Positions 1 through 64,000 of a stretch of 64,000 nucleotides of DNA are shown piece after piece. A program made the position numbers and the translations under genes. Location of the stretch: contig CP073217.1 in NCBI GenBank assembly GCA_020342235.1, positions 248,001-312,000 of the forward strand. The letters run 5' to 3'. Position 1 is the stretch's first letter; the number at the start of each line of letters is the position of its first letter. Below the pieces are notes generated by a model. That model did no database searches. It saw only the letters and a program-made list of their open reading frames with translations, and had not been told where the DNA came from. The stretch is from Saccharomycopsis phalli (lineage: Eukaryota > Ascomycota > Saccharomycetes > Ascoideales > Saccharomycopsidaceae).

Positions 1-3000
1 AAGAGGCAATGTGCCCACAATAAGTAAGTAGTTTACCTATAAGATAAATAAGTTAATACAAACAGTTTATCAAAGATGTCAGCTAAAGAAAGACTTTCCA
101 AATTACAACAGGTTATGATGCATCCTGCAAGCGTCCTGCAGTTCCCCTCTGAATTAACATTGACTGGTCCAGAGACTTATCATGTTTGGATGAAGGAACT
201 CGAGGACTTTCTTTTTGGCTTCGGGGTCGGCTTACTTCAATACGCCGAAAATGGAACTCTGAGCATCGAACTGACGATATCTCGGACATTTCTTCTGCTT
301 TCTTTATTGAACAATTGGATAGCGTGTTTGGTATTATTCTCAAGGCAAGCATTAGCCAAGAGATTCGCGGAATTATTCGCTCCACGCACTCACGTCTGAC
401 TGCTAGAAATCAATTTTTGTTTCTTCAAGAGAAGTATGGTACTCTTCCACTCCCAGTGGCTCTCACTAGCGCTGGGATTCTGGAAGAAGCTACTAGGCCC
501 ACTGAGTTTGTTGACATCAGGGCAATGCTTCAACGCAAAAATTTGTTGGTTAGACAGCAATTGACTAAGGAGGCAATCATTGCATTATGGACTTTGGATA
601 ACATGATGCAACTTGGTGTGCCATATCCGGTTATCTCAAGCGTCATTAAAGAGCTTGAACACAAGGGGATTACTACTAATACTCTTCTGTATCAGGTCTT
701 GCATGAGATAACTGGATCGCATGAGTATGTTCGTCTGAACAGTCTTGCACTTTTGGGTCACGATTCTCTGTCTAAGAAGACGTCCAAACCTCGTCGCAAA
801 GGTAAAAAGAAGGAAAAGCAACAACCATATGATGAAGAGTATCCTCAAGGTATGTTGGCTTATTCCTTCCTTGGACATCTGTTACTGATACCAACATTTC
901 TTGATACTGGTGCCAGTGGACATTTCTTCTCTGACATTCGTTTCTTTCAAGACATGATTCCAGAGAATGGCTCTATTCTGGGTGTTGCTGGAAACCTTGC
1001 AATTGTTGGGAAAGGTACAGTTCGGATTTCTACTCCAGCTGGACCTTTTATTCTACATGATGTTGGTTACACTCCTAACGGTATTGCTAACCTTATCTCG
1101 GTTGGAAAAGCTTCTAATCATAAGTTAGAGTTTCTCTTCAATCATCAAGGTGCCACTATCCGCTCCACCAAGAAAATGTTTGCTCATCGAGATCCACTTT
1201 CAAACCTTTACACTGTTTCATGTGAACCTTCTACTGTGATTCCGAAGCAGATTGCTTACAAGGCTGTGTCCTCTGGCCGTGATATTGATCGCTGGCATAG
1301 AAGACTTGGCCACCCTAGCGCTTCTGTTATGGCCTCGCTTGTTAAGATCCATCCACTCTGGAAGGCTGGTCAGAGTTTACTGAGTTGTACCGGATGTATT
1401 ACTGGTAAAACTGTTGACTCTGCTCCTAAAGAACGGACCACCAATCCTTCTCAGCCACTTGAGTTAGTCCATGTGGATCTTTGTGGGCCATTTAACTACG
1501 GATCCTACGATGCATCTCGGTATTTCTTGACTATTGTTGACGGCTATACAAAATGGACCACTGTTGTTTGCCTCAATAAGAAATCTGGATGCACTCAAGG
1601 TATCATTAATTTTATTAATACCTCTGAAACAATGTTCCGCAGTAAAGGATTGACTTACTGCGTTGGTACTCTCCGTACAGATAATGGAGGTGAGTTTGTG
1701 AGTGAAGAATTGACTAACTTCCTCACCAAGCGTGGCATCTCTCACGAAACCACGGTTCCCCATCATTCGTATCAAAATGGCGTTGCCGAACGAATGAACC
1801 GTACACTTCAAGATAAAGCCCGCGCTCTTATGCTTCATACCAATGTTCCAGCTCAACTTTGGCCTGAAGCAATCAATACTGCTGTTTTTTGGCTAATTGT
1901 ACGCCATCACGCTCTATTGATTTTGATGTCCCATACAAACGATGGTATGGTCGCTCTTTCAACTACAAATTTCTCCGAGAATTTGGATGTGTTGCTTATG
2001 CTATTATTCCTAAGGCCCTCCGTCAAGGAAAGCTCGATGCTAAAGCCTCTCCTTGTGTCATGATTGGCTATGAATTGCAACGAAAAGCATATCGACTCTA
2101 TGACCCCAGAACAAATAAGGTTATTTGCGCTGCTCAAGCAATTTTTGAGGAGGATAAATTCTTTTATCCAACTGTGTCTCTGGCGCTGACTAGCACAATC
2201 AATCCTCCTCAAATTTCTGGGGTTGGCAATCCAAAGATTGGAGGGATTCATTCTCTACCTATGAATTCTCAGCCAGCTATTTCTATGACTAGAGATGAAT
2301 TGATAGTTGAATCCGAGCTTGACCCTCTGGACACCTCGTTGATAGTGGACGATAATGATACAGTATCTAAATCAGATGCATACGGTAATGCGTCTGAGTT
2401 GGCTGAAGATACTGGATCTGAGCTTGGTTACTTAAGGGATCATAATACTGCCTTAATTCGCACTGCTGCTCGCGAAATTGGAAATGAATTAGTCGTTTCT
2501 GGTTCATCCAAGTCAAATGAACTAATATCGCTGACGCTTCAGATGCTGAAATTAACCTCCTCTACTATTGATCTGATTGATGTGAGTAATCCTAATGGTT
2601 CTAATGAGAATCATCTTGTCCTTGATGATCCTCAACCAAGTCGTGAAGCCATCACGTACCCTGGATTTCTGCACACACCAGATGAGCCTGAGTCTCATGC
2701 GGATGAGATCAGTGACTCAGAGATACTGACCCCAGACGGTTGGAATATATCCCTGGAACTACTGACCTGGTTGCAGGTAGTACTTCGGGATCACCCCAAC
2801 TTCAGGTTGTGAAATATGTATCACAATCTACTTCTGCGGAGTCTGATGCTTCACTGTCGCTGGACAATCATGTTGCCCAACAAACATCACTGTCTCGTCC
2901 TGCTACTCCTCAAGCACAAGAAGTTCCTTATACCAATCCCATTGATTATAAGAACTCCAGTTCATCTCACAATCTCTTCAAGTATGATCGGTCTCCGTCA

Positions 3001-5345
3001 GACAAGCGGCCTATCCCATATCCAAGGGTTAAGCGCTATGATCCCAACTATAACCCGTTTTGTGGTGATATACCTCCGACTACTTTTGATAATCTTCCAA
3101 GGACACCCCAAAATGAGATCATCTATAAGTACTACGGAAAGCTGAAGATTTCACGTACTAAAATCCCGGATTCTGATCTCAGATATCTGGAAGGTGTATC
3201 TACTTCAGCTGGTCCTCCTCCTCCGCCTCCGCCTCCACCTTCTGCTTTGCCGCAAAAGCGTCTTATCCGTCACAAAGGCTCCCAACCTAAGCCCCTTTTT
3301 CCTGGTCCGCTTAGTTCTGATGAACATGATCCTACTACCCACCGTTCGTCTTCAGGGAGGGATAAGAAGCCTCGTGTCTCTGATATTGTCACAAATGGTT
3401 CTTCTAATGATGGTGTCCTGACATCCGTTAAGACGCCACTCTCAGATGACACAGATGAATCCGAAATGAATACGAATGGTGTGAATTATCCTGCTACTTG
3501 TTTTATGGCTGCTAAACATTCTCTTGAGAATGTACCTATGACATTTGATCAAGCTGTTACTTCTGATGATGCTTACTTATGGAAAGACGCTATTCAAAAG
3601 GAAATGGAAGCCCACTATGAGAATCAGACTTTTCTGTTAGTTCCACCTAAGCAAGGTCGTCGACCTATCACTTGCCGTTGGGTTTTTACAATTAAGAGTG
3701 ATGGTCAACACAAGGCACGACTTGTGGCTAGAGGTTTTACTCAGATTAAAGGGCTTGATTATGTGGACTTTTGCGCCTGTCATTAGGTATGCTTCTATTC
3801 GAATCATGTTGTCCATTGCTGCAAGATATAGACTTACTATTCATCAGATGGATGTGAAAACGGCTTTTCTCAATGGTGATTTAAGGGAAGACCTTTACAT
3901 GATTCAACCTGAAGGTTTTGTGGTCAAAGGAAAAGAAGATCATGTTCTTAAGCTTAATAAGTCGATTTATGGTTTGAAGCAAGCTCCAATGGTTTGGAAT
4001 GACAAAATCAATGAAGTGTTACATGTGATTGGTTTTAAGCAAAACTCTGCGGAGTATTGTTTGTATTCTAAGAAAAATGGGAATTTGTTTATTATGGTCG
4101 CACTTTATGTCGACGATCTTCTCATTGCTGGAAATAATCAGACTGAAATTGATAAGGTTAAAGCTCAATTGATGCTGCACTTTAAGATGAAAGACCTAGG
4201 AGTTGCTAGCAAGTTTCTTGGAATGAACATTAGTCAAGATAAGGCCTCAATACTGCTTTCTCTTCATGATTATGTTCACCTGATGCTAAAGGAGTATCAG
4301 ATGGTAGATTGCAATCCTATCTACACACCAGCGGATCCTAATCAGGATCTAACTATAACTGATGACTCAAAGGACTGGGATGCCACAATGTATCGATCCT
4401 TGGTTGGCAAATTACTTTTTGCTGTTAATACAGTCCGGTTTGATATTGCTTATATTGTTGGTGTGTTATCAAGATATTTACAATCTCCAAAGGAAAAGCA
4501 TTGGGTTGCTGCGAAGCGTGTTCTTAGATATTTGAAGGCAACAGAGGATATGAAAATTGTTTATTCCAGAAAGGATCATGGGAATTATCTTTTGGGATAT
4601 TGTGATGCTGACTGGGCTACTGATAAGACGGAAAGAAAGTCAACTACTGGTTTCATGTTTAGGTATAGCGGTGGTGCTATTACTTGGAGATCTAGAAAAC
4701 AGTCGACTATTGCTTTGTCGAGCAGAAGCCGAATACATGGCATTAACTGACGGTATTAAAGATGCTCTATGGTTACAGCAGGTGTTTGCAGAACTTGGTA
4801 TCCCCTTGGCAAAATTGATAGTTCATGATGACAATGTGAGCTGCGTTAATATTGCTAAAAACCCAGTGTCACATGATCGAACTAAACATATTGATATCAA
4901 GCATCACTTTATCAGGCATCATGTGAAAAATGGCAACATTGAACTACGACACCTAACTACTGACAAGATGCTAGCTGATATGCTTACCAAGGGATTATCA
5001 AGAGAGCAATTTCAAAAACTTCGGATGCTGAGTGGTATGAGGAAATTTTAATTATGGGAGGGTGTTGTGATGATTAAAATCCGAGACGGCATTAGCTAAA
5101 CGGCATTAGCTAAATGGCATTAGCTAAACGGCATTACAATAGGCCGTAGCTAAATGGCATTACAATATGCCGTAGCTAAATGGCATTAGTTAAGCGGCAT
5201 TACGACACGCCGTAGCTTATAAGAGGACTATAAATAAGAGGCAATGTGCCCACAATAAGTAAGTAGTTTACCTATAAGATAAATAAGTTAATACAAACAG
5301 TTTATCAAAGATGTCAGCTAAAGAAAGACTTTCCAAATTACAACA
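1..5345 (+). mobile_element. Copia-A copy A1 (Ty1/copia LTR retrotransposon, left end cut by window)
   Basis: A Ty1/copia (Pseudoviridae-type) element. The window opens inside its 5' LTR, which ends at 110, and the 3' LTR is 5063-5345. Gag starts inside the LTR with MSAKERLSKLQQ, as in Ty1. The parts run in copia order: gag to about 800, aspartic protease (DTGASGH) near 900, integrase about 1260-2150 (HRRLGHPS zinc region, HVDLCGP and TDNGGEF catalytic blocks), reverse transcriptase (RT) about 3540-4350 (YVDDLL), RNase H about 4570-5050. A purine-rich tract precedes the 3' LTR. The coding region is broken, with about five interruptions, so this is a fossil copy. It is very similar to copies A5 and A6. 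Confidence 0.93.
5063..5345 (+). repeat. Copia-A LTR (3' LTR of A1)
   Basis: Begins TGTTGTGATG and ends ATTACAACA. U3 is an array of GGCATTAGCTAAA-type units followed by a TATA-like ACTATAAATAAG. Just before the end it carries the gag start codon. The 283-bp length differs from other copies mainly in the number of U3 units. Confidence 0.93.
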
Positions 5346-5434
5346 CAAAATAAGTTCATATTGTCCAAAAGCTCCTTCAACCAAAAAAAAAAAATTAACT
5401 TACAACTATAAAAATAAAAACACAATCCAAAAAA

Positions 5435-5506
5435 CTCCGCGACGGGGAATTGAACCCCGGTCCTCCACGCGACAAGCGGAAATTCTAGCCACTAAACTAT
5501 CACGGA
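5435..5506 (-). tRNA. tRNA-Asp(GUC)
   Basis: The 72-nt cloverleaf, read on the minus strand, starts TCCGTGATAG and ends CCCGTCGCGGAG. The anticodon loop is TTGTCGC and the T-arm is GGTTCAATTCC. It is nearly the same as budding-yeast tRNA-Asp. A T-run lies just past the 3' end. The gene is identical to the copy at 18179-18250. Its upstream side (above 5506) carries a gypsy-B LTR after 11 bp and a gypsy-A LTR 56 bp away. Confidence 0.97.
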
Positions 5507-5562
5507 CTGTTATTATTTGTAATATTTTAGGTCCATTAGGGTAATGGGTCTAATAATTACCT

Positions 5563-5856
5563 TATAACGAATTTAGTCCGGGCTAATCGTTATAACACTT
5601 ATAATCCTTATCCAACAGCCCAAGGCCTGCTGACTACAATGTATAAGTTGTAAGATGAGCTCAGAATACCAGTCCCCGTTCATGTTGTTCTCTTTTCTAT
5701 TTATCCTTCTCTTAAGTAGGGTAAACCTAACCTTATCGTCCAAGTGAGATCATCATGTCTCCTTAACCATTCATCCATTACCAGATCATTAACACGTGCC
5801 ATGTTCACATGACCATGTTGTCACGTGAAAGGTCCACCTGACCTTATATCGTTACA
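5563..5856 (-). repeat. Gypsy-A solo LTR nested in gypsy-B LTR
   Basis: Matches the LTRs of the gypsy-A element at 27027-31573 in reverse orientation. A 5-bp TSD, TACCT, flanks it (5558-5562 and 5857-5861), and the split gypsy-B LTR reads on across it. Its near edge is 56 bp from the tRNA-Asp 5' end. Confidence 0.93.
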
Positions 5857-5888
5857 TACCTCCTTATATTATTATTGTTATAATCCGG

Positions 5889-6220
5889 TGACGTCATACG
5901 AAGTATGATACAAGAATATGGTCACGTGATAAGCGGAATAAGCAATATGGGAAGCATAGGCGCCGATCTATGATGATACGCAATATGGCTCCGCCACCTC
6001 ACAGTGGACATGTATATGTGAGAGATGCAGGTATAAAAGATATTAGTTTAGACCTGAAGATCTTTAGTTCAAAATAAATATAGTATACGTTTGTAAGATA
6101 GCCCGGCACTATCAATAATACCTCGTATCTTACTGAGCTCACTACTACTATTACTTATTATTTATTTATTACTACTAGTGCAAGGTCCCCATCAGAGAAG
6201 AGACAACACTAAGTACGTCA
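5889..6220 (+). repeat. Copia-D solo LTR nested in gypsy-B LTR
   Basis: This 332-bp LTR reads TGACGTCATACG to AGTACGTCA and has the TATA-like GGTATAAAAGAT. It matches the LTRs of the whole copia-D element at 57149-63030. No target-site duplication is visible, so this junction is not a simple insertion. Confidence 0.88.
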
Positions 6221-6403
6221 ATAAGGCCTGGCGTCATGTATTTATAGTTCTTTCTAGTGGCATCCTTCTCCTCTTTCTCGAGGCTTTGCATGTTGGCTTT
6301 TAGATACAACCTGCAGGTTGGCCGCTTACCCTAGGGTAACACGTAGAGTGATTCACGTGCCAGTCATATACCAAAAGGGAGGTACCGGGAATTGCCCGTT
6401 ACA

Positions 6404-6699
6404 TATTAATGTTAAAATTCTCGAACTGGGCTATTGAGTTGCCAGATTTAATTGTAACGAGATAAGGTCAGGACGCCCTTAGTCACGTGCTCATATGGTT
6501 ATGAAGGTATGCATCGCGATATCTGGAGGGTATTGGATGAAGTAATTAGAAGTGGCGCAGCAACTGCTTACGGGAGGTAGCGTTAGTCTATCTACCTTAG
6601 GTAGCATCCGGCTACCCTACTTAGGAAAGAGTATAAATATGAAGGAAATACAATATTTGTTGAAAGTGCTGAAAGTGTTGAAGGAGTTAATGCATGGTG
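6404..6699 (+). repeat. Old LTR fragments between nested elements
   Basis: From 6453 a gypsy-like LTR start (TGTAACGAGATAAGGTCAGG) runs to a TATA-like GTATAAATATG near 6631. From about 6658 (TGTTGAAAGTG) a second family begins, LTR-E here, which copia-A copy A2 has split. No coding potential is seen. Exact borders are uncertain. Confidence 0.55.
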
Positions 6700-9668
6700 T
6701 GTTGTAATTTGGAAAGTCTTTCTTTAGCTGACATCTTTGATAAACTGTTTGTATTAACTTATTTATCTTATTGGTAAACTACTTACTTATTGTGGGCACA
6801 TTGCCTCTTATTTATAGTCCTCTTATTAGCTACGGCGTGTCGTAATGCCGCTTAACTAATGCCATTTAGCTACGGCGTATTGTAATGCCGTTTAGCTAAT
6901 GCCGTTTAACCAATGCCGATAGCTAATGCCGTCTCGGATTTTAATCATCACAACAAGAGGTCAGGTCAATTTCAGCCTCTGAAGCGTCAGCGATGATTAG
7001 TTCATTTGACTTGGATGAACCAGAAACGACTAATTCATTTCCAATTTCGCGAGCAGCAGTGCGAATTAAGGCAGTATTATGATCCCTTAAGTAACCAAGC
7101 TCAAATCCAGTATCTTCAGCCAACTCAGACGCATTACCGTATGCATCTGATTTAGATACTGTATCATTATCGTCCACTATCAACGAGGTGTCCAGAGGGT
7201 CAAGCTCGGATTCAACTGTCAATTCATCTCTAGTCATAGAAATAGCTGGCTGAGAATTCATAGGTAGAGAATGAATCCCTCCAATCTTTGGATTGCCAAC
7301 CCCAGAAATTTGAGGAGGATTGATTGTGCTAGTCAGCGCCAGAGACACAGTTGGATAAAAGAATTTATCCTCCTCAAAAGTTGCTTGAGCAGCGCAAATA
7401 ACCTTATTTGTTCTGGGGTCATAGAGTCGATATGCTTTTCGTTGCAATTCATAGCCAATCATGACACAAGGAGAGGCTTTAGCATCGAGCTTTCCTTGAC
7501 GGAGGGCCTTAGGAATAATAGCATAAGCAACACATCCAAATTCTCGGAGAAATTTGTAGTTGAAAGAGCGACCATACCATCGTTTGTATGGGACATCAAA
7601 ATCAATAGAGCGTGATGGCGTACAATTAGCCAAAAAAACAGCAGTATTGATTGCTTCAGGCCAAAGTTGAGCTGGAACATTGGTATGAAGCATAAGAGCG
7701 CGGGCTTTATCTTGAAGTGTACGGTTCATTCGTTCGGCAACGCCATTTTGATACGAATGATGGGGAACCGTGGTTTCGTGAGAGATGCCACGCTTGGTGA
7801 GGAAGTTAGTCAATTCCTCACTCACAAACTCACCTCCATTATCTGTACGGAGAGTACCAACGCAGTAAGTCAATCCTTTACTGCGGAACATTGTTTCAGA
7901 GGTATTAATAAAATTAATGATACCTTGAGTGCATCCAGATTTCTTATTGAGGCAAACAACAGTGGTCCATTTTGTATAGCCGTCAACAATAGTCAAGAAA
8001 TACCGAGATGCATCGTAGGATCCGTAGTTAAATGGCCCACAAAGATCCACATGGACTAACTCAAGTGGCTGAGAAGGATTGGTGGTCCGTTCTTTAGGAG
8101 CAGAGTCAACAGTTTTACCAGTAATACATCCGGTACAACTCAGTAAACTCTGACCAGCCTTCCAGAGTGGATGGATCTTGAAAAGCGAGGCCATAACAGA
8201 AGCGCTAGGGTGGCCAAGTCTTCTATGCCAGCGATCAATATCACGGCCAGAGGACACAGCCTTGTAAGCAATCTGCTTCGGAATCACAGTAGAAGGTTCA
8301 CATGAAACAGTGTAAAGGTTTGAAAGTGGATCTCGATGAGCAAACATTTTCTTGGTGGAGCGGATAGTGGCACCTTGATGATTGAAGAGAAACTCTAACT
8401 TATGATTAGAAGCTTTTCCAACCGAGATAAGGTTAGCAATACCGTTAGGAGTGTAACCAACATCATGTAGAATAAAAGGTCCAGCTGGAGTAGAAATCCG
8501 AACTGTACCTTTCCCAACAATTGCAAGGTTTCCAGCAACACCCAGAATAGAGCCATTCTCTGGAATCATGTCTTGAAAGAAACGAATGTCAGAGAAGAAA
8601 TGTCCACTGGCACCAGTATCAAGAAATGTTGGTATCAGTAACAGATGTCCAAGGAAGGAATAAGCCAACATACCTTGAGGATACTCTTCATCATATGGTT
8701 GTTGCTTTTCCTTCTTTTTACCTTTGCGACGAGGTTTGGACGTCTTCTTAGACAGAGAATCGTGACCCAAAAGTGCAAGACTGTTCAGACGAACATACTC
8801 ATGCGATCCAGTTATCTCATGCAAGACCTGATACAGAAGAGTATTAGTAGTAATCCCCTTGTGTTCAAGCTCTTTAATCACGCTTGAGATAACCGGATAT
8901 GGCACACCAAGTTGCATCATGTTATCCAAAGTCCATAATGCAATGATTGCCTCCTTAGTCAATTGCTGTCTAACCAACAAATTTTTGCGTTGAAGCATTG
9001 CCCTGATGTCAACAAACTCAGTGGGCCTAGTAGCTTCTTCCAGAATCCCAGCGCTAGTGAGAGCCACTGGGAGTGGAAGAGTACCATACTTCTCTTGAAG
9101 AAACAAAAATTGATTTCTAGCAGTCAGACGTGAGTGCGTGGAGCGAATAATTCCGCGAATCTCTTGGCTAATGCTTGCCTTGAGAATAATACCAAACACG
9201 CTATCCAATTGTTCAATAAAGAAAGCAGGAGAAATGTCCGAGGCATCGTTCAGTTCGATGCTCAGAGTTCCATTTTCGGCGTATTGAAGTAAGCCGACCC
9301 CGAAGCCAAAAAGAAAGTCCTCGAGTTCCTTCATCCAAACATGATAAGTCTCTGGACCAGTCAATGTTAATTCAGAGGGGAACTGCAGGACGCTTGCAGG
9401 ATGCATCATAACCTGTTGTAATTTGGAAAGTCTTTCTTTAGCTGACATCTTTGATAAACTGTTTGTATTAACTTATTTATCTTATTGGTAAACTACTTAC
9501 TTATTGTGGGCACATTGCCTCTTATTTATAGTCCTCTTATTAGCTACGGCGTGTCGTAATGCCGCTTAACTAATGCCATTTAGCTACGGCGTATTGTAAT
9601 GCCGTTTAACCAATGCCGATAGCTAATGCCGGTAGCTAATGCCGTCTCGAATTTTAATCATCACAACA
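6700..9668 (-). mobile_element. Copia-A copy A2, short internally reduced form
   Basis: A minus-strand copia-A element with LTRs at 6700-6955 and 9414-9668 and a clean 5-bp TSD, TGGTG (6695-6699 and 9669-9673). Its single open reading frame starts in the LTR (MSAKERLSKLQQ) and covers gag, protease (DTGASGH), the GAG-pre-integrase zinc region and integrase (HVDLCGP, TDNGGEF, NGVAERMN). Reverse transcriptase and RNase H are not seen, so it cannot be autonomous. It landed inside LTR-E. Confidence 0.93.
6941..9448 (-). CDS. Copia-A gag-protease-integrase reading frame of A2
   Basis: An 835-residue frame that stays open through gag, aspartic protease and integrase and ends a few residues into the 3' LTR. 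The zinc motif H-x3-H with downstream CxxC lies around residues 420-460, with integrase catalytic blocks after it. Because RT and RNase H are absent, the product would be Gag and integrase only. Whether it is expressed is unknown. The promoter would be the LTR TATA-like box about 100 bp upstream. Confidence 0.8.
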   Translation of the reverse strand: MSAKERLSKLQQVMMHPASVLQFPSELTLTGPETYHVWMKELEDFLFGFGVGLLQYAENGTLSIELNDASDISPAFFIEQLDSVFGIILKASISQEIRGIIRSTHSRLTARNQFLFLQEKYGTLPLPVALTSAGILEEATRPTEFVDIRAMLQRKNLLVRQQLTKEAIIALWTLDNMMQLGVPYPVISSVIKELEHKGITTNTLLYQVLHEITGSHEYVRLNSLALLGHDSLSKKTSKPRRKGKKKEKQQPYDEEYPQGMLAYSFLGHLLLIPTFLDTGASGHFFSDIRFFQDMIPENGSILGVAGNLAIVGKGTVRISTPAGPFILHDVGYTPNGIANLISVGKASNHKLEFLFNHQGATIRSTKKMFAHRDPLSNLYTVSCEPSTVIPKQIAYKAVSSGRDIDRWHRRLGHPSASVMASLFKIHPLWKAGQSLLSCTGCITGKTVDSAPKERTTNPSQPLELVHVDLCGPFNYGSYDASRYFLTIVDGYTKWTTVVCLNKKSGCTQGIINFINTSETMFRSKGLTYCVGTLRTDNGGEFVSEELTNFLTKRGISHETTVPHHSYQNGVAERMNRTLQDKARALMLHTNVPAQLWPEAINTAVFLANCTPSRSIDFDVPYKRWYGRSFNYKFLREFGCVAYAIIPKALRQGKLDAKASPCVMIGYELQRKAYRLYDPRTNKVICAAQATFEEDKFFYPTVSLALTSTINPPQISGVGNPKIGGIHSLPMNSQPAISMTRDELTVESELDPLDTSLIVDDNDTVSKSDAYGNASELAEDTGFELGYLRDHNTALIRTAAREIGNELVVSGSSKSNELIIADASEAEIDLTSCCDD

Positions 9669-10331
9669 TGGTGAAATACATCATGCATGATAAATAAGCT
9701 GGTATTGAGAAATAGCAATCCTTCAGTACCATGATATCATACTGTTTATGGTATATTAAGAGTATGAGGTCATAGTATTAGCAATCTAATAAAGTTATCA
9801 GGTCATACTAATAGTGAACTGATAATAATATGAGGTCATACTAATAATGATGTCATGAGATAAAGATAACTGAAGGCATCTCAGAAAGAATATAAATAGA
9901 ACAGGAAATAGTTAGTATAGTAACAAGAATAAGAATATCTACAATAGTAAGATATGGAAGCCATTGAGAGAAACGCTAGCTTACGACAATATTGAGGAGG
10001 ACGAAGGACTTGGAGATCAACTTACAACTTATATTCTGTAGTTAGCGTATCTTGTATTGCTAATTGGATTGTATAAGTGATATAACGAACCCATCGAACT
10101 AATTTCGTTATATTAATATAACAGAATTTATTCAACGCTTCTGTTATAACACTTATATCGAGTTAATCAATAAGATAATAAGAGTAACTACAAATATAAG
10201 TTGTAGATAGTTCTAAAGTGAACTTAAGATATCCCATTACTAGCAAATTAAACAGCTATTTATACTTTTCTTAAGAATGGATTTGTACTTGTGTAATATG
10301 TGGGACACTCCGAACACAATCACAACATTAT
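9669..10331 (+). repeat. LTR-E continuation and mixed LTR remnants
   Basis: Continues the LTR split by A2: several ATGAGGTCATA-type motifs (about 9760-9850), then a TATA-like AATATAAATAG near 9893. From about 10016 it holds gypsy-type LTR tail pieces (TTACAACTTATA, ATAAGTG, TTCGTTATA), some in reverse orientation. It ends at or near ATCACAACA (10327). No gene is seen. Confidence 0.55.
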
Positions 10332-10656
10332 TGTTGTAATTTGGAAAGTCTTTCTTTAGCTGACATCTTTGATAAACTGTTTGTATTAACTTATTTATCT
10401 TATTGGTAAACTACTTACTTATTGTGGGCACATTGCCTCTTATTTATAGTCCTCTTATAAGCTACGGCGTGTCGTAATGCCGCTTAACTAATGCCATTTA
10501 GCTACGGCGTATTGTAATGCCGTTTAGCTAATGCCATTTAGCTAATGCCGTTTAGCTAATGCCGTTTAACCAATGCCGATAGCTAATGCCGTTTAGCTAA
10601 TGCCGTTTAGCTAATGCCGATAGCTAATGCCGTCTCGGATTTTAATCATCACAACA
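10332..10656 (-). repeat. Copia-A LTR joining LTR-E to gypsy-C1
   Basis: The longest copia-A LTR here (325 bp), owing to extra copies of the U3 unit GGCATTAGCTAAA. The flanking bases ATTAT and AGGAC do not match, so the two sides were not one site before this LTR arrived. To the right lies the middle of gypsy-C1 pol, to the left mixed LTR remnants. Confidence 0.88.
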
Positions 10657-12625
10657 AGGACGTCTTCAGAAATTATTTCTCCGTCAATTTTTGACTGGAA
10701 TTCCTTTATTTGATCTTTTTGATCATAAATTTTTAATGAAGATTGGTCCAGATTATCCTGTGACCGCACCTCATGTTCTATAATCATTAATTCATTTATT
10801 TCAAATATTTGTTCTTTTTCAAAAGGACCTTTCGTATTAGACGGAACTTGGGAATTATTCAACCCCAAATCATCATTTGTAGTCACAGAAATTGCGTAAA
10901 TTTCATTATTACGACTTTTTAACAAACGATTAGCTTCCTTTAGTCCCATAATTTTTATTTTTCGATTGTGTTGGGCTTGATGCTGCATTAAGGTTAGAAA
11001 CCATTCCCAATTTTGTAAAATGGTAGGTAATCCAATAATACAATCATGTGCACATTTATTAGATAGAAGAAAAGAAAATTGTATTTCTTTTTCCTCCATT
11101 CCTTTTTCACTGATGAAAGTTGCTTTCTACCAGTCATTAATAAATTCAATTACTCGACCAGCGGCATCCGTAATTTTTCTTGGTGTCGCGGTTTTTATTA
11201 TTTGAAAGTCAAGATTTTGGGCGATTCTTTTATTCATACAAGAGACAGAGGCACCAGTATCAACCAATGCTTTAATAATCTTACCCTTATATTTTAAATC
11301 TATAAGTATAAAAGTTAAACTTATAGGCTCACCCTTATCACTTTTCGGGTCTCTCGATGGGCCTTCAACATCGATAGACCCTAAGCATTTTTTGTCTCCT
11401 CAATCATCTTAGTGTCTTCTGGGTCTGTTATATCATCCGTTTCAAAGACATTAAGATTGGAAAGCGGATTAGAATTTTTCTTAGCAAACCAGCATTCTTC
11501 AATTGAGTGCCCTTCTTTTTTACAGTGCCGACAATGTATACCCAGCTGAAATTTTGTTTTCTTTCTTTGCTTAGAAACCAAATTTCCGGCATCTTTCTTA
11601 TTATCATCTCTTTCACCTGAAGTTGAGGATCTCTTTAATTCTTTTCTTTTTGTCCGCCGTGAATAAGCCGCTTGTTGATTTTCATGATATTGTGAGGCCA
11701 ATTCCATGGCTTGCTTTAATGTTGTAGGATTAGCTTCTTGCACTTTAACTTCTATCAGAGGATGTAAAGCCATAATATACTGATCTCTGGCAACCTCTTC
11801 CATGTTTTCAGGGGTTGTTTTAAATTGAGAGTAATATGCCTTATACTTCACATTGAAATTTTCAATAGATTGGGCCAAGGATTCAATTTTCATAAATTTA
11901 AATTCTTTGCGTTCCTTCCACACATATCTCTTACCTAAGAAATGGTTTTCAAAATCTCTCCAGAATTGTGCGTAAGTTACTGAGTCACCATCGTCATTCC
12001 AGTATTCGTTAAACCATAGTTCAGCGTTACCAGTCATTCTGAATCCTGCTGAAGTAATTTTTCTTTTATCAGTCCAAGAGGGAACGACTGCTCTCTTACA
12101 CGCAGCTTGAAATAGTCTGGCTTCCATGGGAGTACCATTACCAGCAAAATGATTAATCAGCTGATAATAAGCAGTACTGCCATCATCATCGTTCGCCTTA
12201 TCTTCTGTTGAATTCTGGACTCGAGGTGGCACCTTGTAAAAAAAAAATTTCTTTTGTTCTAAACCTTGTGGCGCTACCAAATGTAACGAGAAATGTTCAA
12301 GTTCTCTCGTTAAAACACTTATTATGCTGAATAGTCGAATTAATCCTTAGTAAAACTACACAGAATAAGTTGCAGGATGTTCTAAGAAGTTTTGTAAGAT
12401 TTAGTTTTATCCTTTTTACGCCTTTTATTAAGCGCTATATATAGTAATATTTGCCACTACTGTGGAGGCTTATATCCTTTCACCCAAATATCTTTAACTG
12501 GATTCATGTCTTTAGATGTAATAATATCATTCGATGTATTCATATGTTTAGATGGGATTCATAACTTTTGACTTGGCACGTGACAATTCGCACGTGCTCA
12601 ATGATCCTGACCAAGTCCCGTTACA
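10657..12625 (-). mobile_element. Gypsy-C copy C1 (Ty3/gypsy), partial
   Basis: Minus-strand Ty3/gypsy element. The 5' LTR is 12282-12625. An initiator-Met primer site (complement TGGTAGCGCC, at 12270-12279) sits 2 bp inside it. Gag is 11381-12280 (zinc knuckle C-x2-C-x4-H-x4-C in its last third). The start of pol follows with the protease region (residues near CIIGLPTILQNWEW). The remainder of pol is not present, as the element stops at a copia-A LTR. It is close kin of C2 but its LTR is longer (344 against 289 bp), so it is a separate subfamily. It originally ended 14 bp upstream of tRNA-Asp. Confidence 0.88.
12282..12625 (-). repeat. Gypsy-C1 5' LTR
   Basis: Ends TGTAACGAG and CCCGTTACA on the plus strand. 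Two CACGTG boxes lie near 12580-12600, in U3. It is separated by one base from the TSD of gypsy-C2. Confidence 0.88.
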
Positions 12626-12631
12626 ACGCAC

Positions 12632-12920
12632 TGTAACGAGAAATAATCAGAACCTCTCGTTAACACACTTATTATGCTGAATAGTCAAGTAATTCTTATG
12701 TTAACTACACAGTATAAGTTGTAAGAAGTATTAAGATTCCCTTAATACCAGGTTAATCCTCCTTACCCCTTTATTGTGCTCTTATATATAGTACTTATTG
12801 TCACTCCTCTCATGGCTTCTCCCCATTCCCCCTGCATATATCTTTGGCTGGATCCCTGACCTTATGGCTGTACACGTGATCATTTCACGTGCACAGTCGT
12901 TCTGACCAATTCTCGTTACA
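12632..12920 (-). repeat. Gypsy-C2 3' LTR
   Basis: 289 bp, matching 17877-18165 base for base by eye. It adjoins a polypurine tract on the minus strand. Confidence 0.93.
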
Positions 12921-12962
12921 TCTTCCCCTTCTTAATTTTTGGGCGACTCGACCAAAACTGAA

Positions 12963-14405
12963 CTATTCTCCTTCAGCTGCCTGTAATTCTGCTGCTAGCT
13001 TTTGACGATGTTCTCTTGGTAAATTGTATATCCATTCTGTTGGGACGGTGACCGGGTCTTGATGGTTTTGATAGAGAACCACAGTAAGAACTTCTCCTGC
13101 TTCTAGTATTGCAATGATATGATCACGTTCTCTGTCAAATTTGCTACCTTCTTCGGCCACTTCCGCTGGATAATATTTTCTCATGTTCTTAACATTTACC
13201 TTAATCATTTTTCTTGGAGATATTCGGACTCGGTATGCATTAAATTCAGATGTTTTTGTTACTGGAAAAGGTCCATGAAATATTGGAACAAATTTTGCAC
13301 GGGCAGTATTCACGTCCTTAAGGATACTTTTATGGATGAGTACAAGTTCGCCAACTTCATAGTTAACTTGTTTGCGATTTTTATTTAATTGAATACTTTG
13401 AGCAGCTTGTGACTCTGCCATTTTGATTTGTATGTCCGTGATAATTTTTGATTGTTGTTCAATAAATTCTATTGCATGAAATTTTGAGGAATTATTAAAG
13501 AACGCAAATGCGTTAATATTTGTCATTACCGTCCAGTATCGGGGGTGATATCCCACATCAGCAAAGAATGGGGTAGTTTTAATACTTTCTTGGAACTGGC
13601 TATTATACGCAAATTGTAGCGAAGGTAAAGCTTTGCTCCAATCTCCCATTTGGGTTAAATTATGGACCGACATTAATTTTATTAATTCGCGATTCATTCT
13701 TTCTGTTTGTCCATCTGATTGTGGATGAGCTACCGTTGATAAACGGCGTTTTATTCCCATTAAATTCATAAGGGTTGACCAGAACTCGCTGGTAAATAAT
13801 TTATCTTGATCTGAGACAATCGATGTCGGGAGGCCATGTTCACATACTATTCTTTGACAGAAAAGCTCTGCCACATCTTCTGCTGTGTCTGTTTTGTGAT
13901 TTGCGATGAATGTCGCTCTTTTTGTGAGTCGGTCGACTATGACCATTATTGAATTATATTTTTCAATTCCCACGATTGGAATACCTGTAATAAAATCCAT
14001 AGATAACTCTGACCAACGCGCTTGTGGTACTTCTAACGGTTGTGCAATGCCCGCAGTATGCTGATTAGGAGCTTTAACTCTCGCACATATATTACACCGA
14101 TTCACAAAGCGTCTTACTGTATGCCACATTTTTGGCCAATAAAATCGGAGTTCTTGAATTTGGTAAACCATTTTTGTTATTCCCATATGAAGACTTCCAA
14201 GAGAGGTATGAATTATATTAATTATTCTAAATTTTAGTGGACCGTCGGGAATACACAACCTAGGTACACCATTTGTTGAAGTTTGAAAGACTAATAATTT
14301 AAAACCTTCATAGTCCGCCAATTTAAATTTTTTAATAAGACTAAGTTTTTCTTTCGGACATTCAATATCTCCATCAAGTATTTGGTATATTTCTTTGAAA
14401 TATTG
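12963..14405 (-). CDS. Gypsy-C2 pol, integrase part
   Basis: Encodes the integrase end of the Ty3/gypsy polyprotein. It shows an H-H-C-C zinc module (CNICARVKAP), the first catalytic Asp block MDFITGIP, the second block near SDQDKLF, the Glu-bearing block QSDGQTERMNREL, and a C-terminal GPF/Y module (GPFPVTKTSEFNAYRVRI). The upstream side is bounded by the nested copia-A LTR. The domain inserts element cDNA into the chromosome and would be the part that meets the tRNA-gene machinery. Confidence 0.9.
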   Translation of the reverse strand, partial: QYFKEIYQILDGDIECPKEKLSLIKKFKLADYEGFKLLVFQTSTNGVPRLCIPDGPLKFRIINIIHTSLGSLHMGITKMVYQIQELRFYWPKMWHTVRRFVNRCNICARVKAPNQHTAGIAQPLEVPQARWSELSMDFITGIPIVGIEKYNSIMVIVDRLTKRATFIANHKTDTAEDVAELFCQRIVCEHGLPTSIVSDQDKLFTSEFWSTLMNLMGIKRRLSTVAHPQSDGQTERMNRELIKLMSVHNLTQMGDWSKALPSLQFAYNSQFQESIKTTPFFADVGYHPRYWTVMTNINAFAFFNNSSKFHAIEFIEQQSKIITDIQIKMAESQAAQSIQLNKNRKQVNYEVGELVLIHKSILKDVNTARAKFVPIFHGPFPVTKTSEFNAYRVRISPRKMIKVNVKNMRKYYPAEVAEEGSKFDRERDHIIAILEAGEVLTVVLYQNHQDPVTVPTEWIYNLPREHRQKLAAELQAAEGE

Positions 14406-14716
14406 TGTTGTGATGATTAAAATTCGAGACGGCATTAGCTACCGGCATTGGTTAAACGGCATTAGCTAAACGGCATTAGCTATCGGCATTGGTTAAACGG
14501 CATTAGCTAAACAGCATTAGCTAAACGGCATTACAATACGCCGTAGCTAAATGGCATTAGTTAAGCGGCATTACGACACGCCGTAGCTTATAAGAGGACT
14601 ATAAATAAGAGGCAATGTGCCCACAATAAGTAAGTAGTTTACCTATAAGATAAATAAGTTAATACAAACAGTTTATCAAAGATGTCAGCTAAAGAAAGAC
14701 TTTCCAAATTACAACA
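14406..14716 (+). repeat. Copia-A solo LTR inside gypsy-C2 pol
   Basis: A complete 311-bp copia-A LTR with a 5-bp TSD, TATTG (14401-14405 and 14717-14721). It lies in the opposite orientation to its host element and carries the LTR-encoded gag start codon. Confidence 0.95.
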
Positions 14717-16896
14717 TATTGGTCCCTTAAATATTCGGTTTTGGTAATTTTTGGTAGTCTAGCAACTTCGGTTTCTTTTAGGCTCTCGGGAACAATTCTT
14801 TCTTCCTCTGGCCCTTGATCCAAACCATCTGTTTGTATATCCTCATCATCTTCTAATTCATTTATATTCGCATCATTTTTTATCAGTATATTTCTACTGA
14901 GTGCGTCAGCTGCCTTATTCATATGGCCAGGCTTATACCTTATGACAAAATTAAAATCTGCCAAGAAATGTTGCCATCTTAAAAGACGCTGATTATTTTC
15001 ATTTTTTGTTGAATTTAGATAGGTGAGTGAATGATGATCTGTAAAAGTTTCAAACGGCATCGTTAAATAATGTCGCCATTGTTTGAATGCTTCGATGATC
15101 GCAAGTAATTCTTTCTCGCGTACATCATAATTTAATTGAGCACCTTGCAATGTTTTGGACATATAGGCTATTACGCCTACAATCGTCCCATTGTGATCAT
15201 ATTGTTCAAGGACTGCCCCAATATGTTTTTGAGATGCATCGGATGTTACCCTGCATGTAAGATCTGGATCGAAAATTCTCAACACTGGAGCATGTGTTAA
15301 TTTATATTTCAATCTTTTTATAGCTCGCTCCAATTCCATGGAATCCACGGGTTTATTATTATAATAGTCATGTAACGGTTTTGCAATTTGTGCAAAATTA
15401 GGAATAAACCGTCGATAATAGCTAGCAAGTCCAGCAAATGATCTGGCTTGAGTTTGATTTTCTATGACAAAGTTTTGTATTGGTTCAATTCTCTCTTGGT
15501 TCACCGATATTCCCTCTGCGGATATGGTATATCCAAGAAATATTAATTGAGTGAGATAAAATTCTGATTTCTTCCGGCTGACCACCAAATGAGCTTTGCT
15601 TAAGGTTTCCATTACCTGATTAATATGCTTTTCATGAGTTTGTATGTCTGGAGAAAATATAAGAATATCATCCAAGTATACCACACAAAATTTCTCAAGA
15701 GGTACAAGTAATTCATTCATAACTGCTTGGAACGTTGCCGGCGCATTACATAGGCCAAACGGTATAACATTCCAACTATATTGTCCAAATGGTGTAACCA
15801 TAGCCGTTTTGTACCGATCATTTTTCTCAACCGATATTTGATGATATCCACTAACTAAATCTAGTTTAGAGAATATTTTTGATCCCAGGATGTGGTCTAA
15901 TAGATCTTCTATCCTTGGTATCGGAAATCTAGATTTCACCGTTATTTCATTTAAACAACGGTAATCAACACATAGACGTTTACTACCGTCTTTTTTTATG
16001 ACAAATAAAACCGGCGCTCCATACGGCGACGACGTAGGAAAAATTTGTTTTTTATTTAGAAGATCGGTTATTTGTCGTTTTAATTCTGCCCGATTTTCGG
16101 GATTTAACCTATACGGTTGTTTAAATGTTGGTTTACTTCCGGGAACAATATGGATGTGATGGGTTACTTTTTGAAATTTTTCCCCATCCATTTGTATGTC
16201 TTCACGGATTATATTTTTGTATTTTTGTAATACTTGGCATCGTTTTTCTTTAATGACACCATCAGTAATTAGCTTTCCGTCAATTTTTGACTGTAATACC
16301 TCATGTTGATCTTTTTGATCATGAGTTTTTAATGAAGATTTGTCCGATTTTTCTCGTGGCAAAACCTCATATTCCATAATTTTTAATTCATTTATTTCGA
16401 ATTTTGTTTCTTTCTTGGGAGAAGTCTGAGGAGAATTTAATCCTAAATCATCATTCGTAGTCACAGTAATTGCGTAAATTTCATTACTATGACTTTTTAA
16501 CAAACGATTAGCTTCTTTTAGTCCCATAATTTTTATTTGTTGCTTTTGTAGAGCTTGATAGTGCATTATGGTTAGAAACCATTCCCAATTTTGTAAAATG
16601 GTAGGTAATCCAATAATACAATCATGCGCACATTTGTCGGAAAGAAGAAAAGAAAATTTTATTTCTTTTTCCTCCAATCCTTTTTCACTGATGAAAGTTG
16701 CTTCCGACCAGTCATTTATAAGTTCAATTATTCTACCAGCGGCATCCGTAAGTTTTCTTGGAGTCGCGGTTTTATTTATTTGAAAGTCAAGGTTTAGGGC
16801 TATGCTTTTATTAATACAAGAGACAGAAGCACCAGTATCAACCAATGCTTTAATAGTGCTATCCTTATATTTTAAATCTATAAGAATAAAAGTCAA
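14717..16896 (-). CDS. Gypsy-C2 pol, protease-RT-RNase H part
   Basis: From its upstream end it reads aspartic protease (ALVDTGASVSC), a linker, reverse transcriptase with the FGLCNAPATFQ and VVYLDDILIF motifs, and RNase H (TSDASQKHIGAVLEQ, YDVREKELLAI, FTDHHSL). All are typical of the Metaviridae order PR-RT-RH-INT. It lies in a different frame from gag. The plus-strand end is set by a nested solo LTR. Confidence 0.92.
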
Positions 16897-16958
16897 ACTT
16901 AAAGGTTCACCCTTATTGCTTTTCGGGTCTCTCGATGGGCCTTCAACATCGACAGACC

Positions 16959-17825
16959 CTAGGCATTTTTTTTTGTCTTCTCTGCTATCTTAATATCTTC
17001 GGAATCTGTAACATCATCCGTTTCAAATATATTTAAATTAGACAGCGGAGTGGTATTTTTCTTGGCAAACCAACATTCCTCAATTGGATGCCCTTCTTTT
17101 TTACAGTACAAGCAATGTATGCCCGACCGAAATTTTGTTTTCTTTCTTTGTTTATTTTTAGTTTGAGTAGAGTTGTTAGGCATATTTTTATTGTTTTCTG
17201 ACTCTCCTGGACTTGAAAACTGTCTTTTCTTTCCTTTGTTTCTTACCCGTTGCAAATAAACCGCTTGTTGATCTTCATAATATTCAGCAGCAAGTTCCAT
17301 TGCTTCATTTATTGTTTTTGGTTTGGCTTCTCTTACCTTAGCCTCTAACCACGGATAAAGGGACATAATGTACTTATCTCTCTCATACTCTTCAATGGTT
17401 TCAGGTGTAATTTTAAATTGATTAAGAAGTGACTCATAATGAGTATTATATTCTCCAATCAGGCGGAACATAGATTCCATTTTTAGATATTTAAATTCCT
17501 TGCTTTCATTCCAAAGATATCTCTTGCCTAAAAATCGATTTTCGAAATCTTTCCAGAATTTTTCGTAAGTCACTATTTTTCCATATTTATTCCAATAACC
17601 AGTAAACCATTCTTCAGCTAACCCACTCATCCTGAAGCCCACTGACGTAATTTTTCGACCATCAGCCCAAGTTGGTTGGACCGCTCTTTGACATGCTGCT
17701 TGAAATAGTCTGGCTTCCTTAGGAGTCCCAGTGCCTGTGAAATATTTAATCAGTTGATAATAATCAGGAATTCCGTCAGTTTCGTTCAAATTATTTTCGG
17801 ATGAGTTGTGTATCCGAGGTGGCAT
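16959..17825 (-). CDS. Gypsy-C2 Gag
   Basis: A 288-residue retrotransposon Gag protein. It has a helical capsid-like body (WF/YWNKYG region), a basic linker, and one zinc knuckle, CLYCKKEGHPIEEC, near residues 236-249. The start is the ATG 39 bp inside the primer site. The last codons run through a poly-A stretch just ahead of the protease frame, a plausible place for the programmed shift that this family uses. Confidence 0.9.
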   Translation of the reverse strand: MPPRIHNSSENNLNETDGIPDYYQLIKYFTGTGTPKEARLFQAACQRAVQPTWADGRKITSVGFRMSGLAEEWFTGYWNKYGKIVTYEKFWKDFENRFLGKRYLWNESKEFKYLKMESMFRLIGEYNTHYESLLNQFKITPETIEEYERDKYIMSLYPWLEAKVREAKPKTINEAMELAAEYYEDQQAVYLQRVRNKGKKRQFSSPGESENNKNMPNNSTQTKNKQRKKTKFRSGIHCLYCKKEGHPIEECWFAKKNTTPLSNLNIFETDDVTDSEDIKIAEKTKKNA

Positions 17826-17876
17826 TTTGTAAAAAAAAAATATTTCGTTTATTCTGAACCTTGTGGCGCTACCAAA

Positions 17877-18165
17877 TGTAACGAGAAATAATCAGAACCT
17901 CTCGTTAACACACTTATTATGCTGAATAGTCAAGTAATTCTTATGTTAACTACACAGTATAAGTTGTAAGAAGTATTAAGATTCCCTTAATACCAGGTTA
18001 ATCCTCCTTACCCCTTTATTGTGCTCTTATATATAGTACTTATTGTCACTCCTCTCATGGCTTCTCCCCATTCCCCCTGCATATATCTTTGGCTGGATCC
18101 CTGACCTTATGGCTGTACACGTGATCATTTCACGTGCACAGTCGTTCTGACCAATTCTCGTTACA
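17877..18165 (-). repeat. Gypsy-C2 5' LTR
   Basis: 289 bp, with CACGTG at 18118-18123 and 18131-18136 in U3 and a TATA-like TATATA near 18030. It ends 13 bp before tRNA-Asp. Confidence 0.93.
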
Positions 18166-18178
18166 CGCACTCGAACAA

Positions 18179-18250
18179 TCCGTGATAGTTTAGTGGCTAG
18201 AATTTCCGCTTGTCGCGTGGAGGACCGGGGTTCAATTCCCCGTCGCGGAG
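18179..18250 (+). tRNA. tRNA-Asp(GUC)
   Basis: 72 nt, identical to the gene at 5435-5506. Acceptor TCCGTGA pairs with TCGCGGA, the anticodon loop is TTGTCGC and the B box is GGTTCAATTCC. No immediate T-run follows; the first run of five Ts is about 30 bp downstream. Two gypsy-C elements have inserted one after the other just upstream. Confidence 0.97.
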
Positions 18251-18602
18251 TTGTTATCTACCTATGTATAGGTGGTCGAAATTTTTGGCCCTCAGTTTAG
18301 GGAACTGTTTATAATTGATGATGTACTAACCAAAAACCTTAGACTGTGATTGATGTCATACTTCGTATGATACAAGAAGATGATCACGTGATAAGCGGAA
18401 TAAGCAACATGGGAAGCATAGGCGCCCATCTATGATGATACGTAATATGACTCCGCCACCTCACAGTGGACACGTATATGTGAGAGATGCAGGTATAAAA
18501 GATAGTAGTTTAGGCCTGAAGATCTTTAGTTCAAAATAAATGTCGTAATCTAGCACAGATCCTTATGGCATCCATATCTACTGTTATAGATAATTCATCT
18601 TC
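18251..18602 (+). repeat. Truncated copia-D LTR and unassigned flank
   Basis: 18351-18541 matches the first 190 bp or so of the copia-D LTR in sense orientation (TGATGTCATAC, CACGTGATAAGC, GGTATAAAAGAT). The stretch before it (about 18310-18350) resembles an inverted piece near 47260-47310. 18542-18602 is unassigned. No gene is seen. Confidence 0.7.
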
Positions 18603-18934
18603 TGACGTACTTAGTGTTGTCTCTTCTCTGATGGGGACCTTGCACTAGTAGTAATAAATAAATAATAAGTAATAGTAGTAGTGAGCTCAGTAAGATACGA
18701 GGTATTATTGATAGTGCCGGGCTATCTTACAAACGTATACTATATTTATTTTGAACTAAAGATCTTCAGGTCTAAACTAATATCTTTTATACCTGCATCT
18801 CTCACATATACGTGTCCACTGTGAGGTGGCGGAGCCATATTGCGTATCATCATAGATCGGCGCCTATGCTTCCCATATTGCTTATTCCGCTTATCACGTG
18901 ACCATATTCTTGTATCATACTTCGTATGACGTCA
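18603..18934 (-). repeat. Copia-D solo LTR
   Basis: A full 332-bp LTR with a clean 5-bp TSD, TCTTC (18598-18602 and 18935-18939). It faces the truncated copia-D LTR at 18351-18541, so the pair forms a large inverted repeat with a short spacer. Confidence 0.94.
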
Positions 18935-19258
18935 TCTTCTTGTTACTATACTAGCTATTTCCTGTCCTATTTATATTCTTTCTGAGGTGCCTTCAGTTAT
19001 CTTTAGCTCATGAGGTCATTATCAGTATGACCTCATATTACTCTTAGTTCACTATTAGTATGACCTGATAACACTATTAGATTACTAATAGTATGACCTC
19101 ATACTACTATTATACCACTAAAAGTATGACCTCATGGTACTAATAGTATGACCTCATACTACTATTATACCACTAAAAGTATGACCTCATGGTACTAATA
19201 GATTACTATCTCTTAGTACACTCTTATTTATCATGCATGATGTATTTCAACATGCATT
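18935..19258 (-). repeat. LTR-E fragment with tandem repeat
   Basis: The reverse complement of the LTR-E sequence that surrounds copia-A copy A2 (shared AGAATATAAATAG, CATGCATGATAAATAAG and TTGAAGGAG stretches). It contains a 55-bp tandem repeat at 19083-19201 and six ATGACCTSAT motifs. The left end is cut at the copia-D LTR. Confidence 0.65.
19083..19201. repeat. 55-bp tandem repeat, about 2.2 copies
   Basis: Units 19083-19137 and 19138-19192 are identical by eye, and a partial third unit follows to 19201. Each unit holds two ATGACCTCAT motifs. Confidence 0.9.
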
Positions 19259-19353
19259 AGCTCCTTCAATACTTTCAACAAAAGGGACATGTGAAAAAGG
19301 ATTGTGAGAAGGTACTTAAGGAAACCGATGATGATCGGATTAAAGGAATTAGG
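19259..19353 (+). mobile_element. Copia gag fragment (zinc-knuckle tail)
   Basis: The plus strand encodes GHVKKDCEKVLKETDDD, resembling the zinc-knuckle tail of the copia-F fragment (GHYKNECKNKVLKENDDD). Only this short piece is present, between LTR-E and copia-A copy A5. Confidence 0.6.
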
Positions 19354-19577
19354 TGTTGTGATGATTAAAATCCGAGGTTGCATAAACGAGTCTACCTAAA
19401 CGAGTTTCACTTAAACGAGTTTCACTTAGACGAAGTATCCGCGGTAGCTAATCAGAGCACTATAAATAAGAGGCAATGTGCCCACAATAAGTAAGTAGTT
19501 TACCAATAAGATAAATAAGTTAATACAAACAGTTTATCAAAGATGTCAGCTAAAGAAAGACTTTCCAAATTACAACA
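19354..19577 (+). repeat. Copia-A LTR, variant U3 type
   Basis: Same ends and same 3' 130 bp as other copia-A LTRs, but U3 holds about three AAACGAGTTTCACTT-like units and none of the GGCATTAGC units. Length 224 bp. Confidence 0.9.
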
Positions 19578-22500
19578 GGTTATGATGCATCCTGCAAGCG
19601 TCCTGCAGTTCCCCTCTGAATTAACATTGACTGGTCCAGAGACTTATCATGTCTGGATGAAGGAACTCGAGGACTTTCTTTTTGGCTTCGGGGTCGGCTT
19701 ACTTCAATACGCCGAAAATGGAACTCTGAGCATCGAACTGGACGATATCTCGGACATTTCTTCTGCTTTCTTTATTGAACAATTGGATAGCGTGTTTGGT
19801 ATTATTCTCAAGGCAAGCATTAGCCAAGAGATTCGCGGAATTATTCGCTCCACGCACTCACGTCTGACTGCTAGAAATCAATTTTTGTTTCTTCAAGAGA
19901 AGTATGGTACTCTTCCACTCCCAGTGGCTCTCACTAGCGCTGGGATTCTGGAAGAAGCTACTAGGCCCACTGAGTTTGTTGACATCAGGGCAATGCTTCA
20001 ACGCAAAAATTTGTTGGTTAGACAGCAATTGACTAAGGAGGCAATCATTGCATTATGGACTTTGGATAACATGATGCAACTTGGTGTGCCATATCCGGTT
20101 ATCTCAAGCGTCATTAAAGAGCTTGAACACAAGGGGATTACTACTAATACTCTTCTGTATCAGGTCTTGCATGAGATAACTGGATCGCATGAGTATGTTC
20201 GTCTGAACAGTCTTGCACTTTTGGGTCACGATTCTCTGTCTAAGAAGACGTCCAAACCTCGTCGCAAAGGTAAAAAGAAGGAAAGCAACAACCATATGAT
20301 GAGAGTCTCCTCAAGGTATGTTGGCTTATTCCTTCCTTGGACATCTGTTACTGATACCAACATTTCTTGATACTGGTGCCAGTGGACATTTCTTTCTGAC
20401 ATTCGTTTCTTTCAAGACATGATTCCAGAGAATGGCTCTATTCTGGGTGTTGCTGGAAACCTTGCAATTGTTGGGAAAGGTACAGTTCGGATTTCTACTC
20501 CAGCTGGACCTTTTATTCTACATGATGTTGGTTACACTCCTAACGGTATTGCTAACCTTATCTCGGTTGGAAAAGCTTCTAATCATAAGTTAGAGTTTCT
20601 CTTCAATCATCAAGGTGCCACTATCCGCTCCACCAAGAAAATGTTTGCTCATCGAGATCCACTTTCAAACCTTTACACTGTTTCATGTGAACCTTCTACT
20701 GTGATTCCGAAGCAGATTGCTTACAAGGCTGTGTCCTCTGGCCGTGATATTGATCGCTGGCATAGAAGACTTGGCCACCCTAGCGCTTCTGTTATGGCCT
20801 CGCTTGTTAAGATCCATCCACTCTGGAAGGCTGGTCAGAGTTTACTGAGTTGTACCGGATGTATTACTGGTAAAACTGTTGACTCTGCTCCTAAAGAACG
20901 GACCACCAATCCTTCTCAGCCACTTGAGTTAGTCCATGCGGATCTTTGTGGGCCATTTAACTACGGATCCTACGATGCATCTCGGTATTTCTTGACTATT
21001 GTTGACGGCTATACAAAATGGACCACTGTTGTTTGCCTCAATAAGAAATCTGGATGCACTCAAGGTATCATTAATTTTATTAATACCTCTGAAACAATGT
21101 TCCGCAGTAAAGGATTGACTTACTGCGTTGGTACTCTCCGTACAGATAATGGAGGTGAGTTTGTGAGTGAAGAATTGACTAACTTCCTCACCAAGCGTGG
21201 CATCTCTCACGAAACCACGGTTCCCCATCATTCGTATCAAAATGGCGTTGCCAAACGAATGAACCGTACACTTCAAGATAAAGCCCGCGCTCTTATGCTT
21301 CATACCAATGTTCCAGCTCAACTTTGGCCTGAAGCAATCAATACTGCTGTGTTTTTGGCTAATTGTACGCCATCACGCTCTATTGATTTTGATGTCCCAT
21401 ACAAACGATGGTATGGTCGCTCATTCAACTACAAATTTCTCCGAGAATTTGGATGTGTTGCTTATGCTCTTATTCCTAAGGCTTCTCCGTCAAGGAAAGC
21501 TCGATGCTAAAGCCTCTCCTTGTGTCATGATTGGCTATGAATTGCAACGAAAAGCATATCGACTCTATGACCCCAGAACAAATAAGGTTATTTGTGCTGC
21601 TCAAGCAACTTTTGAGGAGGATAAATTCTTTTATCCAACTGTGTCTCTGGCGCTGACTAGCACAATCAATCCTCCTCAAATTTCCGGGGTTGGCAATCCA
21701 AAGATTGGAGGGATTCATTCTCTACCTATGAATTCTCAGCCAGCTATTTCTATGACTAGAGATGAATTGACAGTTGAATCTGAGCTTGACCCTCTGGACA
21801 CCTCGTTGATAGTGGACGATAATGATACAGTATCTAAATCAGATGCATGCGGTAATGCGTCTGAGTTGGCTGAAGATACTGGATCTGAGCTTGGTTACTT
21901 AAGGGATCATAATACTGCCTTAATTCGCACTGCTGCTCGCGAAATTGGAAATGAATTAGTTGTTTCTGGTTCATCCAAGTCAAATGAACTAATTATCGCT
22001 GACGCTTCAGATGCTGAAATTAACCTGTCCTCTACTATTGATCTGATTGATGTGAGTAATCCTAATGGTTCTAATGAGAATCATCTTGTCCTTGATGATC
22101 CTCAACCAAGTCGTGAAGCCATCACGTACCCTGGATTTCTGCACACACCAGATGAGCCTGAGTCTCATGCGGATGAGATCAGTGACTCAGAGATACTCGA
22201 CCCCAGAAGGTTGGAATATATCCCTGGAACTACTGACCTGGTTGCAGGTAGTACTTCGGGATCACCCCAACTTCAGGTTGTGAAATATGTATCACAATCT
22301 ACTTCTGCGGAGTCTGATGCTTCACTGTCGCTGGACAATCATGTTGCCCAACAAACATCACTGTCTCGTCCTGCTACTCCTCAAGCACAAGAAGTTCCTT
22401 ACACCAATCCCATTGATTATAAGAACTCCAGTTCATCTCACAATCTCTTCAAGTATGATCGGTCTCCGTCAGACAAGCGGCCTATCCCATATCCAAGGGT

Positions 22501-24817
22501 TAAGCGCTATGATCCCAACTATAACCCGTTTTGTGGTGATATACCTCCGACTACTTTTGATAATCTTCCAAGGACACCCCAAAATGAGATTATCTATATG
22601 TACTACGGAAAGCTGAAGATTTCACGTACTAAAATCCCGGATTCTGACCTCAGATATCTGGAAGATGTATCTACTTCAGCTGGTCCTCCTCCTCTGCCGC
22701 CTCCGCCGCCTCCGCCTCTACCTTCTGCTTTGCCGCAAAAGCGTCTTATCCGTCACAAAGGCTCCCAACCTAAGCCCCTTTTTCCTGGTCCGCTTAGTTC
22801 TGATGAACATGATCCTACTACCCACCGTTCGTCTTCAGGGAGGGATAAGAAGTTTCGTTTTTCTGATATTGTCACAAATGGTTCTTCTGATGATGGTGTC
22901 CTGACATCCGTTAAGACACCACTCTCAAATGACACAGATGAATCCGATATGAATACGAATGGTGTGAATTATCCTGCTACTTGTTTTATGGCTGCTAAAC
23001 ATTCTCTTGAGAATGTACCTATGACATTTGATCAAGCTGTTACTTCTGATGATGCTTACTTATGGAAAGACGCTATTCAAAAGGAAATGGAAGCCCACTA
23101 TGAGAATCAGACTTTTCTGTTAGTTCCACCTAAGCAAGGTCGTCGACCTATCACTTGCCGTTGGGTTTTTACAATTAAGAGTGATGGTCAACACAAGGCA
23201 CGACTTGTGGCTAGAGGTTTTACTCAGATTAAAGGACTTGATTATGTGGAACTTTTGCGCCTGTCATTAGGTATGCTTCTATTCGAATCATGTTGTCCAT
23301 TGCTGCAAGATATAGACTTACTATTCATCAGATGGATGTGAAAACGGCTTTTCTCAATGGTGATTTAAGGGAAGACCTTTACATGATTCAACCTGAAGGT
23401 TTTGTGGTCAAAGGAAAAGAAGATCATGTTCTTAAGCTTAATAAGTCGATTTATGGTTTGAAGCAAGCTCCAATGGTTTGGAATGACAAAATCAATGAAG
23501 TGTTACATGTGATTGGTTTTAAGCAAAACTCTGCGGAGTATTGTTTGTATTCTAAGAAAAATGGGAATTTGTTTATTATGGTCGCACTTTATGTCGACGA
23601 TCTTCTCATTGCTGGAAATAATCAGACTGAAATTGATAAGGTTAAAGCTCAATTGATGCTGCACTTTAAGATGAAAGACCTAGGAGTTGCTAGCAAGTTT
23701 CTTGGAATGAACATTAGTCAAGATAAGGCCTCAATACTGCTTTCTCTTCATGATTATGTTCGCCTGATGCTAAAGGAGTATCAGATGGTAGATTGCAATC
23801 CTATCTACACACCAGCGGATCCTAATCAGGATCTAACTATAACTGATGACTCAAAGGACTGGGATGCCACAATGTATCGATCCTTGGTTGGCAAATTACT
23901 TTTTGCTGTTAATACAGTCCGGTTTGATATTGCTTATATTGTTGGTGTGTTATCAAGATATTTACAATCTCCAAAGGAAAAGCATTGGGTTGCTGCGAAG
24001 CGTGTTCTTAGATATTTGAAGGCAACAGAGGATATGAAAATTGTTTATTCCAGAAAGGATCATGGGAATTATCTTTTGGGATATTGTGATGCTGACTGGG
24101 CTACTGATAAGACGGAAAGAAAGTCAACTACTGGTTTCATGTTTAGGTATAGCGGTGGTGCTATTACTTGGAGATCTAGAAAACAGTCGACTATTGCTTT
24201 GTCGACAGCAGAAGCCGAATACATGGCATTAACTGACGGTATTAAAGATGCTCTATGGTTACAGCAGGTGTTTGCAGAACTTGGTATCCCCTTGGAAAAT
24301 TGATAGTTCATGATGACAATGTGAGCTGCGTTAATATTGCTAAAAACCCAGTGTCACATGATCGAACTAAACATATTGATATCAAGCATCACTTTATCAG
24401 GCATCATGTGAAAAATGGCAACATTGAACTACGACACCTAACTACTGACAAGATGCTAGCTGATATGCTTACCAAGGGATTATCAAGAGAGCAATTTCAA
24501 AAACTTCGGATGCTGAGTGGTATGAGGAAATTTTAATTATGGGAGGGTGTTGTGATGATTAAAATCCGAGACGGCATTAGCTAAACGGCATTAGCTATCG
24601 GCATTGGTTAAACGGCATTAGCTAAACGGCATTACAATACGCCGTAGCTAAATGGCATTAGTTAAGCGGCATTACGACACGCCGTAGCTTATAAGAGGAC
24701 TATAAATAAGAGGCAATGTGCCCACAATAAGTAAGTAGTTTACCAATAAGATAAATAAGTTAATACAAACAGTTTATCAAAGATGTCAGCTAAAGAAAGA
24801 CTTTCCAAATTACAACA
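19354..24817 (+). mobile_element. Copia-A copy A5 with unlike LTRs
   Basis: LTRs are 19354-19577 and 24548-24817. Parts run in order: gag from 19543 to about 20290, protease near 20370, integrase about 20740-21610, RT about 23000-23830 (YVDDLL), RNase H about 24050-24530. It is broken, with about five interruptions. The two LTRs differ strongly in U3: the left has AAACGAGTTTCACTT units and the right the usual GGCATTAGC units. The flanks TTAGG and GAAGA do not match. Together these suggest a recombinant between two insertions. Confidence 0.92.
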
Positions 24818-27026
24818 GAAGATACCACAATTCTATGATTTAATGATATAGTATTGCTGCTTGATTCCAGATCACCTCTGTTAAACACTAATTCCGATCC
24901 CCGATAGCGCTTATCCCCCCCTAGAAGCTGAACGTATCATAGGGTCAGCTTCATCAGAACTAGAGGGGCCATCATCAGATGCACTACGTGAATTTTCCAG
25001 ACTATGTTTCACAGTACGTTTTCGTGGTGTAAAACCAAAAATCCGATTAGTATCACTGGAAAATTCCGACTCGGAATTAGTGACCTCTTTTCCTTGTGTA
25101 TCAGATGTAGAATCACTATTCTCCTGACTAGACTGAGTTAAACTTTCAATATCACTTGTGCTTGTCGAGTCAGGAGCGCCACACTTCTCAGAGGCCAAGG
25201 GATGGTCAATGTTACCATCACGGGCATCTTCCATGTCAGTATTTTGTGGCTCAAGAGGATTAACCATCTCTTCAGTGGCGTCACCTTCCACTGTTTCCTC
25301 TTGTGAAGGTTCTTGCTCAATACCCATAATTGTATTATAGTCTTCAGTTGTCTCATGGACATCGTGTATGTCGTCAGGGACGATATCTTGTCCACTCAGG
25401 TCTTCTTCTTCTAATTGGTCCTTGATAGTAGATCGCGTGATCTTTGCTTTCTTCGATTTATGAGCAAGTGTTGGGTCACTTTCCACCGGAACGGTACTAA
25501 CACCTCTTGCCGCTCCGCCAACGCCCGTAATGATAGGTTCTGCACGTCGTTCTTGCGCCATAGACACAGCAGAATAAAAATAGCTACCTTCATCAAAACG
25601 AACCTGTGTTGCAGTAACAATTGTTCGTTGGATAGGATCGAATAACCGATACGCCTTTCGAAAAGGTTCATAGCCTATCATTACATTCTTGACCCCTGTT
25701 GCTGCAAATTTACCAGCACGTAAATTGCTGGGTATAGTGGCATAGGCCACACATCCAAAAACTTTAAGAATTGATAGATCAGGTTTACTACCCATCCATC
25801 TCTCAAAAGGACTATCACCGTCAATAGTTCTAGATGGACTTCTGTTGATAAGAAATACCGCAGTCGCAATTGCTTCCGGCCAGAGTTCCACTGGCACCTT
25901 ACTCGCGAGCATCATCGCGCGAGTCTTCTCTTGAATAGTGCGATGCATACGTTCCGCCACTCCATTCTGATAGGAATGGTACGGAACAGTTAATTCATGT
26001 CGAATTCCCTTTGACATAAAAAATTCATGAAGAGCTTTATTCACAAACTCCCCACCATTATCAGTTCTAACAGTCCCGACACAGTACAGTAATCCTTTAC
26101 TCTGAAACTGTTTTTCACTAGTAACAATAAATTCAATCAATGCATTCATGCTTTCTGACTTAGCTTGGAGACACACAACATGTGTCCACTTGGTATATCC
26201 GTCAACAATTGTTAAGAAATACTTTGATTGATTAACGGACTTATAACTTAGAGGTCCGCAAACATCCACATGTAATAACTGAAGTGGCTTAACAACCTGA
26301 GTATTACTCAGTTTAGGCATATTAACCTTTGGTTTTGCAACCGCACAATCACCACACACAGTTACACGTTCACTGTCTTTCCAAAGACCATATTGCTTAT
26401 TCAAGCAACCCATGACATTATCTCCAGGGTGTCCCAATCGTCGATGCCAGATATCAAAGTTCTCCTTTAAGTTCGCCTTAAAAGCGCTGTGTGTACTATC
26501 CACACTCTGGATTCTATAAAGTCCCGTATGAGGTTCTTTAATCGCGATTACCCTCTTAGTAATATAATCAAGAGCTCTATTTCCATCAAATAAAATTCTA
26601 GCTCCATTGTCGGTGGCTTGAGACACAGAGACAAGATTGACCTCTCCTTGGGGAGTGTAGAACGCATCTCGTAGTTGAAGATTCTCTCCTCCAACTAGAT
26701 CAATATTAACTTTACCTCTTGCTGTGATCGCCAACCGCCCACCGACACCTTTAACCAGACCATCATGAGCTGTAACCTGCTCAAATAATTCCTTGTCTGC
26801 AACAAAATGTCCAGACGCCCCACTGTCAAGATACGTAGGGTAACGGTCTGTAACTCCATGATATGCAAGCCATGATTGATTATTCTTGGATAATCTTTGG
26901 TTGCCATCATCATCATTCTCCTTAAGTACCTTATTTTTGCATTCATTTTTATAATGACCTTTCTTACCACAGCCATAGCATGTTACTGTCTTCCGGGATT
27001 TCCGTTGTCCGAGAAGAGCAGACTGA
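24818..27026 (-). mobile_element. Copia-F fragment (gag tail, protease, integrase)
   Basis: Minus-strand copia-type coding sequence, open from 27026 to about 24911. It contains the zinc knuckle CYGCGKKGHYKNEC, the protease motif LDSGASGHF, the GAG-pre-integrase region HRRLGHPG, and integrase blocks HVDVCGP, TDNGGEF and NGVAERMH. An acidic, Ser/Thr-rich linker toward RT follows. RT, RNase H and both LTRs are not seen. It is a different family from copia-A, sharing only conserved blocks. Gypsy-A (TSD ACTGA) bounds it on the right and a copia-A LTR on the left. About 90 bp at the left (24818-24910) is unassigned. Confidence 0.88.
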
Positions 27027-27318
27027 TGTAACGATATAAGGTCAGGTGGATCTTTCACGTGACAACGTGGTCATGTGAACATGGCACGTGTTAATGATCT
27101 GGTAATGGATGAATGGTTAAGGAGACATGATGATCTCACTTGGACGATAAGGTTAGGTTTACCCTACTTAAGAGAATGATAAATAGAAAAGAGAACAACA
27201 TGAACGGACTGGTATTCTGAGCTCATCTTACAACTTATACATTGTAGTCAGCAGGCCTTGGGCTGTTGGATAAGGATTATAAGTGTTATAACGATTAGCC
27301 CGGACTAAATTCGTTATA
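27027..27318 (+). repeat. Gypsy-A 5' LTR
   Basis: Reads TGTAACGATATAAGG to TTCGTTATA, so it ends TA and not the usual CA. CACGTG boxes are at 27056-27061 and 27085-27090. The R-like module TTACAACTTATA lies near 27228. Confidence 0.93.
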
Positions 27319-30300
27319 TTTGGTAGCGCCACAAGGTTTACTTTAAGTTAAAGAGAAGCGGAAACTTGGTTCAACCTGTACCAGGGGAGAAATGGAACAT
27401 ACGACGCATTTTAGGAAGAGAATACGAGATCTGGGTCGTTAACCCTATTTAGGAGCGAAGGGGTTCGCAGAGAATTTAAGATGATTGGATATAAAGAGTT
27501 ATCACAACTCCTTTAGAGGTTATTGACTGTTCCCGAGATCTCGGTGCGTTACTCCGCCCCCAGTAGAGGCCGAAACAAAGTGGCTTAGAAATGCAAGGTA
27601 AGAGAAATTTGCAAAGTTCAAGGAAAACCCTGTTCCCCTAAACGGGAATGACTGTCGACGCTCCCCTTCGACTTATCGAGGGTGAGATCGGAAAGAGATT
27701 ACTTACAGATTATAGGAGATAAAAAGGAATATGAGAATCCTATATTTCTTAGTCTAATGAAGAAATAAAATGGAAGTAAGATGAGAGTCAGCTCCCTGAC
27801 TGTAAGATCGTCCCAACGGTGAGTTAATAATCCCGTCAGACGACATGCAAAGCATGAAAGATTCCTCCCTTCCCAGAATGGACTAAAGCCAAGACGGAAG
27901 TGGGATATGAGAGTCAGTTCCTTGACTGTAAGATTGTTTTGTAAGGACCAATTACCGTCTTGAGCTAAGAACAGCGATTAAACTAAATTTCACGCCGATG
28001 CAGCAGAAAGAATTAGGGAACAGACCGACGAACGGGCTCAGTGTTCCTTTCAACGCAGGGAAACCCATGCTAAGAATGAACTCCAATTCCCCCTACTCGT
28101 GTCAGAAAAGGTGCGCACGGTTGTATTATTGGGCAACCCACTATTGTACAATACTGGGATTGGCTCGATTCAATTTTCAGAAACACGGTGAATCGGAACG
28201 GCTGATTACACTCATGAGCTCGAGAAAGGCGAATCGCCTCTTAAAATCGCTGTCAGCAGAATGCTACACGATTTTGGTTACTCTTGACCCAAAACAAGAC
28301 AACGAATTCCCTCAACGAGCGGAGGATGAGATAAAGATTAATAATTTACAAATTGTCGAGTTTGAGACGTGGTCGAGGCTGATGAAATCCGGAATCCCCT
28401 CTGACCCCTCGCCGACCGAATCCTCTTCTCCCGACTCCTGGTCAGAACGGTTTAAGAGAGAGGACCGTATAAAAAGTAATTCCGCCGGCTATGACGTACC
28501 ACAAAGAGAAATTGAGGACAGGGTCAGATTAGAGAAAGAGACCAAGATATCGACCGTACGTTCATCCCGTTGCGACGAAGAAAAGATTAACTTGGATAAA
28601 CTTAGAAAAGAAGAGATAAAAATTTTGACAAAGTATAAAGATGTGATCCGTGAAGATATGAAAACGGGAGGAGCCTCTTTTGATAGAGTCACCCATCGGA
28701 TCCACATTATTCCCGGAAGCAACCCTAGTTATAAGCGGCCTTACCGGTTGAGCCCTGAAAATAGAGCCGAACTAAAAGAACAGATAAAAGATCTCATTAA
28801 CAGCAAAAGAATATTTCCTACGTCATCTCCCTACGGAGCCCCTGTGTTGTTTGTCAAGAAGAAGGACGGAAGTAAGCGACTTTGTGTGGATTTTCGGAGC
28901 TTGAATGAGATTACGGTGAAATCCTGATTTCCCCTACCGCGAATTGAATATTTGTTAGATCACATCCATGGCTCCAAGATTTACTCCAAGTTAGATTTAG
29001 TTAGTGGATACCACCAGATTCTGATTCACCCCGACGACCGGCATAAGACAGCAATGGTAACCCCTTTTGGCCAATATGGTTGGAATGTGATGCCCTTCGG
29101 ACTTTGCAATGCACCCGCCACCTTCCAAGCGGTCATGAATGAATTACTTGTTCCGCTTGAGAAGTTCTGCGTTGTGTATTTGGACGATATTCTTATTTTC
29201 TCACCGGACGTCGGAAGTCATCAGATCCATATCCACCGAGTCATGGAAGTATTACGAAAAGCTAACTTGGTAGTGAGTCGAAAGAAACCATCCTTTTATC
29301 TAACGAACGTCAATTTTCTTGGCTATCAAATATCCGCAGCAGGCATCTCTGTCGAGAACAAAAAGATCACGGCTGTCGAAGATTTTGTGGTAGAAACACC
29401 GGCTCAAGCTAGATCGTTTGTGGGGTTGGCGGGTTATTACCGTCGATTCATTGCAGGATTCTCACAGATTGTGAAACCCCTCAACGACTATTTTAATGAT
29501 AAGCCAGTGGAACAGGAGGTTATAAAGAAAACAGTAAAGATATTAAAGCACAAGCTAACTCACGCTCCTATACTACAGATCTTCGACCCAAGTCTCACTT
29601 GTAGAGTCACTTCTGATGCGTCAAAAGGACACATTGGAGCCGTTCTCGAGCAGTATGATGAAAGCGGAAAAACGACGGGCGTAATAGCTTACATGTCAAA
29701 GACAATGCAGGGTGCCCAGTTAAATTATGACGTACGGGAGAAAGAATTACATACTGTTATTGAATCTTTGGAACAGTGCAGATAGTATCTCACTATACCT
29801 TTTGAGGCAGATACAGAATAGTTACAGCCTCTTGAGATGGAAATATTACCTAGTGGACCTCTATGCATAATACGGCACAAAGCCGACCACCCTAATAAAA
29901 CAACGGTTGCACTTAGCCGGAATACCCCGCTAACAGAAACTGTCCACCTAGGAGATTTACAAGCTGATGAAAAGATCCCAGCTAATAAATCAGATTGAGA
30001 GCCAGAAGATGAACCAGATTAAGAGCCAGAAGATAAACCAGATTAAGAGCCAGAAGATAAACCAGATTAAAAACCAGGGGATAAGCAAGTTATACCTTCC
30101 GAGCTACCCGATACAGTAGCCGCCAGAATTCCACAGGTCACCAAAATAGACAGTACCGCGGACAACCGCTCCAGGAAATATACCAAATCCTGGGTGGATA
30201 TAGTGTGCGCGAAGCAAAAGACGAATCGTATAAAGAAGCTTAAAGTTGGTACGATGGATACTCTCAAACTACTTGTTTTTCAAGAATTTTAACCAACGGC

Positions 30301-31281
30301 GTGGTTTGATTGGGTATCGCTTCGACACAGGATAATAGAAACGGTGCACACGAAACGAATGAGTTTACACTGGAGAATCACAAGGATGGTATTTGAATCT
30401 AAGAACTTGCCTCAATTGACCTAAGTTGTGACGAACTATATGTCGCTGGTGAACTGTTATCAGTACTGGTACCAGAGAAAGAGTTAAACCAGCATACTGT
30501 TGACATCACATATGACTTCCAGAAGTCCGCACGCCAGTTGGTCGGACTTGCTCGTTGATGTTATCTTAGGATTCCGTCGTCAGAGCCGAACGGGATACTC
30601 CATCATGGTCGGGGCGACCATCTAACAAAGCGGGCGAGACTCACTGCATATTCATACAATAGAAACAGCGGAGGAAGTGACTAATTTCAGCTCATTGGAT
30701 TACTGTGGAAAGTTACGACAAATTAACCGCACCTCCATCTGGTCGACGCCCATTCCAAAGCATCCCCGGCATTCATATTCAGATGTTGGAAGCACAAGCA
30801 ACATAAATCATTAAGTTCAGTTGGAACCGAACATTCGTTACTGAGGGAGAAGGGTAACTAGCATTACTCCAGTGAAGGATGGTTAAACACACGAACTCTG
30901 CACAAGCTAAGTTCGTACGCACTCTCGTTGGATTGATTGCAGTCACAAGACATCCAACTAGGATGCGTACCAAGTACGTATCTCCTCAGGAAAACAACTA
31001 CCGCAACTACCGAAACTATGAGGAAATATCATTCGGTAGAAATAATGGAAACAGGGATTCAACTAGAATCGAATTTTGACAAGATTATGGCAATATCAGA
31101 GACAAGAAATGATAGCTCTGTTATGATTTCCCAGAACTATTTGGAACCGGTTACCACTCCTCCTGAATGGATACAATCCCGAACCTTTGAACACCATCAA
31201 AGATTAATGGAGCAGGGGCGGTCTGAAGAAGAAGCGTACCCTAGTGTTTGGTCGAGTCGCCCAAAATTAAATGGGGGAAAA

Positions 31282-31573
31282 TGTAACGATATAAGGTCAG
31301 GTGTACCTTTCACGTGACAACGTGGTCATGTGAACATGGCACGTGTTAATGATCTGGTAATGGATGAATGGTTAAGGAGACATGATGATCTCACTTGGAC
31401 GATAAGGTTAGGTTTACCCTACTTAAGAGAATGATAAATAGAAAAGAGAACAACATGAACGGACTGGTATTCTGAGCTCATCTTACAACTTATACATTGT
31501 AGTCAGCAGGCCTTGGGCTGTTGGATAAGGATTATAAGTGTTATAACGATTAGCCCGGACTAAATTCGTTATA
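31282..31573 (+). repeat. Gypsy-A 3' LTR
   Basis: 292 bp, matching the 5' LTR apart from about two bases in U3. Confidence 0.93.
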
Positions 31574-31622
31574 ACTGATCATTTCTCCTAACCAGGGAAG
31601 TGTACCTTCCTGGTTACAAATC

Positions 31623-31926
31623 TGTAACGGGCAATTCCCGGTACCTCCCTTTTGGTATATGACTGGCACGTGAATCACTCTACGTGTTACCCTAGGGTAA
31701 GCGGCCAACCTGCAGGTTGTATCTAAAAGCCAACATGCAAAGCCTCGAGAAAGAGGAGAAGGATGCCACTAGAAAGAACTATAAATACATGATGCCAGGC
31801 CTTATGGCCAACTAACCTTTTACCTACATCTTGTAAGCTTGTTTTCCTTGAAAACCGGATTATAACAATAATAATATAAGGAGGTAATTATTAGGCCCAT
31901 TACCCTAACGGACCTAAAATATTACA
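31623..31926 (+). repeat. Gypsy-B 5' LTR
   Basis: 304 bp, TGTAACGGGC to AATATTACA, with CACGTG at 31667-31672 in U3. Confidence 0.93.
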
Positions 31927-31959
31927 GTTGGTAGCGCCACAAGGTTATTCAAGCTTAAG

Positions 31960-32583
31960 ATGAGTGAAGAAACAAAGACTAAGGAAAAGACACAGCATGG
32001 ACGGTTATTAAGTGATGTCCCTGTATTTCAAGAAGAGGACCCACCGGCCGAAATTGCACACTTTATTTGGGTGGCTCGTAACACCCTTCTGAACTATGAT
32101 TTAACCGTTGAAAAGCAATTAGAGGAAATCGGGGTCCGGATGAAAGGAAACGCTGCAACCTGGCATCGAAAATATTGTCAATACCGTCACCCAGATGCCT
32201 CCTTAGAATCATACTTCGAAGAATTAAGAGAGAGATTCTTTCCTCCTGATTACGAATGGGAGGTTTTTGCCCGTTTGTTTAATTGCAGAATGAGAGGTAA
32301 CACCATCACCCAATACATTTCAGAGTTTGGAGCCAACGTTGCGGAAATGCCGGATGGGTATTACCCCGACCGAGCCCTCGTCAACCATTTCATCTTGGGA
32401 GTTCCAGCAGCGTATAGGAGAGATATCCGGAAAGAAAAACCGACTACTTGGTTTGAAGCATCAAAGATCGCTAGAAAGATAAGAGTTGAACCTTCCCTGT
32501 TTCACGCCGGAAAGACAAACAACAACAAAGGGAGACCTAATTCTCATCGTGGAGATAAAGCTAAAAAGCCACGGACAGAGAAT
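31960..32583 (+). CDS. Gypsy-B Gag region
   Basis: Starts at the ATG 21 bp past the primer site (MSEETKTKEKTQHGR). It encodes about 208 residues resembling retrotransposon Gag/capsid (AATWHRKYCQYR, FARLFNCRMRGNTITQYISEF), with a basic tail. No zinc knuckle is seen before the nested copia-A LTR bounds the region. Confidence 0.82.
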
Positions 32584-32852
32584 TGTTGTGATGATTAAAA
32601 TTCGAGACGGCATTAGCTACCGGCATTAGCTATCGGCATTGGTTAAACGGCATTAGCTAAACGGCATTACAATACGCCGTAGCTAAATGGCATTAGTTAA
32701 GCGGCATTACGACACGCCGTAGCTAATAAGAGGACTATAAATAAGAGGCAATGTGCCCACAATAAGTAAGTAGTTTACCAATAAGATAAATAAGTTAATA
32801 CAAACAGTTTATCAAAGATGTCAGCTAAAGAAAGACTTTCCAAATTACAACA
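32584..32852 (+). repeat. Copia-A LTR (A6, 5')
   Basis: 269 bp, same as 37822-38090 by eye. U3 has about eight GGCATTA-type units, then ACTATAAATAAG, then the gag start codon. Confidence 0.93.
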
Positions 32853-35800
32853 GGTTATGATGCATCCTGCAAGCGTCCTGCAGTTCCCCTCTGAATTAAC
32901 ATTGACTGGTCCAGAGACTTATCATGTTTGGATGAAGGAACTCGAGGACTTTCTTTTTGGCTTCGGGGTCGGCTTACTTCAATACGCCGAAAATGGAACT
33001 CTGAGCATCGAACTGAACGATGCCTCGGACATTTCTCTGCTTTCTTTATTGAACAATTGGATAGCGTGTTTGGTATTATTCTCAAGGCAAGCATTAGCCA
33101 AGAGATTCGCGGAATTATTCGCTCCACGCACTCACGTCTGACTGCTAGAAATCAATTTTTGTTTCTTCAAGAGAAGTATGGTACTCTTCCACTCCCAGTG
33201 GCTCTCACTAGCGCTGGGATTCTGGAAGAAGCTACTAGGCCCACTGAGTTTGTTGACATCAGGGCAATGCTTCAACGCAAAAATTTGTTGGTTAGACAGC
33301 AATTGACTAAGGAGGCAATCATTGCATTATGGACTTTGGATAACATGATGCAACTTGGTGTGCCATATCCGGTTATCTCAAGCGTCATTAAAGAGCTTGA
33401 ACACAAGGGGATTACTACTAATACTCTTCTGTATCAGGTCTTGCATGAGATAACTGGATCGCATGAGTATGTTCGTCTGAACAGTCTTGCACTTTTGGGT
33501 CACGATTCTCTGTCTAAGAAGACGTCCAAACCTCGTCGCAAAGGTAAAAAGAAGGAAAAGCAACAACCATATGATGAAGAGTATCCTCAAGGTATGTTGG
33601 CTTATTCCTTCCTTGGACATCTGTTACTGATACCAACATTTCTTGATACTGGTGCCAGTGGACATTTCTTCTCTGACATTCGTTTCTTTCAAGACATGAT
33701 TCCAGAGAATGGCTCTATTCTGGGTGTTGCTGGAAACCTTGCAATTGTTGGGAAAGGTACAGTTCGGATTTCTACTCCAGCTGGACCTTTTATTCTACAT
33801 GATGTTGGTTACACTCCTAACGGTATTGCTAACCTTATCTCGGTTGGAAAAGCTTCTAATCATAAGTTAGAGTTTCTCTTCAATCATCAAGGTGCCACTA
33901 TCCGCTCCACCAAGAAAATGTTTGCTCATCGAGATCCACTTTCAAACCTTTACACTGTTTCATGTGAACCTTCTACTGTGATTCCGAAGCAGATTGCTTA
34001 CAAGGCTGTGTCCTCTGGCCGTGATATTGATCGCTGGCATAGAAGACTTGGCCACCCTAGCGCTTCTGTTATGGCCTCGCTTGTTAAGATCCATCCACTC
34101 TGGAAGGCTGGTCAGAGTTTACTGAGTTGTACCGGATGTATTACTGGTAAAACTGTTGACTGCTCCTAAAGAACGGACCACCAATCCTTCTCAGCCACTT
34201 GAGTTAGTCCATGTGGATCTTTGTGGGCCATTTAACTACGGATCCTACGATGCATCTCGGTATTTCTTGACTATTGTTGACGGCTATACAAAATGGACCA
34301 CTGTTGTTTGCCTCAATAAGAAATCTGGATGCACTCAAGGTATCATTAATTTTATTAATACCTCTGAAACAATGTTCCGCAGTAAAGGATTGACTTACTG
34401 CGTTGGTACTCTCCGTACAGATAATGGAGGTGAGTTTGTGAGTGAAGAATTGACTAACTTCCTCACCAAGCGTAGCATCTCTCACGAAACCACGGTTCCC
34501 CATCATTCGTATCAAAATGGCGTTGCCGAACGAATGAACCGTACACTTCAAGATAAAGCCCGCGCTCTTATGCTTCATACCAATGTTCCAGCTCAACTTT
34601 GGCCTGAAGCAATCAATACTGCTGTGTTTTTGGCTAATTGTACGCCATCACGCTCTATTGATTTTGATGTCCCATACAAACGATGGTATGGTCGCTCATT
34701 CAACTACAAATTTCTCCGAGAATTTGGATGTGTTGCTTATGCTCTTATTCCTAAGGCTCTCCGTCAAGGAAAGCTCGATGCTAAAGCCTCTCCTTGTGTC
34801 ATGATTGGCTATGAATTGCAACGAAAAGCATATCGACTCTATGACCCCAGTACAAATAAGGTTATTTGCGCTGCTCAAGCAATTTTTGAGGAGGATAAAT
34901 TCTTTTATCCAACTGTGTCTCTGGCGCTGACTAGCACAATCAATCCTCCTCAAATTTCCGGGGTTGGCAATCCAAAGATTGGAGGGATTCATTCTCTACC
35001 TATGAATTCTCAGCCAGCTATTTCTATGACTAGAGATGAATTGATAGTTGAATCCGAGCTTGACCCTCTGGACACCTCGTTGATAGTGGACGACAATGAT
35101 ACAGTATCTAAATCAGATGCATACGGTAATGCGTCTGAGTTGGCTGAAGATACTGGATTTGAGCTTGGTTACTTAAGGGATCATAATACTGCCTTAATTC
35201 GCACTGCTGCTCGCGAAATTGGAAATGAATTAGTCGTTTCTGGTTCATCCAAGTCAAATGAACTAATCATCGCTGACGCTTCAGAGGCTGAAATTGACCT
35301 GACCTCTACTATTGATCTGATTGATGTGAGTAATCCTAATGGTTCTAATAAGAATCATCTTGTCCTTGATGATCCTCAACCAAGTCGTGAAGCCATCACG
35401 TACCCTGGATTTCTGCACACACCAGATGAGCCTGAGTCTCATGCGGATGAGATCAGTGACTCAGAGATACTCGACCCCAGACGGTTGGAATATATCCCTG
35501 GAACTACTGACCTGGTTGCAGGTAGTACTTCGGGATCACCCCAACTTCAGGTTGTGAAATATGTATCACAATCTACTTCTGCGGAGTCTGATGCTTCACT
35601 GTCGCTGGACAATCATGTTGCCCAACAAACATCACTGTCTCGTCCTGCTACTCCTCAAGCACAAGAAGTTCCTTACACCAATCCCATTGATTATAAGAAC
35701 TCCAGTTCATCTCACAATCTCTTCAAGTATGATCGGTCTCCGTCAGACAAGCGGCCTATCCCATATCCAAGGGTTAAGCGCTATGATCCCAACTATAACC

Positions 35801-37821
35801 CGTTTTGTGGTGATATACCTCCGACTACTTTTGATAATCTTCCAAAGACACCTCAAAATGAGATTATCTATAAGTACTACGGAAAGCTGAAGATTTCACG
35901 TACTAAAATTCCGGATTCTGATCTCAGATATCTGGAAGGTGTATCTACTTCAGCTGGTCCTCCTCTCCTCTGCCTCGCCGCCTCCGCCTCCACCTTCTGC
36001 TTTGCCGCAAAAGCGTCTTATCCGTCACAAAGGCTCCCAACCTAAGCCACTTTTTCCTGGTCCGCTTAGTTCTGACGAACATGATCCTACTACCCACCGT
36101 TCGTCTTCAGGGAGGGATAAGAAGCCTCGTGTCTCTGATATTGTCACAAATGGTTCTTCTAATGATGGTGTCCTGACATCTGTTAAGACGCCACTCTCAG
36201 ATGACACAGATGAATCCGATATGAATACGAATGGTGTGAATTATCCTGCTACTTGTTTTATGGCTGCTAAGCATTCTCTTGAGAATGTACCTATGACATT
36301 TGATCAAGCTGTTACTTCTGATGATGCTTACTTATGGAAAGATGCTATTCAAAAGGAAATGGAAGCCCACTATGAGAATCAGACTTTTCTGTTAGTTCCA
36401 CCTAAGCAAGGTCGTCGACCTATCACTTGCCGTTGGGTTTTTACAATTAAGAGTGATGGTCAACACAAGGCACGACTTGTGGCTAGAGGTTTTACTCAGA
36501 TTAAAGGACTTGATTATGTGGAGACTTTTGCACCTGTCATTAGGTATGCTTCTATTCGAATCATGTTGTCCATTGCTGCAAGATATAGACTTACTATTCA
36601 TCAGATGGATGTGAAAACGGCTTTTCTCAATGGTGATTTAAGGGAAGACCTTTACATGATTCAACCTGAAGGTTTTGTGGTCAAAGGAAAAGAAGATCAT
36701 GTTCTTAAGCTTAATAAGTCGATTTATGGTTTGAAGCAAGCTCCAATGGTTTGGAATGACAAAATCAATGAAGTGTTACATGTGATTGGTTTTAAGCAAA
36801 ACTCTGCGGAGTATTGTTTGTATTCTAAGAAAAATGGGAATTTGTTTATTATGGTTGCACTTTATGTCGACGATCTTCTCATTGCTGGAAATAATCAGAC
36901 TGAAATTGATAAGGTTAAAGCTCAATTGATGCTGCACTTTAAGATGAAAGACCTAGGAGTTGCTAGCAAGTTTCTTGGAATGAACATTAGTCAAGATAAG
37001 GCCTCAATACTGCTTTCTCTTCATGATTATGTTCACCTGATGCTAAAGGAGTATCAGATGGTAGATTGCAATCCTATCTACACACCAGCGGATCCTAATC
37101 AGGATCTAACTATAACTGATGACTCAAAGGACTGGGATGCCACAATGTATCGATCCTTGGTTGGCAAATTACTTTTTGCTGTTAATACAGTCCGGTTTGA
37201 TATTGCTTATATTGTTGGTGTGTTATCAAGATATTTACAATCTCCAAAGGAAAAGCATTGGGTTGCTGCGAAGCGTGTTCTTAGATATTTGAAGGCAACA
37301 GAGGATATGAAAATTGTTTATTCCAGAAAGGATTATGGGAATTATCTTTTGGGATATTGTGATGCTGACTGGGCTACTGATAAGACGGAAAGAAAGTCAA
37401 CTACTGGTTTCATGTTTAGGTATAGCGGTGGTGCTATTACTTGGAGATCTAGAAAACAGTCGACTATTGCTTTGTCGACAGCAGAAGCCGAATACATGGC
37501 ATTAACTGACGGTATTAAAGATGCTCTATGGTTACAGCAGGTGTTTGCAGAACTTGGTATCCCCTTGGCAAAATTGATAGTTCATGATGACAATGTGAGC
37601 TGCGTTAATATTGCTAAAAACCCAGTGTCACATGATCGAACTAAACATATTGATATCAAGCATCACTTTATCAGGCATCATGTGAAAAATGGCAACATTG
37701 AACTACGACACCTAACTACTGACAAGATGCTAGCTGATATGCTTACCAAGGGATTATCAAGAGAGCAATTTCAAAAACTTCGGATGCTGAGTGGTATGAG
37801 GAAATTTTAATTATGGGAGGG

Positions 37822-38090
37822 TGTTGTGATGATTAAAATTCGAGACGGCATTAGCTACCGGCATTAGCTATCGGCATTGGTTAAACGGCATTAGCTAAAC
37901 GGCATTACAATACGCCGTAGCTAAATGGCATTAGTTAAGCGGCATTACGACACGCCGTAGCTAATAAGAGGACTATAAATAAGAGGCAATGTGCCCACAA
38001 TAAGTAAGTAGTTTACCAATAAGATAAATAAGTTAATACAAACAGTTTATCAAAGATGTCAGCTAAAGAAAGACTTTCCAAATTACAACA
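37822..38090 (+). repeat. Copia-A LTR (A6, 3')
   Basis: 269 bp, preceded by the purine tract ATTATGGGAGGG. Confidence 0.93.
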
Positions 38091-40310
38091 AATGTCAGTT
38101 TCCTTGGCTACCGCGTTTCGGCCAAAGGAATCCACGTGGATGATGAAAAGATCGATGCTGTACGTCGCTTCATCGTTGAGACCCCAGAGCAAACTCGCTC
38201 GTTTGTCGGTCTTGCTAGCTACTACCGACGATTTATTCGCGATTTTGCGAGTATTGTTAGACCCCTACATGCATATTACAATAAGAAATTACCATGGTCG
38301 GAAGAACAAGAAAAGGCGGTTGTGACTTTGAAAGCAGCACTAACTACCGCTCCGACATTGATCGTGTTTGATCCCTTATTGACATGCCGAGTTACGGCGG
38401 ACGCGTCCAATTATACTACAGGAGCCGTCCTTGAACAATTAACTGACGAAGGAACAACAATAGGCGTAGTTGCTTATATGTCTAAACAACTTCAAGACGC
38501 ACAACTTCGTTACCCCGTGCGAGAAAAAGAACTACTCGCTATCGTCCTAGCTCTCAGACAATGGAGACACTATTTGACCAAACCTTTTGAAGTCTTTACG
38601 GATCATCACTCTTTAAAATACCTCAACTCCTCCAAAAGTGAAGACAATCCACGTTTAATTCGTTGGCTCCACTTCCTTGCCGACTTTAATTTTACCATCA
38701 ACTACAAATCAGGCCATCTTAACGGAGCCGCAGACGCGCTTAGCCGCTGTGCGCTCAGCGCCATTTTTACCGCCAATACAAATACCGGCACTTCATTACA
38801 ATATACTGAAATCACCACACACCCAGGTTTACAACCCATTGAGAAGGAGGAATACCTCTCAGACCCCAATTTTAAATTAATGTATCAAGTCCTATTTGAA
38901 AACGCCCCGTGTCCTAAGGAGCACCAGGCCTTATTGAAGTTCTACCTGATTCAGAAAGTTAACAACAACAAACTCTTGGTTTTCAGAACGTCCAAATTTG
39001 ACACCACCAAAGTCTGTTTGCCACGTGGACGATGGCAGACAAAGATCATACACTTATTTCATAACGCCGCCGGCAGCATTCACATGGGCCCGCACAAAAT
39101 GACTCGTCAAATCCAAGCCCTGGGATTTTACTGGCCAGGAATGGAGCGAACTATTCGAAAACATCTACTTCGCTGTGAGGCCTGCCGGGCTACTAAACCA
39201 TCTAATCAACCACCTAATGGGCTCGCCCAACCACTTGAAGTTCCTATGGCCCGTTGGTCGGACCTTTCGTTGGACTTTATCTCAGGTTTTCCGGAAGATG
39301 AGGGTTTTAACAGCATATTGGTCGTGGTCGACCGTCTTTCAAAGAGGGCGAAATTCATTCCGTGTAAGAAAACATGTACCGCCGAACAATTTGCGGAACT
39401 TTTCTTCAAACATATTATTTGCGAACATGGCGTTCCGAGAACGTTAGTATCGGATAGAGGGACATTGTTTGTGAACAACTTCTGGAAAACAGTCACGGAA
39501 CGAATGGGTATTGATCACCGCTTATCCACCTCTGCTCACCCACAAACAGACGGACAAACAGAGAGAATGAACAGAAACTTAGTACAAGCCCTACGTATAT
39601 GTCGCTACACCAAAGGCAAGCTGTGGTGTAGAATGTTACCAGTGGTCCAATTCGCGTACAATAGCCAATATCAAGAATCCATCAAAACAACACCATTCTT
39701 CGCGGATCTCGGGTACCATCCAAGATATTGGGAAATTGTGGTGGGATATGATATTACGCGATTAATCAATGACCCTCCCATTGTCGCCGGAAATCATTTT
39801 GTGGAAATACAAGATCAGACGCTCCAAATACTCAAACTGAACATGGCAGAAGCCCAAATCCGTCAGAGTTATCAATATAACAAACATCGCTCTGACATCA
39901 CGTTTAAAAATGGAGAGGTTGCCTTGTTAAACAGAAAAGCCATTTCTACCGGTTCCGAAAAAGAAAAGAAGTTCGAATCCCCGTTCGAGGGTCCCTTCCG
40001 CCTAACTGCTACAGAAAATCCTAATAGTTTTATAGTCCAGGTTGGACCCCGGAAGAGAATAACGGTGAATGTGAAGAACTTACGGAAATACTACCCAACG
40101 GAACTTGTCGCGACCGGAGGATGGCATGAACAAAACTTAGAACTGATTGTCTTAATTATTGAAATCAACAACGACACGGCGGTGGTACTTTACAGAGATA
40201 AACCAACACCTGTTACCATCCCCGCGCGCTGGATTGAAAGGATACCAGACGAACTAAAAGAACGACTCATGCAGGACCTCGAAAAACTAGATTCCGCCCC
40301 GTCTTGGTAG
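38091..40310 (+). CDS. Gypsy-B pol, RT end through integrase
   Basis: Encodes the last part of RT (FLGYRVSAKGIHVDD, RSFVGLASYYRRFI), RNase H (TADASNYTTGAVLEQ, YPVREKELLAI, FTDHHSLKYL), an H-H-C-C integrase zinc module (CEACRATKP), catalytic blocks LSLDFISGFP, VSDRGTLFVNNF and QTDGQTERMN, and a GPF/Y module (FEGPFRLTATENPNSFIVQV). It is open throughout and ends about 30 bp before the 3' LTR. Confidence 0.88.
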   Translation, partial: NVSFLGYRVSAKGIHVDDEKIDAVRRFIVETPEQTRSFVGLASYYRRFIRDFASIVRPLHAYYNKKLPWSEEQEKAVVTLKAALTTAPTLIVFDPLLTCRVTADASNYTTGAVLEQLTDEGTTIGVVAYMSKQLQDAQLRYPVREKELLAIVLALRQWRHYLTKPFEVFTDHHSLKYLNSSKSEDNPRLIRWLHFLADFNFTINYKSGHLNGAADALSRCALSAIFTANTNTGTSLQYTEITTHPGLQPIEKEEYLSDPNFKLMYQVLFENAPCPKEHQALLKFYLIQKVNNNKLLVFRTSKFDTTKVCLPRGRWQTKIIHLFHNAAGSIHMGPHKMTRQIQALGFYWPGMERTIRKHLLRCEACRATKPSNQPPNGLAQPLEVPMARWSDLSLDFISGFPEDEGFNSILVVVDRLSKRAKFIPCKKTCTAEQFAELFFKHIICEHGVPRTLVSDRGTLFVNNFWKTVTERMGIDHRLSTSAHPQTDGQTERMNRNLVQALRICRYTKGKLWCRMLPVVQFAYNSQYQESIKTTPFFADLGYHPRYWEIVVGYDITRLINDPPIVAGNHFVEIQDQTLQILKLNMAEAQIRQSYQYNKHRSDITFKNGEVALLNRKAISTGSEKEKKFESPFEGPFRLTATENPNSFIVQVGPRKRITVNVKNLRKYYPTELVATGGWHEQNLELIVLIIEINNDTAVVLYRDKPTPVTIPARWIERIPDELKERLMQDLEKLDSAPSW

Positions 40311-40343
40311 GTCAAGGGACGACCTACGCTTGAGGGGGGAAAC

Positions 40344-40647
40344 TGTAACGGGCAATTCCCGGTACCTCCCTTTTGGTATATGACTGGCACGTGAATCACT
40401 CTACGTGTTACCCTAGGGTAAGCGGCCAACCTGCAGGTTGTATCTAAAAGCCAACATGCAAAGCCTCGAGAAAGAGGAGAAGGATGCCACTAGAAAGAAC
40501 TATAAATACATGACGCCAGGCCTTATGGCCAACTAACCTTTTACCTACATCTTGTAAGCTTGTTTTCCTTGAAAACCGGATTATAACAATAATAATATAA
40601 GGAGGTAATTATTAGGCCCATTACCCTAACGGACCTAAAATATTACA
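40344..40647 (+). repeat. Gypsy-B 3' LTR
   Basis: 304 bp, preceded by the purine tract GAGGGGGGAAAC. Its end lies 13 bp from the tRNA-Val start. Confidence 0.93.
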
Positions 40648-40660
40648 AATCAGTAATTAC

Positions 40661-40734
40661 GGTTTCATGGTCTAGTAGGTTATGGCATCTGCTTAACACG
40701 CAGAACGTCCCCAGTTCGATCCTGGGTGAAATCA
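40661..40734 (+). tRNA. tRNA-Val(AAC)
   Basis: A 74-nt cloverleaf, GGTTTCATGGTC to GGTGAAATCA. The anticodon loop is TTAACAC, the B box is AGTTCGATCC, and a TTTTT terminator begins directly after it. It is close to budding-yeast tRNA-Val. A gypsy-B element ends 13 bp upstream and an older gypsy-A element lies behind it. Confidence 0.97.
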
Positions 40735-40841
40735 TTTTTGTTCTTCAAGACTCTTAATATTCTGTGATAGTTTTTGAAGATAGTGTATTGCAAGGAAAGT
40801 CAAGGTTATATTTTTATTAAGTGACGTACATTGGTGAAATG

Positions 40842-41173
40842 TGACGTACTTAGTGTTGTCTCTTCTCTGATGGGGACCTTGCACTAGTATTAATAAATAA
40901 ATAATAAGTAGTAGTAGTAGCGAGCTCAGTAAGATACGAGGTATTATTGATAGTGCCGGGCTATCTTACAAACGTATACTATATTTATTTTGAACTAAAG
41001 ATCTTCAGGTCTAAACTAATATCTTTTATACCTGCATCTCTCACATATACGTGTCCACTGTGAGATGGCGGAGTCATACTGCACATCATCATAGATCGGC
41101 GTTCATGCTCCCCATGCTGCTTATTCCGCTTATCACGTGACCATATTCTTGTATCATACTTCGTATGACGTCA
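40842..41173 (-). repeat. Copia-D solo LTR downstream of tRNA-Val
   Basis: A full 332-bp copia-D LTR. The flanks AAATG and GTTTT do not match, so no TSD is visible. Just upstream, 40822-40841 repeats a TGACGTACATTGGTGAAAT piece also seen near 46977, probably a remnant of a related LTR. 41174-41282 shows nothing recognisable. Confidence 0.9.
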
Positions 41174-41282
41174 GTTTTTCTGCCCATTTGAAGGGTTTTC
41201 TTTCAATACTCAACATAGCGGCGTTGCTCATAGTTTAAGCAGTGAAATATCAATCTCTTCGGAGCCTAGTATAGCTATAGAC

Positions 41283-41743
<461 letters not shown>

Positions 41744-42344
41744 TACCGCCTTCTCTCTTAAAAGAATTCTTTTGGCCTAAAGGATTCTTTTAGTTCGAAG
41801 TTTATCCAATGACGCAAATTATTCCACGGGAAGGAACTCTCCAAAGAGACTTTCCATAGCCATTGTGTCGTCCAATAAACTATGGTTCGAGTGGGACTCA
41901 TGATTGTTTCCACCAGTGGTGGTTTATCATAACCCACTAAAGGACCCGTGTTGTGCTCACCGAGTCTAAGCGTTCTTGTCTAGATCAAGACTCTTTCTTA
42001 TCGTTTCAGTGGCTTGGATGATCATCAAGTACCAGTTCTCGAATTAGTTTCATCCTTATGAGTATACGTATTTTGATTCCACTCTAAACCGCACAAACTT
42101 GGTACTTGTAAAGAGGTACAGAACGTCATGGTGTGGGTAGATAGCAAATTGAACACCCACTATCATTAATCCCTCCTATGGTCAGATCATTAATCCACTA
42201 GCTATCACATACAAGACATGACTACTCAGTTTCAATGATCAGAATCAGTATCTCATTTCCTATATTGTCAAGTCGTCACTTGCTCTAGTAGTCCTATGCC
42301 TACCATTCACCAGTTTATAGTGTTGTTTCACTCTTTCAGTTTTG

Positions 42345-45300
42345 TTAGATCGTCTTCATACTCAAACCCTCGAGATCGTCTAACCAAGTTTTACCTTTTC
42401 TGGTATACGCCAATGGCTTGGTAAAAATATCTGCTTTTTGTTCAGTTGTAGGGATGTATTTTAATTCCAACTGATCGAGTTTAGCTAGATAGTCAATCTT
42501 TTGCCAGTAAGCAGTGTATCTCAACAGCCGCTTCCGTTCCAGATTTATTTTGCTGATAGCTGGCTTATTGTCCACGTACGCAATCATTTTCTCTCTTTCC
42601 CTAGTATCGTTGTCATCTTCATCTGGCATTCTTTTCCTCTCTTCTTCTCCCATGGCATCCAAGAATAATGTTATAAGGTCTTCTACTTCTTGACCTTCCT
42701 TAACCCCTTCATATAGAGCTAAAGTTTCAATTTCAGTTGTAGATTCTATTGGCTTATCAGCTTTCTTGGTCCTCCAACCTACAGGTACTCCGTATAACAT
42801 GACAATGTACCCATAGTAGGAAGCTAGCTTTTCCGATCGGCCCTTATTCTTTTCACCTTGGTAAGATGCATCGGAATAAATTTCTATTCTTGTAGGTCGG
42901 TTGACTGGTTCAATTTTAATACCATATTCTTTCGTGTTATGAAGATAATGCATTGCATGCCTAACTTTCACCCATACCTCTTCGTAATTTTCTCTTGACC
43001 ATGATGAAAGATAATTTGCAACGAATGTTAGATCAGGTCTGCACGCCCCTTGAACATAGTTTAATATACCCGTGAACTTGTTAAAGTTGTCGTGTGCCCT
43101 AGAGAGAGTAGGAGATTTTCCTAGATCAATGTACTGCTGTATAGGAATCATTTTGGACGTTTTCAGTGCTATCGGACATATTTCTGGAGTTCTGCTTACG
43201 TCTTCTTTATCTCTGGATAGTATAATACCATTCTTGGACAAGAGCGTTGTTTCAGAATCTTCAGTAGGATCAATTTTTCTAATTCTCAAACCCAAGAGCA
43301 TCTGCGGAAACCCTAGGATCTTCAATTCGACCTGTTGCCCTACCTCTTCCAAAAATGACGTCGCATCCGACTTATTTTTTGAAAAGACCACTATATCATC
43401 GACATAGACCATGATAATCATATTCTTATGTTCATTGTGATATATTGATTTCGCTATTGACGGCAATTCCTTCATTCCCATCTTAGTTAAAATAGTTTGG
43501 AAGTGTTTGTACCACGCTTTTAGACTCTCCTTTAGACCATAAATGGCTCTAAGAATGTTCCAGGCTATCTTTTTATTTTTTTCCGTCTTCATTGACGTGG
43601 GTATATCTTTCGGAGGCTTAGCATGAATGATTGTTCCTTCCGAAAGTTTCGCATTTAAAAATGCTGTTTTGACATCAGCTTGAACAATATGCCAGCCGAG
43701 TCGCACAGTTAAGATCAAAAGTATTCTCAAAAGAACTAAGCGCACAGTAGGTGAGTATGATTCTTCATCAGTACTCGCAAGATACCGATTCAATTGATCA
43801 CCTCTAAGTACTAGTCTGCTCTTATAAACCTCGTCACTCTTTTTGGTATCTACCCAACGCATAGACATGAGTTTTTCATCCTTGTCTACTAAAATTTCCT
43901 CATACGTGCTGTAACTCGTATGGGACTGGAGCTCTGTATCTCTGGCAGCTCTGCGTTTTTCCGGGTCTTCATAATCCCAAGCTTCGACATGATTTATTTT
44001 GTTAAGATTCATCCTCAATTGATTCCGCACGCTTGGTTTCGTGTGTTCAATTAGTGCATCATGTTCGTGAATCTCTTGACTTACTGCAATTGGTTCTGAA
44101 AGTCGTTGACGTTTCGCGTTTTCCAGATCCATGACTTCCCCTTCTGGGGCAATGTCGTTTGACGTTTCCTCGATGTTTAGTTCAGGGTTGTCTGCAGGTT
44201 GCGATCGTTTCTGAACTTGTTTCATTGAAGTTTGTCCTCCTCCTGAATATCTTAGCGCAGGAATGATTTTGTGATACGATTGAATCGGTTCCCCAAATCC
44301 AAAGTTCACACACGTAGTTAAATATCTTTTCCGTGTCATCACATTCTCAACTAGATACCCAAGATGGTTTACCTTACATCCTAGAAACCTGCCTAAAAGA
44401 GTAGGTTTTAGAACGTTGCGTTTTGCCTCGTTTCCGATATCAAAATGTACTCTAGCTCCGAACCGGTGAAAAATGTCTTTATCAATAGTTTTGATCCGAT
44501 CTGGTCCCTCGTGTAGTAGTAAGGGAATTTTTCCTGAGGATGGTCTCGGTGTTCTATTGTACTGATATGTGATATGGTTTAAGATATCTTGAAGGTAATA
44601 TTTCTTCAAGTCGAAATTCAGTATCTGCCATGCGTGTTGATTATACATCGAGTAAAGACTCGTTTTTATTATCTTGACTTTGTCCTTAACCACGCCCACG
44701 TATCTCTCCGCTACCCCATTCAAGGGACTTGAATTTGGTGGGAGTTCAACTTTCTCAATCCCGTGTTTTCCTAAGAAGTTGAGAAAGGAAGTTGATTTGA
44801 ATTCCGTGCCTTGGTCAGAGTAGAATCTCTTAAAGCCTCTTTTTAGTACGGGTTCAAGCTTTTCTTGAGCCATGTTCTTTGTCGGGAGAGTCTTAGCCAT
44901 CATCACTTTGCTATACTCATCTACCGCAACCAAAACCGTGACACCTTCTATTTCTGCTAAATCTGCATGTAGAGTATGTCGTGGCGTCTTCGCCTTATAG
45001 TAGAACATTGATTTTTGGTTGTTATGTTTAACATTGGCTTCAAGACATTCAGGGCAACGGACCTCGTCCTTTTGTATACTCTGAATGGCTTCCTTACTTA
45101 GTTTGTATAAGTCCTTGTACCTAAGTAGGTTTCTCACTTTCGTATGACCAAACCTCTTATGTAATTGTAGGGCTATACACTCCAGTGCTTGCGAATTCTC
45201 TACAGTTAAAGATAGAGACTCTTTGTTTAGAGGTAAGTAATTTAAACCTGTACTACTCCTGACTAACGGAGTTTTGTCCCCTTCATATTCAAGATGCGAC

Positions 45301-45539
45301 CCTTCTTTGCCAGCAATTACCCATACCAGTTGACTTGTAAGATCTGTTTCAGCAACAATTGCCAAATGTCTTTCCATATCGGCCGGCTTAATGAAATAGG
45401 CGTTTACCTCTAGGGCATTACCTTCTAACGGGATCTTCATTTTCCCTGGTCCATATGCCGGAATGACTTCTTTTCCTACAGGCATGCAATTAATTTCACC
45501 CTCCTGAAGGTCTCGAATCATACCTTTATGAGTAGTCAC
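42345..45539 (-). CDS. Copia-H pol (integrase, RT, RNase H)
   Basis: About 1,064 residues from the first ATG. The frame is already open upstream of it, where a protease motif LLIDSGAEISV is encoded (about 45540-45570). It contains a zinc region (HKRFGHTKV, then CPEC), integrase blocks HADLAEI, YSDQGTEF and NGVAERYV, RT (KTAFLNAKL, MVYVDDIVVFSK) and RNase H (EIYSDASYQG, STTEIETLALYEG, YVDNKPAISK, KADIFTKPL). No internal break is seen. It is divergent from copia-A, F and D. Confidence 0.92.
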   Translation of the reverse strand: MTTHKGMIRDLQEGEINCMPVGKEVIPAYGPGKMKIPLEGNALEVNAYFIKPADMERHLAIVAETDLTSQLVWVIAGKEGSHLEYEGDKTPLVRSSTGLNYLPLNKESLSLTVENSQALECIALQLHKRFGHTKVRNLLRYKDLYKLSKEAIQSIQKDEVRCPECLEANVKHNNQKSMFYYKAKTPRHTLHADLAEIEGVTVLVAVDEYSKVMMAKTLPTKNMAQEKLEPVLKRGFKRFYSDQGTEFKSTSFLNFLGKHGIEKVELPPNSSPLNGVAERYVGVVKDKVKIIKTSLYSMYNQHAWQILNFDLKKYYLQDILNHITYQYNRTPRPSSGKIPLLLHEGPDRIKTIDKDIFHRFGARVHFDIGNEAKRNVLKPTLLGRFLGCKVNHLGYLVENVMTRKRYLTTCVNFGFGEPIQSYHKIIPALRYSGGGQTSMKQVQKRSQPADNPELNIEETSNDIAPEGEVMDLENAKRQRLSEPIAVSQEIHEHDALIEHTKPSVRNQLRMNLNKINHVEAWDYEDPEKRRAARDTELQSHTSYSTYEEILVDKDEKLMSMRWVDTKKSDEVYKSRLVLRGDQLNRYLASTDEESYSPTVRLVLLRILLILTVRLGWHIVQADVKTAFLNAKLSEGTIIHAKPPKDIPTSMKTEKNKKIAWNILRAIYGLKESLKAWYKHFQTILTKMGMKELPSIAKSIYHNEHKNMIIMVYVDDIVVFSKNKSDATSFLEEVGQQVELKILGFPQMLLGLRIRKIDPTEDSETTLLSKNGIILSRDKEDVSRTPEICPIALKTSKMIPIQQYIDLGKSPTLSRAHDNFNKFTGILNYVQGACRPDLTFVANYLSSWSRENYEEVWVKVRHAMHYLHNTKEYGIKIEPVNRPTRIEIYSDASYQGEKNKGRSEKLASYYGYIVMLYGVPVGWRTKKADKPIESTTEIETLALYEGVKEGQEVEDLITLFLDAMGEEERKRMPDEDDNDTREREKMIAYVDNKPAISKINLERKRLLRYTAYWQKIDYLAKLDQLELKYIPTTEQKADIFTKPLAYTRKGKTWLDDLEGLSMKTI

Positions 45540-45633
45540 CGATATCTCAGCACCGCTGTCAATAAGGAGTCTTTTGCCTGATTCTTCATTTAACTGGTCC
45601 GCCCTTATCTGAAACCTATATATTTTGGCTCCT

Positions 45634-46488
45634 TTAACCTTGTTTCCGACTCCTCGGTTTAGGTTTTCTTGGATTTAATTCTGGGTGAAGAACATAGCAT
45701 TCATCTTCACTATGAGTGTTTTTCTTGCATTTATCACAATACTTGTCAGACTTCAGTCCTTTCTTTTTTTTAGTTAGATGTTTAGAATTCTTCTTTCTGC
45801 TCTTTGTGAAATGTCCAAGATCAGACACAGTTTTGTCTTCAGCGACCGGATTACCTTCTTTTAATCTTTGGTAAACCGTAACAATTTTTCCATTCAAAGT
45901 ATCTCCTGGTCCGGTTAAGATCTGATTAAATGGGTGATTAGACAGTTCCCAACCATTTGCTTCCAAGATTTGAACGACGACCTCGTCTTCAGTCTTCTGC
46001 GTCCGCTTCATGTGAGCATAGACTCTTTGTACCACTTGATGTTGAGTCGCTTCTGGCTTAAATTCCAATTTGGATAATTCTCTCCGGTTTTCAAACTTGT
46101 ACACTCTCCGAATCTTGCGGTTTGTGTCTAAAAAGAGATCATACGCCAGTTGAGGGTTTTTCCGAATAGTTTCAGCTATCTCCCTCGGGAATGCTTTAGA
46201 TAAAATTAAAATAAAGATAATTCTATCCCGTGAAGTCTTTGCAGTCTTGTTCACGGATTCATCGCTTTCAAGAATGTATTTTACATTCCCAGCTTCACAA
46301 GCATCTTCAATTGCCTGTTGCCAATTTTCCATCTGTTCCTGTGAGAACTTCTCAGGGAGGATTGATAAAGTATCGATGGCAATGCTTGCTGTCGAATTCG
46401 TAAGAATGTAGTTTGCTTTATCGTCCTGATCTCGCAACGGAGCTCGCACCATGTCGATGTCTATATCCTCGTCCATTGAGTGTGACAT
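45634..46488 (-). CDS. Copia-H Gag
   Basis: A 284-residue Gag starting MSHSMDEDIDID within the 5' LTR. It has a helical body and a C-terminal zinc-knuckle-like CDKCKKNTHSEDEC, and then a basic Arg/Lys/Pro tail. The stop lies before the protease-bearing frame, so pol must be reached by the ribosomal shift usual in this family. Confidence 0.9.
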   Translation of the reverse strand: MSHSMDEDIDIDMVRAPLRDQDDKANYILTNSTASIAIDTLSILPEKFSQEQMENWQQAIEDACEAGNVKYILESDESVNKTAKTSRDRIIFILILSKAFPREIAETIRKNPQLAYDLFLDTNRKIRRVYKFENRRELSKLEFKPEATQHQVVQRVYAHMKRTQKTEDEVVVQILEANGWELSNHPFNQILTGPGDTLNGKIVTVYQRLKEGNPVAEDKTVSDLGHFTKSRKKNSKHLTKKKKGLKSDKYCDKCKKNTHSEDECYVLHPELNPRKPKPRSRKQG

Positions 46489-46778
46489 CGTTACAAACTT
46501 ATACTCAGATATTTAGTTAATTATAGATGAGTTTTTGTTCCTTTATAAGTGAATAATCGGAACGGTAGTGATGATTGGATTGATTTAGTTGTTTTTTTGA
46601 ACTACGGAAATATCCTCTCTTTGTAGGAGATAATATTCCCTTATAAGATCCTATTGTTATGAGTTTCACTGGTTATTACAACAGCATAACCGCTTAGTTG
46701 TCTTACTCAGTGAGTACATTACAACGTAGAATTGCTTCTCCGTTATAGGTGTCTTACTTGTGGTTCTCAACCTCAACA
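46452..46778 (-). repeat. Copia-H 5' LTR
   Basis: 327 bp, identical by eye to 41417-41743. Confidence 0.94.
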
Positions 46779-46803
46779 AATAATAATAATAATAATAATA
46801 ATA
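46779..46803. repeat. TAA microsatellite (right part)
   Basis: Continuation of the TAA run on the far side of copia-H. It is much shorter than the left part (about 25 against 105 bp). Confidence 0.95.
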
Positions 46804-47508
46804 GTAATTTGGTATAGGATTAGTATGATAGTATTTACCTCCGGATTTTTCAGAGCTTACCTGTCTATAGGTCAGCCACGGTAATTAGTGTAAACTATAA
46901 TAATAATAAGTAATACGAGTGAACACAATAAGATAGTCTGGTATTACCACTACTACCCACATATCTTATTGAGCTCTGACGTACATTAGTGAAATGTACT
47001 TATCCTATCAGAGTTCTTGGTCTCGTAACCACGATTATTGATGATGTGGTTACAACCGGATGGAGCAGTATTACCCTACCTATAATACCTTATAAAAGGA
47101 ATTTACTGCCTCCAAGTTATTTAGTTCAGAATTTTATATACAGAATGTATATTATGGTATCGATTGGAACAATGTATAATTGTTATAGTAGCTACTGAAA
47201 GTTCTGTGCTCCGAACCTACAATATTATTTATTTAATATTGTGGGCCGTATTTACGTATTAAGTTTTTCCTTATGATTGATTACAGTCTAAGGTTTTTTG
47301 TTAGTACATCAAGCTCACTACTACTATTTATTATTCTATTCCTTTATACGGGTGTCACGTCCCCAAGAGAGAAGTGGTAACACAACTACAAATTCATTCT
47401 TAGGAAAAGTATAAATAGCTGCTTAAGTCGCTAGTAATGAGATATATTAAGTTCACCTTAGAACTATTTACAACTTATATTTGTAGTTAACTTCATTGCC
47501 CTATAGGT
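46804..47508. repeat. Diverged LTR remnants
   Basis: No gene. Pieces resemble copia-D-like LTR ends (TGACGTACATTAGTG near 46977; GAGCTCACTACTACTA and GTCCCCAAGAGAGAAG near 47317-47380). There is a gypsy-type tail (TTACAACTTATATTTGTAGTTAAC near 47470) and a piece near 47260-47310 shared in inverse with 18310-18350. Confidence 0.55.
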
Positions 47509-47837
47509 TGACGTCATACGAAGTATGATACAAGAAGATGGTCACGTGATAAGCGGAATAAGCAACATGGGAAGCATAGGCGCCGATCTATGATGATACG
47601 CAATATGACTCCGCCACCTCACAGTGGACACGTATATGTGAGAGATGCAGGTATAAAAGATATTAGTTTAGACCTGAAGATCTTTAGTTCAAAATAAATA
47701 TAGTATACGTTTGTAAGATAGCCCGGCACTATCAATAATACCTCGTATCTTACTGAGCTCGCTACTACTACTTATTATTTATTTATTACTATTAGTGCAA
47801 GGTCCCCATCAGACAAGAGACAACACTAAGTACGTCA
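47509..47837 (+). repeat. Copia-D solo LTR
   Basis: A 329-bp copia-D LTR with a 5-bp TSD, TAGGT (47504-47508 and 47838-47842), inserted into an older gypsy-like LTR remnant. Confidence 0.94.
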
Positions 47838-47895
47838 TAGGTTAGCTTGATACAAGTGCTATAACAGAAGCTATGAATATTTTCTGTTATAACAC

Positions 47896-48195
47896 TATAA
47901 CGAATTTAGTTCCGACTATTCGCTATAACACTTATAATACTTAATTAACGAGGGGTATCACGTTAACTACAGATATAAGTTGTAAGATGATCTCTCTCCA
48001 ATCAGAGTGCCCCTCCTTTAATATATTCCTCCATATTTATAGTCTTCCCCAGTAGGGTAGTTATAACTCAGCCTCTCACCTAGAGGCGGCTGCGCCACCG
48101 CCAACCATTCACCCATTACCTATCTTCAATGCACGTGCCATGCTCTTCTGATCCTCTCATCACGTGTAAGGTCCACCTGACCTTATATCGTTACA
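47896..48195 (-). repeat. Gypsy-A-like solo LTR (variant)
   Basis: A 300-bp LTR with the same ends as gypsy-A but a diverged middle. TSD AACAC (47891-47895 and 48196-48200). Before the neighbouring LTR arrived it lay 57 bp upstream of tRNA-Leu. Confidence 0.92.
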
Positions 48196-48208
48196 AACAC
48201 AAATTCTC

Positions 48209-48501
48209 TATAACGAATTTAGTCCGGGCTAATCGTTATAACACTTATAATCCTTACCCAACAGCCCAAGGCCCGCTGACTACAATGTATAAGTTGTAAG
48301 ATGAGCTCAGAATACCAGTGCCGTTCATGTTGTTCTCTTTTCTATTTATCATTCTCTTAAGTAGGGTAAACCTAACCTTATCGTCCAAGTGAGATCATCA
48401 TGTCTCCTTAACCATTCATCCATTACCAGATCATTAACACGTGCCATGTTCACATGACCACGTTGTCACGTGAAAGGTCCACCTGACCTTATATCGTTAC
48501 A
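48209..48501 (-). repeat. Gypsy-A solo LTR
   Basis: A 293-bp LTR nearly identical to those of 27027-31573. TSD TTCTC (48204-48208 and 48502-48506). Its end lies 49 bp upstream of tRNA-Leu. Confidence 0.94.
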
Positions 48502-48550
48502 TTCTCAATGCATACTAATGTATCCTACCCAAAAATTTGAATTTCAAATT

Positions 48551-48634
48551 GGAGGGTTGGCCGAGTGGTCTAAGGCGGCAGACTTAAGATCTGTTGGGAA
48601 TACTCCCGCGCGAGTTCGAACCTCGCATCCTTCA
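48551..48634 (+). tRNA. tRNA-Leu(UAA)
   Basis: 84 nt with a long variable arm. It starts GGAGGGTTGGCCGAG, the anticodon loop is CTTAAGA, the B box is AGTTCGAACC, and it ends CATCCTTCA. No intron. T-rich terminators follow at once (ATTTTATTTTTG). It is convergent with CUL3, whose stop codon lies 78 bp away. Confidence 0.97.
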
Positions 48635-48712
48635 GTATTTTATTTTTGTTTTACTATAGTATTTTCTGTCAAATTCTTGCAGTGAATTTTCTTACAAATT
48701 TTAACGCCATAA

Positions 48713-51039
48713 TTAAGCTAAATAAGTATATACGCCTTTATCTGACGGACTTCTGGCCAAATATTCCTGCTCAAGCAAATTTTCTATGCGGAGTTTGATG
48801 AATTGTGGCGAGGGGCGGAACCGGTTGGCCAACTGCTTGACTATCTCTGAGATAAGATCGTTGTGATTGATGGATTTTCGAGATTTCATGATACGGACAA
48901 TGGCAGCATCAACTTCATATTTTCTGGAATTATTGATCAGTGACATAGTTTCTTTTCTTTCTGCATCGGTCTCTGCCTTGCTATTCAAGGAAATCGTCAA
49001 CACCTTGACTTTTGAGGATGCACTTTCGAAGTTCTCATTGATAGTGAACTTGTCATCGGGATTAACATCCTTGGACATGGGAGATTTCTTGAGGAGCCGA
49101 GTACGGGGTGCTACAGAGATGCTCTGTAGATGCCGTACGAGATCTTGTTTCGGGATATTTGTCAAGGAAAGAATCTGTTCAAACGTGAGAACATTATTTT
49201 CTTCGAACAAGAGCAAGACCACAGCAGCATAAGTCGGTAGGTTGATTTCGTAGACACGATTTTTGAAGCGGGTCTTGACGTCCAAGGATCCAAACCCTGG
49301 GGCCCAGATCAAGTTTCTACCGCGGTGCTTTTCGACATAGAAGCTGTCAAATGCGGCTTTCAAGTCCTGGAGTGGTTTGTTAAATGCTACATTGCTGCTA
49401 GATGGGGTAAGTGGCCAGAATGTCGTGGTGAGAATGTTAGCTGAAAACGCCACTTTCAGTGCGTGTGATTCATTAAACTCCTGCGAAACGTCTTTGGAAG
49501 CCTTCATATCACGGAACATGCCTTCTATTTTGGATGTGTATAACGCACCAAGTTCCTGCCTAAGTTTCCCTATCATCGACCGCTCAACGTCCATGGAAAA
49601 GTACTTTTGCTGAAGAAGACGCCGAGTGAGATGATTCTTATAGTACTTCTCAAACAAGTCTTTGTCGCGGATGTACTGGAAAAGCATGATTGCTTTTTCA
49701 AGCACTGATTCACATTCCTCGTCGGTCTTACACTTGGAAGACTTTTTGACGTTACTATCAATATAGAGTGAAAGCCACTCACTGGCCTTTGCGTTTTTGT
49801 TGATAAATTCTACCAAGCCACTACCCATGGCTGCCATAAGGTACGTATTGTTGTTTAATCCAGCCAGAAGAATTTGGTCCAATTTCTCCTTATATGCAAG
49901 AATATTTTCAACCCACAGAATTGCAAGACCCGTCATTTCTTTCCGTTTCTTTCCTGGCGTCGCCGCAAAAGAATCGCGCACCAGTGCCTCTAACCCTTCT
50001 CCTTCTGCAACAACGAGGCGCTTTAGTGCACTCTGGATAACACTGAAGGTCTTATCTATGCGCAGCACAAGTGTGTATAGTAACTGAAGATCAGTCAACT
50101 GTTCGGTATCAATCCAGAACTGGAATCCCTCAGGGAACAGAAGCACAGCCTCAATATTGTCGCTGATAAGAACGTTATCAAGGAGTTGAATGAGTTTCGG
50201 GAAAGTTGTACTTGGAAGGTATATCACAGACATGTTCTCCTCCTCAATGATGATCTCATTAACACGTGAAATATACATGTGTCCGTTAGAGCACTTGAGC
50301 AAATCACCCGAGAGTTTGCTGTAATATGCGTATGACTGTGTCATAAAGAACGGCTCAAAGGCCTTGAGGTAGTAGTTCTCTTCACCTTCTTCAGAAAATT
50401 GCTCGTACATACGGATCACCGCCTTGATTAAGAACTTGTCCACCAACCGGCCCTGCCGATTTCTAGATATCCCTTCCATCAAAATATGATTCAAAATCCT
50501 TACTACCTCATCGCCATTTGATTGAAGCACACATTCCTTGAAGAGATTCACACCCACATCATAGGTGCTTGGAAGTCCTGACTCCTTAACATAAACCCGG
50601 TCTAGATACATCAAGACATCGCTGATCATACGCATACATAAGCAATGGTCGTCCCACTCCTTTACGATTCGCAGGAGAATCTCTGGACTGAAACCCACGC
50701 TGGCGTAATCTATTGTACCGGACTGGCCGAGAACAGTTCGCACATATCCCATGAGATCCTGTCTTTTTTGAAGCAAGTGCCCCGTAATCTGCTCTCGTAC
50801 ATTCCGATATAGACTCTCGCCGCTTTTTCGCAAGACGAGGTGATAGCATTTACGATACAAATGCTCAAATGAGAGCTGCGATGCGTTCTTGTTGATGATC
50901 TCGGTGATAGCGGCTGAAAGAACTTCCCACGACTTGTCAATATCCACGCCATCACTCAAGCTCTGTTGTTAGAAAGTCTACATGAATAATAACTTACCCT
51001 CTTGGGCGGTCTTATCTTAACCCGTCGACTAACAGACAT
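48713..51039 (-). CDS. CUL3: Cullin-3, E3 ubiquitin ligase scaffold (two exons)
   Basis: Scaffold of Cullin-RING ubiquitin ligases: the N-terminal helical repeats bind substrate adaptors and the C-terminal cullin homology and winged-helix domains bind the RING protein Rbx1/Hrt1. Exon 1 is 50998-51039 (MSVSRRVKIRPPKR) and exon 2 is 48713-50962, giving 763 residues, close to human CUL3 (768). The N-terminal SFEHLYRKCYHLVLRKSGE resembles human CUL3. The C-terminus IVRIMKSRK holds the Nedd8/Rub1 acceptor, Lys707 by my count, and the protein ends VYTYLA as in CUL3. The intron is needed because the exon 2 frame has no ATG near its start; reading through the intron gives a stop. Subfamily CUL3 is likely, cullin certain. 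Confidence 0.93.
50963..50997 (-). other. 35-nt spliceosomal intron in CUL3
   Basis: Begins GTAAGT, has a branch-point-like TTTCTAAC, and ends CAACAG; the branch A lies only about six bases from the 3' splice site. The length is not a multiple of three, and the unspliced frame meets TGA just after it. Removing it joins exons in phase 0. Such a short branch-to-acceptor distance is typical of Yarrowia-like yeasts. Confidence 0.82.
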
Positions 51040-52139
51040 GGATTGTTGGGTGTGCGAATATTTGGTTTATGAAAATGTTACCCGGGGATAGAAAGTCACT
51101 TAACGTTGATGAAGATATTAAATATGAGGATATGATATGAGGTACAATATATTATCTAAATCATGATTGTGTGGCTATGAATATAGTTATATTGTTATTA
51201 GTAGTTCACCTCCCGATCCTTCATAGAAGGGCAACGACCAGTTTGTAATGACACGTGATCCAAATAACCTTGCTTGATCTTGTCTCTCTCTAATCTTGTC
51301 TTTGTCAGAATATTTGCCAGACTTTATTTCTCAGATGCAATAATATTTCTCAAATGTCTATGGACTTCCTGCTAGACCAAGGCAGATTGAAATTTCGATC
51401 TAATACTATGTTCTGCTTATTGAAAAACAACGAAGTACTTACAACTTGGCTGGTGGATAACAAACAATGCTATTCATTTTCTAGTTGCTCGGAAAATAAA
51501 GAAATCTAACCTGTGGCACTTTATCAGTTTATTTTGTTAGTGATTTTTAAAGTAGCCCACTATTTCTTTTCGGTAAAATAAAATTTTGGAAATAATTATA
51601 CTAGGCAACCATATGATAACCATGTTGTATTTTCAAAAATAGAATAGAAAAAGCCCTATGATCTTTTTTATATTCAAGGCTGGGAGTTCTCTCCTAGATG
51701 AAAAACAAATGCTAGTAAACAACTGAGACCAGTGAATACGAAAAATACTATTATTCTAGATTATCCAACACTATCATATTTTCACTGCAATGTATTTTCT
51801 AATGTAATAATCTGACCTCGTATCGCTGATCGGAACAAGTACTAAGTCTGCTTATTTGACCATGGTATTACCGAGCATGTGCCACCATTGTACAAGTTTT
51901 ATGCTTTCCACAAGTACACCAACAGGGCACTTTATCATTAATATTGTAAATAAATCCTTTATATACGACACATGAAGTGTCATGCTAGTCAATCCATGGT
52001 ATACTAATACCAATTTCATAACCCAACGACTCATAATCGTACAGCCATACAGTAAGACAGCCACGATTAGGCAAAGATATAGACACGCCACCTAACCCCA
52101 TTGGAAAACACGTAAATTCCAAAACCAGGTCTGAAGGTT
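51040..52139. other. Intergenic region between CUL3 and EAF3
   Basis: A-T rich, with no gene or LTR recognised. It should hold the CUL3 promoter (near 51040-51400) and the EAF3 3' end. A 79-codon frame at 51852-52091 lacks any family likeness. Confidence 0.6.
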
Positions 52140-53075
52140 TTATGTTCTCGAGAGAGCGTCGTACGCAGGGGAGGGAGTCTCATAGTGAGTCAACACAAAC
52201 AGGCTCAGGTTCGCGTCTATATACTGAATCATATCCTCCAAGCTTCCCTTTAAAATGCCGATGCTGCGCTGGTCCATCCCCGTCTGGGCAATCAACCCTG
52301 GAAAGCTAACAAACAAGCGGAGCAAATGTTCTGCGCCGTAAATTTCACTGGGCTTTTTTCCTTGGAACTCCTTGCTCTCAAGCACGTTTTTGTACTGCTG
52401 CCGCTCATACCTATAAAGGAGAATTGTGCCGAGTGCCTTATTGAAGTACACTTCCACGCCGGCAATCGTTTCCTCAAGAATGTCCTCATCCAGGGGTTTG
52501 AGCGGAACTTTTTTCGCTTTACAGTGCTCTCTGTACATGTTGAGGATCTGTGCCACGTTTGGGGTTCGTGGGAGCGCCACAATCTGGTGATCTTTGGTGA
52601 CGTACTCCCAGTCGTTCACCAACAAGGCCTTGACATTATCTGGTACGCTAAAATGGATCTCGGGCCGCTTTAAATAGTCTTCTGTGCGCTCCAATTCCTC
52701 TGTGCCGCGCTTCCGTCTTCCACTATGCCGCTGCTCGGACTCAACTGCGGTTTTGTCCTCTTGTTTCTTGGTTGAGCTCTCAATGGCCGAGTGCCAAGCA
52801 GAGCCCTTGAGCTTCTTCTGGAGATGGATGTTCTCTGGGGTTAATTCGAGTACACGCTCACGTCCCACCCACTCGTCCCAGCTTGCCTTCCATCCCTTGT
52901 AATGGATATAGTACGCCAGCTGAAGTTGAAGTGTCTGGGGAATCGAGCTCCCGGCGGACTTTTCGCCATCTTTGGAAACAACCTTGCGCGATTTCGGATC
53001 ATAAACACGGAGAACCTTGGCTTCGTAGAGCAACGGTCCGTGGTACGCCAAACACTTGACGCTGGGAGCAAACAT
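52140..53075 (-). CDS. EAF3: MRG15/Eaf3-type chromodomain protein
   Basis: Eaf3/Alp13/MRG15 family. In yeast it is shared by the NuA4 acetyltransferase and the Rpd3S deacetylase, where its chromo-barrel domain reads H3K36 methylation. The start chosen is the ATG at 53075 (MFAPSVKCLAYHGPLLYEA), which matches the family N-terminus; the frame runs 80 codons further upstream but that part is hydrophobic and unlike the family. The product is 311 residues. Chromo-barrel about 5-90 (aromatic YYIHYKGWKASWDEWV), a charged linker with KRKR-like nuclear signals near 120-140, and MRG domain about 145-311 (IHFSVPDNVKALLVNDWEYV, LLRLFVSFPGLI). It lies upstream of and parallel to CUL3. Confidence 0.93.
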   Translation of the reverse strand: MFAPSVKCLAYHGPLLYEAKVLRVYDPKSRKVVSKDGEKSAGSSIPQTLQLQLAYYIHYKGWKASWDEWVGRERVLELTPENIHLQKKLKGSAWHSAIESSTKKQEDKTAVESEQRHSGRRKRGTEELERTEDYLKRPEIHFSVPDNVKALLVNDWEYVTKDHQIVALPRTPNVAQILNMYREHCKAKKVPLKPLDEDILEETIAGVEVYFNKALGTILLYRYERQQYKNVLESKEFQGKKPSEIYGAEHLLRLFVSFPGLIAQTGMDQRSIGILKGSLEDMIQYIDANLSLFVLTHYETPSPAYDALSRT

Positions 53076-55019
53076 GATGAAGAAAGGAAAACAATTGCGA
53101 TAATCACACGTGAGGAGGGTAATGACAGACGCGGTATACGATGTGAATGGTAGTATTAGAATGACAAAAGGAAAAAATGAAAAGAATGGCAAAAAGAATG
53201 ACAAGATTAAATTATATACTGCACTAATATTAACTGTATAGTAATGTCTTGTGATTGAGTTGGTATAAATCATCAATTTCGAATTGTCATTTGGATCGCT
53301 GACACGTGCCTCCATTTGACTTTTGCAGTTACGATGGAATTGTGATTTATATATGACTCCACTGGGAAGATATTAGAAGATGGGTAGTGTGATGGACAGT
53401 GTTATAGGCAATGATGGAAAGCTGACTGGTCTAAATCACGACAGTGCCAATGGATCGTACAATACCAATTCAAATCTGAACTGAATGCTCGTGAATGTCA
53501 CGCAGTCTGGTTGAAATATTATTAAAAAACAAACAAAGTAATAATAGATTTGCCTTAAATTTCTATTTGAATCAGACTTTAACATTAGTATTGGCTGTGT
53601 ATATCGAATATTTCACAGAGCTTATAATGGGCTTACCGAGGTTTGAAATACTTTGCGACAATTGTCTGGTTAACCTACGCCTGCTCTTCCAATGGCCCAA
53701 TTTCACGACCCTACCCCTAACTACACCCTGATTTATCCTTTTATACAAGGTTCCAAAATCTGGTTCCAAAATATGCATGTCTCGAACCTTGCACACCACA
53801 AAATTTATCTAGGGCAAAACATGTAGCTAGGTATGTCGTGTCTTGGAGTGCATATGGTATTTCTTATCGTTTATTCTAAAATTAGAACCTTGGCAGCATG
53901 AATCAGAACCGATGGTGGTGTTTGCTGATACGATTCAAGAACGAAGCACCGGGAATCAGTAGCGATTGATGATTCCCTGGAGAGTATTCTAGACATTGTG
54001 AGTAGATGTTACCAGCAAATTCTTGCAAATTGAGTAGCTACAAGGCAATGCATATTGCTAAATGCGAAACAAATTTAGAGAGTAAACCACGACAAATGTC
54101 TTGAATTATGAGTACAACCAAGAAGTTAGGGAGTTGATCAAAGGAGAAATGGATGGAATTAGCAAGTATAAATTGGAGTATAAATTGGAGTATAAATTGG
54201 AGTATAAATTGGAGTATAAATTGGAGTATAAATTGGAGTAGAGATGGATCAATAGGTAAATAAACGGGCAGTTGTGAAAAGTGAGTATAACGTGTATATA
54301 AAAGCGGAAAACAGCTGCATATTACTAGAGACGATAGATGTGACTATAGCAGAATACACCAATGAAATAATTAGCCAATGAGGAGATGATAATGAGAAAA
54401 AAACTTACGATATTCATCATGGCTCGAGAGCGATGTAACTGTGCCTAGACTCGACTACGAATCGAAGCGCATATGAGCTAAGCATATTATGATGTGGCGT
54501 ACACACTAGTACACAGCATCACCCTAGAATAGACATTGCTTTATGAACATGCTGTATTACCAGACGACCTGAACCTTGGCATTGAGTTACGCACCGATCG
54601 GTTGCGGTTTGTATATCCGGGTAACGTTCCTAATTGGGCGTGGTTTCTCCTGAAATTGCAAAGAGGTATTTGGTAGACGAGAAAATAGAGACCTGGTAGT
54701 TGGTCGATATAAAAATAGATATAGAAGACTAGCAAGTAGAAAACTGCGACTAGACAGGTTTTGCACTATAGTGATCTACTGCGATATAGTGATATTTTGT
54801 TTTACAAGAGTCCGTACAATAGGCCAACCAAAACACAACACCAAAGGCCAGATCGCAAGGGCTAGATAACAGAAGCCGGACAACACCAAGGGCAGATATT
54901 TGAACGATCCACAGGGGGACATATATTGAACGATCCATAGGTCGGTAGGATAGACGTACCAAATAGCGGATTATTGAGCACTTACGAGCAGCGCTTTGAG
55001 CAAGAGAAACAAACACAGC
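53076..55019. other. Divergent intergenic region, EAF3 to casein kinase
   Basis: About 1.9 kb holding both promoters. CACGTG occurs near 53106 and 53303 on the EAF3 side. A TATATAAAA box is at 54295-54303, though far (about 720 bp) from the kinase ATG. A 12-bp tandem repeat is at 54167-54238. Short frames here have no family likeness. Confidence 0.55.
54167..54238. repeat. 12-bp tandem repeat, six exact copies
   Basis: Unit TATAAATTGGAG repeated six times with no mismatch, in the shared upstream region of EAF3 and the casein kinase gene. Confidence 0.97.
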
Positions 55020-56282
55020 ATGTCAAACAACCAAGGGCTAAACGGCAACGTGGTGGGCCTACATTTCCGCATCGGCAAGAAGATCGGGGAAGGCTCGTTT
55101 GGAATCATTTTTGAAGGTATAAACCTTCTCACAAACCAGCACGTGGCAATCAAGTTTGAGCCGCGCAAGTCAGAGGCTCCACAGCTTCGAGACGAGTACA
55201 GAGCGTACCGGATTCTTCAGGGGTGCGTGGGGGTACCGAACGCGTACCATTTTGGCCAGGAAGGGTTACATAACATCCTTGTGATTGATCTTCTTGGTCC
55301 GTCGCTCGAGGACTTGTTTGAGTGGTGTGAGCGGAAATTCTCGGTCAAAACCACGATCCAGGTGGCCAAGCAGATGATCACGCGTGTGCAGTCGATCCAC
55401 GAGCGGAATCTCATTTACCGGGACATCAAGCCAGACAATTTTCTCATTGGCCTGCCCAACACCAAAGATGCCAACGTGGTGCACATTGTGGATTTTGGCA
55501 TGGCAAAGTACTACAGAGACCCAAAGACCAAGCAGCATATCCCGTACAAGGAGCGGAAGTCGCTTTCCGGAACCGCACGGTACATGAGCATCAACACACA
55601 CCTTGGACGAGAGCAGTCGAGAAGAGACGACTTGGAGAGTCTAGGCCACGTCTTTATGTATTTTCTCAGGGGCCTGTTGCCGTGGCAGGGACTCAAGGCA
55701 CCTACCAACAAGTTGAAGTACGAGAAGATTGGCGAGAAGAAGCAGACAACCGATATTGCCGAGTTGTGTCTGGGATTTCCGGACTCGTTTGCCGAGTACT
55801 TGAACTACGTGCGGAATTTGCGGTTCGACGAGACCCCGGATTACGACTATCTCCGGCACTTGATGGACAAGGGCTTGGAGCTGCTTGGTGAAAAGGAAGA
55901 CGGCCATTTTGACTGGATGGATATCAATGGGGGCAAGGGCTGGGACATTAACATCAACAAGAAACCAAACCTCCATGGCTATGGCAACCCTAACCCGCGC
56001 AACAACCGTCATAGACAGCAAAAACAGTACCAGAACAACTCCAAGTCTCGTCTCACAGTCAACCAGCAACCTCCGCCACAGGCTGTTGCCCAGACGCCGA
56101 CAAACCCGAGATCAGGGTCCCCGTTGAAGAACTACCATCAACAGCCGTACGCTGGATCAAGGAATCATGAATCCAGGCAGCAGCAGATTCGTCAGAACTT
56201 GGAACCGGTGCAGGACCGCGGAGACGTGCAGTCTGTTTCCTCGGAACGTAATTTTTTTCAAAAGGTGTGTTGTTGTGGGTGA
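55020..56282 (+). CDS. YCK1/YCK2: Casein kinase 1, YCK-type, C-terminally palmitoylated
   Basis: Ser/Thr kinase of the CK1 family, 420 residues from the ATG at 55020 (MSNNQGLNGNVVG); the eight codons before it open with TTG and are not used. Kinase domain about 14-295: glycine loop GEGSFG 23-28, Lys45 in VAIK, catalytic Asp135 in YRDIKPDNF, DFG at 158-160, and the CK1-specific SLSGTARYMSIN in place of APE. A Gln/Asn/Pro-rich tail follows and the end is FFQKVCCCG. The terminal Cys residues (417-419) are the palmitoylation site that fixes Yck1/Yck2 to the plasma membrane in budding yeast, where they act in nutrient sensing, endocytosis and morphogenesis. The Yck1/Yck2 assignment, as opposed to vacuolar Yck3, rests on tail type. 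Confidence 0.93.
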   Translation: MSNNQGLNGNVVGLHFRIGKKIGEGSFGIIFEGINLLTNQHVAIKFEPRKSEAPQLRDEYRAYRILQGCVGVPNAYHFGQEGLHNILVIDLLGPSLEDLFEWCERKFSVKTTIQVAKQMITRVQSIHERNLIYRDIKPDNFLIGLPNTKDANVVHIVDFGMAKYYRDPKTKQHIPYKERKSLSGTARYMSINTHLGREQSRRDDLESLGHVFMYFLRGLLPWQGLKAPTNKLKYEKIGEKKQTTDIAELCLGFPDSFAEYLNYVRNLRFDETPDYDYLRHLMDKGLELLGEKEDGHFDWMDINGGKGWDININKKPNLHGYGNPNPRNNRHRQQKQYQNNSKSRLTVNQQPPPQAVAQTPTNPRSGSPLKNYHQQPYAGSRNHESRQQQIRQNLEPVQDRGDVQSVSSERNFFQKVCCCG

Positions 56283-56634
56283 TGGCTAACCGGAAGGTGT
56301 CACCAGGTCTCAGTGCTGTGTCAATAGTAACAATGTATGGTATAATGTAATACAGTGTGTACTACAGTGTAATATAGAAGCTATGTTGCGCGTCAAGGAA
56401 TTGTAAAATAGTTGACTACTTTGACCAAGGAAACATCAATATATTAACCGATCATCGTCACTGCCAAAGGAAACTCCATTTTGTACTATGCTTAAACAGG
56501 AAAATACACCTTGACAAATGTACTTTTCAAACCTATAATAAATAGACCATGCCACATTCACTAATCATCGCCGGGTCCAATCTACACCCTCGGCATTTAT
56601 AGACTGTCCAAAAATGCCGGGACATTTAAAAAAT
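56283..56634. other. Intergenic, 3' side of casein kinase gene
   Basis: A-T rich, convergent between the kinase and tRNA-Gly. Nothing else is recognised. Confidence 0.6.
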
Positions 56635-56705
56635 TGCATCGACCGGGAATCGAACCCGGGGCTCATCGATGGCAACGATGAATTTTACCACTAAACCATC
56701 AATGC
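56635..56705 (-). tRNA. tRNA-Gly(GCC)
   Basis: A 71-nt cloverleaf on the minus strand: starts GCATTGATGG, anticodon loop TTGCCAT, B box GGTTCGATTCC, ends TCGATGCA. A run of six Ts follows the 3' end. It is the only tRNA gene here without a gypsy LTR close upstream; the nearest element, copia-D, is 443 bp away. Confidence 0.97.
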
Positions 56706-57148
56706 TCCTTATTTTGAAACTATTTTTGGCAGTTTATGAACAGAAATACAAAAAGATTGCAGTTTTCAAAACCCAGTCGTATGACAAACGTACACGGTAT
56801 GATATCGAAAAAAAAAAAACATCCTAAGAACTACAAGATCAACACCATTGTATTGCAACCGCAGACAGAAACACCTGGATTACTTTCAAACTCAACACAC
56901 CAGTTTAAGTATCTGGTCAAACATAAGAGATGGCCCACAGCTCATTCTTACACTCATCACTATTCAAAGTATCTTATCGCACCAATCATTAAAGTCCGAT
57001 ACCAGGTGCTTATTGTATGCTCATAAAAGTCTTGTTAAAACTTAATCTAGAATACACAATCTTAGGGTCCTAAGCCATCGGCTAATAATCAGGACATACT
57101 TAGTACGCTTGTCAGCACTTGGAGATTTACACTGAGCAATATTGATTC
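56706..57148. other. Flank between tRNA-Gly and copia-D
   Basis: No gene or LTR is recognised. A 96-codon frame at 56736-57026 has low-complexity content and no family likeness. Confidence 0.55.
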
Positions 57149-57480
57149 TGACGTACTTAGTGTTGTCTCTTCTCTGATGGGGACCTTGCACTAGTAGTAA
57201 TAAATAAATAATAAGTAATAGTAGTAGTGAGCTCAGTAAGATACGAGGTATTATTGATAGTGCCGGGCTATCTTACAAACGTATACTATATTTATTTTGA
57301 ACTCAAGATCTTCAGGTCTAAACTACTATCTTTTATACCTGCATCTCTCACATATACGTGTCCCCTGTGTTGTGGCGGAGTCATACTGCACATCACCATA
57401 GATCGACGTCCATGCTTCCCATGCTGCTCATTCCACTTATCACGTGACAATATTCTTGTATCATACTTCGTATGACGTCA
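57149..57480 (-). repeat. Copia-D 3' LTR
   Basis: 332 bp. In sense orientation it begins TGACGTCATACGAAGTATG and has CACGTG at 57441-57446 and a TATAAAAG box. Confidence 0.95.
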
Positions 57481-60400
57481 TTTCTCCTCTTTTAATTTCA
57501 AAATCGCTGTTTTTTCTTCCAATATTGCTGATGTCTCCTTCAACATCTGTGTGTGTCCGTCGAAAGATTTTTCATTTGCGATAATTTTTTCCATCTCATC
57601 GCGCGCTGTCTTGGTCGTCCATTTCGTCAAGTGATCTGCTGGGTTCATGTTTCCTTTGATTTGAAATACTTCCACGTCATATTGCTGTATGAATTCCTTG
57701 ATGTATTGTAGCATCTGTTGACTTATTCTGTTGGATGCATTTAGTTTGTAGTTTGTGATATTTTTCACTACCGCCAAATTATCTTCGTAGATCTTAATTT
57801 TGATGTTTCTTGCTCCAATGCCGCGTAATATTGAGTATATGTTGGCGACTTGGAAGAGTCCGTCTGTCAATGCCACCATCTCTGATTCCGTTGTGCTGAC
57901 CGCCGCTCGTTTCTGGATTTGACTTTTCCAATCTACCAATTTGCTGTTTAGGAATATAAGGAATCCGGTTACGCTTCTTGGGTCGGTTATGTTTCCTGTT
58001 GCAGCGTCGACAAATAGTTCTATCGTGTAATCCTTGTTGTCTTCTTTTCCTTGTTTCAGGTATTCTATTGGAATTTTGTCAATGCATTTTTTTATGTAGT
58101 TTTCAAAATGCTTCCGGTCTTCTTCAGTTGCTTTGTGAGTTTTTGAGCTGTAGTATGTGGTCGGAAATGCCGTCATTGGTCGTGTGGTTACTGATTGCCA
58201 TATGAGATTTCCACATTGTCTTTGAAAGTATTCCTTGTTTGTTAGATTTGTCTTGGTTAATTCTTGTAGATCTTTCTCGCAGTTTAATTGTATTCTGTAT
58301 TCGTTGTTTGCAATCTTTATCCCTAGAAATTTTAGCTGCTGGTCATTTCCATCCATTGTTTCTAGCTTCTTGAGTGGAAATTTCTGTTGTAACTGTTCAA
58401 TTATTGCGGCGGCCGGTTCTTCTTTCCCGATGCATAATAAATCGTCCACATATGCTATTAATATAACACAGTCTGGTTTCCCTAGTCTTCCTTTCACGAA
58501 TATTGTTGCATGCCCATCAATCTGTTTCATTCCAATCTTCTTTAAGTTTCTTTTTAATACTTCGTTCCAGTAGTAGCCTGCTTGTGGTAATCCATACATT
58601 GCCTTCTTGAGTAGCCAGCACTTGTCCTTTGGTACCTTCGCTTCCTTTGGTGGTCTGATATAAACTTTATTGTTTTCCAATGGCGCATTCAAATATGCCG
58701 ATTTGATGTCACAATGAGTTATTGCCATTCCGTTGTAGCTCGCAACTGCCAAAATCGTTCGTAGTGTCATTGGATTTATAACCTCTACCGCGCGTTCATT
58801 TGGGTTATAGTCAACTAGTGGTAATGCCTTGTCACCTCGTGCGACCAATCTGGCCTTATACTCTTCGCCTTTTATGTTAGTTGGGTCCTGTGAGTACACG
58901 AACATCGCGTCAATGATTGGATGGGATGGTCTCTTCACTACCTCTGCTACTTGTAATGACTTAAATTTTTCCAATTCCCGTAGTTTTGCGTCTTGCCAGT
59001 CGTAGTAGTTTGATCTTCTTCCTCTTACCACAATATTGTTAATTCTCGCATGGTTCTTCTTCCTCAAAATTGGGTGTTTATAGTTCTTCTTTACCTGGAG
59101 AAGTCGTGCGATCCGTTTCTCATGGTCTGCTTTCATGATCTTCCTGTAAATCTCCTCTGTAGACGTGTCATCCGACGATGCCCTTTCTCTCTTTTGATTT
59201 CTTGGCGTTTTAATCATTTCCTTCTCAATCGCCTTCGCTTTTTCTTGCTCAATTAACCTTTCCTTTTCTTGTTCAACCGTCTTCGCCTTTTCCTGTTCGA
59301 CCGCCTTCGCCTTTTCTTGTTCAATTACCCTTGCCTTTTCTTTCTCAATCGCCTTTGCTTTTTCTTGCTCGATTAACCTTTCCTTTTCTTGCTCAATTAG
59401 TCTTGCCTTTTCCTGCTCAATCGCTTTCGCTTTTTCATGCTCAATTAATCTTGCTTTTTCTTGTTCAATTACCCTTTCCTTTTCTTGCTCAATTAATCTT
59501 GCCTTTTCTTGTTCAATTACCCTTGCCTTTTCTTGTTCAATTAATCTTGCCTTTTCCTGCTCGATCGCTTTCGCTTTTTCTTGCTCAATTAATCTTGCCT
59601 TTTCTTGTTCAATTACCCTTTCCTTTTCTTGCTCAATTAATCTTGCCTTTTCCTGCTCGATCGCTTTCGCTTTTTCTTGCTCAATTAATCTTGCCTTTTC
59701 TTGTTCAATTATCCTTGCCTTTTCTTGCTCAATCGCTTTCGCTTTTTCTTGCTCAATTAATCTTGCCTTTTCCTGTTCAATCGCTTGGTCGTCCGTGAAT
59801 TCTTCGTCCGCCCATGTTTCTTCGTCTTCCATGCATGTGTCGTATTCGGATTCGCGTCCACTGTCAATCTCGTCTTTTTCCAGTGACAAGTTAGTTTGTT
59901 CGTCGCTGGTTGGTTCTTCGTCGTAATTGATCACGTTTCGATTTCTCTTGCCCTCTATAACATTTTCTTGTGCCTTTCCGTATTCCAAATTGTCGATATC
60001 CAACTGCTTCAACATTTTGATTTCCTCCATATCCAGTTCAGTTGTTATTCTCGTTTCCAGTTCCGTTTCCAGTATCATCTCCTCAGTCGTGTCACCAGTT
60101 ACCCTTCTGCTCTGTGCCGCCGTTTCCTTAATGGTTCCTTCAGATTCATTTTCGTGTTGTGTTCTCATTAATTCATCTTCCGTTTCTGATTGTTCAGTAT
60201 AAATTTTTCCAAAAGCGTTGCGAAAGTACTCAATGTTTGTCTCTGATTGTTGATCTCGGTGTTCATGGCAGTACTGTTTTATGTTGTTGTAAGATGACAA
60301 TGCTGATATATGGCTTGTGATAAATTCTTTTCCGTTGCTTGTTAATACTCTGAAACAGTTTCCTCCAATGTCCATTCCTGTGATGAAACCAGTAGTTGTG

Positions 60401-62658
60401 TTGCTGGTATACTTGTACTGTGGGATCCCTAGAATTTTTTGCTGTTGTGGGTTATTAACTCTGACGATAACATCAATTCCGAATGGTAACAAGTGGTGTG
60501 TCGCATCGTAAGGGTACATCATTTCTGCTGGTGACTTCCAATTGTTTCGACGAACTGGTGTTTGGTTTACCAAGTCAATCGCATACCGAATAATATCTTT
60601 CAAAAAAATTGAGATCTTCATCGCGTCAAAATTGGCCGTGATCTTGTGGATTTGTTTTAAAATTTTCTTGTTGTAGTTCTCTGCAAGGCCGTTCTTGTAT
60701 GGTTGATAAGCTGGAGTAGCATGCTTTGTGATTCCCAATTCCTTTAATTCCGCCTCTGATGGAAATTCTGGTGCATTGTCACATCGGAGGCTCCTGATAT
60801 GATTTGTTGGGAATTCCTTTCTCACACCCCTCAAAGTCGCTTTATACGCTGCTTTTACTGATTTTCCAGTCGTAATAGTCGGCCAACAATAGCCCGAGTA
60901 TTCGTCAACCAATGATGTCACATAGACTTCTTCCCCGTTTCGATCTCTAAAAGGTCCTAACGTGTCAGTATGCAATCTATATAACGGTGTTGGTGCCGGG
61001 GTTCTCTTGCCCTGGTGTGACACCTCCGTAGCGCCGCACATTACACAAATTGGACACCCCATAACTTGTTTCTTGTCCTCTTCGTTATACTTTACCTCAA
61101 CTTTCATAGTTTTCAATCTTCGGATTAAACTCTCATAGCTCATATGGTTAGTAATTAGGTGATAATCAAAAAGTGTCTTGCCTCTAAAATGTGGAATTGT
61201 CTTGTAGTTCCTGATCACATTAAATAAATTCATTTCAATCACCCGTTCTCCTGCTTCCTTAATAGTTGTTGCCACTTGTCCCTTGTTTTTGCTCTGCATT
61301 ATAGTAGGGGATGCTGAGAAAACCGATGGAAGTAGATATCTTAAACCGTCCTGTCTTTTAACTCCGATCTTGATTATGTCGCCCGTGTCCTTATGGTATA
61401 AGAAAGTGTTGTCGTCGTCAAAAATTACCACGTTTCCGTTCTGAGTTATATCGTTAATCGCGAGTAAGTTCTGATGGATGTTGTCAAAACCGAGTGTCCC
61501 AATCTGAATCTGATATCTGGTATTTGGAAAGAGTCGAAAATTCCCTATTTCAGCCCGTTTTTGGATGTTTGGTTTGCCGAAAGGTAGATGTAAGGTGATC
61601 ATCTGGGTTTCTCTACTTTCATACGCATCTTGTGTATTAAAAAATTTCTTGTCTACCACCGATGCAGTTGCACCTGTATCAAGTACTATATTATTCGGAT
61701 CCAGTTTTGTTTGTCCCTCAGTTTTGACATGATTCGCGTATACCTCGTGCTTCGTTGGTTTGTTGTCATATCTTTTTCCAAATTGTAATGGGTTCCACAA
61801 GTTAAATGACGGATTATTTCTGACCCTACTTATGATATCAGCTTTGGCCACGCAACCTCCTTCCATAATGATATCCAGAATTTCTTTCCCCGCAATTTTT
61901 CGGTTGTTGTGTGATCTTCGTACTGCGTCCAATAGTGTTATGTATTCATCCGCGGGGGTGTGGTTGAGAGCCTGATATACTGTATCACAATCACGCTGGT
62001 ATAATATTGCAATATCCCGCGCTAAAAGGAAGTTCCCAGCTGTCTCTCGTTTCTTTCTCGCTTCTTCAAAAATTTCCACATACCTTTCAAATTCTCTTTC
62101 AAGATCAAATTTTCTCTCGTATTGCAATTCCTGGTAGATTTGATCAAGTCGCATCAGTTTTCCAGCTCGGACTTGCACATTTCGGGTGATATGCCTGTTG
62201 ATCGTTTCCCACCAGGCATCTCTCGCATCTCCTTCGTGGGCGGCTTTTCCTGCTTTTTCTGGTGTTTTGCCTTCCAAAAATTCCTTGATATGTTCCCCAA
62301 AAATTGATTCACCACATAATTCCTCAATTGCATGTCTCCACTTGTTTCTTCCCCTGAAATCATCGATAGTCGGTAAGCTCTTCCATTCTTCATTGTATGG
62401 TCTGCAAATTTCTTCAGCTTCTTTTCTCGCGTTTTTCTTGTTTTCGTCAATTGTCGATGCAGGTTCTGCTACCGCCTTTGACATTTCCATTCTCATCAAG
62501 ATGTTGTTGAACATTGTTTCTCTTTCTTCATGTCGTTTTTCTCTTTCTTCATATTCTTTTTCACGTTGTTTAGCATCTAAACGCAAGTTTTCAATTAATT
62601 TTTTCAAGTCATCGACTTCGGAATTCCCTTTCATTTGTTTGTCTTCCGATGATGACAT
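57478..62658 (-). CDS. Copia-D Gag-Pol polyprotein
   Basis: 1,726 residues in one frame. Residues 1-300 are a Gag-like charged, helical region without a visible zinc knuckle. Protease motif VLDTGATASVVD near 330; integrase zinc region then CPICVMC near 520-540; integrase blocks LHTDTLGPF, RCDNAPEF and NGLAENYN; an acidic linker; then 24 octapeptides (IEQEKARL type) around 960-1150. RT follows (KSAYLNAPL, IAYVDDLLCIG) and RNase H (ELFVDAATGN, STTESEMVALTDG, YEDNLAVVKN, NPADHLTKW). Gag and Pol are in one frame, so any Gag excess must arise in another way than by a frameshift. No break is seen. Confidence 0.94.
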   Translation of the reverse strand: MSSSEDKQMKGNSEVDDLKKLIENLRLDAKQREKEYEEREKRHEERETMFNNILMRMEMSKAVAEPASTIDENKKNARKEAEEICRPYNEEWKSLPTIDDFRGRNKWRHAIEELCGESIFGEHIKEFLEGKTPEKAGKAAHEGDARDAWWETINRHITRNVQVRAGKLMRLDQIYQELQYERKFDLEREFERYVEIFEEARKKRETAGNFLLARDIAILYQRDCDTVYQALNHTPADEYITLLDAVRRSHNNRKIAGKEILDIIMEGGCVAKADIISRVRNNPSFNLWNPLQFGKRYDNKPTKHEVYANHVKTEGQTKLDPNNIVLDTGATASVVDKKFFNTQDAYESRETQMITLHLPFGKPNIQKRAEIGNFRLFPNTRYQIQIGTLGFDNIHQNLLAINDITQNGNVVIFDDDNTFLYHKDTGDIIKIGVKRQDGLRYLLPSVFSASPTIMQSKNKGQVATTIKEAGERVIEMNLFNVIRNYKTIPHFRGKTLFDYHLITNHMSYESLIRRLKTMKVEVKYNEEDKKQVMGCPICVMCGATEVSHQGKRTPAPTPLYRLHTDTLGPFRDRNGEEVYVTSLVDEYSGYCWPTITTGKSVKAAYKATLRGVRKEFPTNHIRSLRCDNAPEFPSEAELKELGITKHATPAYQPYKNGLAENYNKKILKQIHKITANFDAMKISIFLKDIIRYAIDLVNQTPVRRNNWKSPAEMMYPYDATHHLLPFGIDVIVRVNNPQQQKILGIPQYKYTSNTTTGFITGMDIGGNCFRVLTSNGKEFITSHISALSSYNNIKQYCHEHRDQQSETNIEYFRNAFGKIYTEQSETEDELMRTQHENESEGTIKETAAQSRRVTGDTTEEMILETELETRITTELDMEEIKMLKQLDIDNLEYGKAQENVIEGKRNRNVINYDEEPTSDEQTNLSLEKDEIDSGRESEYDTCMEDEETWADEEFTDDQAIEQEKARLIEQEKAKAIEQEKARIIEQEKARLIEQEKAKAIEQEKARLIEQEKERVIEQEKARLIEQEKAKAIEQEKARLIEQEKARVIEQEKARLIEQEKERVIEQEKARLIEHEKAKAIEQEKARLIEQEKERLIEQEKAKAIEKEKARVIEQEKAKAVEQEKAKTVEQEKERLIEQEKAKAIEKEMIKTPRNQKRERASSDDTSTEEIYRKIMKADHEKRIARLLQVKKNYKHPILRKKNHARINNIVVRGRRSNYYDWQDAKLRELEKFKSLQVAEVVKRPSHPIIDAMFVYSQDPTNIKGEEYKARLVARGDKALPLVDYNPNERAVEVINPMTLRTILAVASYNGMAITHCDIKSAYLNAPLENNKVYIRPPKEAKVPKDKCWLLKKAMYGLPQAGYYWNEVLKRNLKKIGMKQIDGHATIFVKGRLGKPDCVILIAYVDDLLCIGKEEPAAAIIEQLQQKFPLKKLETMDGNDQQLKFLGIKIANNEYRIQLNCEKDLQELTKTNLTNKEYFQRQCGNLIWQSVTTRPMTAFPTTYYSSKTHKATEEDRKHFENYIKKCIDKIPIEYLKQGKEDNKDYTIELFVDAATGNITDPRSVTGFLIFLNSKLVDWKSQIQKRAAVSTTESEMVALTDGLFQVANIYSILRGIGARNIKIKIYEDNLAVVKNITNYKLNASNRISQQMLQYIKEFIQQYDVEVFQIKGNMNPADHLTKWTTKTARDEMEKIIANEKSFDGHTQMLKETSAILEEKTAILKLKEEK
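59209..59784 (-). repeat. 24-bp coding minisatellite, 24 units
   Basis: Twenty-four in-frame copies of a 24-bp unit encoding variants of IEQEKARL, between integrase and RT of copia-D. Units differ at the third and eighth residues (A/L/V/I; R/K/E). They predict a long, highly charged helix. Confidence 0.95.
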
Positions 62659-62684
62659 CCTGTTAAATAGTTTTTGAATTGTTT

Positions 62685-62698
62685 TCTGACTTCTAATC
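62685..62698 (-). promoter_or_regulatory. Copia-D primer-binding site, tRNA-Arg(UCU) internal
   Basis: The plus strand reads TCTGACTTCTAATC directly beside the 5' LTR. This equals the anticodon-arm sequence of yeast tRNA-Arg(UCU), so the element RNA would pair with an internal tRNA fragment and not the CCA end. Confidence 0.82.
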
Positions 62699-63030
62699 TG
62701 ACGTACTTAGTGTTGTCTCTTCTCTGATGGGGACCTTGCACTAGTAGTAATAAATAAATAATAAGTAATAGTAGTAGTGAGCTCAGTAAGATACGAGGTA
62801 TTATTGATAGTGCCGGGCTATCTTACAAACGTATACTATATTTATTTTGAACTCAAGATCTTCAGGTCTAAACTACTATCTTTTATACCTGCATCTCTCA
62901 CATATACGTGTCCCCTGTGTTGTGGCGGAGTCATACTGCACATCACCATAGATCGACGTCCATGCTTCCCATGCTGCTCATTCCACTTATCACGTGACAA
63001 TATTCTTGTATCATACTTCGTATGACGTCA
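62699..63030 (-). repeat. Copia-D 5' LTR
   Basis: 332 bp, identical by eye to 57149-57480. Confidence 0.95.
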
Positions 63031-64000
63031 GATTCATCTGGCACAATTTAATTGTTCCTGAATTTGGATATTATTAAAATTCATTCATAGTTTAGAGCCA
63101 TACTAGGATTTAGGGAAATTGATATTGTCGTCCAAGAACAATGTCGTTATACAATAAACTCAGCTAACAGTGAAATACTTTTTGCTTTGAGTAAAAGAGA
63201 AATAATTCTAGAGACGGGTCTCGTCACGGTATTGGCATCCCTCTTTTTGTTGTTGTAGAGAAGGATTTATCCGCACAGCAACAACAAGTAAATCCAATAA
63301 GTTCATAAACTCGTTTGTGCGTATAAGAATATAGCCCCTCTTGTGTGATTAAACCTTCCCTACTGTTCCACCGACTCCGTCTCAGTGATACAAGTCATGG
63401 AATATGGACGGAAATCCTGCAACGGGACTTTGGATTGAAATTTAGATCGAATTTGGTTTGCATTGGCCCAAATAGTGATTGCAGTATTCACTAGGTTTTA
63501 CCATTTGGCGATTTTTGGTTCATCTAGTCTTGAAGACCCAGGTTATTTGCTCAAGCGTAGGGTCAGCTTTATGTCCTCCATCGGCTCAGTATAGACATGG
63601 ATTACCTTCGAGACAACTGTAAAATATTCATTGGCATGTAGCACCAATTTCGAGTTCCAGTCTCGAATGAAAGGATATGCAACTATTAGTTTTTTACTAA
63701 CACCATCTGATACTCATTTAGTCAACATTTCCCGGGAGGTCTAAGATGACAAGGCTTCATACGACATCGTTATAAATTTTTCACAATGTTCCATATGGCC
63801 AATCATGCCTAGCCATTTGGTAATTGTTTATACAGAAATAAATTGAAGAGAACATGATGGGGTACAAGAATACAATGTTGGGGACTGTACATAAATACTA
63901 ACTGTATACACCTGAACATATTGCATATGTTTGGATGTAATACTGATCACTAAGAGCACTACATATAATGACTAAAAGCACTATATACATCCACACATCA
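63031..64000. other. Unassigned flank at window end
   Basis: About 970 bp, with no LTR, tRNA or coding sequence recognised in either strand. It may be non-coding or promoter DNA of a gene beyond the window. Confidence 0.5.

What the first reader, a model, noticed from the sequence alone, without database searches (positions are those of the whole stretch)
5507..48550. Two gypsy lineages insert at two different fixed distances upstream of tRNA genes
I measured the gap between tRNA 5' end and nearest LTR edge, removing later insertions and one TSD copy. Gypsy-B and gypsy-C: 11 bp (tRNA-Asp, 5518), 13 bp (tRNA-Val, 40647), 13 bp and 14 bp (tRNA-Asp, C2 and C1). Gypsy-A and its variant: 56 bp (5563), 58 bp (31573), 49 bp (48501), 57 bp (48195). 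All eight are on the 5' side and the two groups do not overlap. Ty3 in budding yeast is known to insert at the Pol III start site through TFIIIB; a second set at about 50-58 bp would suit an integrase that reads another face, such as the upstream edge of TFIIIB or the adjoining nucleosome. The dual offset is inference; the distances are direct.
Basis: partly seen in the sequence, partly recalled or inferred. Interest (0 to 1): 0.88.

Follow-up and report, generated by a model that had tools for sequence, protein, structure and literature searches.

The report
Sibling retrotransposons, two tRNA-gene landing sites
In a small eukaryotic genome, related jumping genes land next to tRNA genes at one of two fixed distances, about 13 or about 56 bases upstream depending on the family, as if two rulers were read from the same tRNA-gene machinery.

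Summary
In loci taken from the window's own genome I measured LTR edges to tRNA 5' ends, subtracting later complete insertions and one 5-bp duplication each. Two non-overlapping classes result. Families A, A2, A3, Av lie 48-60 bp upstream (35 non-redundant events, median 56, sd 1.9); B, B2, C, C2, D, E lie 8-18 bp upstream (66, median 13, sd 1.5). No A-class edge falls at 8-20 and no B/C/D/E edge at 45-62. Edges needing no subtraction agree (17 and 46 rows). A-class copies sit inside older LTRs of six families, 12 of 17 times 40-46 bp from the host LTR's end, so distance is measured from the tRNA gene, not local sequence.

The proximal class behaves like Ty3. In the literature I searched, a fixed site near 50 bp upstream is reported only for non-LTR elements (TRE5, NLTR-B). 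"Two lineages" needs correcting: distal A2 and A3 integrases are as close to proximal C (69-72%) as to each other. A2 and A3 integrases have a short C-terminal tail; the C copy and a degenerate D copy have a stop codon before it. Best reading: two registers around TFIIIB. The tether is inferred.

The parts
5435..5506 (-). tRNA-Asp(gtc), target of B (11), A (56), A2 (55), A3 (54)
5518..6403 (-). B LTR in pieces 5518-5562, 5857-5889, 6221-6403; tRNA-side edge 11 bp from tRNA; split by A and X LTRs
5563..5856 (-). A solo LTR inside the B LTR, 56 bp from tRNA, 5-bp target duplication
6453..10112 (+). A2 LTR pieces 6453-6657 and 9986-10112, separated by copia DNA; collapsed gap 55
10117..10325 (-). 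A3 LTR piece (79-287 of 287); collapsed gap 54
12282..12625 (-). C2 LTR (outer element); collapsed gap 14 to tRNA-Asp 18179
12632..18165 (-). C element: LTRs 12632-12920 and 17877-18165 (identical), gag-like ORF 16959-17825, PR-RT-RH ORF 14689-16896, IN ORF 12963-14435; 13 bp from tRNA-Asp; duplication cgcac both sides
12939..12965 (-). end of C integrase: stop codon 12963-12965, then the 17-nt element (12939-12955) that codes part of the tail in A2 and A3
   Evidence: coordinates of the element counted by hand
18179..18250 (+). tRNA-Asp(gtc)
27027..31573 (+). A element with both LTRs, 5-bp duplication ACTGA, pol interrupted by stops; collapsed gap 57 to tRNA-Val
31575..31618 (-). 44-bp terminal stub of an E LTR in which A inserted; collapsed gap 12
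31623..40647 (+). B element (LTRs 31623-31926, 40344-40647) with a copia element nested in it; 13 bp from tRNA-Val
40661..40734 (+). tRNA-Val(aac)
47896..48195 (-). Av LTR, collapsed gap 56, 5-bp duplication
48209..48501 (-). A solo LTR, gap 48 (the lowest value of the class), 5-bp duplication
48550..48635 (+). tRNA-Leu(taa)

Best explanation
Ten LTR families, eight of them with gypsy-type coding sequence attached (Av and E are known here only as LTRs), use tRNA genes as landing pads in two fixed registers. In both, the pre-integration complex is positioned by something fixed to the tRNA gene (shown here only as a sequence-independent distance). B, B2, C, C2, D and E integrate close to the expected Pol III start site, as Ty3 does (13 bp gap; duplicated bases about -13 to -9). 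A, A2, A3 and Av integrate further out (56 bp gap; duplicated bases about -56 to -52), 43 bp or about four helical turns away. I infer that the shared landmark is TFIIIB, that the two sites are near mirror images about it, and that the difference between registers lies in the integrase C-terminal region. One candidate is a tail of about ten residues present in A2 and A3 and preceded by a stop codon in C and in a D copy.
For: Bimodal, family-specific distances with no cross-over and coordinate-only agreement at other places. 5-bp target duplications at 25 of 40 complete A-class and 25 of 56 complete B/C/D/E LTRs; several of the others are single ends of full-length elements. A-class insertions in B, B2, C, C2, D and E LTRs: 17 junctions, 12 with a host terminal piece of 40-46 bp, 4 showing only the other half, 1 of 26 bp; not all are independent. 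Both orders of insertion occur: A-class inside older proximal LTRs, and proximal LTRs lying between the tRNA and older A-class copies. 21 tRNA types by anticodon are hit by the A-class and 15 by the others. A3 integrase resembles the Ty3 chain of PDB 7q5b, E 1.6e-58. In Ty3 the outer integrase C-terminal domains contact TBP and Brf1, with TFIIIB at -15 to -32 (PMC8632968 passages). TRE5-A, at 47+/-3 bp, has an ORF1 protein that interacts with TFIIIB subunits (PMC5911963 passages; PMC5391098 passages). Tails: A3 ends EEESFPDLGRDAQK, A2 AEEIFPSVGRVAQS; C and a D copy stop before it.
Against: No binding, start-site or transposition data. Collapsed distances assume whole-element subtraction with 5 bp each. 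Exceptions: B at L018 (119), a C2 fragment at L024 (29), B at L029 with a clean duplication but no tRNA nearer than 1.4 kb, A at 48501 (48); 19 of 57 A-class and 34 of 97 other copies could not be placed in range. 12 of 17 new A3 rows and 12 of 16 new D rows had no known tRNA within 1 kb. The tail overlaps a DNA element conserved even where untranslated (C, D) or in another frame (A), so its conservation need not be for protein. D's end was read only in a degenerate copy; C2 and E integrase ends were not read. The structure model of the C-terminal region failed (pLDDT 37).
Confidence: 0.72

Rival explanations
1. The distal class is positioned by the first upstream nucleosome or the edge of the nucleosome-free region, as in Ty1, and not by TFIIIB.
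For: Position upstream of the Pol III complex. Ty1 targets nucleosomal DNA upstream of Pol III genes (PMC3545840, title and abstract start in the listing).
Against: The spread is 1.9 bp with a single A-class peak in -50..400 and no 80-bp series. Nucleosome edges would be expected to vary more between tRNA genes and after LTRs are inserted (expectation, not tested).
Confidence: 0.12
2. The distal class is tethered to Pol III or TFIIIC, and the reach of that tether sets the distance.
For: [quoted passage not shown]
Against: Ty1's Pol III tether gives a window of about 1 kb, not one of a few bp (PMC5911963 Table 1).
Confidence: 0.1
3. Selection after random insertion: copies between -18 and -48 harm tRNA expression and are lost.
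For: No terminus-facing row of these families has a collapsed gap of 30-47 bp.
Against: Selection on the tRNA gene would act alike on all families and would not sort A-type from B/C/D/E-type with no cross-over (38/0 against 0/71 rows).
Confidence: 0.03
4. The integrases recognise DNA sequence at -13 and at -56.
For: None found.
Against: Distal copies sit at the same distance inside LTRs of six families and in native flanks, and target duplications differ from site to site.
Confidence: 0.02

Closest known systems
Ty3 of Saccharomyces cerevisiae (and Tj1, Tyl3/Tyl6/Ylt1, beta/Tca8, DGLT-A)
   Same: Ty3/gypsy elements at or near the Pol III start site of tRNA genes; the B/C/D/E class at 8-18 bp is of this kind (PMC5911963 Table 1; PMC5014426 passages).
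   Different: None of the gypsy elements in that table inserts near 55 bp upstream. Skipper-2 inserts downstream.
TRE5 elements of Dictyostelium and NLTR-B of Polysphondylium
   Same: Fixed site about 50 bp upstream of tRNA genes (47+/-3 for TRE5-A, 39-64 for NLTR-B); TRE5-A ORF1 interacts with TFIIIB subunits.
   Different: Non-LTR elements using target-primed reverse transcription; no integrase and no LTRs.
Ty1/Ty2/Ty4
   Same: LTR elements upstream of Pol III genes.
   Different: Copia type, with a window of about 1 kb, tied to nucleosomes and, for Ty1, to Pol III (listing); not one narrow register.

Membership tests
Ty3/gypsy LTR retrotransposons | LTR pair, gag then PR-RT-RNase H, integrase last | tested here: met
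   C element ORF order; integrase H2C2 domain above the Pfam cut-off in all five proteins scanned, rve and SH3 below it where found. Met for C; only parts of the order were seen for the other families, none for Av and E
Ty3/gypsy LTR retrotransposons | Integrase related to Ty3 | tested here: met
   A3 integrase matches Ty3 Gag-Pol 7q5b, E 1.6e-58; other families with coding sequence by similarity to A3
Ty3-type targeting | Insertion at the Pol III start site, about 10-20 bp upstream of the mature tRNA | tested here: met
   B, B2, C, C2, D, E: 66 events at 8-18, median 13; start sites themselves not measured
Ty3-type targeting | Same feature for A, A2, A3, Av | tested here: not met
   35 events at 48-60, none at 8-20
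Ty3-type targeting | Integrase binds TFIIIB (TBP, Brf1) | not testable with these tools
   needs protein work
TRE5-type targeting | Fixed site about 50 bp upstream of tRNA genes | tested here: met
   A-class median 56; TRE5-A 47+/-3
TRE5-type elements | Non-LTR element with endonuclease and poly(A) tail | tested here: not met
   LTRs, integrase and 5-bp duplications
Ty1-type targeting | Broad window up to about 1 kb upstream | tested here: not met
   single narrow peak for each class in -50..400

The most novel reading that the evidence does not exclude
A Ty3-type intasome has two stable registers on TFIIIB, one on each side. Closely related elements switch between them by gaining or losing about ten C-terminal integrase residues, through a stop codon placed just before a conserved 17-nt DNA element that doubles as tail-coding sequence.
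Probability: 0.25. Interest if true: 0.88.

Novelty: new variant of a known kind. Interest (0 to 1): 0.72.

Why it matters
It adds a second precise integration site for LTR retrotransposons at tRNA genes, in a genome where siblings with about 70% identical integrases use different sites. That is a natural experiment on how an integrase measures distance along a promoter complex, and it narrows where the determinant can lie. The stacked insertions also suggest that the landmark forms again at the same place after each insertion, whatever DNA lies upstream.

Tried and rejected
Sequence recognition and selection alone: disfavoured by the nested copies and the family sorting. Other Pol III targets: an Rfam scan of 20 loci, 12 of them without any ARAGORN tRNA, gave nine matches, all tRNA (it missed one intron-bearing tRNA that ARAGORN found in L030). 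The 5S search scored 47 of 409 candidates and gave one gene, C2:294603, with no A, B, C, Av, X, A3 or D hit within 40 kb among those printed. U6 and other Pol III genes were not searched for genome-wide. TATA-like motif upstream of 32 LTR-free tRNA genes: no clear peak, only T-richness at -49 to -47 and A-richness at -22 to -16. Monophyly of the distal class: undecided. Structure of the integrase C-terminal region: model too poor to use, so no fold search was made. Organism: not identified; a yeast-like fungus is a guess from recall. The tail as cause of the register: kept as a lead only, since the same DNA is conserved untranslated. A Mann-Whitney and a Fisher test were run on events already selected by window and are not used; one search repeats them on unselected rows.

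Counts dropped: hits under 22 bp and hits overlapping a better one by more than 30% were removed before annotation. Rows whose tRNA-side edge is not an LTR terminus were left out of the histograms. 45 of 47 X hits were entered. The tRNA search scored 63 of 806 candidates, so tRNA coverage is partial. Of 80 tRNA genes (64, 13, 3 more from the window) at least 18 have a proximal and 12 a distal insertion, 5 both (a lower bound).

Full report
WHAT IS THERE. The window is C6:248001-312000 of an unnamed eukaryotic genome of 14,148,124 bases in 8 contigs. It holds five tRNA genes and a dense pile of gypsy and copia elements. I fixed LTR ends from the sequence and called the families A, A2, A3, Av, B, B2, C, C2, D and E; X and K are copia LTRs. 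All ten start TGTAAC. A-class LTRs end in GTTATA, the others in TTACA. Coding sequence of gypsy type is attached to A, A2, A3, B, B2, C, C2 and, by adjacency, D; Av and E were seen only as LTRs.

HOW IT WAS MEASURED. Genome-wide hits of the A, B, C, Av and X LTRs came, and 60 loci, most of them around those hits. Twenty short tRNA-gene stretches came (chosen for having no such hit nearby) and eight tRNA-Asp loci. ARAGORN found 98 tRNA genes in this set, the window included (two of the eight loci lie inside the window and were dropped). A2, B2, D, E and A3 were recognised from the fetched loci, so their counts are biased towards places near A, B, C and X. Gap means bases between the LTR edge and the first base of the mature tRNA. 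Collapsed gap subtracts each complete LTR element lying between, plus 5 bp.

RESULT. Rows with an LTR terminus facing a tRNA and a collapsed gap of -50..400: A-class 38 of 41 at 48-60; B/C/D/E 71 of 74 at 8-18; no cross-over. Four of the six rows outside are second tRNAs beyond an element that faces another tRNA at the usual distance; the other two are 29 and 119. Without any subtraction: A-class 17 of 19 rows at 48-59, B/C/D/E 46 of 48 at 11-18. After merging events with the same family, anticodon, 11-nt flank and orientation: 35 with median 56, mean 56.2, sd 1.9, and 66 with median 13, mean 13.4, sd 1.5. By family: A 17, A2 9, A3 8, Av 1; B 13, B2 15, C 11, C2 9, D 11, E 7. The proximal count includes LTRs between two divergent tRNA genes, counted once per tRNA. 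Fisher on unselected rows: p 3e-30, direct rows 1e-15; rows are not fully independent. Coordinate-only searches for A3 and D gave further edges at places not fetched: 55, 57 and 58 for A3, 13 and 14 for D; 12 of 17 new A3 rows and 12 of 16 new D rows had no known tRNA within 1 kb.

WHY IT IS A RULER. A-class copies adjoin broken B, B2, C, C2, D or E LTRs at 17 junctions; 12 leave a terminal host piece of 40-46 bp, 4 show only the other half, and one leaves 26 bp. A proximal LTR ending at 13 plus about 43 bp gives 56, so the second element measured from the tRNA and not from the sequence it hit. The reverse order occurs too: C, D, B or B2 LTRs at 12-15 lie between the tRNA and an A-class copy that returns to 56-60 when their length plus the duplication is subtracted (L021, L030, L031, L047, L048, L052). 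At L047 three proximal LTRs precede A, which still collapses to 56. Orientation relative to the tRNA is biased in the A-class (26 same, 9 opposite, p 0.006) and even in the others (32/34).

EXCEPTIONS. By element, 38 of 57 A-class and 63 of 97 B/C/D/E copies or fragments are in range. Six and 18 have no tRNA usable for a measurement in held sequence; 13 and 16 are other, listed: fragments without the relevant terminus, or copies behind DNA that I did not recognise. A at L022 sits just before an A3 element with both LTRs and collapses to 58 by hand. B at L018 lies at 119, abutting a C fragment. B at L029 has a clean 5-bp duplication but no tRNA nearer than 1.4 kb and no other Rfam match in the locus. 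Copia X has three of ten rows at 109-111, which I did not pursue.

PROTEINS. A3 (L022) and A2 (L034) have open integrase frames; C and B come from the window, B2 from L033 and L001. The A element's pol is interrupted; the window copy and the one spanning L050/L051 share stops in the integrase region, yet many A LTR copies are 97-100% alike with clean duplications, so A was probably mobilised by another family's proteins (inference). Identities: A2-A3 68.6%, A2-C 71.9%, A3-C 68.6%; these against B or B2 45-49%. The order of A2, A3 and C is not resolved. A3 and A2 end in a tail (FPDLGRDAQK, FPSVGRVAQS). C stops just before it, with a relic FSFGRVAQK downstream. A degenerate D copy stops likewise before IGRVAQD, and an open frame next to a D LTR aligns only up to that point. 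B and B2 lack it. The DNA TTGGTCGAGWCGCCCAA just inside the 3' LTR is conserved in A, A2, A3, C and D, so part of the tail's conservation is at the DNA level.

MECHANISM. Shown: two family-specific distances, independent of local sequence, on the 5' side. Known from Ty3: integrase C-terminal domains contact TBP and Brf1, and TFIIIB at -15 to -32 from the start site places the insertion near the start (PMC8632968, passages). Inferred: start sites about 10 bp upstream of the mature tRNA put TFIIIB at about -25 to -42, and the two duplication centres (-11, -54) have their midpoint at -32.5, close to its middle. The sites are 43 bp apart, about four turns, hence on one face of the helix. So the A-class would use the opposite side of the same complex.

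NOVELTY. Table 1 of the review PMC5911963 (passages) lists gypsy elements at or near start sites and Skipper-2 downstream, and non-LTR TRE5 and NLTR-B at about 40-64 upstream. In what I saw of PMC5006619 (abstract and passages), PMC4600332 (abstract and results section), and PMC7175516, PMC5014426, PMC10085805 and PMC5391098 (passages) there is no gypsy element near 55. Searches listed no such report by title or abstract start; the library is open-access only, so prior description elsewhere is not excluded.

Noticed in passing
C1 765-827k and 2042-2143k, C2 404-434k, C3 1681-1731k, C4 379-440k, C5 1174-1224k, C6 213-296k, C7 1121-1142k: In the held loci the LTR/tRNA piles concentrate in one main cluster on contigs C2-C7 and two on C1, none seen on C8, reminiscent of tRNA-rich centromeres of fission yeasts (PMC10085805 passages); the window may be pericentromeric. 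Loci were chosen by LTR hits, so this is only suggestive.
   Followed up: partly
[quoted passage not shown] the B LTR of L026 has no target duplication, as if LTRs of two insertions had recombined.
   Followed up: partly
window 59145-59877: A copia ORF (57478-62658) carries an array of 24-bp units over about 730 bp, coding for EQEKARLI-like repeats.
   Followed up: no
window 10498-10658 and 14406-14588: The copia K LTR contains short internal repeats (GGCATTAGCTAA-like) that seem to vary in number between copies.
   Followed up: no
L056 2302-2504: tRNA-Met and tRNA-Arg(tct) genes lie 10 bp apart, perhaps one dicistronic unit.
   Followed up: no
window 47509, L049 2887, L017 4753: Three of ten copia X edges in range lie 109-111 bp upstream of a tRNA gene after collapse; too few to judge.
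   Followed up: no
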